From Propioniciclava soli (GTDB lineage: Bacteria; Actinomycetota; Actinomycetes; Propionibacteriales; Propionibacteriaceae): DNA of 64,000 nucleotides. The first letter of the stretch is position 1, and the number at the start of each line of letters is the position of its first letter. The DNA lies in the NCBI RefSeq assembly GCF_014858005.1, contig NZ_JACYOT010000006.1:62001-126000 (forward strand), given 5' to 3'. The position numbers and the translations under genes were made by a program. Positions 1-64,000 of the stretch are shown here, in pieces. Under the pieces are notes generated by a model. It was not told the origin of the DNA and did not search any database. It was given only the letters and a program-made list of their open reading frames with translations.

Positions 1-2286
1 GGCACGGGCACGGGTGTTGAGGGCGGTCACGTCCTGCTGGGTTTCGGCGATCAGCACCGACACCAAGCCGGTGTCTCGGTCTGCTCGCCATGCCGTGTAG
101 GCGGCGTCGGTCATGGTCTCGTGGTCGCCGTCGTGGATGCGGTGGTGGTTGAGGTAGGTGTCGATGACCTGGGTTCGTCCGTGCCGGAGCTCCAGGGACG
201 CGGTCTTCTCCCACGCGTTCTTGAAGCGGTGGACGTCGACCAGTTCGGGCGTGTCGTTCCGGTCGCCGGCGAGCATCGCGAACGCTCCGCCGGCATCGAC
301 CGATTGGAGTTGTGCGTAGTCGCCGACCAGCAGCACCTTCGCTCCCGCGTTCTGGGCGAGGTGGGTGATGCGGTCCAGGGACAGCGTGCCGGCTAGAGAG
401 GCCTCATCGATGATGACGAGTTGACCGGCCTGGAAGGTCGTGCCGTGGAGAAGGTGGTTCTGCCACCACTTGGCGGTGTTCTCCGTATCGATGCCGAGGT
501 CGTCGGCGAGAACCTGAGCGGCGACAGCCGACGGTGCGAGACCGACGACGGAGCTGGGGCCGTGCTCGGTCTCCCATGCTCGGCGGAGCGCGTTCATCGC
601 GGTGGTCTTACCCGAGCCTGCGGGACCGATCAACACATCGAGCATCCGCCCCGACACCGCGATCCGGATCAGGGCGTCGGCCTGATCGACACCGAGCAGC
701 CGGCCGTCGGCATCACGCTTGCGGGTGATCTTCTCGACCGTCGCCAACGAGACGGTCGGGCCGGTGAGGGTGCGGGAGCGGTCGAGCAGCCGGTCCTCAG
801 CTTGAAGCAGTACCTCGGAGGAGAACACGGTGGAGTGCTTCGGCCGGAACACCGAGGACCCATCCGTCCGGCGAAACGCCGCAGGTGAGGTGGCCAGATC
901 GGGTGGTGTCAATCGCAGGGAGGCGTGCTCGGCGGCGTCGGCGACCATCGCGACGATGGCTATCCGGTCGTGGATGGTGGCGAACCTCCAGCCCATCGTC
1001 TGCCTGGAGGCCTCGGCCATCAGGTTCCACCTGCGCCAGGTCGAACGCTTCTCACCCACCGCCTCCACCACCGAATGGCCGAGTTCGTCGATCACGTCGA
1101 GGGGGACGTCGTCGGCGCGCAGCAGCAACGGCGTGTCGTTGTCCGTGACCCCGCGAGCCCACAGGGTCGCATCTGCCCCGAGTCTCTTGGTCGCGCGGGT
1201 CCACCAGTCGGCGGTCAACTCCGCCAGGGACCGGACATCCTTCTCGGGCCGGGTGCTGAGGGTCGCTTGGGCACGGAGCTTCATGATCGTCGCCGGAGAC
1301 GGACGCCGCCCATGCGCCGTGACGTAGTCGGCGATGAGGCGATCCGTCTCGGCATCAATGTCGCGGGCGCGGGTCGAGAACTCCGCGATCAGTTCCTCGG
1401 GAACGCCGGTGATCGCCCACGCTGGGTTCTTGTCGCGGCCCATATCGCGGGCTTCCCAGGCGACGCCGAAGGTGCGGGTCATGTGGTCGGCAAATGCCGC
1501 CTCATGCAATTCCGACAACGCAACCACCGCGGCGTGGATCGGCCTGCCGTCAAGGGAGCGCCACTTGCCGTCGAGGACCGTCTTGGCCTTGTTGGATATG
1601 ACCACATGCGTGTGCAGGTGGGGGTCGCCGGCGCGGGAGTCGAAGTGATCAAACGCCGTCGCTATCAGGCCAGTGACATCCACCTGTGCAACCGCGCCAT
1701 CTCCGGCGGTTGCGCCCGTGCGGGTGGCTGCAACCTCGCGTTCCATGAACGCAACCACCTCCGCAACCGCGCGATGATGCGCCTCACCGATCAACGCCTG
1801 CACCCCAGCATCCGCGACCGCCCACAACACGCTCGCGGACTTCGGAATCGAGAAGGTGAAGTCGAACCCGGCTACTGCCCGCCGAGTGCCCCGCGCGGTC
1901 TCCTCGGCCACGATCTGTGCGACCACCTCACCTTTGCGACCCGGTGACAGCGCTGGGTCCAGGTCAGCGATCCGGGCCTCGATCCGCTCCCTCGGCGTCT
2001 TGTAGACAGGGAACGCCAAGCCCAGCGGATCACCGGTGATCGGGTCACGACCCATCCCCATCAACAGCTGGAGCTGCGCCTCGGACACCACATCCCCGAC
2101 ATCCAGTTCGCCCGCACCGAGCGAGGCCACGCCGTCACCTAGCCAGCGGCCAGGAGGCGTCCCCGGCTCCATGTAGTACCGCGTCAACGGCGTCGAAAGA
2201 GGACGATCACCGTCCGCGGCCACGACCGTGCGCAGCAGGTACTTGTAGCCGTCGCCCGCCGACATCACCCGCATGGCAACCGTCAT
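1..2286 (-). CDS. MobF-family conjugative relaxase-helicase (TrwC/TraI type), N-terminal 762 residues, cut by the window edge
   Basis: This enzyme nicks the transfer origin and unwinds the transferred strand during conjugation. The reading frame is open from position 2286 to the left edge. An N-terminal TrwC relaxase domain carries an early Tyr-rich stretch (YKYLL, TRYYM) and the three-His metal motif DPHLHTH near residues 220-226. A RecD/TraA-type helicase follows, with Walker A GPAGSGKTT near residue 555 and Walker B VIIDEA near 622. The start is ATG 2286, with GGGAGGTGGGC just upstream. It is transcribed away from the cargo, about 22 kb from the transfer operon and on the opposite strand. 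The C-terminal helicase end is not in view. Confidence 0.93.
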   Translation of the reverse strand, partial: MTVAMRVMSAGDGYKYLLRTVVAADGDRPLSTPLTRYYMEPGTPPGRWLGDGVASLGAGELDVGDVVSEAQLQLLMGMGRDPITGDPLGLAFPVYKTPRERIEARIADLDPALSPGRKGEVVAQIVAEETARGTRRAVAGFDFTFSIPKSASVLWAVADAGVQALIGEAHHRAVAEVVAFMEREVAATRTGATAGDGAVAQVDVTGLIATAFDHFDSRAGDPHLHTHVVISNKAKTVLDGKWRSLDGRPIHAAVVALSELHEAAFADHMTRTFGVAWEARDMGRDKNPAWAITGVPEELIAEFSTRARDIDAETDRLIADYVTAHGRRPSPATIMKLRAQATLSTRPEKDVRSLAELTADWWTRATKRLGADATLWARGVTDNDTPLLLRADDVPLDVIDELGHSVVEAVGEKRSTWRRWNLMAEASRQTMGWRFATIHDRIAIVAMVADAAEHASLRLTPPDLATSPAAFRRTDGSSVFRPKHSTVFSSEVLLQAEDRLLDRSRTLTGPTVSLATVEKITRKRDADGRLLGVDQADALIRIAVSGRMLDVLIGPAGSGKTTAMNALRRAWETEHGPSSVVGLAPSAVAAQVLADDLGIDTENTAKWWQNHLLHGTTFQAGQLVIIDEASLAGTLSLDRITHLAQNAGAKVLLVGDYAQLQSVDAGGAFAMLAGDRNDTPELVDVHRFKNAWEKTASLELRHGRTQVIDTYLNHHRIHDGDHETMTDAAYTAWRADRDTGLVSVLIAETQQDVTALNTRARA

Positions 2287-2585
2287 GCCCACCTCCCGGT
2301 CCTGCCGGGCAGGTGAGCGCCAGCCTCCTGTGACTTCTGCTGCCACAGAGCCTTAACCCTCGACCTGCAAGAGGCGTGTCAGCTCAGAAAAGGCAGGGTG
2401 TGGCGGAGCTTCCTGAGTGCGGGCTGTCGTGAATGGACGTTGCTGGTCGATGGACTGGATGGCACTGGGCCGGCGACCGCGAGGACAGGTCAGCACGACG
2501 TAGTGGTGCACCTGACAGGTGACCAGCCCGGCGACACGACTCACGCGAGTTCTGGCCGGGGATCATCTCGTCAGCCGGAGCATTC
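2287..2585. other. Intergenic region between relaxase and methyltransferase; possible oriT
   Basis: No gene is seen in these 299 bases. The region contains the inverted repeat CACCTGACAGGTG (2509-2521), embedded in a copy of the GYGCACCTG motif found elsewhere in the element. Transfer origins often lie beside MobF relaxase genes, so this is a candidate oriT. No nick-site consensus was recognised. Confidence 0.3.
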
Positions 2586-3701
2586 ATGCACGACACACCG
2601 ACCGATCCCGCGAGTCCGCTGAGGATCGGTTCGCTCTTCTCGGGATACGGCGGCCTCGACCTCGCTGTCGAACATGTCTTCGGCGGAGAGACCGTCTGGT
2701 TCTCTGAGATCAATGAGCCCGTGGCCAGGGTCTTCGCCCACCACTGGCCCGACGCCCCGAATCTGGGCGACATCACAAGGATCAGCTGGTCGCAGGTCGA
2801 GCCCGTTGACATTCTGATCGGCGGCTTCCCCTGCCAAGACGTGTCCACCGTCGGCAAGCGCGCCGGTCTCGCACCCGGAACCCGCTCAGGTCTATGGGCG
2901 CACATGGGCACAGCCATCGAAGTGCTGCAACCCCAATGGGTCGTCGTCGAAAACGTCCGCGGTCTGCTCTCGTCCCCAGCCATCCGACCGATCACCGAAG
3001 GAGACGACAATGCCCCGCGCAACCCCTGCGCAGCAACCCCCGACGATACAGCCCTTCGCGCTCTGGAGCCCGACCCGTGGCATCTGGGAGACAGCGCAAC
3101 TCGACCTCTACGAGCAGCCGGCGCCGTACTCGGCGATTTGGCCGACCTGCGGATGGATGCACGATGGGTCGGTCTACCTGCTTCCCTTGTCGGCGCTCCT
3201 CACCCCCGGTTCCGCATCTTCCTCCTGGCCCAGCGTCAAGACGCTGTTCCGAACCCCGCTCGCGTCGGACTCGCTTCGAGGTGGAGAGACCCTGGACAAG
3301 GTGAAGGCGAGACGGGGCACGATCGCACTCTCGCACCAGATCATCGACCTCGCGCTCCACGGACCGGATGGCTCGCTCAGCAGGCACAGCGACTCGGCGA
3401 CGTTGTGGTCGCTGACCGAGGACATCTTCACCGCTGGGGACGCTATGCCCACGCCGTGGCTCGTTGGGAGCACATCACCGGACGAGTCGCACCAGCGCCC
3501 GCACTCCTGAGGAACGAGAATGGCCCGCGTCCAGCACCGGAGTTCGTGGAGTGGCTCATGGGACTCCCTACCGCCTGGCTCTCCGATCCACGACATGGCC
3601 TTCCGCCGAACCAGCAACTGATGGCGCTTGGCAATGGGGTCCTGCCTCTACAAGCGGCGATCGCACTGACTGCCGTGTCAGCGTTCTCGCCGCTTGGGTA
3701 G
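2586..3701 (+). CDS. DNA (cytosine-5-)-methyltransferase, Dcm family
   Basis: It transfers a methyl group from SAM to cytosine C5, probably shielding the element from host restriction. Motif I is GSLFSGYGGLDLAVE near the N-terminus. Motif IV, GGFPCQDVS, holds the catalytic Cys near residue 81. VVENVRGL is the ENV motif. PHPRFRIFLLAQ fits motif VIII, and MALGNGVLPLQA near the end is motif X. The length of 371 residues is normal for a solitary phage- or element-borne enzyme. No cognate endonuclease is visible. Residues about 142-308 are also covered in another frame by the nested gene at 3010-3510, an unusual arrangement. Confidence 0.9.
   Translation: MHDTPTDPASPLRIGSLFSGYGGLDLAVEHVFGGETVWFSEINEPVARVFAHHWPDAPNLGDITRISWSQVEPVDILIGGFPCQDVSTVGKRAGLAPGTRSGLWAHMGTAIEVLQPQWVVVENVRGLLSSPAIRPITEGDDNAPRNPCAATPDDTALRALEPDPWHLGDSATRPLRAAGAVLGDLADLRMDARWVGLPASLVGAPHPRFRIFLLAQRQDAVPNPARVGLASRWRDPGQGEGETGHDRTLAPDHRPRAPRTGWLAQQAQRLGDVVVADRGHLHRWGRYAHAVARWEHITGRVAPAPALLRNENGPRPAPEFVEWLMGLPTAWLSDPRHGLPPNQQLMALGNGVLPLQAAIALTAVSAFSPLG
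3010..3510 (+). CDS. Candidate overlapping gene nested inside the methyltransferase gene
   Basis: This 166-codon frame lies wholly within the methyltransferase gene in a different frame. Its ATG follows a strong Shine-Dalgarno sequence, GAAGGAG (2997-3003), at 6 bases. The product has features not expected of a random shadow frame: an aromatic-rich N-terminal half (LWSPTRGIWETAQ) and the segment LFRTPLASDSLRGG. The latter resembles the PTPxASDGxxGG stretch that I recall from small proteins encoded with methylases in actinobacterial phages. That recollection needs a database check. No function is assigned. It could instead be a fortuitous open frame in GC-rich DNA. Confidence 0.5.
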   Translation: MPRATPAQQPPTIQPFALWSPTRGIWETAQLDLYEQPAPYSAIWPTCGWMHDGSVYLLPLSALLTPGSASSSWPSVKTLFRTPLASDSLRGGETLDKVKARRGTIALSHQIIDLALHGPDGSLSRHSDSATLWSLTEDIFTAGDAMPTPWLVGSTSPDESHQRPHS

Positions 3702-3916
3702 CGGAGGCTACGCGACCGCCGGCCGCGATCACTCCGCTGGGTGAGCGGCGGGGGTGTCCCCGATGCGGTGATCCTGCGTTCGTAGGTCGGCCAGGCAGCG
3801 AGCAGTAGGAGCCCGTTGGCGCTCGGCGTGCTGGGGTCCGCGGTGTGGGTGGTGATTGAGAGGTGTGGGGTAGCGCGCTTTGTTGCCTGTTTGGGAGTCG
3901 TTGACAGGGGTTGGGC

Positions 3917-4867
3917 CTATGACGCGTCCGCGTTATCCATCCTCGTGGGTAGCCGGTGTAGTCGTATGACGAGTGTCGCCGCCGTGGCGAAGGCGGCGAA
4001 GATGGTGATGTTTGTGAGGGCGTCGGTCCATGAGATCGCCTGCGTTGCCCGGAGTTGCGCGATGCTGGAGGTCATTGCGGCGATGGAGTAGGCGCCGACA
4101 TTGTTGATGATGTGAGCCGCGATGCCTGCTTCGAGACCGCCGGTGAGGATCACGAGGGTCGAGGCGAGCAGCCCGAAAGCGAGTCTGTCTACGAACAGTG
4201 CGGCGTTCTGGACGCCATGGAGTGAGGCAAACACGAGTGACGATGCGGCGGCCCCGATCCAGGGGTTGGCGGTGAGTCTGGTCATCGACTGTAGTAGGTA
4301 GCCGCGGAAGAGGTACTCTTCGGCTGCGGCCTGCCACGGGGTGACGATTGCCACGACGACAAGGAAGCTCCACCACTGCGGCTGCGGCGCGAACTGGAAG
4401 GGCTGGCTTTGGAGGTAGCCGACCAGCAAGCTCCCGCCAAGGATGAGGATGGTCGCTATCCCGAGACATATCCCGAGATAGCCGCGGCGCAGACGTTGTT
4501 CCACCGAGGAGAGTTGTCCAAGCGGGGCACGGTGGAGTCGGGTCATCAGGAGCCAGCAGCACAGGAGCAGCCCGGCGATGGCGATGCCGTTCGCCGCGAG
4601 TCCGGTGGGTATCTGGTAGCTGGCGGCATAACTCTGAAAGTCGGTGAAAGGCACGTCGGGTGCTGTCACGTAGTGGGAGACGGCGGTGATCGCCAGCGAG
4701 ATCCATGGCGTGAGAGTGAAGTAGAACGCGAACGCGATGAGGATGCCGAGCAGCGCTGCGGGTCGTCCTGCTTGGCAGCTGAGCTGCTCAGCGTAGGTGA
4801 CCGGCGGCGCGGGCGAGGTCTTGTCCGTCCTGCTGTCTGGGTCCGGCTGATTGCTGGGATAAGCCAT
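3917..4867 (-). CDS. CPBP family intramembrane glutamic endopeptidase (CAAX protease-like)
   Basis: This is a multi-pass membrane protein of 316 residues with the Abi/CPBP signature. EEYLFRGYLLQ supplies the catalytic Glu pair and Arg, followed by the FASLHG and HIINN motifs with the metal- or substrate-site His and Asn residues. Family members cleave prenylated or other membrane-associated peptides and are often linked to bacteriocin immunity or envelope processing. It lies downstream of the DtxR-type gene on the same strand with a 74-base gap, so it may be read from the same transcript. Its actual substrate cannot be read from the sequence. Confidence 0.85.
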   Translation of the reverse strand: MAYPSNQPDPDSRTDKTSPAPPVTYAEQLSCQAGRPAALLGILIAFAFYFTLTPWISLAITAVSHYVTAPDVPFTDFQSYAASYQIPTGLAANGIAIAGLLLCCWLLMTRLHRAPLGQLSSVEQRLRRGYLGICLGIATILILGGSLLVGYLQSQPFQFAPQPQWWSFLVVVAIVTPWQAAAEEYLFRGYLLQSMTRLTANPWIGAAASSLVFASLHGVQNAALFVDRLAFGLLASTLVILTGGLEAGIAAHIINNVGAYSIAAMTSSIAQLRATQAISWTDALTNITIFAAFATAATLVIRLHRLPTRMDNADAS

Positions 4868-4941
4868 GTGCAGTGCTCTCTGTGTGCTCCCGTGAGCCCC
4901 GGCTGAGCGCTGTCCATGCCGAGGCCCTTCATTGGCGGAAC

Positions 4942-5652
4942 CTAGGCGGGACCAGGGGTGTGTGCTTCTGGGTCTGTTCGGGGGCTGACGCGTACTGCAA
5001 TGGCGGCCGGGAGGCCGAGGTCGATCGTAGTGTCGTCGACGGTGACCCGGACGGCCGCAGCCGCGGGGCTGACGTCGGTGACGGTAAGTCTGGTACCGAC
5101 CGAGATTCCGTGTCCGGTGAGGTAGCGGAGGATGTCGGGCGAGCGATCCGAGACGCGCAGCACTTGCACGGAGGTGCCGGGTTCGGCCTCGTTGAGAGCT
5201 TGGCTGTGATCGGGCGGGATCCGTCCGTCAGGGTCGGGGATCGGGGCTCCGTGGGGGTCGTGGGTGGGGTGCCCGAGTGCGGCGTCCATGCGGTCCAGTA
5301 CGAGGTCGGAAACGGCGTGCTCCAGGTGGTTCGCCTCGTCGTGGACCTGGTCCCAGGACAGCTCTAGATGCTCGACGAGATAGGTCTCCACGATTCGGTG
5401 TCGTCGAACGATGTCTATCGCGATTGCGCGCCCGTCGTCGGTCAACTCGATTGGGCCGTAAGGCTCGTAGGAGATGAGTCCGTCGCGGGCGAGTCGTTTT
5501 AGGTTGGCCGAGACGGTCGAGGGAGTCACGCCGAGTTGGGCGGCTAGGTCTGTTGTAGAGGGCTCCCCGCCAGGCCATTCGTGGGCTTTCCAGATCAGCG
5601 TTACATAGTCCTCGACCATGCGGGTGGCAGGAGAGCGCTTCATCGGGGTCAT
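4942..5652 (-). CDS. DtxR/MntR-family metal-dependent transcriptional regulator
   Basis: The N-terminal winged helix (DLAAQLGVTPSTVSANLKRL, about residues 35-54) is followed by a dimerisation and metal-binding domain with the typical VETYLVEHL...WDQVHDEANHLEHAVS pattern, then a C-terminal SH3-like domain (about 155-225). Family members repress or activate genes in response to Fe2+ or Mn2+. The stop of the upstream CaCA exchanger lies one base before its ATG, so the two are co-transcribed. With the Mn2+ riboswitch in front of that exchanger, manganese is the more likely co-metal here. Confidence 0.88.
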   Translation of the reverse strand: MTPMKRSPATRMVEDYVTLIWKAHEWPGGEPSTTDLAAQLGVTPSTVSANLKRLARDGLISYEPYGPIELTDDGRAIAIDIVRRHRIVETYLVEHLELSWDQVHDEANHLEHAVSDLVLDRMDAALGHPTHDPHGAPIPDPDGRIPPDHSQALNEAEPGTSVQVLRVSDRSPDILRYLTGHGISVGTRLTVTDVSPAAAAVRVTVDDTTIDLGLPAAIAVRVSPRTDPEAHTPGPA

Positions 5653-5653
5653 C

Positions 5654-6907
5654 CTAGGCGTGGGTGTCCATAACGGTCTTCGGCTCGTCTTGATCGACTG
5701 CGGGCTGCTCGTGGAAGGGCGCGACGAGTGTGGGGAGGATGCTGTGTCGATGAGCGACGAGGAAGCCGATGGTGAGGGCGAGGTGGATGGCGCTCAGCAC
5801 GTACCGTCCGGTGGTGTCAGTGATGAGGAACTGGACGCCGAAGAGCGCGGCGAGCCCGATCGCGGACCACCAGTGGAACCGCAGCGCGAGGATGATTGCC
5901 ACCCCGAGCAGCGTCTGGGTGGCCGTCAAGGTGAACTCCTCGACTTGGCGGCTGTCTAGAGCCAGCGAACTGGGTCCACCGCCCAGGAAGTGCGCCACGG
6001 GCAGTGAGCCGACCAGCAGGCTCCACTGGTTGACCTTGGATGCGATCAGCGTGCCGATGGCAGCCACACCTTTGCCGCGGGCGGCGAACATCACCGCGAT
6101 GATGAACTCCGGGGCCTCCGAGGCTAGCGGGGCGAGCCACTGAACCAGAAAGTAGCTGTCGATGCCGAGCGCCGAGCCTGAGGCGACTAGTGCATCGGCG
6201 AACGGTTCGGCTGAGATCAGGATCACCGCCCCGGAGACGAGGAACATCGCCACGACGAGAATGCGCCTCGGTCGGGCGTCAAGCCCGGCAATCAGCGCTG
6301 CCGCGCCTACGAACTCCTCCTGGTCAGCGTCGTAGGTCTGCGCGGCTCGCCATAGATGGAGGCCGAACACGACGATGAGACCGACCCCGAACCACAGCGG
6401 GATGCTCCCGATGAGCGGGATCACGAACGCGACGAGCCCGAGGATAGCGAGGAAGCCGACGTCTCGTCGGCTGGCAACAGGCAGCTCCAGCGCATTGGGG
6501 GTGGGTGCATCGTCCCGGCGTGCCTGGCGGCGCGCGACGACGAGTGCGACGACCACGACGAGGGGCCAGCCGAAGCCGAGTAGCAGCCGGTTCGAGCCGG
6601 TCATGTTCGCGGCCGCGAAGTGGAGGTAGGACGGATCGGAACCGGAGCGGTAGGCGTAGTACAGGTCTACGGCATACTCCGGGAGAACTGCGATCAGTGC
6701 CAGCAAGGCAATGGCGAGGGCGCCCGAGATGTCCTTCTGGGCGGCTTCGGCGGCCCAGGCGAGAAGGAACGCTGCTGCCACCACAGCCGCGCCGAAGACG
6801 ACTACCTCAGCCACTGCTGAGAACTCAACTCCCAACACACGGATGGCGACGGCTGGGCCTGCAACGAGTAGACACAGCAGGACGCGGCGGATCAGGGCAG
6901 CAGGCAT
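5654..6907 (-). CDS. CaCA-superfamily cation exchanger (sodium/calcium exchanger family), likely Mn2+/Ca2+ efflux
   Basis: A 417-residue membrane protein with two inverted alpha-repeats. The first has AVLPEYAVD and AAANMTGSN. The second has SEAPEFI and GTLIASKVNQWSLLVGSLP. These correspond to the GNxxPE and GSN ion-site motifs of CaCA exchangers. A long hydrophilic stretch between the repeats includes AQTYDADQEEF. Upstream lies a yybP-ykoY riboswitch, whose known ligand is Mn2+ and which normally switches on manganese exporters. Manganese export is therefore the best guess, although the family as a whole is calcium-centred. It forms an operon with the DtxR-family gene. Confidence 0.86.
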   Translation of the reverse strand: MPAALIRRVLLCLLVAGPAVAIRVLGVEFSAVAEVVVFGAAVVAAAFLLAWAAEAAQKDISGALAIALLALIAVLPEYAVDLYYAYRSGSDPSYLHFAAANMTGSNRLLLGFGWPLVVVVALVVARRQARRDDAPTPNALELPVASRRDVGFLAILGLVAFVIPLIGSIPLWFGVGLIVVFGLHLWRAAQTYDADQEEFVGAAALIAGLDARPRRILVVAMFLVSGAVILISAEPFADALVASGSALGIDSYFLVQWLAPLASEAPEFIIAVMFAARGKGVAAIGTLIASKVNQWSLLVGSLPVAHFLGGGPSSLALDSRQVEEFTLTATQTLLGVAIILALRFHWWSAIGLAALFGVQFLITDTTGRYVLSAIHLALTIGFLVAHRHSILPTLVAPFHEQPAVDQDEPKTVMDTHA

Positions 6908-6924
6908 TGGGCACTCCAGGTCAA

Positions 6925-7058
6925 GGCCGTGGCCGAAGGTCTCGTTCGCCTCGCAAAATGAGGTGCTACGCCGGGCGGATCAAGATGACCGCCAGCATGT
7001 CGACGCACCGCGTCCGAACCGAGGGCCTGGACGGAACTACTCCCCTTCGAGTTCCACC
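6925..7058 (-). promoter_or_regulatory. yybP-ykoY manganese riboswitch (candidate)
   Basis: Read on the minus strand, the leader of the exchanger contains both conserved cores of this riboswitch class: GGGGAGTAG (7038-7046) and ACGAGACCTTCGGCC (about 6929-6943). CGAAGG just before the first core can pair with CCTTCG of the second, the expected closing helix. The second core ends about 20 bases before the ATG at 6907, suitable for control of translation or early termination. Boundaries are approximate. Confidence 0.78.
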
Positions 7059-7251
7059 CTCTCCGACGGCTCCCTGGTGTGTCTATGCACAACTTGGTGT
7101 TGGAGGAGTCACACAACTCTCCCGTCTTGTTCCGTGGCGTTTGTGCAAGCCAGACGCCGGTTTCGTCTTCATCCAGACCCCGCGTTCCACATTCCGTCCC
7201 GGCCTCGATGAGCTGGCCGATGATTTGGCTCGGGTCGTCATGATTGGTGGC

Positions 7252-7560
7252 ATGACCTATCCGAACCACCCGCGTCCATACGATCCCTATCCGGGGCAGG
7301 AACCCCCGCGGGCGGCGATTGTGTGCCCGAAGTGTCACGGCGCGATGCGAACTTATGAGCGCAACGGAATCCAGCTGGAGCAGTGCGGAAGTTGTCGAGG
7401 GCTCTTCCTCGACTTCGGTGAACTTGAGCACCTCACGCAGATGGAGGGCCGGTTCGTCAGCCAGGCACCGCCACCGCCCGGCTATGGCCCCGCTTGGGGC
7501 AAGCACGGTGATCGTCGGTATCGCAAAGGCGGCCTGGCGGGGTTGTTCTTTTCCAGCTAG
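7252..7560 (+). CDS. TFIIB-type zinc-ribbon protein
   Basis: A small protein of 102 residues. Two Cys pairs (CPKC and CGSC) are spaced as in the zf-TFIIB family, followed by the family's GLFLDFGELEHL segment. The tail is Pro/Gly-rich, then basic. Such proteins probably bind zinc, but their role is not established. Start choice is uncertain: ATG 7252 has GGTGG very close in front, and an in-frame ATG at 7240 would add four residues. It is divergent from the exchanger and shares the riboswitch-bearing intergenic region. Confidence 0.72.
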   Translation: MTYPNHPRPYDPYPGQEPPRAAIVCPKCHGAMRTYERNGIQLEQCGSCRGLFLDFGELEHLTQMEGRFVSQAPPPPGYGPAWGKHGDRRYRKGGLAGLFFSS

Positions 7561-7769
7561 TCTCGCGGACCTGCGTTCATCGACTGGTGGCGACGCGGGC
7601 GGTGCTCGCCAACCACGAGGACAGCCTCGGTCGCGGGCCGTCCGGCCCGCTCGCCGTTGTGGCTTGTGCGGATGCACCCGGGCGTCGGAGTGAGGCGGGT
7701 CGCTGACGCTGACTCGGATGTCGGCGTGGCACGGTGAACCGCCGGCACCTGTGGTTTCTGCTGGGGCTG

Positions 7770-8687
7770 TCAACTGTCCTGCATCCGGCGGCACGCCTGT
7801 AGCAGTGCGCGGGTCGTGGCTGGGGACTCGCCGGAGCGGAGAGAGCGAGCGGCCGCGATCAGGGTCGCGGCGCGAGCCGGTGGGTCGAGGTCGGTCCAGG
7901 GGTCGCCGGCTGGCGGCACGGCGGGACCGCCAGCGGCTCGATAGGCATTGAGGAGGATCGTCCAGGGCTCGTCAGGGAGCAACCCTGCCGCCCAGAACGC
8001 GGCTGGGCGCGCAAGGTCCCAGGCCGGGTCGCCGACGCCCGTGTCGTCGGGGTCGAGCAGGTACCAGTCGCCCGCCGGCGAGGGGCGGCCCAGTTGACCC
8101 AGGTGGAGGTCGCCGTGGATCATCGCGGTGCGTTGTGGCCGGCGTAGCCGGCTGGCAAGGTTCTCGCCGAGTTCGACCAGCCAGATCAGGTCGTCGTAGG
8201 GACGGCGGCGCAGATAGTCAATCGCCCGGCCAAGCCGGGCAAGCACGCCCGCCTGCGGGAATGACGACCCAGCGGGACGGGTGCGATGCAGCTCAGCAAG
8301 CAGGGTTCCCAACTGCGTCCACGGTGGCCGGTGGTCGGGAGCCAGCACGGCTACTCGTGGCCAGATCGTGGTGAGTTGTCCGTCGGGCGCGAGTATCGGA
8401 ATGCCGTGCAGTGGCTGAACCCAGAAGCGGCTTGCTCCGGGTTGGGTGATGACCTGCAGCCGGCGTCGTAGGAGTGCTGTATCGGCCCCAAAGGGGTGTA
8501 TCTTCACGACAACTCCGGCGCAGGCGTAGAGCCGTGCGCGCGCCCGATCGGGCTGCGGTCGGCGCTGGCCCTGGTGGGCCAACTCAGAGACGACAGTGTG
8601 CGAGGCCGTTTCACCGCCATGGTCACTCGCCACTGTTCGCACGAAGTCGGCTATCCCTCTCGGGATCACTGCCTGGATCTCGCTCAC
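7770..8687 (-). CDS. Aminoglycoside phosphotransferase (APH)-like kinase
   Basis: The protein has the APH/choline-kinase fold signature: HGDLHLGQLG holds the catalytic Asp, although the usual Asn of HxDxxxxN is Gln here. LLDPDDTGVGDPAWDLA supplies the metal-binding Asp. The likely start is GTG 8687, which overlaps the stop of the upstream small membrane-protein gene as GTGA and indicates translational coupling. A longer frame reaches 8765 but would overlap that gene. The substrate is unknown. Family members phosphorylate aminoglycosides, sugars, or choline-like compounds, so antibiotic resistance should not be assumed. Confidence 0.78.
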   Translation of the reverse strand: MSEIQAVIPRGIADFVRTVASDHGGETASHTVVSELAHQGQRRPQPDRARARLYACAGVVVKIHPFGADTALLRRRLQVITQPGASRFWVQPLHGIPILAPDGQLTTIWPRVAVLAPDHRPPWTQLGTLLAELHRTRPAGSSFPQAGVLARLGRAIDYLRRRPYDDLIWLVELGENLASRLRRPQRTAMIHGDLHLGQLGRPSPAGDWYLLDPDDTGVGDPAWDLARPAAFWAAGLLPDEPWTILLNAYRAAGGPAVPPAGDPWTDLDPPARAATLIAAARSLRSGESPATTRALLQACRRMQDS

Positions 8688-8887
8688 CTGGAGTGAACTG
8701 CCGAGATCGTTGAATGTGCCGGCGTCGGTACCGGACGGGTCAACTGGAGTCCGAGGTAGACCCACAGAGCGATGAATGCGACCCCGATGAGGAGCATCAC
8801 GATCGTCCTGGTCCTCAGCCTGATGGGGGCTCGCGGCGCCGCTCGGGCGTCACCAGCGCTTGGGTGAGTCGATTGATCCTTGCTCAT
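8684..8887 (-). CDS. Small single-pass membrane protein
   Basis: 67 residues. A basic N-terminal half (RAPIRLRTRT) precedes one hydrophobic helix (about 29-47, IVMLLIGVAFIALWVYLGL), then a short polar extracytoplasmic tail. It overlaps the start of the kinase-like gene by four bases, so they form a unit. I do not recognise the family. Confidence 0.6.
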   Translation of the reverse strand: MSKDQSTHPSAGDARAAPRAPIRLRTRTIVMLLIGVAFIALWVYLGLQLTRPVPTPAHSTISAVHSR

Positions 8888-9120
8888 GTCAGTCTCCTGA
8901 TGACTGCGTAGCGATGGTGACGGCTCCCGCGATTTGCAGCGGACGGTGAACTGCGGAGCGGGCCGAAGGACACCATCGAGTCCGTCGTGTGCGAACCTGG
9001 GTTGCCCGCTGAGTTCGCCATCGGGATGGCTCGTTCGTCACGCCCACGGCGTCGGAGGCATGAACCGCGTGCGGAAGCGGTGCCGCGATCCGGCTGGGCG
9101 CGGCGAACGAAGAGGGCTAG

Positions 9121-9600
9121 TCAGCAGAACGAAACTGGTGGCCCGCGACGTTGCGATGGCTGATAGTGCTCGAAAGAGTGGAAAGGCCGCGGGGTGGCGG
9201 CCGCAAGTACAGGCTTGGCCACGACTGGCCTGGTGAATGACGGCGTCGGGAACCTTCGGTGCAGCCAGTCGCGCGCCGACCGCAGGGTGCGGCGTACCCA
9301 TAGTCCTGCGCCCAGCGCCAGCAGCACGCCGACGATGCCGGCGGCCAGGGTTGAGGTCGAGACCAGCACCCACAGCCGTACCGTGGTGTCGAAGTTGCTG
9401 CCGGGGAGATAGCTGTGTTCGGGGCAGCTTCGAGCCTGTGCGAACAGGTCCAGGTGGACGCCCACGGAGGCGAGCAGCGGAAGCTGCGGGGAACAGGTCT
9501 TGTCGCTCACGTCCAGACTGCCGGCCGCGCTAGCCAGGCCGATCCCGCCCAGCACCGTCATCAGCGCAGCGCTCCAGAGGCTGTGGTGACGGTTCCTCAT
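9121..9600 (-). CDS. Two-helix membrane protein of unknown family, CPEHSYLPG type (copy 1)
   Basis: 159 residues from ATG 9600, preceded by GAGGAGC. An N-terminal signal-anchor helix (about 10-27) is followed by an exported loop with a conserved Cys (CSPQLPLL), GVHLDL and CPEHSYLPGSNF. A second helix (about 80-105) leads to a basic cytoplasmic tail ending RRGPPVSFC. The same layout, motifs and length recur at 20895-21374. The Cys and His residues of the loop and the terminal Cys suggest metal or thiol chemistry. It lies directly downstream of the multicopper oxidase on the same strand. No known domain was recognised. Confidence 0.72.
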   Translation of the reverse strand: MRNRHHSLWSAALMTVLGGIGLASAAGSLDVSDKTCSPQLPLLASVGVHLDLFAQARSCPEHSYLPGSNFDTTVRLWVLVSTSTLAAGIVGVLLALGAGLWVRRTLRSARDWLHRRFPTPSFTRPVVAKPVLAAATPRPFHSFEHYQPSQRRGPPVSFC

Positions 9601-9671
9601 CAGCGCTCCTCGTCCGGACACGCCCAGTGTAGTTGGGCGACACGGCCTGGCGGAGGCAATCGGCGAGCGGG

Positions 9672-11186
9672 TCAGCGGCCCTTGTAGCGCATGGTGAGCA
9701 TCATGCCGGCTTTGGTGTGGTACTCGTTTTGGCAGTGGAGTGCCCATGTTCCCGGGTTGGTGGCATCCAGGTGCACGGCGGTGGTGCTGGATGGGGGAAC
9801 CAGGAGGGTGTCTTTCCTCAGTCCGTTGTCCAGCGCGAAGGTGTGGCCATGCAGGTGCACCGGGTGTGCGCGTGTGGTGGTGTTGACGACCTCGAGCAGG
9901 AGGCGGTCGTTGTCGACCACTTCAAGGGGTTGATTCTGGCCGAAGGGCGCACCGTTGATGACCCACCGGTAGGGGTTGGCCTGCCCGCCCAGCTCGATGG
10001 TCGCGCGCGCATCGATCGGCCGGGTCGGGAGCAACGACGACTCCTCCGGGTACAGGTCGAGCCCCTGAGTGAGTTGGCCTGTGAACTCGGCCAGCTGGAC
10101 CGGTGGTTCCGGTGGGCTCCCGGACCCGGTGCGTACCAGCGCGAGGCCGTGGCCGGGCTTGTTCCATGGCTTGGCCACGAGAGGGAAGACGCCGTCACCG
10201 AGGGTGACCAGGAGGTCGTATCGTTCGCCCATGCCGAGATAGAGCGCGGAGGTGGTGTGCGGCTTGACCGGGTGGCCGTCGGTGTGGGTGACGGTCAGGC
10301 GATGTCCGCCGAGGGCGAGGGCGAAGATCGTGTCCGAGGCGGCGTTGATCACGCGGAGCCGGACACGGTCGCCGGGGCGGCCCTGGTGGGTTACGGGCGC
10401 TGTCGGTACTGCTCCATTGATCAGGTAGAGCGGATAGGGGATGTCGCCAGCGTCGCCGAAGAACGGCTCGTTGCGGGAGGACAGCTGAACGGCCTGGGTG
10501 CCGGTGGTCGAGGGGCGGCGGGCGTTCAGGCGCCGGAACATGTCCTCAGGGGTTTGACCGTCGACGACCAGCCAGTCATCCAGGACTACGGTCCATTCGG
10601 CGTCGTAACGGCCCGGCTCTACGGGATCATCAACGATCAGTGGCCCGTAGAGGCCGCGGTCCAGTTGGACTCCGACGTGCGAGTGGAAGAAGTAAGTGCC
10701 GGGCTGGGGTGCGGTGAACTCGTAGAGATGCTGTTGCCCTGGCTGGATCGGGTTCTGCGTGAGTCCCGGGACGCCATCGACGTCGTTCGGAATGGGCATT
10801 CCGTGCCAGTGGATCGTGGTGGGGCTGGGGAGTTGGTTGTCCAGGTTGAGGCGCAGCAGATCGCCCGGGTTGGCTCGAAGGTCGATCCCGGGAAGGGTGT
10901 CGTTGTAGGCCCAGGCCTCGGCCAACGTGCCGCCGAGGTCGATGATCGAAGGCGCTGCCCGCAGCGTCTTCTGGACGATGGGTTGATCGGTGAGCGATCC
11001 ACGTGGCCACCGCGAGCCACCGGGAATCGCAGGGTCGCTCGCCGCGGGTACGCATCCGGTGAGAAGCCAGCTGCCGGCGAGTGCGAATCCACCGCCCAGC
11101 AGTGCTCGACGTGAGGTTCCGGTGTCGCGGGGTGGTTGGATGCCGGCACTGGTGGTCGGAGAAGTCCGAGCTTGGGAGATGGCCAC
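9672..11186 (-). CDS. Multicopper oxidase, Tat-type lipoprotein signal
   Basis: A three-domain laccase-like oxidase of 504 residues with all four copper-ligand motifs: HWHG (126-129), FFHSH (166-170), HPVHLHGHTF and HCQNEYHTKAGMM near the C-terminus. The N-terminus has twin Arg (26-27), a hydrophobic stretch and the lipobox LTGC (Cys45). It is therefore predicted to be exported folded and anchored as a lipoprotein. Such enzymes oxidise Cu(I) or phenols and protect the envelope against copper. The M23 peptidase gene ends three bases before its start on the same strand, so the two form an operon. Confidence 0.92.
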   Translation of the reverse strand: MAISQARTSPTTSAGIQPPRDTGTSRRALLGGGFALAGSWLLTGCVPAASDPAIPGGSRWPRGSLTDQPIVQKTLRAAPSIIDLGGTLAEAWAYNDTLPGIDLRANPGDLLRLNLDNQLPSPTTIHWHGMPIPNDVDGVPGLTQNPIQPGQQHLYEFTAPQPGTYFFHSHVGVQLDRGLYGPLIVDDPVEPGRYDAEWTVVLDDWLVVDGQTPEDMFRRLNARRPSTTGTQAVQLSSRNEPFFGDAGDIPYPLYLINGAVPTAPVTHQGRPGDRVRLRVINAASDTIFALALGGHRLTVTHTDGHPVKPHTTSALYLGMGERYDLLVTLGDGVFPLVAKPWNKPGHGLALVRTGSGSPPEPPVQLAEFTGQLTQGLDLYPEESSLLPTRPIDARATIELGGQANPYRWVINGAPFGQNQPLEVVDNDRLLLEVVNTTTRAHPVHLHGHTFALDNGLRKDTLLVPPSSTTAVHLDATNPGTWALHCQNEYHTKAGMMLTMRYKGR

Positions 11187-11189
11187 CGC

Positions 11190-11927
11190 TCAGTCCTTCA
11201 CGAGGTAGGGCACAGGGTCGGCACCCTTGCCGTTCTCGTAGAGGGCTAGGTGGAGGTGGCAGGCGGTGGACAGCCCGGTGGTTCCGACGTAGCCGATCAC
11301 GTCGCCCTTGGTGACACTCTGGCCTGCGCTGACGGCGTACTTGCTCATGTGGAGGTAGGAGGTCTCGACGTTCTTGCCCTTGATACGACCGTGGTCGATC
11401 CGGACGTTGTTGCCGGCGCTGCGGCTGAAGTTGGCCCTGGTCACGGTTCCGGACTGAGTGGCGTAGATGGGGTTCCCGCACGCGCCTCCGATATCCGCGC
11501 CGTTGTGCAGGCGCATGGAGCCGAGGATGGGGTGCTTGCGCATCCCGAATCCCGAGGCCACGCCACCCTTGGTGGGCCAGGTGAACCTGCTGAGGTCCTT
11601 CAACCGGGTGAGTTCTGCCTCGATGTCGGAGGCGACTTTGCGCTCGCGTTTCTCGTGTTTGGCGAGGAGAGACTGGAACCGCACCTGGTCGACCTGAGCG
11701 GCGGTTGCCTGGAGTTGTTTGCTGCGGTTCTCCAGCAGGTCCTCGAAGGTGGGCGCCCGCTCAGCGGCGACGGCTGCCGCCGAGGCGGGGGGCAACGGCG
11801 CATCAGCGGCATGAGCCGTGTGTCCCTGGTCCAGCGACCCGCTGGCGCCGATGAGGACGGCAGCTGCCAGAGCGATAATCCTTGCCGTTCCCGGCAATCG
11901 CTTCGCGCGAACCTCGCTGGCAGCCAC
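11190..11927 (-). CDS. M23-family (LytM-like) metallopeptidase
   Basis: A secreted protein of 245 residues. A basic N-terminus and hydrophobic segment (about 12-35) act as a signal. A coiled-coil-like region (about 60-115) precedes a LytM domain with the Zn ligands H and D of HNGADIGG and HLHL near the end. It cleaves peptidoglycan crosslinks or serves as a non-cleaving activator. It is the upstream gene of the oxidase operon. Its presence in a metal island suggests remodelling of the wall for exported enzymes, which is inference. Confidence 0.86.
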   Translation of the reverse strand: MAASEVRAKRLPGTARIIALAAAVLIGASGSLDQGHTAHAADAPLPPASAAAVAAERAPTFEDLLENRSKQLQATAAQVDQVRFQSLLAKHEKRERKVASDIEAELTRLKDLSRFTWPTKGGVASGFGMRKHPILGSMRLHNGADIGGACGNPIYATQSGTVTRANFSRSAGNNVRIDHGRIKGKNVETSYLHMSKYAVSAGQSVTKGDVIGYVGTTGLSTACHLHLALYENGKGADPVPYLVKD

Positions 11928-11988
11928 CCCGTCCCCTCTCGACGGCGGTAAGACTAGCCTAAGAGTTTCTCAGATTCCATTCAGGGTT

Positions 11989-12279
11989 CTAGTCGTGACT
12001 GGCATGGTTCAGGATCTGTTCGACCATCGCTCGAACGTGGTCGTCCTGCAGGCGATAGAGGACGTTGCGTCCCTGCCGGTCGCCGGCGGCGAGGTTTAGG
12101 TGGCGCAGGATGCGCAGGTGGTTGGAGACCGAGGCTTGCGACATCGCCAGTTCTGTGACGAGCTCACTGACGGTGGCCGGGGAGTCCAACAGGCGAGCGA
12201 GGATCAGGACGCGCGCCGGCGTCGCCAGGCCGCCCATCACCTCCGCGATGCGCTCGGCTTCGCTGGCATTCAACCTCAT
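11989..12279 (-). CDS. ArsR/SmtB-family transcriptional repressor
   Basis: A 96-residue winged-helix protein. The recognition helix is MSQASVSNHLRILRHLNLA, and GRNVLYRL forms the wing. The C-terminal helix DDHVRAMVEQILNHASHD has the DxH...HxxH pattern of the alpha-5 metal site of SmtB/CzrA-type sensors, which bind Zn, Co or similar ions. It is divergent from the P1B-4 ATPase, and the inverted repeat between them is the probable operator. Loss of DNA binding on metal uptake would induce the ATPase. Confidence 0.88.
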   Translation of the reverse strand: MRLNASEAERIAEVMGGLATPARVLILARLLDSPATVSELVTELAMSQASVSNHLRILRHLNLAAGDRQGRNVLYRLQDDHVRAMVEQILNHASHD

Positions 12280-12359
12280 GAACCACCACCCCCCTTCCGG
12301 AACGCGGCCTGGATTGATCCAACCAGATTCCGAGCGATCTGTGGCAATGCATCATTACA

Positions 12360-12381
12360 TCATGATATATATAGATCATGA
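12360..12381. promoter_or_regulatory. Probable ArsR operator overlapping the ATPase start
   Basis: The inverted repeat TCATGAT (12360-12366) and ATCATGA (12375-12381) flanks the AT-rich core TATATATA. The right arm includes the ATG of the ATPase (12378). The AT-rich core is well placed as a -10 box for transcription starting at or near that ATG, and no Shine-Dalgarno sequence precedes it. Confidence 0.6.
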
Positions 12382-14462
12382 GTGCTGCGCATGAAGATCA
12401 CGAAGACGACTCCCACGGACAGGGCAGGTGGGAGCTGTACTTCGCTATCGCCTCCGGCGTGACCTACATCGCGGGGCTGATCGCTGAGTTCGGCTTTGGT
12501 GCCCCGGAACCGCTGGTGCTGGGCCTGTATCTTGCGACCTACTTCTGTGGGGGCTTCTTCACCGTGCGGGGGGCGTGGGGCTCGATCCGCCGGGGCCGGT
12601 TCGAAGTGGACTTCCTGATGATCGTGGCCGCCGCCGGTGCAGCAGCGGTCGGCAGGCTCTCCGAGGGTGCCGTGCTGTTGTTCCTGTTCAGCCTCGGACA
12701 CGCCCTGGAGGAGTACGCGATGGCCCGCGCGACGCGCTCGATCAAGGCGCTGGGCGAGCTCGCACCCCGCACGGCCACGCTCCGCGTCGGCCCGGACGAG
12801 CTTGTTGAGCGTCCGGTGGAAGAGCTTCAGGTGGGCGATGTCGCGGTCGTGCGACCGAACTCGCGGGTACCTGCGGATGGTTTCGTCAGCGTCGGCAGCA
12901 CGGCGATCGACCAGTCCGCGGTGACCGGGGAGTCGATCCCGGTGGAGAAGGCTGCAGTGCCCGACGTCGCCAAGGCCCTGGCCAATCCCGACGCGATCTC
13001 CAGTGGCTCGCGGGTCTTCGCCGGGACGGTGAACGGCCCCGGCGCGTTCGACATGGTGGTGACCGCAGCGGCCGCCGACACCACATTGGCGCGGGTGGTG
13101 AAGCTCGTCACCGAGGCTGACACAGCCCAATCGCCCACCCAGCGGTTCATCAACCGGTTCCAGCGGTTCTATGTGCCCGCGGTCATCCTGGCCGTGGTCG
13201 TGGTGTTGGCGGTCGGGATGATCTGGTCTGCCGAGCCGTTCGGTGACAGCTTCTACCGGGCGATGCTGGTCCTGGTCGCGGCCAGCCCCTGCGCCTTGGC
13301 GATCGCAACCCCAGCAGCTGTGCTGGCGGGGATCGCTCGTGCTGGCCGCGCCGGCGTCCTGGTCAAGGGCGGTGCCCCGCTGGAGACTCTCGGCAAGGTC
13401 GACGCCATGGCCTTCGACAAGACCGGCACCCTCACCTGGGGACACCCCACGGTAACCGACACCATCCCAGCACAAGGCGTGTCGGCCGACGAACTCGCTG
13501 CGATCGCCCTGGCTACCGAGACGTTGAGCGACCACCCGTTGGCGACCGCCATCGTCCGCGACCTCACCGATCTGGTCGGAGCGAACGCGCGCCGCGTGGC
13601 GACTGACCTTGAAGCCGTCACCGGTCGCGGTATCCGCGCGATGGTGGACGGCGAGATCGTGCTGGTGGGCAGCGTCCGGATGATGGCCGGGGCCGGCCAT
13701 GAGCTGCCGGTCGAGGTCGAAGCCTCGGTCGAACAACTCCAGGACGAGGGCCGTACCACGATGGTGGTCACCCATGGTGTCCGGGTGCTCGGCGTGATCG
13801 GTGTGATGGACGCGCCGAAGGCCGAGGCCCGCCAGACGCTCGACGTCCTGCGCGAGTCCGGCATCGGGGAACTGGTCCTCATCTCCGGGGACAACCAGGC
13901 GGTCGCCGACGCCGTGGGCCGCTCAGTCGGGATCGACCGGGCCATGGGTGAGTTGTTGCCCGAGGACAAAGTGGTCGCGATCCGCAACCTCACCGAAGGC
14001 GGTCGCACCACGGCGATGGTGGGCGACGGTGTGAACGATGCCCCCGCGATGGCCAGCGCGAGCCTGGGCATCGCGATGGGCGCTGCCGGGTCGGCGGTCG
14101 CCCTGGAGACCGCCGACATCGCTCTGATGGCCGACGACCTCGGACGGGTACCGTTCATGGTGCGACTCGGTCGAGCAACCTCCCGGCTCATCCGGCAGAA
14201 CCTCATCGCAGCCCTCGCCATCGTCGCGTTCCTCGTGCCGGCCAGCCTGCTCGGGCTAGCGATGGGTCCGATCGTGTTCATCCACGAAGGCTCGACCATC
14301 CTCGTCGTCCTCAACGCCCTGCGACTGCTGCGGTTCGACCACAACCGCGACCACCACGGCATCACCCACGAAGACCGTCCGGCCGGACGTGCAGGATCGG
14401 CTGCTCCACGGCAGGAACTCGCCGGCCGCACCCAGACCGAGTTGGACGGGCGAGTGGAGTGA
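12378..14462 (+). CDS. P1B-4-type heavy-metal transporting ATPase
   Basis: 694 residues. The N-terminus is His/Asp-rich (HEDHEDDSH) and lacks the classical CxxC domain. The actuator motif is TGES, and SPCALAIATP in the ion-path helix has SPC in place of CPC. DKTGTLT is the phosphorylation site, MVGDGVNDAPA the hinge, and HEGST lies in the last helix region. SPC plus HEGST defines the P1B-4 group, which exports Co2+, Fe2+ or related divalent ions. There is no ribosome binding site before ATG 12378, and the promoter-like core suggests a leaderless mRNA. The next gene overlaps by four bases. Confidence 0.92.
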   Translation: MSAAHEDHEDDSHGQGRWELYFAIASGVTYIAGLIAEFGFGAPEPLVLGLYLATYFCGGFFTVRGAWGSIRRGRFEVDFLMIVAAAGAAAVGRLSEGAVLLFLFSLGHALEEYAMARATRSIKALGELAPRTATLRVGPDELVERPVEELQVGDVAVVRPNSRVPADGFVSVGSTAIDQSAVTGESIPVEKAAVPDVAKALANPDAISSGSRVFAGTVNGPGAFDMVVTAAAADTTLARVVKLVTEADTAQSPTQRFINRFQRFYVPAVILAVVVVLAVGMIWSAEPFGDSFYRAMLVLVAASPCALAIATPAAVLAGIARAGRAGVLVKGGAPLETLGKVDAMAFDKTGTLTWGHPTVTDTIPAQGVSADELAAIALATETLSDHPLATAIVRDLTDLVGANARRVATDLEAVTGRGIRAMVDGEIVLVGSVRMMAGAGHELPVEVEASVEQLQDEGRTTMVVTHGVRVLGVIGVMDAPKAEARQTLDVLRESGIGELVLISGDNQAVADAVGRSVGIDRAMGELLPEDKVVAIRNLTEGGRTTAMVGDGVNDAPAMASASLGIAMGAAGSAVALETADIALMADDLGRVPFMVRLGRATSRLIRQNLIAALAIVAFLVPASLLGLAMGPIVFIHEGSTILVVLNALRLLRFDHNRDHHGITHEDRPAGRAGSAAPRQELAGRTQTELDGRVE

Positions 14463-15085
14463 CGGCCCTGAACGGCTGGATCGCGCTGGCCTTGTACCTG
14501 ATCGGTCTCGGTCTGGCCTTCGGCTTTCGAGCGGTGGTGCACCTGCGCCGCAACGGAGATACGGGGTTCCGACTCAAAGCAGGTGCGGCGGGCTCCGCCC
14601 GATGGTGGGGGAAGTTGCTGTTCGCGGTCGCGCTGCTGCTCGGACTGGCAGGCCCGGTGACGCAGATCGTCGGCATCGGACGCCTGACCATCCCCGGCGG
14701 CACGATCGTGGAAGGGATCGGGCTGGTCCTTGCACTGCTCGGGATGAAGACGTTGCTGCGGGCGCAGCGGGAGATGGGCGCTTCCTGGCGGGTTGGCGTC
14801 GACCCGGAGGAGCACACCGAGATGGTGACCGATGGGACCTTTGCGATGGTGCGCAACCCGGTGTTCTCCGGGATGGCTGTGTCAAGCGTCGGGTTGTTCC
14901 TGCTGGCCCCGACGATCGCGGCGACGGCGGCGACCGTCGTGCTGCTCGCCGCCATTCAGGTACAAGTCCGGGCGGTCGAGGAACCCTACCTACTCGCCGT
15001 TCACGGCGACGCCTACCGCGACTACGCCGCTAGAGTCGGCAGATTCGTCCCAGGCGTTGGGCACAGCCTTCGCGGCCTCAGGTAG
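14459..15085 (+). CDS. Isoprenylcysteine carboxyl methyltransferase-like integral membrane protein
   Basis: 208 residues starting at GTG, which overlaps the ATPase stop (GTGA). Four or five membrane segments precede the ICMT/PEMT C-terminal core: VRNPVFSGM, then EEPYLLAVHGDAYRDYAARVGRF. The RNPVF and EEP motifs form the SAM site. In bacteria these proteins methylate small thiols, phospholipids or unknown membrane substrates. Co-translation with a metal pump suggests a role in metal or membrane stress. The substrate is unknown. Confidence 0.83.
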   Translation: MTALNGWIALALYLIGLGLAFGFRAVVHLRRNGDTGFRLKAGAAGSARWWGKLLFAVALLLGLAGPVTQIVGIGRLTIPGGTIVEGIGLVLALLGMKTLLRAQREMGASWRVGVDPEEHTEMVTDGTFAMVRNPVFSGMAVSSVGLFLLAPTIAATAATVVLLAAIQVQVRAVEEPYLLAVHGDAYRDYAARVGRFVPGVGHSLRGLR

Positions 15086-15124
15086 CCGGGTTGACTGGAT
15101 CGAGGACGGGGACGCGCGGCAGGC

Positions 15125-16681
15125 CTAGCGCCGAGCTGCGAACCTGAGCAGCAGGAGGCCGAGCAGGCTGGTCGCGGCCAGGAGACCGGCGATCCACGGG
15201 CCGAGGGAGACAGCCGGGGTCAGTCCGGTGCGTAGTGGGATGGTGGTGACCCGAGCGCCGATGGTGTCGGTGGGGAGTTCGTCGAGGATTGTGCCGTCGG
15301 GGGCGAAGGCCTGGCTGGTGCCGGTCGTGGAGACGTTCACGACGCCGCGACCGGTCTCGATTGCGCGCATCCGGGCGAGGGCGGCCTGTTGCAGGTTCTC
15401 GTCGGTGCCGCGGAAGTCGCCGTTGTTGGACTGAAGCAGGTACAGCTGAGCCCCGTCCTGGGCGCCCTGCCAGATGACGTCGTCAAAGATGACGTCGAAG
15501 CAGATGGCCAATCCCACCCCGACCCCGTTCAGGCTGACATACGGGGAGTTGGTGCCGGGAGTGTACTCGCGTCCGATCAGGCCGATCAGGTCCGGAGCGA
15601 TGCGCTGGTAGAACCAGCGGTCGGGCACATACTCGCCGAACGGCACCGGATTCGCCTTGTCGAACAGCTGGACTTCGCCGCCGGTAGGCGGCCAGAGCAG
15701 GGAGGTGTTGTAGGTGTTCTCCCCGCGGCGGGTTGCAGCGTTCACCAGCAAGGGCGCCGAGACCTGGTGGGACAGCTCATCGAGTGCCCTGCTGGTCCCC
15801 AGGTTGTTGAGTGGGTCACTGTCGACCCCTCCTTCGGGCCAGACCAGCACATCCATCGGTTGGCCGATCAGCGGCATGGTCGCGGCGGTCTGTGCGGTGA
15901 GCATCGCACCAGGGGCCGCGGCGTCGAAGTAGCCGGCCGGCCCGTTGCCCTGCACCCAGCCCACGGTCACCTCACCAGCCGGGGTGGTGGGGAACTGCGG
16001 TGTCACGAGCAGCAAGGCGGTCACCGCGGCAGGCATGACCAGGCCCCGCCAGTCACGCCGGCGACCGATCCGCCACCACTGCGCGATCCCTGCACAGACG
16101 GCTGCTATCAGGAACGACAAGCCGGTCACACCTACCCACGAGACAGCTTCGGCGAACGGGCTGCCGGCCTGGCTCATCCCCAGACGAGCCCAGGGGAACC
16201 CGCCGTAGGGCCAGCTGCCCATGATGGACTCGCGCAGTGTCCACAACCCTCCGACCAGAAGCGGGACGATCACTAGCTGACCCCACTTGCCGCGCAGCGT
16301 CCGCGTGGACCACCGGTAGGCCAACGCGATCGGTATTGCTCCCGCGGCGAACAACAGTGCCTGCAAGCCGGCCAGACCGAGCCACGGCAGCGGACCCAGA
16401 AACCGTCCCGCCCAACTCAGGTGCGCCACGAAGAAGGCACCGCCGTAGACCAGAGCGACCAGAAAGGCTCCGCCCGACTTCCGGCCGGCGAGCGCGAGCA
16501 GGGCCAGGGTGACGCTGACGAAGGCGATCGGCCACCAGCCGAGTTCGGGGAATGCAGCGTCCAGCCCCACGCCAGCCAAAGCCGAGGTCACAATGGCCCA
16601 CCCCAGCGGCAGCGCAGGCCGCGCCGGCTGCGCGGGCTGGCTGATGCCGTCCGCAGGCGGACTGGTCGTGGTGATGGTCAT
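15125..16681 (-). CDS. lnt: Apolipoprotein N-acyltransferase
   Basis: 518 residues. Eight or so N-terminal membrane segments (about 25-240) precede a periplasmic-side nitrilase domain with the Glu-Lys-Cys triad: WPEGG, DKANPVPFGEYVP and AICFDVIFDD. A final helix anchors the C-terminus. The enzyme adds the third acyl chain to lipoproteins. Presence on an element beside genes for lipoproteins (multicopper oxidase, TlpA) suggests it matures the cargo's own exported proteins, which is inference. Its start lies 9 bases from the stop of the upstream CmtA-like ATPase gene on the same strand. Confidence 0.92.
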   Translation of the reverse strand: MTITTTSPPADGISQPAQPARPALPLGWAIVTSALAGVGLDAAFPELGWWPIAFVSVTLALLALAGRKSGGAFLVALVYGGAFFVAHLSWAGRFLGPLPWLGLAGLQALLFAAGAIPIALAYRWSTRTLRGKWGQLVIVPLLVGGLWTLRESIMGSWPYGGFPWARLGMSQAGSPFAEAVSWVGVTGLSFLIAAVCAGIAQWWRIGRRRDWRGLVMPAAVTALLLVTPQFPTTPAGEVTVGWVQGNGPAGYFDAAAPGAMLTAQTAATMPLIGQPMDVLVWPEGGVDSDPLNNLGTSRALDELSHQVSAPLLVNAATRRGENTYNTSLLWPPTGGEVQLFDKANPVPFGEYVPDRWFYQRIAPDLIGLIGREYTPGTNSPYVSLNGVGVGLAICFDVIFDDVIWQGAQDGAQLYLLQSNNGDFRGTDENLQQAALARMRAIETGRGVVNVSTTGTSQAFAPDGTILDELPTDTIGARVTTIPLRTGLTPAVSLGPWIAGLLAATSLLGLLLLRFAARR

Positions 16682-16689
16682 GCTGACCG

Positions 16690-18777
16690 CTAGTGGGTGC
16701 TGGCCAGCACGGCACTGGGTTGTTCCGCAGACCTGGCATTGCTCAAAGCGGCCGGTCGTTGGGCGGCGCGGATGCCGTTGAGGATCACCACGACCTCGGC
16801 CACCTCGTGGACCAGGACAATCCCAGCCAGTCCGACGATGCCGAACAGCGCCAGCGGGAACAACAGCACGATGATCGCCAGCGCGAGGCCAATGTTCACC
16901 GTCATGATCCGCCGTCCCCGGCGCGCGTGAGCCAGCGCGGCGGGTATGAGCCGCAGGTCGTGACCGGTGAACGCCACGTCCGCTGAGTCGATCGCGGCGG
17001 CTGCTCCTTTGGCGCCCATGGCGATGCCCACCGTCGCGGTCGCTAGCGCTGGGGCGTCATTGATGCCGTCGCCCACCATCGCCGTGGGGCTGCCACCGGT
17101 AAGTTCCCTGATGGCCAGGGCCTTGTCGGCCGGAAGTTGCTCGGCCCTCACGTTGGTGATCCCGGCCTGCCGGGCCAGCGCGTTCGCGGTGCTGGCGTTG
17201 TCGCCGGTCAGCATGATCGTGTCAATGCCCTGGGCGCGCAGCAGACGTACCGTTTCTGCGGACTCAGGTCGCAGTTCGTCACGAATGCCGATCAGCCCGG
17301 CTATCTGACCGTCGGCTTCGACCACGACGACCGTCATGCCCTCGCCCGCCATTGCATCAGCATCTGGCGAAAGCCCTGCGGGGTCGATCCATCGAACGTT
17401 ACCGACCCTGACCCGGGCATCTCCGACCTGACCGGTGATGCCGCAGCCGGCTTCTTCGACCACCCCGGATGCCGCGGGCGCGCCCGATACGGTCGCGGCG
17501 ATCGCCGCCGCCAACGGGTGGGCGCTGGATGCCTCCAAAGCCCCAGCCAGCGACAACAAGTCCCCCCGCGAGATGCCAGGCGAGGTTCGTACGTCCACCA
17601 CCGCGGGGTCGTTCCGGGTCAGGGTGCCGGTCTTGTCCAGCGCGATCGTGCGAATGGTCCCCAATTGTTCGAACGCTTCGCCCGACTTGATCACGACACC
17701 GAACTTCGACGCCGCGCCGATTGCGCTGATCACGGTCACCGGCACCGCGATGGCTAAAGCGCACGGTGACGCCGCGACCAGCACCACCAGAGCTCGTTCG
17801 GTCCAGGTCCATGGATCACCGACGATGAACCCGAAGACAACCACCAGGACCGCCACGACCAGCACCACGGGCACCAGCGGGCGGGCGATCCGATCCGACA
17901 AACGCGCCCGTTCCCCCTTGCGGGCGTGGGCCTGCTCGACCAGCGCCACGATCTGAGTCAGCGAGTTATCCCGGCCATCCGCGGTGGCCTCGACCTGCAG
18001 GGTCGCCGAGCCGTTCACCGACCCCGCCGGCACCTCATCGCCCGGACCCACCTCCACCGGGATCGACTCTCCAGTCACTGCCGATGTGTCGATGCTCGAT
18101 CGGCCCATCACCACGACCCCATCGGTCGCAACCCGCTCACCAGCGCCGACCACCAGGATGTCCAGCACCTGCACCTCCGCGGCCGGGACCGTCACGTCTC
18201 CGCCCAGCCGCGAGATACGAACGGTCTGCGGAATCAGCGCCAGCAGCCCCCGCAGACCGTCCTTCGCACGATCCATCGCCCGGTCCTCAAGAGCCTCGGC
18301 CAACGAGAACAAGAAGGCCAGCGCAGCCGCCTCCCCGACATGTCCCAGAAGAACCGCCCCGACCGCCGCGATCGTCATGAGCAGGCCTACGCCGAGTCGG
18401 CCGCGAGCCAGCCGCCGGAGAGCGCCCGGCACGAAGGTGTAGGCCCCAGCCGCCAGGGCAACGGCCTGAAGCCCTCCAGCGGCCAGGTCGAGCCCGGCCC
18501 ATGCCAGACCATAACCGGCAAGCAGAAACACCCCAGAGACCAGCGACGGCAGCAAAGCGGGATCCCGCCACCACGGTGGCCGCACCCCCTCAGTGTCCTC
18601 GTCGCGCTCGCCGCGACCATTGGAAGCCGGCTCGCAGCACGCGCCGCCCGGTGTGTGCGCCGCAACTCTCAGGTCTCCGGCGGGTCCGGGTTGGTTTGTT
18701 CCAGGTTCCCGCAGCAGACTCATCGGCAAGGAGCCGTCCCCACGTGGAGCGTCCTCGCCGCAGCACTCCCTGCTCAC
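16690..18777 (-). CDS. P1B-type Cd2+/Pb2+/Zn2+ exporting ATPase, CmtA-like
   Basis: About 695 residues from GTG 18777, which overlaps the stop of the upstream cmtR-like gene (GTGA). Two vicinal Cys pairs (ECC at residues 4-6 and ACC near 44) form an N-terminal metal-binding extension instead of a CxxC ferredoxin-like domain. TGES, SPCALAIAVP, DKTGTLT and MVGDGINDAPA are all present, and the last helix has HEVAEVVVILNG. Coupling to a CmtR-type sensor points to cadmium or lead export. A longer frame to 18816 exists but would overlap the regulator. Confidence 0.9.
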   Translation of the reverse strand: MSRECCGEDAPRGDGSLPMSLLREPGTNQPGPAGDLRVAAHTPGGACCEPASNGRGERDEDTEGVRPPWWRDPALLPSLVSGVFLLAGYGLAWAGLDLAAGGLQAVALAAGAYTFVPGALRRLARGRLGVGLLMTIAAVGAVLLGHVGEAAALAFLFSLAEALEDRAMDRAKDGLRGLLALIPQTVRISRLGGDVTVPAAEVQVLDILVVGAGERVATDGVVVMGRSSIDTSAVTGESIPVEVGPGDEVPAGSVNGSATLQVEATADGRDNSLTQIVALVEQAHARKGERARLSDRIARPLVPVVLVVAVLVVVFGFIVGDPWTWTERALVVLVAASPCALAIAVPVTVISAIGAASKFGVVIKSGEAFEQLGTIRTIALDKTGTLTRNDPAVVDVRTSPGISRGDLLSLAGALEASSAHPLAAAIAATVSGAPAASGVVEEAGCGITGQVGDARVRVGNVRWIDPAGLSPDADAMAGEGMTVVVVEADGQIAGLIGIRDELRPESAETVRLLRAQGIDTIMLTGDNASTANALARQAGITNVRAEQLPADKALAIRELTGGSPTAMVGDGINDAPALATATVGIAMGAKGAAAAIDSADVAFTGHDLRLIPAALAHARRGRRIMTVNIGLALAIIVLLFPLALFGIVGLAGIVLVHEVAEVVVILNGIRAAQRPAALSNARSAEQPSAVLASTH

Positions 18778-19163
18778 CGGGCCTCTCCCGTCCTGCCAGC
18801 ACCCGGGCCACAGCACAACGGCACGTCACAGTCCTCATTCACACAGGACACGCCGTCGTCGTAGGCGACCACCGCCTCCACCAGCAACTCCAGCGCTCGC
18901 GTCAGATGCGGGTCAGCGATCTCGTACCGCGTCTGCCGGCCCTCGGGCGTTGCCACCACCAATCCGCAGCCGCGCAGGCAGGCCAGATGGTTCGACACAT
19001 TGGTGCGGGTCAGGCCCAGTGACTCCGACAACCGAACCGGGTACCCCGGCGCCTCCAGCAACTGGAGCAGAATCCGCGAACGGGTCGGATCGGCCATCGC
19101 CCGGCCCAACCGATTCATCACGTCCAACCGGGAAGCAAGAGTCAGCACACACTGACCATACAT
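18774..19163 (-). CDS. cmtR: CmtR-type ArsR/SmtB metal sensor (Cd/Pb responsive)
   Basis: 129 residues. The recognition helix carries the CmtR hallmark CLRGCGL (Cys62, Cys66), and a third Cys near the C-terminus (SCVNEDC, Cys107) matches the Cys102 ligand of Mycobacterium tuberculosis CmtR. The DNA-binding helix is LTRTNVSNHL. The tail has extra Cys residues (LCC). It is the first gene of an operon with the ATPase, so metal binding should derepress its own export pump. AAGG lies about 10 bases before ATG 19163. Confidence 0.88.
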   Translation of the reverse strand: MYGQCVLTLASRLDVMNRLGRAMADPTRSRILLQLLEAPGYPVRLSESLGLTRTNVSNHLACLRGCGLVVATPEGRQTRYEIADPHLTRALELLVEAVVAYDDGVSCVNEDCDVPLCCGPGAGRTGEAR

Positions 19164-19274
19164 CGGATGCTGACCTTATGCGTGAGGATGGGTCACCCAG
19201 GCAGCCCGGTTTCTTTTGACGCCGCAACGTGGCTCACGCTGATCCCGGCGGTGAGTACGTGGATCGGTGTCGGG

Positions 19275-20054
19275 TCAGACCGGCAGTGCAAAACTGCTCG
19301 CCCACTGCCGTACACCGGCCATTGCGATGTCCCACCAGCCGGTGATCAGCAGCACCCCGATCACCATCATGGTCACCCCGCCGGTGACCTGAATGGCACG
19401 ATGGTGGCGGCGCACCCAGCCCAGCGTGCCGCCCAGCCGGTCGAAGGCCAGTCCAGCGACAATGAACGGCAGCCCGAGGCCGAGCGCGTAAGCGAAGGCA
19501 AGCACGGCGCCGCGCAGCGCAGTGCCCTCGTTCAGGGCCAACGTGAGCACGACCGATAGCGCCGGGCCGATACATGGCGTCCACCCCAGCCCGAACACGA
19601 TTCCCAGCAGCGGCGACGCCGCCACGCCGGCTCGGGGGAGCACTTGCAGCCGCCACGTCCCGCGACCCCACGGCAGCCAGTCGGTGAACACTAATCCCAG
19701 GGCGATGCTCAACACGCCGGCAGCCACCATCAATGGCCGCTGCCACGCGAAGAGCGCGGCACCCACCGAACCCATCAGCGCTCCGGTGGCGACGAACACC
19801 GCCGCGAAACCGCCCACGAACCCCAGCGTCCCGAGCAGTACGCGACCCCGCCCGGCCACCCCTTTCGCGCTCTGGCCGGTAGTGATGTCCGCAGCCCCCA
19901 TCCCGGTGGCGTACGACAGGTAGCCAGGCAGCAGCGGCAGCACGCACGGTGAGAAGAACGACACCAGCCCGGCGAGGAGCGCGATCGGCAAACCCAATGC
20001 GACCGAGCCGCCCACAGCCTGGCGGATCCAGTCGCCCAACTCCAGCGGGATCAC
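19275..20054 (-). CDS. ccdA: CcdA-type thiol/disulfide-shuttling membrane protein
   Basis: 259 residues with six membrane helices. The paired Cys motifs sit in SFFSPCVLPLLPGYLSY (helix 1) and GWTPCIGPALSV (helix 4), as in DsbD-beta/CcdA proteins. They move electrons from cytoplasmic thioredoxin to an exported thioredoxin-like partner. The partner is the TlpA-like lipoprotein encoded upstream, with a four-base overlap (ATGA). An additional TM pair near the C-terminus contains MMVIGVLLITGWW. Confidence 0.92.
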   Translation of the reverse strand: MIPLELGDWIRQAVGGSVALGLPIALLAGLVSFFSPCVLPLLPGYLSYATGMGAADITTGQSAKGVAGRGRVLLGTLGFVGGFAAVFVATGALMGSVGAALFAWQRPLMVAAGVLSIALGLVFTDWLPWGRGTWRLQVLPRAGVAASPLLGIVFGLGWTPCIGPALSVVLTLALNEGTALRGAVLAFAYALGLGLPFIVAGLAFDRLGGTLGWVRRHHRAIQVTGGVTMMVIGVLLITGWWDIAMAGVRQWASSFALPV

Positions 20055-20650
20055 TTGCCCGCTGCCACGTCTTGGATCAGACCCACCAGGGTCGATTCTG
20101 TGGTCTCGCCGATGATCCGGGCAGCGACCCGGCCCTCCAGGTCGACCACGATCGTGCTTGGGATGGCGTTGGGCGGCAACTCGCCGGAGAAGTTCAGCAG
20201 AAGCGCACCCTCAGGGTCGAACAGGTTCACATAGGGAACCTCGAATGCCCGCACGAACGCACGGGGCGCGGCCTTGTCGAAGTCTCGGGTGTTCAACCCG
20301 ACGAAGACTGCCTGGTCGGCAAGCTTCTGGCTGGCGGCCACGAGCGCGGGCGCCTCGGAGCGGCATGGCGCGCACCAGGAACCCCACACGTTGTAGACGA
20401 TCACCTTCCCGGAGACGTCAGCACTCGTCCACCGCTCGTCATCCAGCGTGACGCCCTCGATCACGGGCGCCTGCGGACGCTCATCGGCAGGCAGCACCGC
20501 CAGGCTGCCATCACCCGACACGAACCCTCCAGTGTTGGCTTGTGCCGACCCGCAACCCGCGAGCAGAACACCCGACGCGATCGCAACGGCCGCGCTCCAG
20601 AGCCGGCGCCTGACCGTGTGCGGAAGGCTCCCAATGTGCGACCGTTGCAC
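20051..20650 (-). CDS. TlpA/ResA-like thioredoxin lipoprotein
   Basis: 199 residues. A signal sequence with lipobox LLAGC (Cys33) is followed by a thioredoxin fold with the active site WCAPC (92-96), the TlpA insert and a cis-Pro loop (IPSTIVVD). It reduces disulfides outside the membrane, fed by CcdA, whose gene overlaps it. In this island it may keep exported metal-site thiols reduced. No cytochrome c genes are seen nearby, so a dedicated cytochrome role is less likely. Confidence 0.9.
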   Translation of the reverse strand: MQRSHIGSLPHTVRRRLWSAAVAIASGVLLAGCGSAQANTGGFVSGDGSLAVLPADERPQAPVIEGVTLDDERWTSADVSGKVIVYNVWGSWCAPCRSEAPALVAASQKLADQAVFVGLNTRDFDKAAPRAFVRAFEVPYVNLFDPEGALLLNFSGELPPNAIPSTIVVDLEGRVAARIIGETTESTLVGLIQDVAAGK

Positions 20651-20894
20651 TGATCCAACCTCTCAGAGTCACAGTTGCGGTCCCGACCACTGCCAGGGAC
20701 CGTCCCTGGCCCACAAGACTGCCACAGCCGAAAAGGGCCCCCGGCAAGCAGCTTCGTGGCCTGGTAGTCAAACCCCATCAGCCACGTGATCTCGCGTCAA
20801 CCCTCTATCGCTGCGAGTACTGCCGTCGTCGGACAGAGCGCAGCGGCACGCTTCGGCCAGTAAGCTAGACTCATCGACAACCCGAGGAGCGAGC
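20651..20894. promoter_or_regulatory. Divergent promoter region with hairpin
   Basis: No gene is seen between the TlpA-like and CPEH-type genes. The inverted repeat GCCAGGGA / TCCCTGGC (20692-20699 and 20703-20710) could be an operator or an RNA hairpin in the TlpA leader. AGTAAGCTAGACTC near 20860 resembles a -10 region for the plus-strand gene. Confidence 0.4.
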
Positions 20895-21374
20895 ATGAGA
20901 TCACAACGCGGCGGCGCCGCAGGCGCCGCCGTGTTGATGCTCATCGGTGCGAGCAACCTTGCTACCGGAGTGAGATCGGTGAACATCGCCGATACAGCCT
21001 GTATGCCGCAGGTGCCCCTGATCGCGCCGTTCGGCGTCCACCTCGATCTGTTGGTCGAGTCCGAGCTGTGCCCAGAGCACAGCTACCTGCCAGGGCTGAA
21101 CTTCGGACGCTTCGCACAGTCCTTCATTGTGCTCTCAGCAACCACCTTGATCGCCGGCCTGGTCGTTCTGCTGCTCGGGCTCGGCGTGGGACTCTACGCC
21201 CGCCAGGCAGCAAAGACGGCCCGCGACTGGTTCCGGACACGCCTAAGTGATGCCAGGCCGGCGACCCTTACCGTGCCTACCCACGTTGCCGTCACGGCCC
21301 TCGTGGTGGCCACCCCCGGACGTCGCCCCTATCACCCGCTTCAACGCCGAGGCCCACCCGCCCTGTCCTGCTGA
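20895..21374 (+). CDS. Two-helix membrane protein of unknown family, CPEHSYLPG type (copy 2)
   Basis: Exactly 159 residues, the same as copy 1 at 9121-9600, with the same order of parts. A signal anchor precedes an exported loop with CMPQVPLI, GVHLDL and CPEHSYLPGLNF. A second helix is followed by a tail ending RRGPPALSC. The ribosome binding site CGAGGAGCGAGC is nearly identical to that of copy 1. It lies between the CcdA/TlpA pair and the VKOR/DsbA pair. Overall identity is moderate, so the two are old paralogs rather than a recent duplication. Function is unknown. Confidence 0.72.
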   Translation: MRSQRGGAAGAAVLMLIGASNLATGVRSVNIADTACMPQVPLIAPFGVHLDLLVESELCPEHSYLPGLNFGRFAQSFIVLSATTLIAGLVVLLLGLGVGLYARQAAKTARDWFRTRLSDARPATLTVPTHVAVTALVVATPGRRPYHPLQRRGPPALSC

Positions 21375-21455
21375 TCGACTCAACTCGCACCCGTGCGCAG
21401 ACGAGCGCCCTTTCGGTGAACGCCGAGGTCCTGGTGCTCGGCGCGGCGCTGCGGT

Positions 21456-22118
21456 GTGTCCGAACGACGACAGACAGGTCCAACCACCTTGACCACATCA
21501 GACGACCTTTTGGAGCGCATCCACCGTTTCAGACAGACCGACAGGTGGATCTTCTCCACCATGCTCTTCTCGGCCTGCCTCAGCCTGTACGCCTCCTTCG
21601 TCCTGTCAACCGACGCCGTCCGGCTAGCGGCCAACCCCAAAGTCGGACTCCCATGCAACCTCAACGAGGTCATCAACTGCAGCGCAGTCGCCAGATCCTG
21701 GCAGGCCGGACTGTTCGGATTCCCGAACGCGTTCCTCGGCCTGATGGCCGAGCCCGTAGTCATCACCATCGCGGTCGCCAGCCTCGCCGGCGTCAGGTTT
21801 CCGCGAGGCTTCATGCTCGCCGCCCAGATCGTCTATGGCCTGGGCTTCGTGTTCGCCTACTGGCTGTTCTTTGAGTCCACTTTTGTCATCGGGGCGCTGT
21901 GCCCCTGGTGCCTGTTGGTGACTGTGTCCACCACCTTGGTGTTCGCATCACTCACCCACGTCAACCTGCGCGACAACAACCTGTTCCTCCCAACGAGCCT
22001 GCACAAGACCTTGACCAAAGGGCTTCGCCTGGGAGTCGACAACCTGCTCGTCGTGCTCTGGCTCGGAGCGATCACCACCTTGGTGCTCGCCAAATACGGT
22101 CCAGCCCTCTTCGGGTAA
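21456..22118 (+). CDS. VKOR-family thiol oxidase (vitamin K epoxide reductase-like)
   Basis: About 220 residues with four or five membrane helices. The loop Cys pair is in GLPCNLNEVINCSA (Cys67, Cys75) and the active-site pair is CPWC (149-152), the standard VKOR layout. It reoxidises DsbA-like proteins by passing electrons to quinones. The DsbA-like gene follows 86 bases downstream, completing an oxidative folding pair. Start GTG 21456 is uncertain: TTG near 21490 would shorten the soluble N-terminus. Confidence 0.9.
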   Translation: MSERRQTGPTTLTTSDDLLERIHRFRQTDRWIFSTMLFSACLSLYASFVLSTDAVRLAANPKVGLPCNLNEVINCSAVARSWQAGLFGFPNAFLGLMAEPVVITIAVASLAGVRFPRGFMLAAQIVYGLGFVFAYWLFFESTFVIGALCPWCLLVTVSTTLVFASLTHVNLRDNNLFLPTSLHKTLTKGLRLGVDNLLVVLWLGAITTLVLAKYGPALFG

Positions 22119-22204
22119 GGACCCCAACCAAACGACCTGCCCACACACCGCGTCGCCGCCAGTCAGCACGCGTCCTACCCACATCTTCCGGCAAGGAGCC
22201 CTAC

Positions 22205-22933
22205 ATGCCCAGCAATCAGAAGCCCAAGAAGCCAATCGTCGACGAACGCCCCGAACCAGGGGAACGTGGCGCCCGAAGAACCATCATCTTGATCTGCGCG
22301 GTGCTGGTGATCTCGGTGGTCATCTTCGGCATCATCCAAGCCAGTCGCCAGCCCGCCGCCGTCGTCGAGCCGTCCACACCCGTCCCCACCGAAACCTCCG
22401 GCGCGCTCGTGGTACGCGAAGACTCCCGCCGACTCAACGACGTGCCAGATGCCACTGTGACCTTCGTAGAGTTCCTGGACTTCGAGTGCGAGGCCTGCGC
22501 CGCGGTCTTCCCGGCGATCGAGCAACTCCGGCAGACCTACGGCGATCGAGTGTCCTTTGTCATCCGGTACTTCCCGCTACCCAGCCACTTCAACAGCGAA
22601 CGCGCGGCCAGAGCGGTCGAAGCCGCCGCTCAGCAAGGAGAACTTGAAGCGATGTACACCAAGATGTACCAGACCCAGACCGAGTGGGGTGAACAGCAGA
22701 TACCCAAAGACGACCTGTTCCGCCAGTACGCCCAAGAACTCGGCCTCGACCTTGAGCAATGGGACGCCGCGTACAACTCTGAGGCCACGCTCCAGTTCAT
22801 CCGCAACGACTTCAACGACGGTGTGGCCCTGGGCGTGACTGGTACGCCAACCTTCTTCCTCAATGGAGAGTTGATCAGTCCTGAGACCCTTGATGACCTC
22901 ACCACCATGCTCGACCAGGCGCTCGCTGAGTAG
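22205..22933 (+). CDS. DsbA-like exported thiol-disulfide oxidoreductase
   Basis: 242 residues. One N-terminal membrane anchor (about 25-45), a Pro/Thr-rich linker, then a DsbA fold with active site CEAC (95-98) in FLDFECEACA and the cis-Pro loop GVTGTPTFFLNG. It introduces disulfides into exported proteins and is recycled by the VKOR protein encoded upstream. AAGGAG precedes ATG 22205. Together with CcdA/TlpA, the element carries both an oxidising and a reducing extracytoplasmic thiol pathway. Confidence 0.92.
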   Translation: MPSNQKPKKPIVDERPEPGERGARRTIILICAVLVISVVIFGIIQASRQPAAVVEPSTPVPTETSGALVVREDSRRLNDVPDATVTFVEFLDFECEACAAVFPAIEQLRQTYGDRVSFVIRYFPLPSHFNSERAARAVEAAAQQGELEAMYTKMYQTQTEWGEQQIPKDDLFRQYAQELGLDLEQWDAAYNSEATLQFIRNDFNDGVALGVTGTPTFFLNGELISPETLDDLTTMLDQALAE

Positions 22934-22959
22934 ACCGCTGCGGGTGCGGTACTGCCTAC

Positions 22960-23883
22960 ATGTCTGAGCCACTGCGGGTCGGCAGCGACTACTGGCCGGT
23001 TTGGGCATGCACGTACGCCGGCTCTCGCCCCATCGGCCCCGCGGCTCTCGATTGTGTCAGAGTCATCGTGATCCGTAGTGGTAGCGCACTCCTCGTTGGC
23101 GAGTTGGGGCAAAGGCTTGTGAAGACGGGGGATGTGGTCCTCCTTGCAGCAAACGTCCTGTGCGGAAGCGAGCCTGAGGGCCACATCACCTTGACCACGA
23201 TCCATGCGGATACGGACTATGTGATCGATCAGGTCTACTGGCAGCACGCTGGGCTTGTGCGGGATCGGCTTGATGCTCAGGACTTCGCGGCGACCATCTA
23301 CGCCGAGCCAGCGCAGGTTCTCAGCCTCGGTGAAAGGCAGGCCGAGGCACTCACAATTTGGCTCGACGAGATGGTCGCGCTGAGCGCCGAGCGGCCCGTT
23401 GCTCGCTACTTCTTCCGGATGCAGGCCCTGTGGTTTTCCATAGCACACGTCATTGCCCCGTTCATCAAGGCGTCCCCGGTGCGGATATCAGCCGCCCGGC
23501 CGAGTCATGTCCGGCCAACCTTGCCGAGGGAACGACGGTTCGCTCCCATCAGGGAGGAGGCCCGCAGAGTTGCTGAGCTGTTGCGGACATCACCCGAGCG
23601 GCGATGGACTCTCGCTGCTTTGGCCATGGAAGTACACCTGTCGGCTGCTCAGCTAGGCAGGGTGTTCGTCGACGCCTTTGGCAAGACACCGCTCGCGTTC
23701 CTAACGATGGTGCGAGCCGAACGCTTGGCAAGGTACCTGCGCGAGACGGACCTCACTGTCACCGAGGCAATGTGGCGGGTCGGATGGCGCAGCCGAAGTC
23801 ACGGCACGGAACTGTTCCGTCAGTACGTCGGACTGACGCCGGGTGCCTACCGACGACGCCAAGGGTCGTGTGGGCGCAACTGA
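22960..23883 (+). CDS. AraC-family transcriptional regulator
   Basis: 307 residues. The N-terminal sensor half (about 1-180) is poorly conserved and fits the cupin-type AraC ligand domain. The C-terminal double helix-turn-helix (about 205-300) has LAALAMEVHLSAAQLGRVF and the signature VGWRSRSHGTELFRQYVGLTPGAYRR. It lies 26 bases after the DsbA-like gene, so it could control the thiol or metal cargo. A target and an inducer are not evident. Confidence 0.88.
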   Translation: MSEPLRVGSDYWPVWACTYAGSRPIGPAALDCVRVIVIRSGSALLVGELGQRLVKTGDVVLLAANVLCGSEPEGHITLTTIHADTDYVIDQVYWQHAGLVRDRLDAQDFAATIYAEPAQVLSLGERQAEALTIWLDEMVALSAERPVARYFFRMQALWFSIAHVIAPFIKASPVRISAARPSHVRPTLPRERRFAPIREEARRVAELLRTSPERRWTLAALAMEVHLSAAQLGRVFVDAFGKTPLAFLTMVRAERLARYLRETDLTVTEAMWRVGWRSRSHGTELFRQYVGLTPGAYRRRQGSCGRN

Positions 23884-24102
23884 TGTACCCGATCTCGTCG
23901 TGTTCAGTGCCCGATTTCGGGACGTCTGTCTTCCCTGGGCCTCTCATAGCCGGTCGGTGATGTAGTCCGGTAGGGACTCGTCAGGTTCGTGTTGTCGCCT
24001 GGCGGTCTTGGTCGCACCCCTGGCCCGCCGTGCTTCTTGATGTTCCTGGCGTACCTCACGGTCACCGACGATCGGGTGATCTCGGCGGAGGGAAGGTCCA
24101 GG

Positions 24103-25179
24103 ATGACTGCGATGGAGGAAGCACGGGCCAAGCGGGACGCGAAGCTCGATGAGCTGCACGAGAAGCTGACTGGCGCGGTGGAGACGCTGGTGTCCGGCGC
24201 TGACTGGGCGCGAGCGTTGGAGTTCGCGGCTCGGTTCCGGTCGCGCTCGTTCGGGAACACTTTGCTGATCTGGGCACAGCACCAGGCTGCGTTCGACGCC
24301 GGACGGGTGCCCGTGCCAGTGCCAACGTATGTAGCCGGGTACCGGCAGTGGCAACAGCTTGGCCGTCAGGTGCAGAAGGGCCAGCCGGGCTACATGATCT
24401 TCGCCCCGGTCACCGGCCGCTTCGCCTCATCTAGCCCTGCCGATCCGTCATCGTGGCGCAGGTTGGGGCCACGGGAGAAGCACAAGGTCAACGAGGTAGT
24501 GCGCACGAAGATGGTGGGCGCTCGGCCCGCTTATGTGTGGGATGTGACGCAGACCGAGGGCGATCCGATCCCCGAGACGCCGGCGCCGAAGCTGCTGGAT
24601 GGCGAACCCCCGCGAGGATTGTGGGAGGGCCTGGCCATGCAGGTCGAAGCGTTGGGGTTCGAGGTGCTGCGGGTGCCGGATGCCGGGCGGATCGGCGGCG
24701 CGGATGGCCTGACCGACTATGTGGCTCGGCAGGTGTCGGTGCGCACCGATGTGACGGAGGTCAATCAGGTTGCCACGTTGGCGCACGAGTTGGCGCATGT
24801 CCTGATGCACGACCCCAAGGACGAGGAGGCCCGCCAGCACCGCGGCATCCGGGAGGTGGAGGCCGAGTCGGTCGCGCTGATGATCGGTGCCGCGCACGGC
24901 CTGGACACCAGTGGCTACACGATCCCGTATGTGGCGGGGTGGGCGTCGTCGGTCAAGGACACCGAACCTGCGGAGGTCGTCAAGGCGACCGGTGAGCGGG
25001 TGCGGAGGACGGCGCTGGGCATCCTCGACCAGCTGGACACGTTCCAGGTCGCCGATGGCACGCCGCCTGGTCTTGCGCGTGATGTTCCCACTGCGGAGCC
25101 GAAGGCGCTGCTTGTGCCGCCGCCGTCGGAGCATCGGCCGGCGGCGAGGGTGCCGGTGGTGGCGGGTCGGGGGTTGTGA
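24103..25179 (+). CDS. ArdC-like antirestriction protein with ImmA/IrrE-type metallopeptidase domain
   Basis: 358 residues from ATG 24103, with GGAGGGAAGG upstream. The N-terminal domain (about 10-125) matches the ArdC ssDNA-binding fold (SFGNTLLIWAQ, GYRQWQQLGRQVQKGQ). The C-terminal half is a Zn peptidase with HELAHVLMHD near residue 227 and a downstream Glu (EVEAESVA). Related proteins protect incoming DNA in a new host. It opens the transfer core and overlaps the prim-pol gene (TGATG), as an early-entry function would. Confidence 0.87.
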   Translation: MTAMEEARAKRDAKLDELHEKLTGAVETLVSGADWARALEFAARFRSRSFGNTLLIWAQHQAAFDAGRVPVPVPTYVAGYRQWQQLGRQVQKGQPGYMIFAPVTGRFASSSPADPSSWRRLGPREKHKVNEVVRTKMVGARPAYVWDVTQTEGDPIPETPAPKLLDGEPPRGLWEGLAMQVEALGFEVLRVPDAGRIGGADGLTDYVARQVSVRTDVTEVNQVATLAHELAHVLMHDPKDEEARQHRGIREVEAESVALMIGAAHGLDTSGYTIPYVAGWASSVKDTEPAEVVKATGERVRRTALGILDQLDTFQVADGTPPGLARDVPTAEPKALLVPPPSEHRPAARVPVVAGRGL

Positions 25180-26105
25180 TGCCTGCGCGTGCCGACTTCA
25201 CCAGGGCGTTGCTGCGTGCCAGTGGTGCTTCGACGCTGGCGGCGTCGGCCCGGCATCTCGCGCAGGTGGGGGTGCCGGTGTTCCCGTGCCAGCCGCGCGG
25301 GAAGCGTCCGCTCACGACGCGGGGGTTCCACGATGCCACCACCGATATCGGCCGGGTCGAAGTGTGGTGGTCGCGGACTCCGGAGGCGAACCTGGGTGTC
25401 CCGACTGGCGCGGTGTCGGGGATGGTCGTGGTGGATGTGGACGTGCATGGCCCGGTTGATGGGCGGCAAGCGTTCGCCCGCGCCGAGCGAGCCGGGCTCG
25501 TCGATGGCTGGGGTCTGCTGGTGGAGACCCCGACGGGTGGCCTGCACGCCTACTTCGCTGCGACGGCGGGGGTCGAGCAGCGGTCATGGCAGGCCGCTCG
25601 CGCTGGGGTGGACTTCCGGGGTGATGGCGGCTACATCATCGTGTCGCCCTCGGTTCGCATCCTCGGCGGTGTCCCGATCCGCTACGAGGTCGTCAATGTC
25701 GGCGACCAGCCTGCCGCTGCGCTGGACTCGCGTCGGCTGCGGGACTTCCTCGATCCACGTCCGGGACCGGTCGTGCGGCAGGGTCGTGGGTTGGTGCGGT
25801 TGGCGGATGTGAACCGGCTGGCGTTCTGGGTCGCTGGGCGTGGTGAGGGTGAGCGGAACCGGGGGCTGTTCTGGGCCGCGTGCCGCTTGGCCGAGAGTGA
25901 TGTCTCTGCCTCGGATGCGCTCGATGTCCTCAGCGCAGCCGCCAGCCAGGCGGGGCTGGGCGAACGCGAGATCGCCACCACGGTGCGCTCCGCCTACCGG
26001 ATCGCGCACCCCGCGCCCGAAGCCGGTGGCCCCGGCCTCGGTGGCGGCGCCTGGTTCGAGCGAGCCAACGCCCCGAACCCAGGCATGGGTGGGCGGAGGC
26101 TGTGA
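25179..26105 (+). CDS. Bifunctional DNA primase/polymerase (prim-pol) domain protein
   Basis: 308 residues. An archaeo-eukaryotic-primase-like domain: VPVFPCQPRGKRPLT, the WW..TPEANLGVPTG stretch and the catalytic acidic pair in GMVVVDVDVHG, followed by GGLHAYFA. The C-terminal part (about 220-290) is helical, with a possible primase-associated domain. It likely primes replication or recovery of the element's single-stranded DNA after transfer. Start and stop overlap both neighbours as TGATG. Confidence 0.87.
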   Translation: MPARADFTRALLRASGASTLAASARHLAQVGVPVFPCQPRGKRPLTTRGFHDATTDIGRVEVWWSRTPEANLGVPTGAVSGMVVVDVDVHGPVDGRQAFARAERAGLVDGWGLLVETPTGGLHAYFAATAGVEQRSWQAARAGVDFRGDGGYIIVSPSVRILGGVPIRYEVVNVGDQPAAALDSRRLRDFLDPRPGPVVRQGRGLVRLADVNRLAFWVAGRGEGERNRGLFWAACRLAESDVSASDALDVLSAAASQAGLGEREIATTVRSAYRIAHPAPEAGGPGLGGGAWFERANAPNPGMGGRRL

Positions 26106-26848
26106 TGAAGACGACCGGTAGGCAGTGGGCGGGGCGCACCGCAGTGGTGGGGACGGTGTTCATCGCGTTGGGTGCGTTCTGGCTGAGCTTTACCGCGCTC
26201 GCCGATCTGGCGGCGCGTTCCGGGGTCGACCGGGGACAGGCGTGGGCGTGGCCGTTGATCGTTGATGGGATCATCGTGGTGGCGACGGTCGCGGTGGTGG
26301 CGCTGGCTGGGCAACGCTCAGCCTGGTATCCCTGGTCGCTGCTGGTCGGCGGGGCGCTGGTGTCGGTGACGGCGAATGCGATCCACGCTGTGGTCGCTGC
26401 GGACGCCGATGTGCCCGGCCTGCTGGCTGCCTCGGTGGCCGCGGTACCGCCGGTGGTGCTGCTGGCGATCACCCATCTCACCGTGATCCTCACCCGCACC
26501 TTCCCACAGGAGTTGCCGGGGCAGCCTGAGGTGTTGTCCGAGATCCCGGAGATGCTGTCCGAGGTGTATGCCGGACCGCAGGGTGTTGTCCACTCAAAGT
26601 CGTTGTTGTCCGTTGCCTCTGAACCTCTGGCCGATGAGCGGGAGTTGTCCTTAGCCTCGGATGAAACCCCTGGTCGTTCTGACCGCCAGGCCCGTGCTTC
26701 GGCGTTGCGGGCCGCGGGCTGGTCGAACAAGCGGATTGCCCGCGAGATGCAGGTTCATCCGGCAACGGTGGGGAGATGGTTCGCCGCCGCGCACCTTCCC
26801 GACACCAATGATGACGCCACAGTCGAGCGGGAGGAGACGACCCCATGA
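26105..26848 (+). CDS. DUF2637 membrane protein with C-terminal helix-turn-helix
   Basis: 247 residues. Four N-terminal membrane helices (about 8-140) correspond to DUF2637, common on actinobacterial plasmids and conjugative elements. A linker leads to a C-terminal HTH (DRQARASALRAAGWSNKRIA, then ATVGRWF). This suggests a membrane-tethered DNA-binding protein involved in replication or transfer of the element. Coupled by overlap to both neighbours. Its exact role is not known. Confidence 0.8.
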   Translation: MKTTGRQWAGRTAVVGTVFIALGAFWLSFTALADLAARSGVDRGQAWAWPLIVDGIIVVATVAVVALAGQRSAWYPWSLLVGGALVSVTANAIHAVVAADADVPGLLAASVAAVPPVVLLAITHLTVILTRTFPQELPGQPEVLSEIPEMLSEVYAGPQGVVHSKSLLSVASEPLADERELSLASDETPGRSDRQARASALRAAGWSNKRIAREMQVHPATVGRWFAAAHLPDTNDDATVEREETTP

Positions 26849-27249
26849 ACGAACACGACACCCACCACCACGACCCGCGCCCGACGGTCACCGACCCAGC
26901 CGGCGAGCGCCCGGAAGCGTCGCGTGAGCATCCTGAGCCGGTAGCGGCTACGACGCCGGAGGCGGTGCGGGCTGCGCAGGTCGCCCGTCACGACAAGCGC
27001 CACGCGCTCGTCCGGGGTCGGGGTGTGGAGTGGGTGCGCCCGACCGATCTGATGGTCCGGCATTCCGCGACCGCCGCGGGACGGGGCATCGACTTCCAGA
27101 CCGAGTTGTCCCGGCGCGCCCGAGCCCCGCTCAGCGCGGGGATACGTCGCCTCAGCGAGCGGGTGCGCAGGTTGCCTCCGGTGTCGGCGTTCGGCCGGCA
27201 CGCCGCGTCGCAGTCGGCTCCGGTGCGGTCCGGGGTCGGGATGGGTTGA
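26845..27249 (+). CDS. Hypothetical conserved element protein
   Basis: 134 residues, highly charged. The N-terminal third is acidic and His-rich. The middle (HALVRGRGVEWVRPTDLMVRHSA) and the basic C-terminus (SAGIRRLSERVRRLPPVSAF) could bind nucleic acid. No domain was recognised. It overlaps the DUF2637 gene by ATGA. Confidence 0.65.
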   Translation: MNEHDTHHHDPRPTVTDPAGERPEASREHPEPVAATTPEAVRAAQVARHDKRHALVRGRGVEWVRPTDLMVRHSATAAGRGIDFQTELSRRARAPLSAGIRRLSERVRRLPPVSAFGRHAASQSAPVRSGVGMG

Positions 27250-27339
27250 CGGTGACAGGTCATGGCCAGGGCATCGGCAGAAAAGGGAACGCGTTCGTGG
27301 GAGCGGGTGCGCACCTGTCTGCCAGGAGGTGCCGACACG

Positions 27340-28230
27340 ATGACCACACCCACCACCACAACCACCACCGGCAGCGACCAAACGGCGTTCGGGGCTGAGG
27401 ACTTCACCACCGGCGAGGGCCTACGCGCCTTGCTGAACCGGCTTTGCGAGAGCGGCGAGGACGCCTGGGTTCACGACCCGGTCGCACGGAAGTTGATGGA
27501 GTTCGCTGCCGATAAGTACGCGGCTCTGGCCAGGAAGCACAAGCTGGATACCTGGGAGGCGGCCACGGCGGCGTTCGATGCGATGCAGTACCGCTCGACC
27601 CGGGAGGCGAACGATCCGTGGGCGATCATCACCCACGCCGTGCGGATCACCTGCGTGTACGAGGAACGGGCCCAAGGTCTGCTGTGTTCGGTGCATCAGG
27701 CGCGCCGTGCGCATGTCTCGGCGTTCCACGATCCTGAACGGTTCTGCGACCGGGACACTCCTCTGGCCGACTACCATCCCGCGTTCCACACCACCGATCC
27801 CCACGACGATCCCGGCGAGCCGGCCGACAGTGAGGAGCTGAGGTCGGGGCAGGCCTGCCGCTCGGCCACGTCGGCGGCCGAGGATGCGATGGTGCTGCTG
27901 GGTCTGCTGGGTTGGCCCGCGGATTTGGCGCGGGCGTCGGTGGAGCATGTGTGCGGTGCGCTGATGAAGTCCGGCAGCCGTCAGGCCGCCGCCGAGGCGC
28001 TGCGCCGCGACCGGCACGTCCGAGCGCTGCTCGACCTGCCACGCCGCTCGTGGAACGTGCTGTTGAAGGCGTTGCTCGGGAACCCGGACCCTGCCTACCG
28101 GGCCACCAGTGCCGGGCGCGGGGTGCTGCTGCGGCTCCTGGTCGGGGAGACCTTGGATGTGTTGCTGCGCGACGACGACCTGATCCTCGCCCTCGCGCTC
28201 GCCGCGCCCGTCGGCCGAGGGGGCGAGTGA
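27340..28230 (+). CDS. Hypothetical replication/transfer-associated protein
   Basis: 296 residues from ATG 27340, with AGGAGGT upstream. It is helix-rich, with WEAATAAFDAMQYRSTREAN and PWAIITHAVRITCVYEERAQ in the N-terminal half and an unstructured acidic stretch near 150-170. The order resembles sigma-factor-like or RNA-polymerase-associated element proteins, but no catalytic or DNA-binding motif is clear. It is followed directly by the ParB-like gene (TGATG overlap). A GCGCACCTG motif (27309-27317) lies in its leader. Confidence 0.65.
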   Translation: MTTPTTTTTTGSDQTAFGAEDFTTGEGLRALLNRLCESGEDAWVHDPVARKLMEFAADKYAALARKHKLDTWEAATAAFDAMQYRSTREANDPWAIITHAVRITCVYEERAQGLLCSVHQARRAHVSAFHDPERFCDRDTPLADYHPAFHTTDPHDDPGEPADSEELRSGQACRSATSAAEDAMVLLGLLGWPADLARASVEHVCGALMKSGSRQAAAEALRRDRHVRALLDLPRRSWNVLLKALLGNPDPAYRATSAGRGVLLRLLVGETLDVLLRDDDLILALALAAPVGRGGE

Positions 28231-29233
28231 TGTCTGAGGCGCAGATCGGGAGCATCCAGCTCGACCGCACGGTGGAATCTATCCTCGTCGGACATCGGCA
28301 CCGCGTCGACCTGGGCGACATTGATGCGCTGGCGGCGTCCATCGAACGCGACGGACTCCTGCAGCCGATCACGATCACCATCGACGGCGTGCTGATCTGT
28401 GGGGCGCGGCGGCTGGCGGCGATCAAGCAGCTGGGTTGGCGCACCGTGAACGTGTGGGTGCGCAGTGGTCTGTCCGACCGGCTCGGACAGCTCCTCGCCG
28501 AACAGGACGACAACACCCTTCACAAGCCGCTCAGCCAGCTGGAAGCTGCCGGGTTGTACCGGGAGTTGAAGCAGCTGTTCGCCGAGGACGCCGCCCGCCG
28601 GAAGTCGGCGACGCAGTTCAGCAGCGAGAACCAGCCGGGAAGCGACGGTCCCGCAAAGTTTGCGGGACCGTCCAGTGCGCTTGGTGAGGCGCGGGCACAG
28701 GCTGCCGCGATGATCCCCGGCGGCGCGTCCCACACCACCTTGGAGAAGATCGGCTACCTCGAAGCCATCGCCGCCGACACCACCCAGCCCGAAGCCTTGC
28801 GGGCGGAGGCGGCCGCCGGTTTGGAGCGAATCGAGGCCGGCGACCCGGTGCATCCGATCTACCAGACGATCCGCGAGACGATGCCACCGCCAGGCAGCGG
28901 CGTGAGGCTGAGTTGCAAGCCCGTGCCGAGGCGGCGGTTGCTCGCGCGAAGGCGAGCAAGAAGGGAAAGCGGACCCCGCTGCGCTCCCTGCCCGTCGCTG
29001 GGGATGAGGGAGAGCCGGTGCGTTACCCGGTGCGGGCGTTCGTGCAGACCTGGGGCGAGTTGGCCGGCTGGTGGACCCACTACGACGCTGACGACCTGGC
29101 CGTCCACCTCACCGATGAGCAGGTCGAGAACTTCCTGACCACGGCTGAAGGCACCAGCCGGTTCGCCGACGACCTGCGCGCCGCCCGCACCCCCGACGAG
29201 GAACCAGGACCACCGCTGCTCCGCGCCCTCTGA
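28230..29233 (+). CDS. ParB/RepB-type N-terminal nuclease-like domain protein, frameshifted
   Basis: The N-terminal ParB domain is intact: VDLGDIDALAASIERDGLLQPITI, ICGARRLAAIKQLGW and EQDDNTLHKPLS. The frame from 28230 then runs into Arg/Pro-rich nonsense after about residue 218 and stops at 29138. A different frame from about 28885 to 29233 gives a coherent C-terminus (ARQRREAELQARAEAAVARA, then GELAGWWTHYDADDLAVHLT). The two parts read as one protein broken by an indel near 28880. No slippery heptamer is seen, so this is mutation or sequencing error. It likely served partition or plasmid-stage replication. Confidence 0.75.
28644..28672. repeat. Perfect 14-bp inverted repeat inside the ParB-like gene
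   Basis: GACGGTCCCGCAAA and its exact complement are separated by a single G. It lies in the linker between the ParB domain and the C-terminal part, encoding DGPAKFAG. It may be a binding site for the encoded protein or for another regulator. As an RNA hairpin it would be very stable. Confidence 0.7.
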
Positions 29234-29269
29234 GCTGAAGCGTGGGTGCTCTTGGTGCACCTGGCAGGC

Positions 29270-29953
29270 ATGAATCCTGCCGATCCCGATCCTCGTTCAC
29301 GCCGTCGCCTGGCCGTCCTTCTTGCCGCAGGCGTCGTCTTGCTCCTGCTTGCTGGCGTGGGCGTCTACGGCCTCCTCACCGGCCCCCGCACCACGACCAC
29401 TGGTAGCCAGACATCCACGCCGTCGCCCGACGTGAAACCCTCGGCCACGGTCTCGCCGTCTCTGCCTCAGCTTCCGGCAGTGGCGCGCTCGGCTGACCCC
29501 GAGGTGTTCGCCCGGAACGTGGCCACAGCCTTGTTCGCGTGGGACACCGCCTCGGGGCTCCTACCGCTGGACTACGCCTCGGCCATCCTTGGCGTTGGCG
29601 ACCCCTCCGGCGACGAACAAGCCGGACTCGCCTCCGACATCTCCACCTACCTGCCGACCCGAAACGCCTGGATCGAACTGCGCCAGCACGCCACCCGCCA
29701 GCACCTGGTCATCGACACCACGGTCATCCCCGACGCCTGGGGAGAGGCGGTGGAACAGGCGAACCCCGGACAGCTGGCCCCCGGGACGGTCGCGGTGACG
29801 ATCGAGGGCACCCGCCACCGCGCCGGCGTGTGGAACGGCCAACCCGTGACCTCGGAGCATCCGGTCGCGTTCACCATGTTCATGGTCTGCGCACCCTCCT
29901 ATCCGACCTGCCACTTGCTGCGCCTGTCGCAGCTCGACAACCCGCTGCGCTGA
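29270..29953 (+). CDS. Membrane-anchored conjugation protein, VirB8/TcpC-like candidate
   Basis: 227 residues. One N-terminal membrane helix (about 15-36) is followed by a Thr/Ser/Pro linker and an extracytoplasmic domain (about 70-225). Size, topology and position ahead of the other secretion genes fit a VirB8/TcpC-type component. There is no strict motif to confirm this. A GTGCACCTG element (29255-29263) sits directly before its ATG, where a normal ribosome binding site would be. Confidence 0.62.
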   Translation: MNPADPDPRSRRRLAVLLAAGVVLLLLAGVGVYGLLTGPRTTTTGSQTSTPSPDVKPSATVSPSLPQLPAVARSADPEVFARNVATALFAWDTASGLLPLDYASAILGVGDPSGDEQAGLASDISTYLPTRNAWIELRQHATRQHLVIDTTVIPDAWGEAVEQANPGQLAPGTVAVTIEGTRHRAGVWNGQPVTSEHPVAFTMFMVCAPSYPTCHLLRLSQLDNPLR

Positions 29954-29970
29954 AGAAGGAGGGTGCCGTC

Positions 29971-31611
29971 ATGGTTCGGAAACTCGCCGCCGCCGCGCTC
30001 GCGCTGGTGTTTTTCGGCCCCGCTATGGGGCTGATCGGGATCGGAGTGCTGATGAACCCGGCCGCCGCCTACTGCGCCAACCTCACCGGGAGCGTGAACC
30101 TTGGCGCCATCCCCGAGTCGTTGACCGTGACCACCGTCAGGGGCGAGACCTTCACCCTCAACCGCCAGCAACTCACCCACGCGGCGACCATCATCGGTGT
30201 TGGCAGCGGCATCGACGGCGTCGGACGGGCCGGGATCAAGATCGCACTGATGGCCGCCCTCACCGAATCCACCCTGCGGATGCTGTCCAACACCGGCGCC
30301 TACCCGGAATCGGCGAACTATCCCCACGATGGCAACGGCTCGGACCATGACAGCTTGGGCTTGTTCCAGATGCGTCCCCAGTCCGGTTGGGGCACGGTCG
30401 CCGACCTCATGAACCCCACCTACCAGGCGCAGGCCTTCTACGGCGGTAACACGGGCCCGAACTACCCGAGCCCCCGCGGACTTCTCGACATTCCCGGCTG
30501 GCAGCAGATGGACCCCGGCCAAGCCGCCCAGGCCGTCGAAGTCAGCGCGTTCCCCGACCGCTACCGCAACTATGGACCGGTCGCCGACACGATCCTCGCC
30601 ACCCTCACCACCAGCGGTGCGGGGGCGAGTGGAGCCGTGTCATCGTCGCGGGTGGTGTTCCCGCTGCCGGCCGGCACCTGGGTGACGAGTTCGCCCTATG
30701 GCGTGCGGGTGCATCCGATCACCGGGGAACGCAAACTGCACGCCGGCACAGACTTCTCCGCCTCGGACGGAACCCCGATCCTCGCCGTCGCGGACGGCAC
30801 CGTGACCGTCGCCGGAGCCTCGGGCGGGTACGGCAACCTCATCGTCATCGAACACACCATCGACGGCCAAACCGTGGCGACCGCCTACGCCCACATGTGG
30901 GACCGCGGCGTCCACGTCAACGTCGGCGAGCGCGTGCAGGCCGGCCAGCACATCGGAGATGTCGGCAGCAGCGGACTGTCCACCGGCCCGCACCTGCACT
31001 TCGAGGTCCGACCCAGCGGCACCCGAAGCCCGGCAGTCGACGCCGCCGCCTGGCTCACCGCCCACCAGGCAGCCGACCTTCCCGCAGCCACCACCGACAG
31101 CCGGGCCAGAGGCTGCCAGGGCACCGGGCTCTACGCCAACACCGGCATCGCACCACCACCGAAGAACCCGGACGGGAGCTGGCCGGCCGAGTCCTGCTCG
31201 CTGCCGGACCCGACCCAGCCACGCCGTCGCGGCGCGTGCGTCACCCCGCGGACCGCGACCATCATCCGGCAGATCGAAGCCATGAACGTCGGACACAACG
31301 GCATCGCGTGCTGGGACCCGCACGCCTGGAACCCCACGTCGGATCATCCCAAGGGGAAGGCCTGCGACATCGTGTTCGGCAGCCTGGGCCACTTTCCCGA
31401 AGGCGCCGACAAGGCCAATGGCGACCGGCTCGCGGAATGGCTCGTCGCCAACGCCGATGTCTGGGGCGTGAACTACGTCATCTGGGGTGGCCGCGTGTGG
31501 AGCTCCGCCCGCGCCAGCCAAGGCTGGCGCACCTACACCGGCGGCGGCATCTATGACGTGACCAGTCCCACAGGGGGTCACCACGACCATATCCACCTCA
31601 GCCAGCGGTGA
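29971..31611 (+). CDS. Three-module peptidoglycan hydrolase of the conjugation system
   Basis: 546 residues with a signal sequence (about 1-30). A lysozyme/SLT-like module (about 70-200) contains ALTESTLRM and DHDSLGLFQMRP, with the catalytic Glu in the first. An M23 LytM domain (about 225-345) contains HAGTDFSASDG and HLHFEV. A C-terminal module (about 410-540) contains DHPKGKACDIVFG and HHDHIHLS, reminiscent of LAS/VanY-type Zn peptidases. It probably opens the wall for the transfer channel. The ribosome binding site AAGAAGGAGGG is strong. Confidence 0.88.
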   Translation: MVRKLAAAALALVFFGPAMGLIGIGVLMNPAAAYCANLTGSVNLGAIPESLTVTTVRGETFTLNRQQLTHAATIIGVGSGIDGVGRAGIKIALMAALTESTLRMLSNTGAYPESANYPHDGNGSDHDSLGLFQMRPQSGWGTVADLMNPTYQAQAFYGGNTGPNYPSPRGLLDIPGWQQMDPGQAAQAVEVSAFPDRYRNYGPVADTILATLTTSGAGASGAVSSSRVVFPLPAGTWVTSSPYGVRVHPITGERKLHAGTDFSASDGTPILAVADGTVTVAGASGGYGNLIVIEHTIDGQTVATAYAHMWDRGVHVNVGERVQAGQHIGDVGSSGLSTGPHLHFEVRPSGTRSPAVDAAAWLTAHQAADLPAATTDSRARGCQGTGLYANTGIAPPPKNPDGSWPAESCSLPDPTQPRRRGACVTPRTATIIRQIEAMNVGHNGIACWDPHAWNPTSDHPKGKACDIVFGSLGHFPEGADKANGDRLAEWLVANADVWGVNYVIWGGRVWSSARASQGWRTYTGGGIYDVTSPTGGHHDHIHLSQR

Positions 31612-31653
31612 ACCAGCGATGACTACGTCTGATGCAGGAAGGTGACACCGGCG

Positions 31654-31920
31654 ATGAACGTGTTTCCCGACTTCGGTGGCCTCGGCGGGATCGGTGATCT
31701 CCGCGCGGTCGTCGGCGCACTGTTGACGGTCGTGCTGATCGTGGCGGTACTGGTGTTGATCATCTCCGCGATCGTCTGGGCCATCGCCGCCGCCAACGGC
31801 AACTACGCCAGTGCGGGCAAGGCCCGAACCGGCGTCCTGGTGGCCCTCGGAGCTGCCGCGCTGGCTGGGAGCGGGGTCGCGTGGATGAACTGGCTGATCA
31901 ACCTCGGCGAGCAGTTCTGA
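31654..31920 (+). CDS. Small two-helix conjugation protein, pilin/DUF6112-like (copy A)
   Basis: 88 residues with a soluble N-terminus (FGGLGGIGDL) and two hydrophobic helices. It is related to the protein at 32079-32402: both share GLxGIxxLRxxVGA, then a long helix with SAIVW, then a basic turn (GKARTGVL or GKVGVL) and a second helix. The size and topology fit a VirB2-like pilin or channel subunit, which is inference. Confidence 0.75.
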   Translation: MNVFPDFGGLGGIGDLRAVVGALLTVVLIVAVLVLIISAIVWAIAAANGNYASAGKARTGVLVALGAAALAGSGVAWMNWLINLGEQF

Positions 31921-32078
31921 CCCACACCCCAGAGTCTTGCGACTGCCCGCGCCCCCGGGGGTGCGGGCATCGTCACGTCTATCGAACGGCAGCCAGGGCG
32001 GGGTGTTGGGTGCACCTGTGGTGCGTACCCCGCTCGCGCCGTCTGTGCGTGGGCCTGTCCGTGTCGAGGAGTCCTGCT

Positions 32079-32402
32079 GTGTTCGATCTACTCACCACCA
32101 CCGCTTCGTTCCTGCCGCTGCTGGTGCCGATGGACATCACCATCGACCCGAACACCAACGGCTTGCCTGGGATCAACCAGCTGCGCACCATCGTGGGCGC
32201 GGTCATGACCATCGGCCTCATCCTTAGCGTGCTGGCGTTGATCGTGTCGGCGATCGTGTGGGGCTTCGGCGCCAACTCCTCCAACCCGCACCTCGCCTCC
32301 CGGGGGAAGGTCGGCGTGCTCGTCTCCTGTGGTGCGGCGGTGATCTGTGGCGCGAGCGTCACGCTGGTCAACTTCTTCTGGGGCGTCGGCCAGTCCGTCT
32401 GA
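32079..32402 (+). CDS. Small two-helix conjugation protein, pilin/DUF6112-like (copy B)
   Basis: 107 residues from GTG 32079, with GAGGAG upstream. It begins with an extra N-terminal hydrophobic segment (LLTTTASFLPLLVPM) that may be a cleaved signal, followed by the two-helix unit shared with the gene at 31654. Tandem copies could give a mixed pilus or separate channel roles. A GTGCACCTG motif (32010-32018) and a 158-base gap separate them. Confidence 0.75.
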   Translation: MFDLLTTTASFLPLLVPMDITIDPNTNGLPGINQLRTIVGAVMTIGLILSVLALIVSAIVWGFGANSSNPHLASRGKVGVLVSCGAAVICGASVTLVNFFWGVGQSV

Positions 32403-32443
32403 CCCCGCTCCGGTCGGTCACGTCGAGAGTGCTGGTGGTTGTG

Positions 32444-33799
32444 ATGAGTGTGTGTGACGTTCCGGTCATCTCCTCGGTCTGCGATGCCGTCGGCGAAGGG
32501 GCCGCCTCCCTGGTGGCGGCCCCGTTCGACTGGCTCGCCCAAGCGATGGGCGCCGCCGCGGGCTGGTTGTTCGAGGCGGTCTGGTCGGTGTTCGATAGCA
32601 CGACCTTGGTGGATGTCACCCGGCCCGGCTACGTCGCGGTGTACAACGTGGTCTTCGGGGTCGCGGTCTTCGTCATGCTGATCTTCTTCTGCCTTCAACT
32701 CCTCACCGGATTGGTCCGCCGCGACCCCACCGCCCTGGCCAGGGCGGCGCTGGGGCTCGCCAAGTCGGTGCTGGGGTCGTTCGTTGTCATCACGTTGACG
32801 GCGCTGCTGCTGGAGGTCGTCGATCAGCTGTGCCTGGGGATCGTGCACGCGGCCGGGGAGACCACAGAGTCGATGGGCGACAGGCTCGCCCTGATGGCCG
32901 CCGGGCTGGTCGGGATCAACCTCGCCGCTCCCGGTGTCGGGGCGATCATCACGATCTTCCTCGCGGGCCTGGCGATAGCCTCCGCCGCCATCGTCTGGCT
33001 TTCCCTGCTCGTCAGGAAGGCGCTGCTGCTGGTCGCAGTCGTGCTCGCCCCACTCGCTTTCTCGGGGGCGTCGTGGGACGCCTCGCGGGGGTGGATCGGG
33101 AAGTGGGCGATGTTCGTCATCGCCCTGATCTGCTCCAAGTTGGTGTTGGTCGTCATGTTCCTGGTCGCGATCACTCAGGTGTCGGCGCCGATCGATGCGG
33201 ACCTGGCGTCGATCAGCGATCCCATCGCGGGGATCGTGTTGATGGCGATGGCAGCGTTCGCGCCGTATCTGACCTACAAGTTCATCGCGTTCGTCGGGTT
33301 CGACATGTACCACGCGATCGGCTCCGAGCAGGACGCCAAGAACGCGCTCAACCGGCCCATCCCGATCCCCAGCAAGACACCAGGCGGCAGCGAACCGAAG
33401 AAGGTCCTCGACGGCGCCAGCAGCGGGAGCACCAGCGGGTCGGCCGGCAGCTCGAGTAGTGGAGGGGCGACGCCGCCCGCACCGAAGCCAGCTCCCGCAC
33501 CCGCCGGAGGTGCTGCCGGTGGTGGGGGTGCGGCCGCGGGCAGCGGTGCTGCGGCGGCTGGTCCGGTCGCCGCCGCGGTGGTGGTCGGCGCGCAGGTCGC
33601 CAAGACAGCTGCGACCGCCGGCCCGAAAGCCGGCACGGCCCTGGCCGGCCAGAGTGAACGTGCCGCGGACGCGGCCGTCCAGACGGCTGCCGCACCCCCT
33701 CCGCCATCGACTCCGGTCCCCAGAGCTTCAAGTGCGGAGGTGTCACCGCGTTCGTCGACGCCGACCGCTCCGCCCGCACCCCGCCCATCGAAGGAGTAG
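32444..33799 (+). CDS. VirB6/TrbL-like polytopic conjugation protein
   Basis: 451 residues. The N-terminal two thirds hold about six to eight membrane helices with long periplasmic and cytoplasmic loops. The C-terminal third is an Ala/Gly/Pro/Ser-rich tail of low complexity (about 320-450). This is the usual form of the VirB6/TrbL subunit of the inner-membrane channel. Start ATG 32444 is chosen, and a GTG at 32429 is possible. Followed by the SCO6880-type gene after 8 bases. Confidence 0.82.
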   Translation: MSVCDVPVISSVCDAVGEGAASLVAAPFDWLAQAMGAAAGWLFEAVWSVFDSTTLVDVTRPGYVAVYNVVFGVAVFVMLIFFCLQLLTGLVRRDPTALARAALGLAKSVLGSFVVITLTALLLEVVDQLCLGIVHAAGETTESMGDRLALMAAGLVGINLAAPGVGAIITIFLAGLAIASAAIVWLSLLVRKALLLVAVVLAPLAFSGASWDASRGWIGKWAMFVIALICSKLVLVVMFLVAITQVSAPIDADLASISDPIAGIVLMAMAAFAPYLTYKFIAFVGFDMYHAIGSEQDAKNALNRPIPIPSKTPGGSEPKKVLDGASSGSTSGSAGSSSSGGATPPAPKPAPAPAGGAAGGGGAAAGSGAAAAGPVAAAVVVGAQVAKTAATAGPKAGTALAGQSERAADAAVQTAAAPPPPSTPVPRASSAEVSPRSSTPTAPPAPRPSKE

Positions 33800-33807
33800 A
33801 CCCGCGC

Positions 33808-35274
33808 ATGTCGAAGCACCACGAAACCCCGACAGCTGGCGAGTTGGTGCCGGTGAAGTTCTCCCGGCTCACCCGCCGCGGCATCCTCCTCGGACTCTCC
33901 CTGGCCCAACTCGTCACCCTCGCCATCGGCGGCATCACCCTGGTCGGCGCGTTCTACTCCGGCGGTGGGCTGCTGCTGGCCTACACCGCCCCCGTCTGGG
34001 TGCTCGCCGCCGTGCTGACCTGGACACCGGTCGCGGGGCGGCCGATGGTCGAATGGTTGCCGGTGGTGTGCTGGTGGCTGTGGCGCGCCACCGGCGGGCA
34101 GCTGTTGTACCGGCGCAGGATCGTCGTCCCGCGTCCGGCCGGGACCCTCGCGCTGCCCGGCGACCAGGCACGCCTCAGGGAGTACACCGACCCCGCCACC
34201 GACGCCGGGATGATCCACGACCCCCACCAAGCGACCCTCACCGCAGTCTGCGAAGTCAGCCACCCGGCCTTCGTCCTCCTCGACCCCTCCGAACAAGAAC
34301 GCCGCGTCACCTCCTGGGGCCGCGTCCTGGCCACCGTCTGCCGTTCCGGACGGATCGCCACCCTTCAGGTCTTGGAGCGGACCCTGCCGGACTCCGGCAC
34401 CGGCCTGGCTGAATGGTGGGCCGCGCACGGCACCGCGGACGGGTCCTGGGCGGCCGACACCTACGCCGAGTTGATCAGCCGGGCCGGACCCGCCGGCGAA
34501 CGCCACGCCACGACTCTCTCGTTGTCGCTGGATATGAAGACCAGTGCGCGGCAGATCAGGACTGCCGGCGGCGGAGTCCGTGGTGCTGCCGCTGTCCTTC
34601 GCCAGGAGATGAACACTCTCGTCGCCGCGCTTCGCTCCGCCGACCTGTCACCCTCAGGCTGGCTGACACCAGGGCAGATCGCGGTGATGCTGCGCTCTGC
34701 CTACGACCCGGCCATCGCCGCCACCCTGGAACGCCACGGCCAGCTCGGACAATCGCTGGCCATCGCAGGGCCGGTCGCCGTGACTGAGACCTGGGGACGC
34801 CTCCGTACCGACTCTGCCCACCACGCCGTGCTCTGGATCTCGGAGTGGCCACGCTCGCTGGTGTACCCCGGGTTCTTGTCCCCGGTGCTGCTGTCCACCG
34901 GTGTCCAGCGGAGCTTCTCGCTGATCTGCACCCCGATGCGCGCCGATGCTGCCGTGCGGGACATCCGCAAGAAGAAAGTCGAACACATCTCCGACCAAGC
35001 CCAACGGGCCAAGATCGGCCAGATCGAGGACGCCTCCCAAACCGCCGAATACGGCGACGTCCTCCAGCAAGAAGCAGACCTCACCGCCGGCCACGGCATC
35101 CTGCGCTACACCGGCCTCATCGCCGTCTCCGCACCCACCGTCGAAGAACTCGACGCCGCCGTCGCCGCCATCGAACAAGCCGCCATCCAAGCCTCCTGCG
35201 AAACCCGACTCCTCGTCGGCCAACAGGCCGCCGCGTTCACGGCGGCTGCTCTCCCGCTCTGCCGGAGGGTATGA
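33808..35274 (+). CDS. SCO6880-family protein (PrgI/VirB3-like membrane part plus VirB4 N-terminal-like domain)
   Basis: 488 residues. Two membrane helices (about 28-70) in a VirB3/PrgI-like module are followed by a soluble domain like the N-terminal half of VirB4 ATPases (TTLSLSLDMKTSARQIR and later RDIRKKKVEHISDQAQRAKI). No Walker motif is present, and the ATPase half is encoded separately at 37049. The split form is typical of actinobacterial transfer systems. Its stop lies only 3 bases from the stop of the convergent cargo gene. Confidence 0.87.
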   Translation: MSKHHETPTAGELVPVKFSRLTRRGILLGLSLAQLVTLAIGGITLVGAFYSGGGLLLAYTAPVWVLAAVLTWTPVAGRPMVEWLPVVCWWLWRATGGQLLYRRRIVVPRPAGTLALPGDQARLREYTDPATDAGMIHDPHQATLTAVCEVSHPAFVLLDPSEQERRVTSWGRVLATVCRSGRIATLQVLERTLPDSGTGLAEWWAAHGTADGSWAADTYAELISRAGPAGERHATTLSLSLDMKTSARQIRTAGGGVRGAAAVLRQEMNTLVAALRSADLSPSGWLTPGQIAVMLRSAYDPAIAATLERHGQLGQSLAIAGPVAVTETWGRLRTDSAHHAVLWISEWPRSLVYPGFLSPVLLSTGVQRSFSLICTPMRADAAVRDIRKKKVEHISDQAQRAKIGQIEDASQTAEYGDVLQQEADLTAGHGILRYTGLIAVSAPTVEELDAAVAAIEQAAIQASCETRLLVGQQAAAFTAAALPLCRRV

Positions 35275-35277
35275 GTA

Positions 35278-36135
35278 TCAGTAGACATCGAAGATCTTCT
35301 CTCTCGTCTCTTCGTCCTCCACCCAGGTGACGCGGAGCTTCGCTCCGTCGACGCCTGCTGACAGGGCAATCGGCAGCCTGCGCGTTGTCTTCTTGTGCAA
35401 GGTCGTCGGCTGACTAGGTGCGATGACGCGCAACATCCCGGCTGCGGTAATGCTCTCGAAGCTCACCTGTTCGGCGTCCTGGTCGCCATCGTTGGTCACC
35501 TCCAGCCAGCGTTTCGTCCGATATCGGGGCGCGCCCTTCTTGTCGACTCCTGAGACCTCGCGTTCCTGTTGAGGCTGAACCCGGATGTCCACGCCTGACG
35601 GCGTGATGACTGCTGGTGCTGCGCCCGCGAGTCCAAGCGACGAGATGTCGAACTCGACAGCTTTCCATACCTCGTGTCCGAGCTGTGCGGTGGTGGCGAA
35701 CTCACCGAGTAGTCCGCGTTGGCTGATCTCGGTTCGGAACTCGCGTAGCCCATCGAGTTGGCGCGTGTCGACATCGTTGGGGAGCGCGGCGGTCGAGAAG
35801 TAGAGGTGAACGGGCTTACCGGCATCGACGGCCCGTTGAATCTCCTCGACCGTTCCGGACACGGCATCGGGGGTCGGGGAGCCCAGCCGGCTACCGAACA
35901 GTGCGAAGACGATGTCCGACTCGTCGACCCCCTGAGCGTTGATGAGGGACTGGGGATGACCGCCAAGGAGTGGCACGGACGAGGTCTCCCACCGCCACGG
36001 CAACAAGACGATCTGCTTGTTCTTGGCGTTGGCGTTGTTCCAGTCGTTGATGGCTGCCTCGACGGCATCGCGGGCGTCGGGGATGTCTGAGGGTGAGGCG
36101 ATCATGACCCGCAGCACCGAGGCAGTGAAACTCAT
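35278..36135 (-). CDS. DUF4062/TIR-like domain protein, probable defence cargo
   Basis: 285 residues. The N-terminal domain (about 1-165) has the pattern of DUF4062-type TIR-like proteins: SVLRVMIASPSDIPDARDAV, IVLLPWRWETSS, DIVFALFGSRLGSPT, SGTVEEI and KPVHLYFSTA. The C-terminal part (about 190-285) is an Ig-like or beta-rich domain of unknown role. Such proteins are common in defence islands and resemble nucleotide-cleaving sensors, though activity is unproven here. It lies on the minus strand inside the plus-strand transfer operon, as an inserted cargo gene. Confidence 0.8.
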   Translation of the reverse strand: MSFTASVLRVMIASPSDIPDARDAVEAAINDWNNANAKNKQIVLLPWRWETSSVPLLGGHPQSLINAQGVDESDIVFALFGSRLGSPTPDAVSGTVEEIQRAVDAGKPVHLYFSTAALPNDVDTRQLDGLREFRTEISQRGLLGEFATTAQLGHEVWKAVEFDISSLGLAGAAPAVITPSGVDIRVQPQQEREVSGVDKKGAPRYRTKRWLEVTNDGDQDAEQVSFESITAAGMLRVIAPSQPTTLHKKTTRRLPIALSAGVDGAKLRVTWVEDEETREKIFDVY

Positions 36136-36224
36136 GCCTCAAAGGGTATTGGTCGACGCCCACATCCCGCGCGGGGAAGGCGCACCTGGCTACTGAACCA
36201 GTTCCGTTCCAGCCGGAGGCCCAG

Positions 36225-37052
36225 ATGCCCACCTTCCATGATCCTGTTGCCGATGCCGCGGAAGCATCCCAGGCCCTGCGAGGCCTGGCCCACGCGAGCC
36301 GAGCCTTCGAGCGGCCTGCCGAGATGTACGGGGTGATCGGGGACCTGTCTTCGAGTATCCGTTCGCTGCGGCAGTCGTTGGAGCAGCTCGCCGATGTCCA
36401 TGAACGCAAGGCTGCTCACGCCTTCAACGACGACGGTGATCACGACGCCGGGGTGCGGGACGCGCTCGCGGCGGCGGAGGAGCTGCGCCAATGCGCCCTG
36501 CTGGTCGACCGGGCCGACGACCGACTCTCGGCCGGGTTCATTGCCGCGGGGCGGATCGCCTGGCACCCCGAACCGGCACCTGAGCCGGTGGCGGAGGAGC
36601 CGGTGCCGCAGTGGATCAGTGTGGTGTTCCTTCAAGGCGATGAGGCCGACGAGGTCCTCGATCTGATCGACGCTCAGGGCATTGATGCGGCGTTCGAGCA
36701 CCTGGCCGGCTACGACTACGGCGATGAGACCGTCGAAGCGGCGATCGCCAACGGGCACGTCTACGACCAGCCGCAGGCTGGTGCGGCTGACCGGACCGCG
36801 ACCCAGGACGTGTACACCCTGACCTACAGCTCACTGCTGGGCCATGTCGGTCTCTACCGCGAGGCCACCGCGCTACCAGACCCGGCGCTGCTCGGCATCG
36901 ACACCCCGTTCACCGTCGGCCCCGCGACCGACGCCACGACGACGGCCACCAAAGCAGCGCCACCACGCCGCAGCGCCGGACCGGCTGGCCGCGACTGGTT
37001 CGCCGGCCCCGCAGCTGGTGATGCCGCCGGTCGTCGGGAGTTATCGCTGTGA
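36225..37052 (+). CDS. Hypothetical transfer-operon protein with two modules
   Basis: 275 residues. The first module (1-110) is helical (ALRGLAHASRAF, IRSLRQSLEQLADVHE). The second (about 125-230) begins QWISVVFLQGDEADEVLDLI and ends TYSSLLGHVGLYREA. A disordered linker and tail (GRDWFAGPA) close the protein. The two halves could be a fusion of originally separate element proteins. It overlaps the VirB4-like gene by four bases (GTGA). A GCGCACCTG motif at 36180-36188 precedes it. Confidence 0.68.
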   Translation: MPTFHDPVADAAEASQALRGLAHASRAFERPAEMYGVIGDLSSSIRSLRQSLEQLADVHERKAAHAFNDDGDHDAGVRDALAAAEELRQCALLVDRADDRLSAGFIAAGRIAWHPEPAPEPVAEEPVPQWISVVFLQGDEADEVLDLIDAQGIDAAFEHLAGYDYGDETVEAAIANGHVYDQPQAGAADRTATQDVYTLTYSSLLGHVGLYREATALPDPALLGIDTPFTVGPATDATTTATKAAPPRRSAGPAGRDWFAGPAAGDAAGRRELSL

Positions 37053-38560
37053 GCGAGCACGAGCGGCTGCACACCGCTGTTCTGGTTGCCCCGGCGAAGG
37101 AACGCCGCCGGCTCCGTAGGCAGCGCCGCCGCGCCGAGGTCAGGTTGCACGCCGAGCAGCGCAAGGCCGAACTGGCGGCGGTGAGAATGAAGGCCGAGCG
37201 GGAGCGGGCCGAACGGCGAGCAACCACGTTCCTGCCGCGGGTGGGTGACCCGGGACCGGCGGCGCTGCGGTCGCCGGGCTGGTTCCGGCTGACCCGGCAT
37301 CAGGACACGTCCGCGACATTGGCGGGGGCCTATCCCTTCGTGGCCGAAGGTGGTCTCGGCGCGGACGGGGTGTTCATTGGCCAAGACCTTTACAGCGGCG
37401 GCTCGTTCGTCTACGACCCGTGGGTGTTGTACTCCCGCGGCCTCATCACCGCACCGAACGTCGTGCTGGCCGGGATCGTCGGCTCGGGCAAGTCCTCGTT
37501 GGCGAAGTCGCTGTACACGAGGTCGCTTCCCTTCAACCGGCGTGTCTATGTGCCCGGTGATCCGAAGGGTGAACACACCGCGGTCGCCAACGCGGTCGGT
37601 GGTCGGGCCATCGTGCTCGGCCACGGGCTCAACACCCGGCTGAACCCCCTCGACGAGGGCCACCGGCCCAGCGGCTTGTCGAACGTCCAGTGGGCCAGCA
37701 CGGTCGCGTCCCGCCGTCGTGACCTGATCGGCGCACTCGCCGAGACCGTCCTCGCCCGGGGGTTGACGCCGCTGGAGCACACCGCGATCGACCTGGCCCT
37801 CACCCACACGGTGCGAGAGAACCATGTGCCGATCCTGCCGATGGTGGTCGATCACATCCTCAACCCCAGCTCGGATGCCGACGGCCGGCTGGCTGAGGAT
37901 GGCCGGCTCGTCGGCCACGCGCTGCGCCGCCTGGTCGCCGGGGACCTGGCCGGCCTGTTCGACGGACCGTCCACCGTCGCCTTCGATCCGAGCCTGCCGA
38001 TGATCAGCCTCGATCTGTCCCGAGTCGCGGAGAACTCGACCCTGATCTCGGTGTTGATGACGTGTTCGTCGGCGTGGATGGAGTCCGCGCTGCTCGACCC
38101 TCATGGTGGGCAGAGGTGGGTCATCTATGACGAGGCGTGGAGGCTGATGAGCTATCCATCCTTGCTCCGCCGGATGGACGCCCACTGGCGTCTGGCTAGG
38201 CATTACGGGCTGGCGAACATGCTGATCTTCCATCGCCTCGGCGACCTCGACAACGTCGGCGACCAAGGCTCCGCCATGCGCTCCCTGGCCAACTCACTGC
38301 TCGCGAACGCCGAGACCCGGATCGTCTACCGGCAGGAGTCCGACCAACTCGGCTCGACCGCGACCGCGCTCGGCCTCAGCCGCACCGAACAACAGCTCTT
38401 GCCGAACCTGGGCGTCGGTCAAGGGCTGTGGCGGATCAAAGCGCGCAGCTTCGTCTGCCAACACCAACTCCATCCCGCCGAACTCGCCCTGTTCGACACC
38501 AGCAGCCGCGCAGCGGCACGCACACCGACGCCGCACCTCATGGAAGGAACATCCCGATGA
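37049..38560 (+). CDS. VirB4-like conjugation ATPase (C-terminal half type)
   Basis: 503 residues. A charged N-terminal coiled coil (about 15-60) precedes the ATPase core with Walker A GIVGSGKSSLAKS near residue 148 and Walker B WVIYDEAW near 355, followed by HWRLARHYGLANMLIFHRL and a C-terminal RecA-like half. It energises pilus assembly and substrate transfer, presumably together with the SCO6880-type protein that supplies the missing N-terminal domain. Start GTG 37049 is coupled to the previous gene. Confidence 0.9.
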   Translation: MSEHERLHTAVLVAPAKERRRLRRQRRRAEVRLHAEQRKAELAAVRMKAERERAERRATTFLPRVGDPGPAALRSPGWFRLTRHQDTSATLAGAYPFVAEGGLGADGVFIGQDLYSGGSFVYDPWVLYSRGLITAPNVVLAGIVGSGKSSLAKSLYTRSLPFNRRVYVPGDPKGEHTAVANAVGGRAIVLGHGLNTRLNPLDEGHRPSGLSNVQWASTVASRRRDLIGALAETVLARGLTPLEHTAIDLALTHTVRENHVPILPMVVDHILNPSSDADGRLAEDGRLVGHALRRLVAGDLAGLFDGPSTVAFDPSLPMISLDLSRVAENSTLISVLMTCSSAWMESALLDPHGGQRWVIYDEAWRLMSYPSLLRRMDAHWRLARHYGLANMLIFHRLGDLDNVGDQGSAMRSLANSLLANAETRIVYRQESDQLGSTATALGLSRTEQQLLPNLGVGQGLWRIKARSFVCQHQLHPAELALFDTSSRAAARTPTPHLMEGTSR

Positions 38561-39663
38561 GTGACACCCCGATTCCCCGGTTCCGTCTCGACAGCCCGGC
38601 CGACATGGCCCAACTCGTGCCCTACCTGATCGGCTTCGCACCCGAAGAATCATTGGTGATCGTGGTGATCGACGACCAGCAGGTCCAGGTCACCGCCCGA
38701 GCCGATCTCGCCGAAATGCGGCAGCCCGGTGCGGCCGAGGATGTGCTGGATCGCATCTGGGCACGGTTCCCGACCGCCGACGCAACCCTGATCGCCTACA
38801 CACAACACCCCGAGACGGGCTGGGCGCTCCTGGAACGCAGCGCCGACCACCTTCCCGACGCTGTGCTGCGACAGACCATGCTCGTCAACCAGGACACCTG
38901 GCACCTTCCCGACGGCACCCACGGCCACCTCAACCCATCGAGCCGCATCACCGCCGAGGCCGCCCACCACGGCCTCCGAACATTCACCCACCGCACCGAC
39001 CTAGAAGCCCGGTTCGCCAGCGCTCCCGACAGCCCCGAACTCGCCAAGGCCGTCCGGGCGGCCCTCGACGACCTCCCGCGACATCGCGACCTCCCCGCAC
39101 TCCTGAACCACACCCGCGATCTTCTGCACCGCAACCTGAGCACGCGCACACCGTTCGGCTCAGGTCGGCCCTCGACGCCGATGAGCACCACGGACGCCGC
39201 CCAGCTGGCGCACCTCGTGAAGAACCGGCAGGCACGCGACTTCGCCCTCGCGTCGATCACCAAAGCCACCGCGCCTCGCCATCTGGCGCTGTGGAGCGAA
39301 GTCCTGAACCGTACGCCCAACAGCTTCGCCGAGGTGCCGGCGGTGATCGCCGGGATCGCGGCCTGGGTCGCCGGCGACGGCGCCAGCGCCAACATAGCCC
39401 TGACCCGCACACAGGCCGCCACCACCCGGCTCCGCGTGTCCGGGCCGGCCGAACTGCTGGCAGCCGTCATCGACCAAGTACTGCCGCCCTCGGCTTGGCC
39501 CTCGGTACGAGGCCGGATTCTGGAACACGCCGGCCAGGCCGTCCACCACGCCCTCATCACCCACATCCGCGGCACCCAGACCACCACCACGGCGGCCAAC
39601 GCATTCACGCCTGAGGCTGGCCGCTCCCGTCCAACGACGACGCACACCGGTCCCACGCTGTAG
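38557..39663 (+). CDS. DUF4192 domain protein
   Basis: 368 residues. It matches DUF4192: FRLDSPADMAQLVPYLIGFAPEESLVIVVI at the N-terminus with the conserved GFxPxxSLV core, and a helical C-terminal half. The family is widespread in actinobacteria and often sits in element transfer operons. Its biochemical role is not known. ATG 38557 overlaps the VirB4-like stop. Confidence 0.85.
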   Translation: MSDTPIPRFRLDSPADMAQLVPYLIGFAPEESLVIVVIDDQQVQVTARADLAEMRQPGAAEDVLDRIWARFPTADATLIAYTQHPETGWALLERSADHLPDAVLRQTMLVNQDTWHLPDGTHGHLNPSSRITAEAAHHGLRTFTHRTDLEARFASAPDSPELAKAVRAALDDLPRHRDLPALLNHTRDLLHRNLSTRTPFGSGRPSTPMSTTDAAQLAHLVKNRQARDFALASITKATAPRHLALWSEVLNRTPNSFAEVPAVIAGIAAWVAGDGASANIALTRTQAATTRLRVSGPAELLAAVIDQVLPPSAWPSVRGRILEHAGQAVHHALITHIRGTQTTTTAANAFTPEAGRSRPTTTHTGPTL

Positions 39664-39696
39664 CCCCGGCGCGCCGGGGCAGGCGCACCTGGTGGC

Positions 39697-40236
39697 ATGA
39701 GGAAACACACTTCCGAACCGGTTCCCATGCCGGTCACGATCCCGACCGTCCTGCTCCAGGTCCGCGCCGACGGCACCCTGGACGCCACCATTGACGGCCA
39801 CCCCCTGCTCCCACCAGAAGGAATCGGCCGGTGGCGACGGTCATCGCTGCCGCAGATCATCGACCACGCCAGCAGGGATCGGAGCCTCCCGGTGCGGATC
39901 GAAGTCCACGAAGTCGACCAGACCGTCTTCACCGACATCATCAGCGCCCGCCCACGCCCACCCGCCCCAACTGCCGAGACCGACCCCGAGCCGGGACCAC
40001 GACGCGGCCGACGCGCACTCCCACCCGAAACGCCACGCCTGGTCGAAGTCAGCGGGGACGGGTTCGTGCCGGGCGAAGACGTCGCCCTCGCCGTCATCGT
40101 CGGCCATACCGACGCCACCGGAACCGGCACGGCTCGGGCCATCGTCGATCTCGACGACCTGTCGATCGGAGCGACCAGCGAGGTGCTCCTGTTTGGCCGT
40201 ATCTCGGGCACGAGCACGGTCCGGCGGCTCGCATGA
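39697..40236 (+). CDS. Hypothetical protein upstream of the coupling protein
   Basis: 179 residues. The N-terminal beta-rich part (TVLLQVRADGTLDATIDG) and the C-terminal part (LVEVSGDGFVPGEDVALAVI) are joined by a Pro/Arg linker. The C-terminal stretch ends with a beta pattern found in FHA- or Ig-like accessory domains, without a firm match. It overlaps the TraD-type gene (ATGA) and is probably translated with it. GCGCACCTG (39683-39691) lies directly ahead. Confidence 0.65.
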   Translation: MRKHTSEPVPMPVTIPTVLLQVRADGTLDATIDGHPLLPPEGIGRWRRSSLPQIIDHASRDRSLPVRIEVHEVDQTVFTDIISARPRPPAPTAETDPEPGPRRGRRALPPETPRLVEVSGDGFVPGEDVALAVIVGHTDATGTGTARAIVDLDDLSIGATSEVLLFGRISGTSTVRRLA

Positions 40237-42005
40237 CCCAATACCAGTCGGGGAGCATGGGTGACGAACTCACCAACGCCGCCCTCATCGGCCTGATCGG
40301 CATCTTCTGTATCGGCCTCGTCCTACGCGCGTCCGGCACCATCACCGCCGTCCTGACCGGCACGGCCCAGCCCACCGTGGGGGCAGCAGGCGGTATTGCC
40401 GTCCTGTTCAGCCCCACCGACCCCGCCACGGCGCTGGGCGCGGACGGACTCGATCCTGTCATCTACTGGCTCGTCAGCGCCGGCCTGCTCGGCGCACTCA
40501 CCGCCACCGCCGTGTGGGTGTGGACCCTCCTGCGCCGTCAGACTCGTATAGCCGAGGCCGACCCGCACCGGCTGGCCGGAATCGCCACCAGCCACGAGGT
40601 GAAGACGACCGCCTCCGCGAAAGCCCTCCTGCGCCGCGCCAGCACCCTGCGACCCTCCCTGGAGTCGCCCACACCGCAGGATGTGGGCTACCTCCTCGGG
40701 GCCAGCCGCGGCACGAAGGTGTGGGGATCCGTCGAGGACTCGATCCTGCTGATCGGCCCACCCCGCTCCGGCAAAGGCCTCCATGTCGTCATCAATGCGA
40801 TCCTCGACGCCCCCGGCGCAGTCGTCACCACCAGCACCCGACCCGACAACCTCACCGCAACTCTCCGCGCCCGACAACGCAAGGGCGGGCCAGTCGCCGT
40901 GTTCGACCCCCAGCACCTCGCCGAAGGCATCCCCGCCGGACTGCGCTGGTCACCGGTACGCGGCTGCCACGACCCGCTCACCGCGATGATCCGCGCCAAC
41001 GGCCTCGCCGCCGCCACCGGGCTGTCCGCCGGCGGGGTCGAGTCCGGCGGGTTCTGGGAAGGCAAGACCCGGACCGCGCTCCAAAGCCTGCTCCACGCCG
41101 CGGCGCTCGACGGTCGCCCGCCGGCGGAGTTGTTCAGATGGACTCTCGACCCCAGCGCCGCGTCCGAGGCCGTCGCCATCCTCAACTCACATCCGAACGC
41201 GGCGATGGGCTGGGACGACTCGTTGGCCGCGATGATCGACGCCGACCCCAAGACCCGCGACAGCATCTGGCAAGGCGTCTCCCTCGCCCTCGCCGCCCTG
41301 GCGGACCCACGCGTCCTCGATGCTGTCACCCCCGGACCCGGTGAGACTTTCGACCCCGCAACCTTCCTGACCGAACAGGGCACTCTCTACTTGCTCGCGA
41401 CCGGCGCCGGCGCCGGTGCATCCGCCGCACTCGTGGCAGCGTTCGTCGAAGACTTGATCGAAACTGCCCGCAACCTCGCCGCTCGCTCACCCGGCGCGCG
41501 GCTCGACCCACCACTGCTTTTGGCTCTCGACGAGATAGGCAACCTCGCGCCCCTGCCGTCGCTGCCGGTGTTGATGGCCGAGGGCGGCGGGACCGGGGTC
41601 ACCACCATGCCGGTGCTGCAATCTCTCGCCCAGGCCCGCGACCGGTGGAGCGAACACCAAGCCGGTGCGATCTGGGACGCCTCCATTGTCAAGATCATCC
41701 TCGGCGGCGCGTCCAACAGCCGCGACCTCCAAGACCTCTCCACCCTCATCGGCGAACGCGACGAATACACCAACTCCGTGACGTTGGGCGATCACGGGAC
41801 CCGCTCCAACCAGCGCTCCATCCGACGCGTCCCGATCCTGCCACCAGACCGAATCCGCACCCTGCCCTTCGGGACCGGGATCACTCTGCTCCGTTCTGCG
41901 CCGCCGATCGTGACCGACCTGCGCGCCTGGCCAAGCCGTCCGGATGCAGCCCAACTCCGCCACGACCGCGACGAACTCGAAGCTCTCTTGCGCCGCCCCT
42001 CCTGA
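40233..42005 (+). CDS. TraD/VirD4-type coupling protein
   Basis: 590 residues. Two N-terminal membrane helices (about 15-35 and 70-95) are followed by the ATPase: Walker A LIGPPRSGKGLHV near residue 178 and LLALDEIGNLAPLPSLPVL as Walker B near 430. The segment GGGTGVTTMPVLQSLAQARDRW matches the TraM-recognition/TraD_C region. It links the relaxosome to the secretion channel. Relatives in this element type are normally encoded near SSB and the integrase, as here. Confidence 0.9.
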   Translation: MTQYQSGSMGDELTNAALIGLIGIFCIGLVLRASGTITAVLTGTAQPTVGAAGGIAVLFSPTDPATALGADGLDPVIYWLVSAGLLGALTATAVWVWTLLRRQTRIAEADPHRLAGIATSHEVKTTASAKALLRRASTLRPSLESPTPQDVGYLLGASRGTKVWGSVEDSILLIGPPRSGKGLHVVINAILDAPGAVVTTSTRPDNLTATLRARQRKGGPVAVFDPQHLAEGIPAGLRWSPVRGCHDPLTAMIRANGLAAATGLSAGGVESGGFWEGKTRTALQSLLHAAALDGRPPAELFRWTLDPSAASEAVAILNSHPNAAMGWDDSLAAMIDADPKTRDSIWQGVSLALAALADPRVLDAVTPGPGETFDPATFLTEQGTLYLLATGAGAGASAALVAAFVEDLIETARNLAARSPGARLDPPLLLALDEIGNLAPLPSLPVLMAEGGGTGVTTMPVLQSLAQARDRWSEHQAGAIWDASIVKIILGGASNSRDLQDLSTLIGERDEYTNSVTLGDHGTRSNQRSIRRVPILPPDRIRTLPFGTGITLLRSAPPIVTDLRAWPSRPDAAQLRHDRDELEALLRRPS

Positions 42006-42091
42006 CCTCACCGCTGGAACGACGAGCGCACCTGTCCATCACAGCGACTGCGAGGTGTTGGTCGCGTGAGGTGTGACAAGGAGACATCCCG

Positions 42092-42535
42092 ATGGCTATC
42101 CAGACTCAGCAGGCGTTCTCGGGCTTCATCGCGTCCGATCCGCAGCTCTCCGAGACCGACAGCGGGGACGCGAGGCTCTACATGAAGGTCGGCAAGGAGC
42201 ACTACCGGCAGGAGGATGACGGTTCCTTCACCCAGTTGGAGACGACCTTCCACCACCTGGTCGCGTTCAAGGCCGCCGCCGAGCAGGGCCACCTGAGGCT
42301 GGCCAAGGGCGACAAGATCATCGCCGAGGGCTACGTGCGCGAGTACCGCTACCGCGACGCCAGCGGCCAGGCGGTCGAGGGTGAGGAGTTCGTCGCCCGC
42401 CGGATCGGCCACGACCTGGCCCGGACCCGCTACGAGGTCGACCGCAGCGCCCGCCGCACCACCGAACGCGAGGCCGTCGGGTTCGAGTCTCCGGAACCAC
42501 GATCGGTCACGCAGCCCGCGACCGTGAGCATGTGA
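42092..42535 (+). CDS. ssb: Single-stranded DNA-binding protein, element type
   Basis: 147 residues with one OB fold. LYMKVGKEHY, TTFHHLVAFKAAAEQG and KGDKIIAEGYVREYRY fit SSB strands 1-4. It lacks a long acidic tail and the DxxPF-type C-terminal tip, so it may not recruit host proteins in the usual way. It would coat the transferred strand. AAGGAG precedes ATG 42092, and GCGCACCTG lies at 42027-42035. Confidence 0.85.
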   Translation: MAIQTQQAFSGFIASDPQLSETDSGDARLYMKVGKEHYRQEDDGSFTQLETTFHHLVAFKAAAEQGHLRLAKGDKIIAEGYVREYRYRDASGQAVEGEEFVARRIGHDLARTRYEVDRSARRTTEREAVGFESPEPRSVTQPATVSM

Positions 42536-42548
42536 CGAGGGCAGAGCA

Positions 42549-43115
42549 ATGACGGACCACACACCCGAACCCGACGAGCCCGGCACCATCGACAGCCCAC
42601 CCCAGCCCGGGGTCTTCGATCAGCCCGAGCCGCCGCGTCCGGTGAACTGGAACCTGTTGACCGCCCACGAGCTGGAACAGGAATGGCTGGCGCTCAACGA
42701 CTGGGTGGCATGGCTGCGCCGCACCTACGGACTGCCCGCGACCGTGATCCCGCCGTTCTGGCATCGCCACCCCGAGTTGGTGTGGGAACTTTCCGCGCTC
42801 CACCTCCACTGGTTGTGCGCCTACGACCCCGAGCAACACGGCTCCGCACCGCTGGGCTGGCACCGCGACTTCGCCGACGCCCGCGCCCGGCTCCGGGACT
42901 GGGTTGCTACCTCCGGCACCCGCCTGGACCGTGACCGCCCGACCCGCCAGACCAGCTGGCCCGGCGAGGACCCCGCACCACCGGTCGAAGATGTCGTCAT
43001 CACTGACCGCGCCGAGGACTTCGTCCAGTTCGTGTTCGATCAGGTCGCCGAGCGACAGCAAGCTGAGGAGGCCTTCTACGGCACCCTCGACTACGAGACC
43101 GGGGAGCTGACATGA
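42549..43115 (+). CDS. DUF4913 domain protein
   Basis: 188 residues. The core WLALNDWVAWLRRTYGLPATVIPPFWHRHPELVWELSALHLHW is typical of DUF4913, an all-helical domain of unknown function on actinobacterial mobile elements. Pro-rich N-terminus and acidic C-terminus. It is coupled to the next small gene by ATGA and is located beside SSB, suggesting a role in DNA processing. Confidence 0.85.
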   Translation: MTDHTPEPDEPGTIDSPPQPGVFDQPEPPRPVNWNLLTAHELEQEWLALNDWVAWLRRTYGLPATVIPPFWHRHPELVWELSALHLHWLCAYDPEQHGSAPLGWHRDFADARARLRDWVATSGTRLDRDRPTRQTSWPGEDPAPPVEDVVITDRAEDFVQFVFDQVAERQQAEEAFYGTLDYETGELT

Positions 43116-43330
43116 CGCGGCCCAGCGGAGACCCGCCAGCCCGGATGCGCGACTACCGGGTCGCCGCCGAGATGCGGGAGACCCCCGACCTTCACCGGCT
43201 CGCGCAGCTGTTCATCGGCATGGCTATGCAACGCGCAGAGCAGGACCGCGCAACCGGCCGGGCCAGTGAAAGTGCTGGCCGGGCCGGTGCCGGCAAGGTA
43301 GAATCGGGTACGCAAGAAGCCAACGGCTGA
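43112..43330 (+). CDS. Small hypothetical protein between DUF4913 and the integrase
   Basis: 72 residues. A helical N-terminal half (MRDYRVAAEMRETPDLHRLAQLF has an amphipathic pattern) precedes a Gly/Ala/Ser-rich tail. Overlaps the DUF4913 stop. No domain was recognised. Its place ahead of the integrase would suit an excision factor, but nothing in the sequence confirms this. Confidence 0.55.
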   Translation: MTRPSGDPPARMRDYRVAAEMRETPDLHRLAQLFIGMAMQRAEQDRATGRASESAGRAGAGKVESGTQEANG

Positions 43331-43412
43331 ACCTCGGTTCGGCCGTGGTGCGCAGTCATGTTTGGCCCATCGTGGCTTACCCGGCAGGCTCTCTAGAGAG
43401 TCCGTCCGGGCC

Positions 43413-43490
43413 GTGTTTCCCGTTACGAGTCGCACCGCGCGAGCAGTTCGCGCTGCTCGCGTCGGCACCACTCGTCCGGGAAGGAAACAC
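43413..43490 (+). promoter_or_regulatory. Nested three-part hairpin in the integrase leader, overlapping its ribosome binding site
   Basis: Three nested complementary pairs: GTGTTTCC (43413-43420) with GGAAACAC (43483-43490); ACGAGT (43425-43430) with ACTCGT (43470-43475); CGCGAGCAG (43438-43446) with CTGCTCGCG (43453-43461). The outermost right arm contains the Shine-Dalgarno region AAGGAAA of the integrase (ATG 43496). In RNA the fold would hide the ribosome binding site. In DNA it could also serve as a recombinase or regulator site. Confidence 0.65.
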
Positions 43491-43495
43491 GACCC

Positions 43496-44926
43496 ATGAC
43501 CATCACCCAATCGCCACCGGGGTCGCTTTCGCGTCTCGGTGAGACGACCTGCCTCGCAGTGTCCTACCTGCGCGTGTCCACCAAGGAGCAGGCCTCCAAG
43601 GGTGGCCGCGACGAGGGGTTCTCGATCCCCGCGCAGCGGGAGGCGAACCTGCGCAAGGCGCGCGAGTTGAACGCGATCATCACCGAAGAGTTCGTCGATG
43701 CGGGGGAGTCCGCTCGTAAGGCCGACCGGCCCGAACTGATCCGGCTGATCGAGTACGTCAAGACCCACGACGTCGCCTACTGCATCGTCCACAAGGTCGA
43801 CCGGCTCGCCCGTAATCGTGCCGACGACGTGGCCATTCACCTGGCCTTGCAGGAGGCCGGGGTCATGCTCGTCTCCGCAACAGAGAACATCGACGAGACC
43901 CCTTCCGGGATGCTCTTGCACGGGATCATGTCCACCATCGCGGAGTTCTACTCGCGCAACCTCGCCAGCGAGGTGTCCAAGGGTATGAGCAAGAAGGCCC
44001 GTACCGGAGGCACCAACGGCAAGGCACCAGTCGGCTACCTCAACGTCACCAGGCGCGACGAGCTGGGCCGTGAGGTCCGCACCATCGAACTCGACCCCGT
44101 GCGCGCGCCGCTGGTGAAGTGGGCGTTCGAGGCGTATGCCACCGGGAACTACTCGACCAACACGCTGCGTGAGGAACTGATCGACCGCGGACTGACCACC
44201 GTGCCCACACCGAAGCGTCCGGCCAAGCCTCCGGCGCTGTCCACCATCCAGAAGATGCTGGCCAGCCCGTACTACAAGGGCAACGTGCTGTTCCGGGGAG
44301 CGACCTACGACGGGCTCCACGAACCGCTGGTCGCCCCCGAAGTCTGGTATCGGGTCCAGGCTGTCCTTGCCGCGAACCGGACCTCCGGGGAGAAGACCCA
44401 AGCCCACGGCCACTACCTCAAAGGCAGCATCTTCTGTGGGGAGTGCGGCTCCCGGCTGATCCTGTCCAACGCCAAGAGCCGACGCGGTGTGATCTACCCG
44501 TACTTCATCTGCGCGGGCCGTCACTCCAAGCGCACCAACTGCGAGCGCAAGGCCATGTACATTCCCGACATCGAGGCCGCCGTCGAGGACTACTACCGCC
44601 GCATCCAGATCGCCCCGCACATCGTCGACGCGCTCCGCGAACTCATCACCACCGAACTCGACCGCCTGCACGAGGTCGGGCGACACGAACGACAGGCCTA
44701 CCAGACCGAACGCGAGGCACTGCGCGACGAGCGCAAGAAACTGCTCCAAGCCCACTACGCCGGCATGGTCCCGCTCGACCTGCTCGGAGAGGAACAAGAC
44801 CGGATCGCCAGGAGGCTGGCGTTCCTCGACGCGCAGATCGACGCCGGCAACATCGAGTACGAGCAGACCAAGGCACACCTCGACGACTGCCTCGCCCTCG
44901 CCGCGGACTGCCACGCGATCTACTGA
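43496..44926 (+). CDS. Serine recombinase (integrase), 3' end lost to a frameshift
   Basis: 476 residues. The resolvase catalytic domain has YLRVSTKEQ (nucleophile Ser28), then KVDRLARN and TPSGMLLHGIMSTIAEF. A recombinase domain has GKAPVGYLNVTRR and TIQKMLASPYYKGNVLFRG. A Zn ribbon has CGECGSRLILSN and CAGRHSKRTNCERK, and a coiled coil covers about 380-455. The frame ends at TGA in CHAIY, but one base later the reading continues as a typical integrase C-terminus (SIDDSLRRVANQAFFNKL). It catalyses integration at the tRNA-Phe side of the element. Confidence 0.9.
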   Translation: MTITQSPPGSLSRLGETTCLAVSYLRVSTKEQASKGGRDEGFSIPAQREANLRKARELNAIITEEFVDAGESARKADRPELIRLIEYVKTHDVAYCIVHKVDRLARNRADDVAIHLALQEAGVMLVSATENIDETPSGMLLHGIMSTIAEFYSRNLASEVSKGMSKKARTGGTNGKAPVGYLNVTRRDELGREVRTIELDPVRAPLVKWAFEAYATGNYSTNTLREELIDRGLTTVPTPKRPAKPPALSTIQKMLASPYYKGNVLFRGATYDGLHEPLVAPEVWYRVQAVLAANRTSGEKTQAHGHYLKGSIFCGECGSRLILSNAKSRRGVIYPYFICAGRHSKRTNCERKAMYIPDIEAAVEDYYRRIQIAPHIVDALRELITTELDRLHEVGRHERQAYQTEREALRDERKKLLQAHYAGMVPLDLLGEEQDRIARRLAFLDAQIDAGNIEYEQTKAHLDDCLALAADCHAIY

Positions 44927-45136
44927 GCATCGACGACTCACTGCGACGGGTGGCCAACCAGGCCTTCTTCAACAAGCTGGTCGTCTTGCCCGACGACGGG
45001 ATCGACGGCGAGCCAGGCGAACCGTTCAACGTGTTCTTCAACCCGGAGGTGCAGGCCCTCGCCGTCCGCCGACAAGGGCGGACGGCGGAATCGAGGCTTC
45101 AAACCCCAGATGTCGGCGGTTTGAACAACGATCTTT
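44926..45136 (+). pseudogene. Displaced C-terminal segment of the serine integrase
   Basis: Out of frame with the integrase by one base. TAC-TG-AGC at 44921-44928 would restore the frame if an A were inserted, giving an ATG codon between the two parts. The segment SIDDSLRRVANQAFFNKL ... GEPFNVFFNPEVQALA is a normal integrase C-terminal end. It contains a strong GC hairpin at 45060-45087 and runs toward the 3' end of tRNA-Phe, where the element boundary must lie. Confidence 0.65.
45060..45087. terminator. GC-rich hairpin near the element end
   Basis: Arms CGCCGTCCGCC and GGCGGACGGCG (45060-45070 and 45077-45087) pair over 11 bases with a 6-base loop. It could end integrase transcription or act as an arm site near the attachment site. 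No U tract follows. Confidence 0.4.
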
Positions 45137-45139
45137 GGG

Positions 45140-45213
45140 TGGCCAGGACCGGGGTCGAACCGGTGACCTTCCACTTTTCAGGCGGACGCTCGTACCAACT
45201 GAGCTACCTGGCC
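45140..45213 (-). tRNA. tRNA-Phe (GAA)
   Basis: A 74-base cloverleaf. The acceptor stem GGCCAGG pairs with CCTGGCC, the D arm is GCTCAGTTGGTACGAGC, and the anticodon loop CTGAAAA gives GAA. The T arm is ACCGGTTCGACCCCGGT. CCA is not encoded. It is the last of three tRNAs read toward the element, and its 3' end faces the integrase, the usual place for an attachment site. Confidence 0.95.
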
Positions 45214-45250
45214 ATGCCGGGCGATTCGGACCGTGATCCGGAACCGGCAG

Positions 45251-45324
45251 CGACCCCGACGGGACTCGAACCCGCGACCTCCGCCGTGACAGGGCGGCGC
45301 GCTAACCAACTGCGCTACGGGGCC
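45251..45324 (-). tRNA. tRNA-Asp (GTC)
   Basis: A 74-base cloverleaf with acceptor GGCCCCG/CGGGGTC, anticodon loop CTGTCAC (GTC) in a GCCGC/GCGGC-type stem, and T arm CGCGGGTTCGAGTCCCG. Discriminator base G is right for Asp. It lies 37 bases upstream of tRNA-Phe. Confidence 0.95.
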
Positions 45325-45400
45325 TTGGAGAAGGCCTGCCGCCTCAAAAGGCAGCTTGAGAAGCATAGCCCAGCCGCCCCGTGACCGCGAAATCGACGGG

Positions 45401-45496
45401 TTGACTCATGCTGGATGCCCGCGTGGGAGGGTCGTTGACTCATGTGGAGATGCCCGCGTGGGAGGGTCATTGACTCATGTGGAGATGCCCGCGTGA
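45401..45496. repeat. Short tandem repeat, about 2.7 units of 34-35 bases
   Basis: The unit begins TTGACTCATG and contains ATGCCCGCGTGGGAGGGT. Copies start at 45401, 45435 and 45470, and the last is partial. It lies between tRNA-Asp and tRNA-Glu, in a 331-base interval with no convincing gene. Confidence 0.8.
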
Positions 45497-45655
45497 GCGC
45501 AGTCGTGGCTGAGGGACGGCTCCGTGGCGACCATGCCACACATGTTCGCCTCCATCTTCGCGGCCGCCTTCTGCCCCACCGAGCTGACGCCGTCCTGGCG
45601 TGGACGTGCGGTGGGAACTCGAGCGGACAGGTCATCCCCGGTCCACTCCTGTTGG

Positions 45656-45728
45656 CATCCCCAACGGGATTCGAACCCGCGCTGCCGCCTTGAAAGGGCG
45701 GAGTCCTAGGCCGCTAGACGATGGGGAC
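45656..45728 (-). tRNA. tRNA-Glu (TTC)
   Basis: A 73-base cloverleaf with acceptor GTCCCCA/TGGGGAT, anticodon stem-loop CCGCCCTTTCAAGGCGG (TTC) and T arm GCGGGTTCGAATCCCGT. CCA follows in the genome (45653-45655). It is the first gene of the Glu-Asp-Phe set, an order common in actinobacteria. Confidence 0.95.
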
Positions 45729-45770
45729 CTGGCCCGGTGAGTCTACGACACGCCCGCGGGGCACCCCAAC

Positions 45771-45983
45771 TCAGGCGTCGGCCGAACTCCGCGCGGCGTC
45801 GATCTTCGCCTTCGCCCCGTCGAGCCACGCCTGGCACTGCGCGGCCAGCTTCTCCCCGCGCTCCCACAGTGCCATCGACTCACTCAGCGGCACGTGGCCC
45901 GACTCGAGCTGGCGCACCACCTCCACCAGTTGCTCGCGGGCCTGCTCGTAGCTGAGCTTTTCCTCCGGTGCGTTCTCGCTCAC
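45771..45983 (-). CDS. xseB: Exodeoxyribonuclease VII small subunit
   Basis: 70 residues from GTG 45983. The helical hairpin of XseB is clear: [20 protein letters not shown], then [15 protein letters not shown]. It binds the large subunit to form the ssDNA exonuclease used in repair. It overlaps xseA by four bases (GTGA), with GAGGAACG in front. Length is normal for the family. Confidence 0.93.
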
Positions 45984-47230
45984 CGTTCCTCCTCGTGGGC
46001 GTGTTCCTCGTGGGCGTGGGGTTCGACATCGATCACGGCCGCGGCGATGTCGCCGTCGAGCAGCCGGGCGATGATCGTCTCGTCGGGTTCGACGTCGGCG
46101 ATGGACGCCACCGTCCGGCCGTCGTCGGTGGTCACGATCGCGTAGCCACGCTGCAGGGTGGCCCGGGGCGACAGGGCCCGCACGCGCGCGAGCGAGCCGG
46201 ACAGGAAGTCGTCCTCCCGCTCCAGTGCCCGCCGGACGCCGCGCCCCAGCCGCGCACGGATCTCGGTCAGCCGCTCGGACTGCAGGGTGATGGCCCCGCT
46301 CGGGTCCGCGAGCACGGGACGCGAGCGGAGGGCGCCCAGGCGGTCCTGCTCGGAGCGCACCCGGCGCACGACCGCCTCCCGCAGCCGATCGCGTCCGGTG
46401 GCGACGACGCGCGCCTCCTCGGCGGCGTCCGGCACGACCAGCTTGGCGGCGTCGGTGGGTGTGGAGGCTCGGACGTCGGCCACCAGGTCGAGGATCGGGA
46501 CGTCCGGCTCGTGGCCGATCGCGCTCACCACGGGCGTCCGGCAGGCGTGGACGGCGCGGGCCAGGGTCTCGTCGGAGAACGGCAGCAGGTCCTCCAACGA
46601 GCCGCCGCCGCGGGCGATGACGATGACGTCCACCTCGCCGGAGCGGTCGAGCGCGCGCACGGCGTCCGTCACCTGCTCGACCGCCTGCTGGCCCTGCACC
46701 AGGGCGTGGCGGGTGACGATGTGGGCGGCCGGCCAGCGGCGCAGCACGTTCTCCACCACGTCGCGCTCGGCGGCGGAATCCTTGCCCGTCACCAGCCCGA
46801 TGGCACGCGGCAGGAAGGGGAGCCGCTTCTTCAGCGCCGGATCGAAGAGGCCCTCCGCCTGGAGGGCGCGCTTGCGTTGCTCGAGGTGGGCGAGCAGGCG
46901 CCCCTCGCCGGAGGGCCGTAGGTCGCGGCACTCGAAGGTCAGCGAGCCGCTGCCGGGGAACACCGTGGCGCGCACCCACGCGGCCACCAGCGTGCCCTCG
47001 GGGACGGGACCGGCGGCGTCCAACACCGCGGTGGAGATGCTCACCTGCACCGAGACGTCGGCCAGCTTGTCGCGCAGGGTGAGGAAGTGGACGGCGTACC
47101 CGGCGCGACGCTTGACCTGGATGACCTGACCCTCGACCCAGACCGCGCCCGTGCGCTCCACCCAGCCCTTCAGCGCGGTGACCACCGCGCGCAGCGGTTG
47201 CGGCTGCTCGGGGGAACTCTCCAGGGCCAT
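45980..47230 (-). CDS. xseA: Exodeoxyribonuclease VII large subunit
   Basis: 416 residues from ATG 47230. An N-terminal OB fold (about 10-105) is followed by the catalytic domain with [28 protein letters not shown] and [16 protein letters not shown], then a coiled coil and the [14 protein letters not shown]-like end ([14 protein letters not shown]). The C-terminus is a His/Glu tail ([10 protein letters not shown]), unusual but possibly only low complexity. Together with XseB it degrades single-stranded DNA from both ends. Confidence 0.95.
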
Positions 47231-47355
47231 GGCCGCCAGCCTACGGCGTGCCCCGGACAGTTCTGCGTGCCGAGGGACGCGAGGCGTCCGGACAGGCAAC
47301 GAGCCCGCCACCGACGGTGCGGTGCGGGCTCGGGCTGTCGAGGCGACGCTGTGGT

Positions 47356-47424
47356 TCAGCGGCGCGTGAGGTGGGCCATCTGCGCGGCGTGGCCCTGGGC
47401 GACCATGATGACGAACGGCTGCAC
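47356..47424 (-). CDS. Microprotein, 22 residues
   Basis: GTG 47424 is preceded by AAAGGAAACACA. The product, MQPFVIMVAQGHAAQMAHLT plus RR, is a short hydrophobic-to-basic peptide. Evidence for translation is the good ribosome binding site and the similarity of its leader to those of the two short genes at 48589-48839. No function can be assigned. Confidence 0.45.
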   Translation of the reverse strand: MQPFVIMVAQGHAAQMAHLTRR

Positions 47425-47584
47425 TGTGTTTCCTTTACGTGTTGCTCCGGCGCGGTCCGGCCGGTGGGCGCCAGTTGGCTACTGACACCCCTGATTCTAC
47501 GGCCTACGGGGCCTCGGAGCGAAATATTGATGCCCCGTCAGGGCAACCACGGCGATGTTTCCACCAAACGGTCGCCCGTGCGGG

Positions 47585-48454
47585 CTACCCGTCGTAGACG
47601 GAGACGTACTCGGAGGCCGGCAGGGCGTCCAGGGTGGCGGCGGCGTCCTCGGCGGACAGGCCGACCCGCGCACGCTCGCCCGCAATCACCCGGCCCAGCA
47701 GGCGCGTCTCGCCGGCCGTCGCCAACCCGGTGACCTCGGGGTGGCCGTTCAGCAGCCAGGCGAGCGACGCCGTGATGAGTTGCTGCTCGGTGAACGGCTC
47801 ATACCACGTGGCGAGCTCTCGTTCGTCGTCGGGCCAGGGACGCCGCGCGATCATCTTGATCGTCATCAGCCCGACGTCGCGGGCCTGCGTCATCTCGGCG
47901 AGGGCCGCGAAGTCGTCGGCGTACCCCGGGACGCGCCACAGCCGCCGGTTCAGCGGCGTCAGCACGGTGTCGAAGTCGAAGCGCCGCAGCGCCTCGGCGT
48001 GGGTGGCCGGTGCCGTGTGGTGGTGGCCCGTGATGCCGATGCCGCGCACGAGCCCCTCGTCGCGCGCCCGGACGAGCGCCTCCAGCGCCCCGCCGGTGCG
48101 GGTGACCTCGTCGAGGGTCTCCTGCTGGCCCACCTCGTGGAGCTGGATGAGGTCGATCCGATCGGTGCGCAGCCGTTCGAGGGAGCGGTTGATGGACGCC
48201 CATGCACCCTCGGCGTCCCGGTCGCCGGTCTTGGTGGCGAGGAAGACACGCGGCCGCAGGTCGTCCATCATCGCGCCCAGGCGCAGCTCGGCGTCCCCAT
48301 AGCTGGCCGCGACGTCGATGTGGTTGATGCCGGCCGCGAGGGCTTCGGCGACCGAGGCGTCGGCGACGTCCTGGCTGACGGCCCCGAGCGACGCCGCGCC
48401 ATAGATGAGGACAGAGGATTCGTGGCCGAGACGGCCGAGGCGCCGGTACTCCAT
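47585..48454 (-). CDS. Aldo/keto reductase
   Basis: 289 residues in a TIM-barrel AKR fold. It starts MEYRRLGRLGHESSVLIYGA. The catalytic set is visible: Asp in HIDVAASYGD, the adjacent Tyr, Lys in FLATKTGDR and the His position in LIQLHEVG. The NADPH site near the C-terminus (LATAGE, about 235) is shorter than in typical AKRs. The substrate is unknown. It lies between two groups of microprotein genes with no clear operon partner. Confidence 0.88.
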   Translation of the reverse strand: MEYRRLGRLGHESSVLIYGAASLGAVSQDVADASVAEALAAGINHIDVAASYGDAELRLGAMMDDLRPRVFLATKTGDRDAEGAWASINRSLERLRTDRIDLIQLHEVGQQETLDEVTRTGGALEALVRARDEGLVRGIGITGHHHTAPATHAEALRRFDFDTVLTPLNRRLWRVPGYADDFAALAEMTQARDVGLMTIKMIARRPWPDDERELATWYEPFTEQQLITASLAWLLNGHPEVTGLATAGETRLLGRVIAGERARVGLSAEDAAATLDALPASEYVSVYDG

Positions 48455-48588
48455 GGGGTGACGCTACCCCTGACCGGGGCCACATGGCCCCAGAGACCGA
48501 AGATGCCCACCGCCACTGCGTCGTGGGGAGGGCTCCGGGTGGTTCGGGCTGGTCGTCAGCGAGTGCGAACCGGTGGTGTTGGGTGGGC

Positions 48589-48666
48589 TCAGAGCAGGCC
48601 CTTGGCCTTGAGCTCGAGCTCGGCGAGTTCCTTCCAGGACTCGACGACGTAACCGAAGAACTTCAT
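48589..48666 (-). CDS. Microprotein, 25 residues, amphipathic
   Basis: ATG 48666 follows GAGGAGGAAACACAC, one of the strongest ribosome binding sites in the window. The product begins MKFFGYVVESWKELAELEL and ends KAKGLL. It could form an amphipathic helix with acidic and basic faces. It is the second gene of a pair with 48714-48839, 47 bases apart. No homology is recognised. Confidence 0.6.
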   Translation of the reverse strand: MKFFGYVVESWKELAELELKAKGLL

Positions 48667-48713
48667 GTGTGTTTCCTCCTCTCGGGAAGTCGGTCGATCG
48701 GGGTGGTGGGGGC

Positions 48714-48839
48714 TCAGATCTCGGCGTCCTCGTTGCCCTCGAGCAGGTCGCGCATCATCTGGTAGTTGCCCGCGGTGGCCGGGGCGGTCGCCAGGCCGAG
48801 CAGGGCGAGGGAGCGGGTGACATCGTTCAGGAAGCTCAT
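48714..48839 (-). CDS. Microprotein, 41 residues
   Basis: ATG 48839 follows CGAAGGAGAAACACC. The product starts [20 protein letters not shown], has a hydrophobic middle and ends with an acidic stretch ([10 protein letters not shown]). Upstream TTGAGT and TAGACTAATA (near 48885-48905) could be a promoter. It looks like the first gene of a two-gene unit of small exported or membrane-active peptides. No known family was recognised. Confidence 0.6.
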
Positions 48840-49012
48840 GGTGTTTCTCCTTCGGGGAAGGTGGCTGGGGTAGCTCCCCAACACGACTATTAGTCTACGC
48901 GACTCAAACGTACGCTCAACATGAAGGCAAAGGTTGGCAACGGTGGGGGTCTGTGGGAATACGTGGGGATCGCGCGCCGAGGCGTCCAGGACGGCTCGGT
49001 AGACTCGCCCGC

Positions 49013-49963
49013 ATGACCAAGAGCGTTGTCGTCGCAGCCCCCCGGGGTTACTGCGCGGGGGTGGACCGTGCGGTGATCACCGTCGAGCGGGCCCTCGACC
49101 TGTACGGCCCCCCGGTGTACGTGCGCAAGCAGATCGTGCACAACCGGCACGTGGTGGAAGACCTCGAGGCGCGCGGGGCGATCTTCGTCGAGGAGGTCGC
49201 CGAGGTGCCGGAGGGGGCGACGGTGGTGTTCTCCGCGCACGGGGTGAGCCCGGCCGTCCACGACCAGGCGGCCGCCCGCCAGCTCAAGACGATCGACGCC
49301 ACGTGCCCGCTCGTCACCAAGGTGCACCACGAGGCCAAGCGCTTCGCCGGCCAGGGCAACCAGATCCTGCTCATCGGCCACTCGGGCCATGAGGAGGTCG
49401 AGGGCACGATGGGCGAGGCGCCCGAGCGGACGATCCTCGTCGAGCACCCCGACGACGTCGACGGCGTCGAGGTGAAGGACGCCAGCCAGGTGGCCTGGCT
49501 CTCGCAGACCACCCTCAGCGTGGACGAGACCTGGGAGACGGTGACCCGCCTGCGCGAGAAGTTCCCGAAGCTCATCGACCCGCCGAGCGATGACATCTGC
49601 TACGCCACCCAGAACCGCCAGTCGGCGGTCAAGCAGATCGCGGCGGACGCCGACCTCGTCATCGTCGTCGGCTCCCAGAACTCGTCCAACTCGGTGCGGC
49701 TCGTCGAGGTCGCGCTGGAGGCCGGCGCCAAGGATGCCCACCGCGTCGACAACGCCGGTGAGATCGACCCGGCGTGGCTCGAGGGTGTCGAGAAGGTGGG
49801 CGTCACCTCGGGTGCATCCGTGCCGGACGCCCTCGTGCAGGGGGTGCTCGACTACTTGGTCGAGCGCGGCTACCCGGCCGCCGTCGAGGAGCGTCTCACC
49901 GAGGAGAATCTCGTCTTCGCGCTGCCGCCCGAGCTGCGGCGCGACTTGAAGAAGAAGGCCTGA
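49013..49963 (+). CDS. ispH: 4-hydroxy-3-methylbut-2-enyl diphosphate reductase
   Basis: 316 residues. Last step of the non-mevalonate (MEP) isoprenoid pathway, making IPP and DMAPP with a 4Fe-4S cluster. The three cluster Cys lie in PRGYCAGV (residue 14), DATCPLV (about 98) and DDICYAT (about 196). The catalytic Glu and Thr regions ([22 protein letters not shown]) and SQNSSNS near 225 are intact. Full length for the family. ATG 49013 is the chosen start. Confidence 0.97.
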
Positions 49964-50006
49964 GCCGGCCGGGTGCTGGCCCTGGCCCTGCCGGGGAACG
50001 CTGGAG

Positions 50007-50978
50007 TCATGGCTCGGTGGGGTGCGCTGCGGCGTAGGCCGCGAGCACGTCCGGGCGCAGCCGGCCCCGATCGCTGACCGGGAGCCCCTCGGCGAGGGCC
50101 CACGCGCGAATCTCGGCGGTCGTGGGGGCGCGGGGCGGCAATGGCGCGGTCGGCAGCTCGGCCAGCCGTGAGGCGGCGGGGGCGTCCGCCTCGATCTCGG
50201 TGAGCGCGGCGGCGAGGAAGCGGTAGGCCCACTGTTGGGCGAATGCGCGGTTCTCGGCGAAGATCACCGGGACGCTCGGGAAGCGCGCCTGGCACTCGGC
50301 CACGGCGTCCGCGATCACCGAAGGACGGACGTGGGCGTCGGCGAAGATCTTGGAATACCGGTCCTCCACCACCAGCGCGGCCCGGGGAAGTGAGCTGAGG
50401 TCGGCGAGAACGTAGCGCATCCTGCCGCTGCTGAGGGTGCTGATGAGGTCGGCGAGCGACTTGCGCTCCACGCTGGCCACGAGCCGCCCGTCCACCTCGA
50501 CGCCGTAGTCACCGGCGGCCAGCGCCTTCGTGCGCGTCGTGACCGGGAGATCGGAGAATTTCCAGGCGTAGCGCTCGTGGGCGTCGACGAGGATCTCCAG
50601 GTCCGGACGCCCCTGCGCGCGTCCCGTCGGCGCGGAGGCGTGGGGCCGGGCCTGCTTGGTCGTCCGGGAGGTCTGCCAGAAGATGGCCTCGCGCCCGCGC
50701 ACATAGGTGAGGACGAACTGCGAGCGGTTCTCCCGGCCGCGGTCGAGAACAAGGTCGATCGCGGCGCCGCGCTTCTGGCACGAGCGGGTGCCGACGCGCT
50801 CGACGACGTCGGGCTCGTCGGGCCAGGCGTCGGCGCGGTGGCAGTAGACCTTGGCCGTGCGGGGCCACGCCTCGCGCGCCTTCAGCACGATGCCGCGCTC
50901 GCCCAGCGGGATGCGGATGAGGAACGGCAGGGATGAATTCTCCTCGGGGTTGCGCGCCACCAGGAAGTCATCCGGCAT
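50007..50978 (-). CDS. ERCC4-type nuclease with a C-terminal Lsr2-like DNA-binding tail
   Basis: 323 residues. The middle domain is an XPF/ERCC4 nuclease: EILVDAHERYAWKF, GDYGVEVDGRLVASVERKSL (the D..ERK catalytic motif) and ALVVEDRYSK. The N-terminal 115 residues are a separate domain of unknown type. The C-terminus (about 285-320, TTAEIRAWALAEGLPVSDRG then RLRPDVLAAY) matches the DNA-binding domain of Lsr2, a nucleoid protein. Targeting of a structure-specific nuclease to AT-rich DNA is a plausible role, which is inference. Confidence 0.85.
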   Translation of the reverse strand: MPDDFLVARNPEENSSLPFLIRIPLGERGIVLKAREAWPRTAKVYCHRADAWPDEPDVVERVGTRSCQKRGAAIDLVLDRGRENRSQFVLTYVRGREAIFWQTSRTTKQARPHASAPTGRAQGRPDLEILVDAHERYAWKFSDLPVTTRTKALAAGDYGVEVDGRLVASVERKSLADLISTLSSGRMRYVLADLSSLPRAALVVEDRYSKIFADAHVRPSVIADAVAECQARFPSVPVIFAENRAFAQQWAYRFLAAALTEIEADAPAASRLAELPTAPLPPRAPTTAEIRAWALAEGLPVSDRGRLRPDVLAAYAAAHPTEP

Positions 50979-51013
50979 GACCCGACCCTAACGCGCGCCG
51001 GGTGCCGTGGGCG

Positions 51014-53044
<2,031 letters not shown>

Positions 53045-53087
53045 CTACCGAGCGACCGCTGCCCCCTCGCGCGGGCCGTGGGGACGG

Positions 53088-53143
53088 GGCATTTGGACCC
53101 GAGGAAATGGCGCCATGGCGCCATTTCCTCGGGTCCAAATGCC
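53088..53143. repeat. 56-bp perfect palindrome, copy 1
   Basis: Arms of 27 bases (GGCATTTGGACCCGAGGAAA then TGGCGCC) around a central AT. Every base pairs. The same sequence occurs at 55453-55508. It lies between two divergent genes. It would form a very stable cruciform or RNA hairpin and behaves like a REP/MITE-type interspersed element. Confidence 0.9.
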
Positions 53144-53173
53144 AGCTGAGGGTGGGGAGGCGCGCCCCCCACC

Positions 53174-53191
53174 GATACCTACGGGGGTATC
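53174..53191. promoter_or_regulatory. CstR-type operator before the repressor gene
   Basis: GATACC and GGTATC (53174-53179 and 53186-53191) form an inverted repeat around TACGGG. It resembles the GC-rich, ATACC-flanked operators of CsoR/CstR proteins and lies 25 bases before the repressor start, so autoregulation is likely. Confidence 0.65.
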
Positions 53192-53215
53192 GTGGGGGCG
53201 ACGAGGGAGGTCATT

Positions 53216-53476
53216 GTGCAACTTGATCCGGACCAGATGAAAGACGTCGTGGCCCGGCTGCGCCGTGCCCAGGGCCAACTCGGCGGCATCATCGCGATGA
53301 TCGAGGGCGGTCGCGAATGTGAGGACATCGTGACGCAGCTCGCCGCCGCCGCCAAGGCGGTTGACCGCGCAGGATTCACGACCATCTCCCGCGGGTTGCG
53401 GCAGTGCCTCGCCGATCCCGAGCACTCCCAGGTGGATGCAGACAAGCTGGAGAAGATGTTCCTCTCCCTCGCCTGA
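53216..53476 (+). CDS. cstR: CsoR-family repressor of the CstR (persulfide-sensing) type
   Basis: 86 residues from GTG 53216, with GGGAGG upstream. The CsoR four-helix fold has LRRAQGQLGGIIAMIEGGREC with Cys35 and GLRQC with Cys64. In copper-sensing CsoR a His precedes the second Cys by four residues. Here that position is Gly60. Both Cys without the His is the CstR pattern, which forms di- or polysulfide links instead of binding Cu(I). It is next to a CoA-disulfide reductase-rhodanese gene with a matching operator. Confidence 0.82.
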   Translation: MQLDPDQMKDVVARLRRAQGQLGGIIAMIEGGRECEDIVTQLAAAAKAVDRAGFTTISRGLRQCLADPEHSQVDADKLEKMFLSLA

Positions 53477-53507
53477 ACCACCTTGGGCAACGGCTCGCCT
53501 GACGGGG

Positions 53508-55133
53508 TCAGGCAGCGCCCACCTCCTGGGTCCCCGCACGCCACGTGACGTACCCGCCGTCGAGGTTCACCGCGTCGCGGCCGTGCTGGGTGAGGATGCG
53601 GGCCGCGGTGTGCCCACGCACACCCACGGCGCAGTGCACCACGAGCGGCCCATCGGGGAGTTCGCCGAGGCGGTCGCGGAGCTCATCCATGGGGATCGGC
53701 AGCGCGCCGGGGATGGCGCCCGCCGCGAACTCCGTCGGCGTGCGCACGTCAACGACGGTTGCGCCGGCGGCCACGGCGGCGTCCAACTCGTGCCACTGGA
53801 GCGAGCGCGCCACACCCGAGCGCAGGTTGTCCGCGACGTGGCCGAGCAGGTTGACCGGGTCCTTTGCCGAGCCGAACTGGGGTGCGTAGGCGAGCTCGAG
53901 CTCGGCGAGCCCGGACGCTGTGATGCCGCCGGCCATCGCCGTGGCGATCACGTCGATGCGCTTGTCGACGCCCGCACGTCCCACCCCCTGGGCGCCGAGG
54001 ATGGCGTCGGACTCGGGATCGACGAGCAGCTTCAGCGCCAGCGACTCCGCACCGGGGTAGTAGCCCGCGTGCGAGGACGGATGGGTGTGGATGACGCGGT
54101 GGCGTCGCCCAGCGTCGCGGAGACGTTTCTCGTTGACGCCTGTGCTGGCGACCTGGAGCCCGAACACGCCCACGATCGCCGTGCCCAGCACGCGACGGGC
54201 GGTGCCGGGCGGCCCTGCGATGTCGTCGGCCACGCGCCGCCCGGCGAGGTTGGCGGTGTTGGCCAGCGGCACCAGGATGGGTTCCCCGTCGAGGGCGCCG
54301 ACCTTCTCCGCGGCGTCCCCGACCGCGTAGATGTCGGGGTCGTCGGTGCGGTGCCGCGCGTCGACCGCGATGCCGCCCCGCGGCCCCAGGGTGAGGCCGG
54401 CGTCCGTGGCCAGACGGGTCTCGGGGCGGACGCCGAGGGCGGCGATCACCAGGTCGGCCGGGAGGGTGGCGCCGGACGCCGTGGTGACGGTGTCGGCGCC
54501 GATGGCGGTGACATGGTCGCTCAGGTGCAGCGTCACCCCGTGCTCGCGCAGGGCGTCGTGCACGGGGGCTGCCATCTCGGGGTCCAGCGGCGCCATCACC
54601 TGGGGTAAGGCCTCGACGAGGGCGACACGCAGGCCGCGGTGCACCAGGTTCTCGGCCATCTCGACGCCGATGAAGCCCCCGCCGATCACGACGGCCGTCC
54701 GGGAGCCCGCCGCGGCCGCGACGATGGCGTCCAGATCCTCCACGCCGCGCAGGCTGAGGGCACGCTCGATCCCGGGGATCGGGGGACGCAGCGGGCGCGC
54801 CCCCGGTGAGAGGATGACCTTGTCGTAGGGGAGTTCCTCGGTGCCGCGGGCGTCGCGGGCCACCACGACGCGCCGCCCGCGATCGATCTCGATGGCCTCG
54901 GTGTTGAGCCGCACGTCCAGCCGGAATCGGTCGGCCAGGGACGCAGGCGTTTGGAGGAGCAGGGCCGAACGCTCTTCGATGACGCCGCCCACGTGGTAGG
55001 GGAGGCCGCAGTTGGCGAAGGACACGTAGCCGCTGCGCTCGAGCACGATGATCTCGGCGGATTCGTTGAGGCGCCGGAGCCGGGTCGCCGCGCTCATGCC
55101 GCCGGCGACGCCTCCGATGATGATGGCACGCAT
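53508..55133 (-). CDS. CoA-disulfide reductase fused to a rhodanese domain
   Basis: 541 residues. An FAD/NAD(P)H oxidoreductase (1-440) has the FAD motif GGVAGGMSAATRL, the single active Cys in SFANCGLPYHVGG (Cys42), a second Rossmann motif VVIGGGFIGVEMAE and the FAD site DIYAVGDAAE. A rhodanese domain (about 455-541) has the Cys loop HCAVGVRGH. Such CoADR-Rhd enzymes reduce CoA per- and polysulfides. Its promoter holds a palindrome that fits the CstR regulator encoded across a 31-base convergent gap. Confidence 0.92.
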   Translation of the reverse strand: MRAIIIGGVAGGMSAATRLRRLNESAEIIVLERSGYVSFANCGLPYHVGGVIEERSALLLQTPASLADRFRLDVRLNTEAIEIDRGRRVVVARDARGTEELPYDKVILSPGARPLRPPIPGIERALSLRGVEDLDAIVAAAAGSRTAVVIGGGFIGVEMAENLVHRGLRVALVEALPQVMAPLDPEMAAPVHDALREHGVTLHLSDHVTAIGADTVTTASGATLPADLVIAALGVRPETRLATDAGLTLGPRGGIAVDARHRTDDPDIYAVGDAAEKVGALDGEPILVPLANTANLAGRRVADDIAGPPGTARRVLGTAIVGVFGLQVASTGVNEKRLRDAGRRHRVIHTHPSSHAGYYPGAESLALKLLVDPESDAILGAQGVGRAGVDKRIDVIATAMAGGITASGLAELELAYAPQFGSAKDPVNLLGHVADNLRSGVARSLQWHELDAAVAAGATVVDVRTPTEFAAGAIPGALPIPMDELRDRLGELPDGPLVVHCAVGVRGHTAARILTQHGRDAVNLDGGYVTWRAGTQEVGAA

Positions 55134-55141
55134 GACGCCAC

Positions 55142-55159
55142 TATACCCCTGGGGGTATA
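55142..55159. promoter_or_regulatory. CstR-type operator between the reductase and the CxxC microprotein
   Basis: TATACCCC and GGGGTATA form a perfect inverted repeat around TG, 9 bases from the reductase start codon. It matches the operator style before the repressor. Because it lies between divergent genes, both could be controlled. Confidence 0.75.
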
Positions 55160-55247
55160 CTGGTCGGTGACGGCTCACCCCATTGCGCGGATGGGCCCGA
55201 CCGGAACCCGACGTCCGAACGCGACGATCGATACGAGAGGAACTTCC

Positions 55248-55415
55248 ATGTGCCGACCCGTCCCCTGCAAGCGCTGCGGCAAGACCACCTGGGCCGGATG
55301 CGGGCAGCACGTCGACGCCGTGCGGGCCTCGGTGCCCGCGGGTGAATGGTGCGGCGGCCACGCCGACGACCCCGCCGCGAGGAAGGGGTTGTTCGCCCGC
55401 CTGACTGGGCGCTGA
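55248..55415 (+). CDS. Small Cys-rich protein (CxxC type)
   Basis: 55 residues from ATG 55248, with GAGAGGAA upstream. CRPVPCKRCGKTTWAGCGQH carries four Cys and a His that could hold a Zn ion, and the C-terminus is short and basic (GLFARLTGR). I recall similar small proteins in many actinobacteria with unknown function. Sharing the CstR-type operator region with the reductase hints at a role in sulfur stress. Confidence 0.72.
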   Translation: MCRPVPCKRCGKTTWAGCGQHVDAVRASVPAGEWCGGHADDPAARKGLFARLTGR

Positions 55416-55452
55416 CCCCCGGGCGCGCCGGGGCGACGCCTCCCCCCTGGCG

Positions 55453-55508
55453 GGCATTTGGACCCGAGGAAATCGCGCCATGGCGCCATTTCCTCGGGTC
55501 CAAATGCC
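55453..55508. repeat. 56-bp palindrome, copy 2
   Basis: Same as the element at 53088-53143 with one substitution in the left arm (C in place of G at 55474), leaving one mismatched pair. It lies between the CxxC microprotein and the DUF4129 operon, without coding overlap. Confidence 0.9.
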
Positions 55509-55558
55509 AAGTCGGTGCCAACCCGGACGGTGGTAGGGGCACCGTTTAGACTCCGGGC

Positions 55559-56293
55559 ATGGAGCGGGCGCAGCGGGGGAGGGTCGTGGGCGTGGCGCTC
55601 GGCACGGTCGCCCTGCTGCTCGTGATGGCCTGGGCGGCGACGAGCCCGCTCGGCCCGCTGCTGCAGGACACTCCACGGCCGACGACACCTCCCTCGCCCA
55701 TGGTCGTGCCCACCGCCTCGCCCGAGCCCGCCCCGACGCAGACGATGTTTCCCGAGATCGAACCCAACGAGACCGCCACCCAGGTGTTCGGCTGGGTCCT
55801 GATGACCGTGGGGGCGCTGCTGGGGCTCCTCGTGCTCGCCGTGCTCGTCCGCTGGCTGCTCCGCGTGCGGTGGCGCGCGCCGGGGGTCGGCCGCGGTGGG
55901 GACGAGACGCGCACCGAGGAGGGCGTCGAGGTGTCCGCCGACGAGATCACCGCCGACGCCGCCGAGACGCTCGCCGCGTCCCTCGCCCGCCTCCGCAGCG
56001 GCCTGGCCGTGGGTGACGCCATCGTCGCCTGCTGGCGCCGGCTGGAGGAGGTGGCGGCGGCGTCCGGCGTGCCGCGCGGCCCGGCCGACACGGCGGAGGA
56101 ATTCACCGTGGACGTGCTCCGCCACACCCCGGCCGATCCGGCCGATCTGCACCGCCTCGCCGACCTCTACCGGGCGGCGATGTTCTCCGGACGCCCCCTC
56201 GGCGACGCGGCCCGCGACCGGGCCGTCGACTGCCTGGAGAGCCTGCTCGCCGCGTTCGCCGCCGGCGCCCCCCACGACGGAGCCCGCCCGTGA
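55559..56293 (+). CDS. DUF4129 membrane protein
   Basis: 244 residues with an N-terminal membrane helix (about 8-28), a Pro/Thr-rich exported stretch, a second helix (about 75-100) and a cytoplasmic helical domain (about 125-235; FTVDVLRHTPADPADLHRLA, then YRAAMFSGRPL). This is the DUF4129 pattern found with MoxR and DUF58 genes. It is the first gene of a five-gene operon in which each gene overlaps the next by four bases. Probable role in envelope or peptidoglycan-related assembly. Confidence 0.82.
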   Translation: MERAQRGRVVGVALGTVALLLVMAWAATSPLGPLLQDTPRPTTPPSPMVVPTASPEPAPTQTMFPEIEPNETATQVFGWVLMTVGALLGLLVLAVLVRWLLRVRWRAPGVGRGGDETRTEEGVEVSADEITADAAETLAASLARLRSGLAVGDAIVACWRRLEEVAAASGVPRGPADTAEEFTVDVLRHTPADPADLHRLADLYRAAMFSGRPLGDAARDRAVDCLESLLAAFAAGAPHDGARP

Positions 56294-56796
56294 CGCCGGC
56301 GCTGCGCGGCCTGCTCGGCGTCCTGGCCAAGGTCGGGGCCGTCGTGGCGGGGGTGTTGCTGCTCGCGTCCGTCCTGGGGTTGGCGTTCCAGCCGGCGGGG
56401 TGGGTGGCCCTCGGCGTCGGGGTGGCCGTGGTGGGGTGGCTCATCGGCCGGCCGGCCGCGGCCCCGGTCGCCTGGCCCGCGCCGCCCCGTCCGCCCGGCA
56501 CCCTGAACGCCAAGGCGGACGCCGCCGCGGACGCCTGGGCCTTCCGACTCGCCGGCGCGCGGCCCGGCCGCGCTTTCTCGACGCGGTACCTGGCGGACGC
56601 CCTGGCCGAGATCACCGCGGCCAAGCTCGCCGCGATGCCGGGCGTCGACCCCACCGACGTGTGGGCGTCCGCTCCCGACCACCTCTCGCCGCAGCTGCGC
56701 GCCCACCTGGCCACGCGCGATGATCCGGACGCCGTGCCGCCCCCACTCAACCGGCGCGTCCTGCGCTCCCTGCTCGCCGAACTGGAGGACCTGTGA
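56290..56796 (+). CDS. Membrane protein of the MoxR/DUF58 operon
   Basis: 168 residues from GTG 56290. Two N-terminal helices (about 10-60) precede a soluble helical region (about 75-165; WAFRLAGARPGRAFSTRYLA). It overlaps both neighbours. It is found at this position in related actinobacterial operons, but its role is unknown. Confidence 0.7.
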   Translation: MTPALRGLLGVLAKVGAVVAGVLLLASVLGLAFQPAGWVALGVGVAVVGWLIGRPAAAPVAWPAPPRPPGTLNAKADAAADAWAFRLAGARPGRAFSTRYLADALAEITAAKLAAMPGVDPTDVWASAPDHLSPQLRAHLATRDDPDAVPPPLNRRVLRSLLAELEDL

Positions 56797-57863
56797 CCCA
56801 ACCCGAACGCCCGTCCACCGACCCCGCCCGGGCCGCCACCGCACCCGGACCCACGCCAGGGCCCACGCCCGGCCGCCCGCACGAACGCCTCCATCCCGAC
56901 CGGCTGGCCGCGGCCGCGGCGGCGGCGTCCCGGGTGCTGGACGAGGTCGACCGCGCCGTGGTCGGCAAGCGCGAGCACCTCACGGTGGTGCTCGCGGGCG
57001 TGCTCGCCGGCGGGCACGTGCTGCTGGAGGATCTCCCCGGGCTCGGCAAGACCCTCGCCGCCCGCTCGCTGGCCCAGGCGCTCGGGCTGGAGTTCCGCCG
57101 CGCCCAGTTCACGCCCGACCTGCTGCCCTCCGACGTGACGGGCAGCTTCGTCTACGACCAAGCCCGCGCGGAGTTCTCCTTCCGCGCGGGGCCGCTGTTC
57201 GCAGGGCTGCTTCTGGCCGATGAGATCAACCGGACGCCGCCGAAGACGCAGGCGGCCCTGCTCGAGGCGATGCAGGAGCGGCAGGTCACGGTCGAGGGCA
57301 CGACCTTCCCGCTGCCGCGTCCGTTCCACGTGCTCGCCACCGCCAACCCGATCGAGCACGAGGGCACCTACCCGCTGCCCGAGGCGCAGCTCGACCGCTT
57401 CCTGCTGCGCGTGTCGTTCGGCTACCCGAGCGCCGACGAGGAGTGGGAGGTGCTCAGCCGCCGCATCGGGCGGGGGCGGGAGGAGCAACAGGTCGCCCGC
57501 GTGCTGGACGCCGACGGCCTGCTCGCCGTGCAGGAGGCCGTGGAGCGCGTCCACGTCGCCGAATCGGTCGGACGCTACGTCGTCGCCCTGGCCGGCGCGA
57601 CGCGGCACCACCCGAGCGTGCTGGTGGGCGCCTCGCCCCGCGGCTCGCTCGCCCTGCTGACCGCCGGGCGCGCGCTCGCGCTGATCCGGGGACGCGACTT
57701 CGTGGTGCCCGAGGACGTCAAGGCCTTGGCGCGGCCGGCCCTCGTCCACCGCATCGTCGTCAAGCCCGAGCTGTGGCTGGAGGACGTCGGGCCTGCGACG
57801 ATCGTCGACCAGGTGGTCGCCCAGGTGCCCGTGCCCGACGCCGACGACCTCGAACCGGCGTGA
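56793..57863 (+). CDS. MoxR-family AAA+ ATPase
   Basis: 356 residues. A Pro-rich N-terminal stretch (about 1-35) is followed by the AAA+ core with Walker A LLEDLPGLGKTLAAR (about 73-87), Walker B LLADEINRTPPKTQA and sensor 1 LATANPIEHEGTYPLPEAQ. The lid domain ends at about 355. MoxR proteins act as chaperones with von Willebrand- and DUF58-type partners. The DUF58 gene follows with a four-base overlap (GTGA). Confidence 0.93.
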   Translation: MTQPERPSTDPARAATAPGPTPGPTPGRPHERLHPDRLAAAAAAASRVLDEVDRAVVGKREHLTVVLAGVLAGGHVLLEDLPGLGKTLAARSLAQALGLEFRRAQFTPDLLPSDVTGSFVYDQARAEFSFRAGPLFAGLLLADEINRTPPKTQAALLEAMQERQVTVEGTTFPLPRPFHVLATANPIEHEGTYPLPEAQLDRFLLRVSFGYPSADEEWEVLSRRIGRGREEQQVARVLDADGLLAVQEAVERVHVAESVGRYVVALAGATRHHPSVLVGASPRGSLALLTAGRALALIRGRDFVVPEDVKALARPALVHRIVVKPELWLEDVGPATIVDQVVAQVPVPDADDLEPA

Positions 57864-59179
57864 CCGTGAGCAGCGCGGCGGGCGTGGGCGAGCGGGCCGA
57901 CGCGGCGGGCCGGTGGGCCCCCACGGCCGCGCTCGTCCGGTCGGCCGCGCTGGGCGTGGCGCTGGTGGTGGCCGCCGCCGTCCTCGGCCGCCTCGACCTC
58001 GCTGTGCTCGCCACGCCGTTCGTCGTGCACGGTGCCTGGGCGCTGCTGACGCGGCCGGGCACCACCCCGACGGCGCGCGTCCGGGCCCGCCAGCAGGCGC
58101 TGGCCGAGGGCCGGGCCGCGCGGATCGGCGTCCGCCTGAACGCACCGGCGCCGCAGGTCGTGGCGGCCTGGGGGGACGTTCCGGGCGACTGGGCCGCCCG
58201 CTCGGCGGTGCTGGACGCCAAAACGGACGACGTCACGTTGCGCCTGACCCCCGACCGCTGGGGCCGCCACCGGCTGCCCGGCGCGACGGTCGTGCTGTCG
58301 GACGCCGCGTGGGCCTGGCGGGCGACCCTCGTCACCGAGGAGACGGGGCTGCTCGTGCGCCCGGCGGCGCTCGACCTGGTTGGCGGCAGCGGCGTGGCGC
58401 GGCCGATCGGCGTGACGGGGCAGCACACGTCCGCGGCACCAGGGGACGGCAGCGCACTGAGCCACGTGCGGGAGTTCCGGCCCGGCGATCGGCTGCGACG
58501 CATCAACTGGCGGGTCACCTCGCGCAAGGGCGGGCTGCACGTCAACGCCACGCTCACCGATCGCGACACCCATGTGCTGATCGTCACCGACACCGGCACC
58601 GACCTGCCCGGTGTGGAGCGCGAGGAGGCCACGAGCCTCGACCTCATGGCCCGGGCGGTTGCCGCCATCAGCCAGCACTACCTCGGGCTGGGGGACCGGG
58701 TGCGGGTCCACGACCTGGCCCGCCGCATCCCGGCGTTGCCCGCGGGGTCGGGCCCGCGGCAGGCCCGCTCGATCCTCGAGGCGCTCGGCCGGATGGAGCG
58801 CGGCGGCCGCGCCCGGACGCCCGACCGCCGCGTCGAATCGCTGGTGCCGGGCACCCTGGTGTTCTTCTGCTCACCGCTGCTGCACGAGCGCGCGATCACC
58901 GAGCTGGTCCGGCTCACCCGCGGCGGCGCCGAGGTGGTGTGCATCGACACCTTCCCCGAGCGGCTGGGCACCAAGGCCGGGCTGCCGCGACGCTCGGCCG
59001 ATGAATCCTGGGCCGCGGAGGCCTGGCAGCTGCGCCGCCTCGGCCGGACGGCCACGATCACCGGGCTCAACCGCATCGGCGTCCCGGTCGTGCCATGGCG
59101 CGGGCCGGCCTCGCTGGGCGGGGTGCTGCTGGCCATGGCCCAGGCGCGATCGGCACCGCGGGCGGGGGCCCGGGGATGA
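57860..59179 (+). CDS. DUF58 domain protein
   Basis: 439 residues from GTG 57860. Two N-terminal membrane helices (about 30-60) precede the DUF58 core (LSHVREFRPGDRLRRINWRV near 210-230) and a vWA-like fold with THVLIVTDTGTD. It works with MoxR and DUF4129 proteins in an uncharacterised envelope function. Length and layout are normal for the family. Confidence 0.88.
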   Translation: MTVSSAAGVGERADAAGRWAPTAALVRSAALGVALVVAAAVLGRLDLAVLATPFVVHGAWALLTRPGTTPTARVRARQQALAEGRAARIGVRLNAPAPQVVAAWGDVPGDWAARSAVLDAKTDDVTLRLTPDRWGRHRLPGATVVLSDAAWAWRATLVTEETGLLVRPAALDLVGGSGVARPIGVTGQHTSAAPGDGSALSHVREFRPGDRLRRINWRVTSRKGGLHVNATLTDRDTHVLIVTDTGTDLPGVEREEATSLDLMARAVAAISQHYLGLGDRVRVHDLARRIPALPAGSGPRQARSILEALGRMERGGRARTPDRRVESLVPGTLVFFCSPLLHERAITELVRLTRGGAEVVCIDTFPERLGTKAGLPRRSADESWAAEAWQLRRLGRTATITGLNRIGVPVVPWRGPASLGGVLLAMAQARSAPRAGARG

Positions 59180-59778
59180 CCCGGGGCGAGCGGACGCGGC
59201 GGGTCGCGCGGGTGCCGGGTGTCGGGGACGCGCTGGGGTTCGTGGGGGGCTGGGCGGCGTGGGCCGGGCAGCGGGTGAGCCCGTGGGGGTTCACCGTGCG
59301 CGCGCTGCACCTGCTCGCCGTCGCCGGGGTGGCGTGGTGGGCGTGGCCGCAGGCGCCGGGCGGGCCGGCCTGGCTGGCGGCGCTCGTGGTCGCGGCCCTG
59401 GCGATCGGCGTCGTCGCGCTGGGGCTGGAGGAACTGGCCGCCTGGGAGCTGGCGGCCCTGGCCCTGTGGTGGGTGGCGGCCGGCGCAGCCACGCCGTGGC
59501 CGCTGTGGGTGGGCGCAGCGGCGCTGCTCGGCCTGGCACACCTCAGCGCCGCGGCGATGGCGTCCGCGCCCGTCCACGTCGGCATCGGACGCCGCGCCGC
59601 CGGGGTGGTCGCGGCGCGTGCGGCCGGATACCTGGCGGTCGTGGCCCTCGCGTCCGGGCTGGTCGTGGCCGCCGGGCTGCTCGGCGGTGCCGTGCCGCGC
59701 GGCTGGTGGTGGGTCGCGCTGGTGGCCGCCGCCGTGCTGGCGGGAGCCGTCGCGCTGGCTCGCTCCGGCCGGCGCTGA
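59176..59778 (+). CDS. Polytopic membrane protein at the end of the DUF58 operon
   Basis: 200 residues. After a basic N-terminus there are about five hydrophobic helices, very rich in Ala, Val, Trp and Gly (GVAWWAWPQAPGGPAWLAAL). It overlaps the DUF58 gene (ATGA). No domain or conserved polar residues stand out. It ends 8 bases before the convergent hemL stop. Confidence 0.68.
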   Translation: MTRGERTRRVARVPGVGDALGFVGGWAAWAGQRVSPWGFTVRALHLLAVAGVAWWAWPQAPGGPAWLAALVVAALAIGVVALGLEELAAWELAALALWWVAAGAATPWPLWVGAAALLGLAHLSAAAMASAPVHVGIGRRAAGVVAARAAGYLAVVALASGLVVAAGLLGGAVPRGWWWVALVAAAVLAGAVALARSGRR

Positions 59779-59786
59779 GCCCCCGC

Positions 59787-61115
59787 TCAGGCAGGCGTCG
59801 GCGCCACCGCGGACGCCGCCGCGCGGGCCGCCGCGGGCAGCGCGGCGGCGATCCGGCCCATGGCCGCGTCGTCGTGCGCGGAGCTCAGGAACCAGGCTTC
59901 GTAGACGCTCGGCGGCAGGGCGACGCCGGCGTCCAGCATCGCGTGGAAGAACGCGGTGTACCGGAAGGCCTCCTGGCGCTGCGCGGCCGCGTAGTTGGCG
60001 ACGCCCTCGCCGGCGGCGTGCTCGCCGAAGAACACGCTGAACAGGTTGCCGGCGCGCTGCACGCGGTGGGCGACGCCCGCGGCGTCCAGGGCCGCGGCGA
60101 CCTCGTCCTGCAGCTCGGCCGACACCCGGTCCACGTGGGCGTACACGGCGTCGTCGGCCAGCCGCAGCGTGGCGATGCCGGCCGCGGTCGCCAGCGGATT
60201 GCCGCTCAAGGTGCCCGCCTGGTACACGGGGCCCAGCGGGGCCAAGAGGTCCATCAGCGCCGCGGGCCCGCCGAGCGCCGCCAGCGGCATGCCGCCGCCG
60301 ACGACCTTGCCGAAGGTCACGAGATCGGGCGTCCAACCGGCGGCCTCGTCGGATTCCAGACCCCACCAGCCCGCCGGGCCCACGCGGAACCCGGTCAGCA
60401 CCTCATCAGAGATCATCAGCGCGCCGTGGGCGCTGGTCAGGGCCCGGATCGCGGCGTTGAAGCCCGGCGCCGGCGGCACCACGCCCATGTTGGCCGGCGC
60501 CGCCTCGGTGATCACACACGCGATGTCGTCGCCCCGCTCGGCGAACGCCGCCTCCAGCGCGGCGACGTCGTTGTAGGGCAGCACCAGCGTGTCGGACGCC
60601 GCCGCCCGCGTCACGCCCGCCGAGCCGGGCAGGCCCGCCGTCGCGACGCCGGAGCCGGCTGCGGCGAGCAGGGCGTCGGAGTGGCCGTGGTAACAGCCGG
60701 CGAACTTCACGATCACGTCGCGCCCGGTCGCCCCGCGCGCCACGCGGATCGCCGTCATCGTCGCCTCGGTGCCGGTCGAGGTGAACCGCACCTTCTCGGC
60801 GGAGGGCACGCGGCCGCGGATGAGCTCGGCCAGCTCCACCTCCGCCGTCGTCGGCGCGCCGAAGGACAGGCCGCGCGCGGCGGCGTCCGTCACCGCGGCC
60901 ACCACCTCGGGGTGGGCGTGCCCGAGCAGCGCGGGCCCCCACGAGCACACCAGGTCGACGTACGTGCGGCCGAAGACGTCCACCACGTGCGGCCCGGACG
61001 CCGACGCGAGGAACACCGGCGTGCCGCCCACCGACCCGAAGGCCCGTACGGGCGAACTCACCCCGCCCGGAATCACGGCGCAGGCGCGGGCATAGACCTC
61101 GGCCATGTCGGTCAC
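59787..61115 (-). CDS. hemL: Glutamate-1-semialdehyde 2,1-aminomutase
   Basis: 442 residues from GTG 61115, with AAGGAG upstream. It converts glutamate-1-semialdehyde to 5-aminolevulinate in the C5 heme route, using [50 protein letters not shown] and the PLP Lys in [16 protein letters not shown] (about 270) are all present. Same strand as hemB and hemD, with putP between. Confidence 0.96.
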
Positions 61116-61193
61116 GAGTGGGCTCCTTCCGGTGGCGGTTTCCCCACCGTACCGCGCCCCTCGGACAGTCTTCGCCGGCGTCGGCGACCCACC

Positions 61194-62666
61194 TCAGTGG
61201 CGCGCGAGGGCGGCGACCTCCTCGAACTCGGCGTCCACGCCGGACGGGGCGCCGGTGAGCCGCGACACCCCGACGGCGACCAGCAGGTTGGCGAGGAACC
61301 CGGGCAGGATCTCGTAGAGATCGAACAGGCCGCCGTCGACCGATCCCCACCAGAACACGACGAGGGCGCCGACGATCATCCCGGCGAGCGCGCCCACGCT
61401 CGTGAGTCGGCGCCAGAACAGGGAGAGCAGGATCGTCGGGCCGAACCCGGCACCGAAGCCGGCCCAGGCGAACGCCACCAGATCAAGAATCGTGCCCGAG
61501 GGGTTGAGCGCCAGGAGCGCGGCCACGACGGACACCAGCAGGACGCCCGCGCGGCCGAGCCACAGCCCACCCCGGGCGCTGATCTCGCGGCCGGCGAAGG
61601 CGCGGAAGATGTCCTCCACGAGGGCGGAGCTGGTGACCAACAGCTGCGAGGAGATGGTGGACATGATCGCGGCCAGGATCGCCGCCAGCAGGAACCCGGC
61701 CAGCAGCGGGTGGAACAGCAGCTGGCCCAAAGTGATGAAGACCGCCTCGGGGTTGGCGAGCTGGCCGGTGTCGTGGGTGTAGACGGCGATGCCGACCAGC
61801 GCGGTCGCGGCGGCACCGAGGCAGCTCAGCACCATCCACGTGATGCCGATGCGCCGTCCGGCCGTGGCCTCGGCGGCGTCCGTCAGGGCCATGAACCGCA
61901 CGAGAATGTGCGGCTGCCCGAAATAGCCCAGCCCCCACGACAGCGACGACACCACGCCCACCACGGTGGCCCCGCTGGTGAAGCTGAGCAGGCTCGGGTC
62001 GACGGCGTTGATGGCGTCGAGCATCGCGCCCGGGCCGCCCACGTGGATCACGCCCACGATCGGCAGCAGCACGAGGGCGGTGACCATCATGCAGCCCTGG
62101 ACGACGTCGGTCCACGACACGGCCAAGAAGCCGCCCACCAGCGTGTACAGCACTGTGACCCCGGCGACGAGCAGCATGCCGGCAAGGTAGGGCAGCCCGA
62201 ACGACGACTCGAAGAACGTCCCGCCGGCGACCATGCCGGACGACACGTACAGCGTGAAGAACACGAGGATGATCGCCCCGGCCACCAGGCGGATGGCGTA
62301 CGGGTCGCGCAACCGGGCACCGAGGTAGGACGGCAGCGTGATCGAGTCGGCCGCGAGCTGCGTGTAGGCGCGCAACCGGGGCGCGACGAATTTCCAGTTG
62401 AGCCAGGCGCCGACGGTCAGGCCAACCGCGATCCACAACTCGACGAGCCCGGAGAGGTAGAGCGCTCCCGGCAGCCCCATGAGCAGCCAGCCCGACATGT
62501 CGGACGCCCCGGCCGACAGTGCGGCGACGAACGGGCCCAACCCGCGGCCGCCGAGCATGAAGTCACCGAGGTCCTTCGTGCGGGCCTGGGCCACGAACCC
62601 GATGGTCACCATCGCGATCAGGTAGATCAGCATGGAGACGACTTGCCAGATGAGGTCCGTTCCCAT
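61194..62666 (-). CDS. putP: Sodium/proline symporter (SSS family)
   Basis: 490 residues with about 13 membrane helices. FMLGGRGLGPFVAALSAGASDMSGW with the Na+ site and MGLPGALYLSGLVELWIAVG are hallmarks of PutP. A later helix has GYFGQPHILVRFMAL. It imports proline with Na+. Its place between heme genes looks incidental. The gap to hemB is 36 bases, to hemL 78, so partial co-transcription is possible. Confidence 0.92.
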   Translation of the reverse strand: MGTDLIWQVVSMLIYLIAMVTIGFVAQARTKDLGDFMLGGRGLGPFVAALSAGASDMSGWLLMGLPGALYLSGLVELWIAVGLTVGAWLNWKFVAPRLRAYTQLAADSITLPSYLGARLRDPYAIRLVAGAIILVFFTLYVSSGMVAGGTFFESSFGLPYLAGMLLVAGVTVLYTLVGGFLAVSWTDVVQGCMMVTALVLLPIVGVIHVGGPGAMLDAINAVDPSLLSFTSGATVVGVVSSLSWGLGYFGQPHILVRFMALTDAAEATAGRRIGITWMVLSCLGAAATALVGIAVYTHDTGQLANPEAVFITLGQLLFHPLLAGFLLAAILAAIMSTISSQLLVTSSALVEDIFRAFAGREISARGGLWLGRAGVLLVSVVAALLALNPSGTILDLVAFAWAGFGAGFGPTILLSLFWRRLTSVGALAGMIVGALVVFWWGSVDGGLFDLYEILPGFLANLLVAVGVSRLTGAPSGVDAEFEEVAALARH

Positions 62667-62702
62667 GGGGTCCTCCCGGGGCGAGAAGCGATGCCCGGGA
62701 GG

Positions 62703-63719
62703 CTAACGCACCGCGGGCACCTCCAGGGCGGCGTATGACAGGACGAGATCGGCACCGGCGCGGACGATGCACGTGAGCGACTCGGCGAGCGCGGCGTCCC
62801 GGTCGATCCAGCCACGCTCGGCGGCCGCGCAGATCATCGCGTACTCGCCCGAGACCTGGTACGCGGCCACCGGCACGTCGGACGCCGCCGCCACGTCGGC
62901 GAGCACGTCGAGGTAGGAGCCGGCGGGTTTCACCATGACGAGGTCGGCACCCTCGGCGAGGTCGAGCAGCGCTTCGCGCAGACCCTCGCGCCGGTTCGCC
63001 GGATCCTGCTGGTAGGTGCGCCGGTCACCCTGCAGGGACGAGCCGACGGCTTCGCGGAACGGGCCGTAGAACGCCGACGCGTACTTCGCGGCATAGGCGA
63101 GGATCGCGACCTCCGCGTGGCCCGCCGCGTCCAGTCCTTCGCGGATCGCCCGCACCTGGCCGTCCATCATCCCGGACGGGCCGACGACGTGGGCGCCGGC
63201 GTCCGCCTGGCTCACGGCCAGCGCGACGTAGGCCTCGAGCGTGGCGTCGTTGTCGACCCGGCCGTCCTCGGTGAGCAGCCCGCAGTGGCCGTGGTCGGTG
63301 AACTCGTCCAGGCAGGTGTCGGCCATCACCACCAGGTCGTCGCCCACCGCGTCCCGCACGGCGGCCAGGCCGCGGTTGAGGATCCCGTCCGGCCGGGCGC
63401 CGGCCGAGCCGGCGGCGTCCTTGTCCTCCTCGCGCGGCACGCCGAACAGCATCATGCCGCCCAGACCGGCGGACGCTGCACGCTCGGCCTCGGCGCACAG
63501 CGAGTCCAGCGTGTGCTGGACGACGCCGGGCAGCGAGCTGATGGGCCGCGGGGCGTCCTGGCCGTCGCGGACGAAGACGGGGAGCACCAGCTGGCTGCGG
63601 GCGAGCCGGGTCTCGCGGACGAGGGCGCGCATCGCGGGCGTGGTGCGCAGCCGGCGCGGGCGGATACTGGGTGCCGGCGTGCTGGGTTCTGGCGTCCGTG
63701 ATTCGTGATGCAGTGTCAT
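62703..63719 (-). CDS. hemB: Delta-aminolevulinic acid dehydratase (porphobilinogen synthase)
   Basis: 338 residues. It joins two 5-aminolevulinates to porphobilinogen. The Zn-type motif DTCLDEFTDHGHCG, the active-site Lys pair in YAAKYASAFYGPFR and LVMVKPAGSYLDVL, and the Mg-related RRTYQQDPANRREGLRE stretch are present. The start overlaps the hemD stop (ATGA), so the two are translated together. Confidence 0.97.
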   Translation of the reverse strand: MTLHHESRTPEPSTPAPSIRPRRLRTTPAMRALVRETRLARSQLVLPVFVRDGQDAPRPISSLPGVVQHTLDSLCAEAERAASAGLGGMMLFGVPREEDKDAAGSAGARPDGILNRGLAAVRDAVGDDLVVMADTCLDEFTDHGHCGLLTEDGRVDNDATLEAYVALAVSQADAGAHVVGPSGMMDGQVRAIREGLDAAGHAEVAILAYAAKYASAFYGPFREAVGSSLQGDRRTYQQDPANRREGLREALLDLAEGADLVMVKPAGSYLDVLADVAAASDVPVAAYQVSGEYAMICAAAERGWIDRDAALAESLTCIVRAGADLVLSYAALEVPAVR

Positions 63720-64000
63720 GCGGGCTCCTGGAGGGCGTCGACGAGGGCGGCGAGGACGCCGTCGGCGTCGGGGCTGGCGGCGGTGGCGTGTACGGGCAGG
63801 CCGGCGGCGCGGGCGGCGGCGGCGCTGGGGGCGCCGAGCGTCACGACGCGGGTGTGACCGCTCGGCTCGCCAAGCAGGTCGGCCACGGCGCGGGCCACCG
63901 AGCCGGCGGTGAGCACCACGGCGTCGTAGGTGGGCCAGGCCTCGACGAGCTCGGCGGGGGCGGCCGGGAGCGGGCGGGTGGTGTAGGTCGCGACCCGGTG
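63716..64000 (-). CDS. hemD: Uroporphyrinogen-III synthase, C-terminal part, cut by the window edge
   Basis: The last 94 residues of a frame that continues beyond the right edge. WPTYDAVVLTAGSVARAVAD, VVTLGAPSAAAARAAGLPVH and ATAASPDADGVLAALVDAL follow the end of HemD domain 2 (the TSxxxV and SAxAAxxxG patterns). It closes the tetrapyrrole ring as uroporphyrinogen III. It overlaps hemB by four bases. A fusion to an upstream methyltransferase or HemC cannot be excluded. Confidence 0.82.
   Translation of the reverse strand, partial: HRVATYTTRPLPAAPAELVEAWPTYDAVVLTAGSVARAVADLLGEPSGHTRVVTLGAPSAAAARAAGLPVHATAASPDADGVLAALVDALQEPA

Follow-up and report, generated by a model that had tools for sequence, protein, structure and literature searches.

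BreLI and RUSTI are actinobacterial ICEs of cheese bacteria, and BreLI, by its description, resembles the element analysed here in having ParB, conjugal transfer proteins and SSB; in contrast, the parts of the two reports that were available describe no promoter motif and no master regulator of transfer (PMC6579920, PMC5526665). A literature search returned, among the matches listed, no account of the way in which type IV ICEs of actinobacteria turn on their transfer, and GCACCTG led to no such elements in the titles and abstract openings of the matches listed. The element analysed here, on a stretch of 64,000 nucleotides (the window), is an ICE of the serine-recombinase type that carries type IV secretion genes, and a 9-mer, GYGCACCTG, recurs between its genes. 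Judging from sequence comparisons, we assign a probability of roughly 0.58 to the reading that this motif is a core promoter private to a group of actinobacterial mobile elements, read by the element-encoded protein P0001 as a specificity factor.

The sequence-only reading of the window had reported seven intergenic plus-strand copies of the 9-mer, six of them 5 to 60 nt before transfer-operon start codons, a number far in excess of chance. All seven were found, the spacing was correct and most of the coordinates stood, except that the last copy begins at 42026 instead of 42027 and a copy within a gene at 14537 instead of 14538. The window has eight copies on the plus strand and three on the minus strand, of which 7/8 and 0/3, respectively, are intergenic; the minus-strand copies, at 9768, 9852 and 16418, each lie within a gene. 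Counts within genes (one on the plus and three on the minus strand) are lower than the seven intergenic plus-strand copies and so do not speak against the observation. The excess was borne out as well: the 11 copies compare with a mean of 2.8 after shuffling (maximum 9 among 100 shuffles), and GCACCTG is the top 7-mer in the intergenic DNA of positions 2000-45000, with seven copies against four for the runner-up. By our own gene map this DNA comprises 2915 bases, a slightly too large total, since one gene start was set at 32121 instead of 32079. The whole genome contains 340 copies of the 9-mer in 2 x 3.80 Mb, compared with 263 of a reversed control pattern, and at the genome-wide rate 0.13 plus-strand copies would be expected in the 2915 bases (Poisson P ~1e-10). 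However, since the motif was picked after being seen, its replicates in the corresponding gaps of relatives and in a second ICE weigh more than this P value.

The full motif is longer than the 9-mer and reads GG-N10-GCACCT(G/C), followed 6-7 nt later by a YR step, which in seemingly leaderless genes is the start codon itself. Among 44 non-redundant sites, G is found at -10 of the 9-mer in 34 and at -9 in 32, a pyrimidine at +14 in 37 and a purine at +15 in 38. A scoring matrix was built from 72 sites of relatives, leaving out the window and the second ICE of the same genome (C34), and its five best matches in the window element are five of the seven window sites, all of which are on the plus strand. 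The best of these, GG-N8-GTGCACCTG at 29245..29270 (9-mer 29255-29263; score 22.8, rank 1), places the predicted start site at the ATG at 29270, which would make this gene leaderless. GG-N8-GCGCACCTG at 27299..27324 (9-mer 27309-27317; score 20.9, rank 2), with a predicted start at A27324, lies 22 nt upstream of the ATG of the P0001 gene at 27340, and GG-N8-GCGCACCTG at 42016..42041 (9-mer 42026-42034; score 20.4, rank 3) lies 57 nt upstream of the SSB gene (42092). The site at 32000..32025, GG-N8-GTGCACCTG (9-mer 32010-32018; score 17.7, rank 4), precedes a small DUF6112-like gene (GTG 32079). At 39683..39697, where the 9-mer GCGCACCTG occupies 39683-39691 (score 16.0, rank 5), GC replaces the upstream GG and the predicted start site is the ATG at 39697. 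The weak points among the window sites are the three that have no GG, 36180, 39683 and 2506, and the two that score within noise, 36180 and 2506. The former of these two, GCGCACCTG at 36180-36188 (36180..36195; score 13.7, rank 10), has CG in place of GG and precedes a gene at 36225, and relatives have a site in the same gap. The latter, GTGCACCTGACAGGTG at 2506..2521 (score 13.3, rank 12), is an outlier, which also has CG in place of GG and contains a perfect dyad; the neighbouring gene, previously taken for a relaxase gene, instead matches the C5 cytosine DNA methylase family in Pfam (2586-3701). The 13-bp dyad was also found before a methylase homolog in one related locus (L003) and in no other locus compared.

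The orientation and the spacing of the extended motif are direct observations that were repeated in a separate set of 41 stretches without overlap with the loci behind the 44-site counts. In this set, GG was located exactly at -10 in 39/61 sense sites versus 5/18 antisense sites (P 0.014), and for the variants CACCTC/A/T in 31/63 versus 5/39 (P 2e-4). ATG was found at +15 in 10 of the 61 sense sites, while any other offset accounted for at most three. Base counts of the 44 sites revealed neither a conserved -35 element nor a host-type -10, and they are asymmetric, without the dyad symmetry of a palindromic operator. With one orientation and a fixed spacing, the motif is more readily explained by a core promoter than by an operator or an RNA signal; its sequence pattern is that of a core promoter element which has a direction and keeps a constant distance from the predicted start. 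The earlier proposal of an operator of a master regulator holds in part: the regulon is specific to the element and probably has its own master regulator, but the motif does not look like a free operator. Kor proteins of RK2 keep transfer genes silent, and by analogy the motif might be a repressor operator overlapping the start site, through which the regulator would silence the transfer genes. An autoregulated regulon on a mobile element would suit such a repressor, as would the dyads, which are confined to the site at 2506 and, in partial form, the site of the P0001 gene. We nevertheless regard repression as quite unlikely, given the single orientation and start distance kept across many elements, the conserved YR step, and the finding that no separate conserved promoter lies upstream of the motif.

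Relatives carry the motif at the same gaps, so that the absence which could have spoken against a shared function was not encountered; with the upstream GG, 114 non-redundant sense sites compare with 27 antisense sites. This gap comparison used 21 query proteins, of which three (g322, g29271 and g32120) were translated in the wrong frame, so that their match counts and labels are void; the same three were also among the gene marks for the 44-site counts and the matrix scan. The CACCTC form alone shows hardly any strand preference: 68 sites are sense and 53 antisense, or 51 and 33 where GG is present. The genome also has a second, divergent ICE, C34, in which all six matching gaps hold the motif, two of them as the variants CACCTT and CACCTA; of the six best matrix matches there, five fall in matching gaps and the sixth is an additional site. 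A genome-wide scan for a strict leaderless pattern was noisy: 71/296 genomes matched, among them 10/17 P0001-positive genomes and 61/279 others, and in the P0001-positive genomes, G000 excepted, no matching site falls within 30 kb of P0001 on its contig.

P0001, a protein of 296 amino acids encoded at 27340..28230 on the plus strand, is the likely reader of the motif, judging from its homologs and the motif before its own gene. Relatives down to ~33% identity keep the motif in this position: GG-N10-GCACC was found upstream of 26/40 family members (<80% identity), and the strict pattern was absent upstream of the other 14, but since the antisense strand matched in 7/40, some of the 26 may be due to chance. 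When 25 of the 40 upstream regions were aligned without using the GG bases, those positions were G in 25/25 and G in 22/25. P0001 is encoded in 34/40 genomes with such ICEs. Part of this association is explained by descent, because motif and gene share the same DNA and because the P0001 stretches without a ParB match (see below) look like one subfamily. No P0001 homolog was found in the viral contigs or phages searched, and one plasmid record contained a homolog. Searches of Pfam, NCBIfam, PHROGs and PDB sequences returned no domain or family for P0001, and PDB profile searches reached no better than E 0.0083, with designed helical repeats and a tail protein as their matches. A sigma-like identity is a guess to which profile comparison lends no support. 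Against sigma regions 2 and 4 there was no Pfam match, region 4 being covered by a full-length ECF alignment only, and hhalign comparison with alignments built from sigma factors at 30 loci of relatives gave nothing significant: the best E was 0.024, for a match of 14 columns lying elsewhere than expected, and 0.16 in a further comparison. By eye, residues about 60-125 resemble sigma region 2.

A host factor, either a housekeeping or ECF sigma factor or a host regulator, might read the motif, with the element merely exploiting it. The six ICE genomes (of 40) that keep the motif and have no P0001 match are consistent with this, but their ICEs look incomplete, and the motif stays with P0001 in stretches where nine other window proteins are mostly without a match. 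L129 alone among such stretches has primase and ArdC. Furthermore, the last base of the motif before the regulator gene differs between elements of one host, the motif being CACCTG in C54 and C34 and CACCTC in C5 and C18; this argument is weak, since the last base varies within C34 too. Taken together, we consider a host reader very unlikely.

Directly downstream of P0001 is a ParB-like protein (28227..29138, plus strand; Pfam ParB_N, E 1.2e-5), whose score of 25.7 bits falls just below the cut-off of 26.3. It is a possible partner or competing reader of the motif. As sole reader it is unlikely: in 9 of the 42 P0001 stretches there is no match to ParB, nor to SCO6880, VirB4 or TraG, and the site is kept in eight of these nine, which look like one subfamily. 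BisDC of ICEclc, whose BisD subunit has a ParB domain, activates its own promoter as well as ICE promoters further downstream (PMC7423338). By analogy, P0001 and its neighbour could form a two-part activator that aids the ordinary sigma factor of the host at promoters with a weak core, and the ParB match is present in 33/42 P0001 stretches, directly downstream wherever coordinates were listed. The retention of the upstream site in stretches without a ParB match argues against such a pair, however, as do the position of the motif, which spans -10, and the lack of a conserved host-type -10/-35 in the sites counted, making this arrangement unlikely.

An RNA-level signal had also been suggested, from the likeness of CACCT to the anti-Shine-Dalgarno core, and this likeness does matter at one gene, where GCACCT faces the Shine-Dalgarno sequence AGGAGGTGC before P0001. 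The leader CACCT would then mask the Shine-Dalgarno sequence by pairing or be bound by an RNA or protein, and in the ssb leader the bases just after the motif can pair in part with the Shine-Dalgarno region (52-67% of cells). Yet at several sites the ATG follows after 5-6 nt, leaving no Shine-Dalgarno sequence to mask, the conserved GG sits 9-10 nt further upstream, and in seemingly leaderless genes the motif is upstream of the predicted 5' end. No consensus fold was detected in 23 aligned ssb leaders, an alignment that left out L055 (leader cut short by the pattern) and L051, L060, L069 and L080 (pattern failed), and within the ssb leader, to which this comparison was confined, no conserved fold included the motif. 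The best hairpin, helix 3 (42044..42065, plus strand), is downstream of the motif in the predicted SSB 5' leader, with 87.7% of cells paired and 2/6 pairs changed on both sides. Rfam at the gathering threshold returned three tRNAs in the window. RNA-level control is highly improbable, and the suggestion was not upheld.

We return to a core promoter read by P0001, for which the start sites, the binding of P0001 to the motif and activation instead of repression are inferred, and for which the presence of the motif before the regulator gene in relatives is a direct observation. Transcription would start at the purine 6-7 nt past the last base of GG-N10-GCACCT(G/C), which would place GG near -25/-24 and GC near -13/-12. 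P0001, acting as an element-encoded transcription specificity factor, would turn on its own gene in a positive feedback and would also turn on the transfer, coupling-protein and SSB genes. The motif lets the regulon be read off such an element and points to a candidate for its master regulator. Should P0001 prove able to redirect RNA polymerase by itself, it would represent a novel type of specificity factor. It is possible, though doubtful, that P0001 is the founder of a new sigma-like family of mobile elements, whose members guide RNA polymerase to -24/-12 promoters rich in GC where the bacterium has no sigma-54, on transfer-competent ICEs and on relaxase-bearing elements without transfer genes across Actinomycetes.

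Sigma-54 promoters are of the -24/-12 type with GG-N10-GC spacing. The motif promoters share this spacing, with GG in 4/7 window sites, and also the distance to the predicted start, ~12 nt after GC. In contrast, the sigma-54 element reads TTGCA, unlike GCACCTG, and RpoN was not found in the genome of the window (0/1) or over the cut-off in related hosts (0/33, with one weak match, E 5.7e-4), so that a sigma-54-like spacing is seen in hosts for which no sigma-54 was detected. Promoters of ECF/sigma-70 factors are similar in having an element at -12 to -7 and differ in that the motif promoters have no conserved -35. As for BisDC of ICEclc from Pseudomonas, BisC resembles FlhC, whereas P0001 matched no named family in family searches; BisD and BisC act jointly, whereas P0001 is found also without a ParB match; and in the part of the source available no DNA motif is described for BisDC and the term "binding site" is absent (PMC7423338). 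Like BisDC, P0001 would be an activator encoded by the element itself, boosting its own expression and driving the ICE promoters downstream.

The window contains 11 copies of the 9-mer GYGCACCTG, eight on the plus strand and three on the minus strand, against a shuffled mean of 2.8. On the gene map made in this analysis, seven of the eight plus-strand copies and none of the three minus-strand copies lie between genes, which bears out the sequence-only reading in its claim of seven intergenic plus-strand copies; its coordinates were also correct, except that two copies start at 42026 and 14537 rather than at 42027 and 14538. Most or all of a large-serine-recombinase ICE lies at positions 2000-45000. 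It encodes TraG, SCO6880, DUF6112, an M23 peptidase, SSB, a primase and an ArdC-like protein, as well as VirB4-like and SCO6881-like proteins whose scores fall short of their curated cut-offs; a multicopper oxidase and P-type ATPases make up cargo of the metal type. A minus-strand DUF4062 gene (35278-36135) stands amid the plus-strand transfer genes, and three minus-strand tRNA genes (45140-45728), directly past the serine recombinase gene, possibly mark the right end of the ICE.

A single scan with TraG as the query returned 78 related loci, with titles almost all from Actinobacteria, in which the 9-mer was found 157 times on the sense strand vs 40 times on the antisense strand, its most regular place being right after traG and before the SSB gene. 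Contig C34 of the same genome carries a second, divergent ICE. Its five exact 9-mers either precede matching genes or occupy one additional gap, while its ssb and g275 gaps carry the variants CACCTT and CACCTA.

The conserved motif extends beyond the reported 9-mer. When 141 sites near genes were reduced to 44 non-redundant ones (sites within gene matches, more than 200 nt before the next match or near a locus end, and 14537, were excluded beforehand), G was found at -10 in 34 and at -9 in 32, followed by N8 and GYGCACCTG, with G at +12 in 39, a pyrimidine at +14 in 37 and a purine at +15 in 38. In 41 stretches that do not overlap those behind this set, GG peaked exactly at -10 (39/61 sense vs 5/18 antisense sites) and ATG at +15 (10/61 sense sites), and CACCTC, CACCTA and CACCTT variants retained GG in 31/63 sense vs 5/39 antisense sites. 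Non-redundant counts over 122 stretches, sense and antisense, were 114 and 27 for GG-N10-GCACCTG, 132 and 41 for GYGCACCTG, and 68 and 53 for GYGCACCTC; altered patterns with N10 gave 63 and 50 (GCTCCT), 114 and 151 (CGACCT), and 144 and 104 (CG replacing GG). In the window element, the five top scores of a matrix built from 72 sites of loci L001-L078 went, in this order, to 29255, 27309, 42026, 32010 and 39683; 36180 came tenth and 2506 twelfth, both within noise. The six top matches in the C34 ICE were five matching gaps and the extra site, 20216. Within 2506-3701 a perfect dyad, CACCTGACAGGTG, precedes a C5 cytosine methylase gene and recurs in L003 before a homolog of that gene; it may be a separate control site.

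The motif would fit a promoter, with predicted start sites, because it has a single orientation, its distance to the start codon is constant in seemingly leaderless genes, a YR step sits where transcription would begin, and CACCTG occupies the place expected of a -10 hexamer. No -35 element was conserved among the 44 sites. GG-N10-GC is the spacing of sigma-54 promoters; sigma-54 was not found in the window's genome, and none of 33 related hosts had a match over the cut-off. As for an RNA-level signal, the hairpin downstream of the motif in ssb leaders is 87.7% paired, and pairing is 52-67% in an outer stem that reaches the Shine-Dalgarno region. An alignment of 23 such leaders gave no consensus fold. 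Upstream of the gene for P0001 (27340-28230), GCACCT faces AGGAGGTGC, which may add local control there.

P0001, of 296 aa, is the putative reader of the motif. Searches of Pfam, NCBIfam, PHROGs and PDB sequences turned up no convincing match; by eye, residues about 60-125 look like sigma region 2, a relation unsupported by hhalign, and in distant relatives the C-terminal part resembles a helix-turn-helix. P0001 is encoded in 34 of 40 genomes with such ICEs and, across the class, in 17 of 296, two of these only weakly. Single-protein and profile searches did not find it in the other six ICE genomes, whose ICEs have missing or broken genes; in L065 the affected segment runs from P0001 into the first part of the 29270-type gene. 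In 32 of 62 family entries, among which the window gene figures twice, the exact 9-mer is found no more than 110 nt before the gene, usually at -31 to -28; in several of the remaining entries the chosen start codon is upstream of the site. GG-N10-GCACC precedes 26 of 40 members below 80% identity (antisense 7/40), and when the 25 of the 40 alignable on the core were aligned without using GG, the two positions were G in 25/25 and 22/25. Members at about 33% identity retain the site. Nine of 42 P0001 stretches had no ParB, SCO6880, VirB4 or TraG match; their P0001 proteins (42-47% identity) are similar to each other in alignment, and eight of the nine retain the site as CACCTC. In the one inspected, L113, a TrwC relaxase and a serine recombinase are encoded. 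Contigs C5 and C18 of the window's genome also encode the family; this genome has four such genes on four contigs (L079/L080 on C34, L112 on C18, L113 on C5), two preceded by CACCTG and two by CACCTC. Upstream of distant relatives in L209 and L222 are iteron-like direct repeats of ~18 bp (TCAAGCATCGTGACAACC type). In L232, a Microbacterium plasmid record, a homolog was matched in two pieces (9001-9731) with no gene listed, in a collection whose gene table is incomplete.

Among the papers listed by literature searches, none was seen on the motif or P0001, whose family is nameless and so not searchable by name. The nearest functional parallel is BisDC of ICEclc (PMC7423338).
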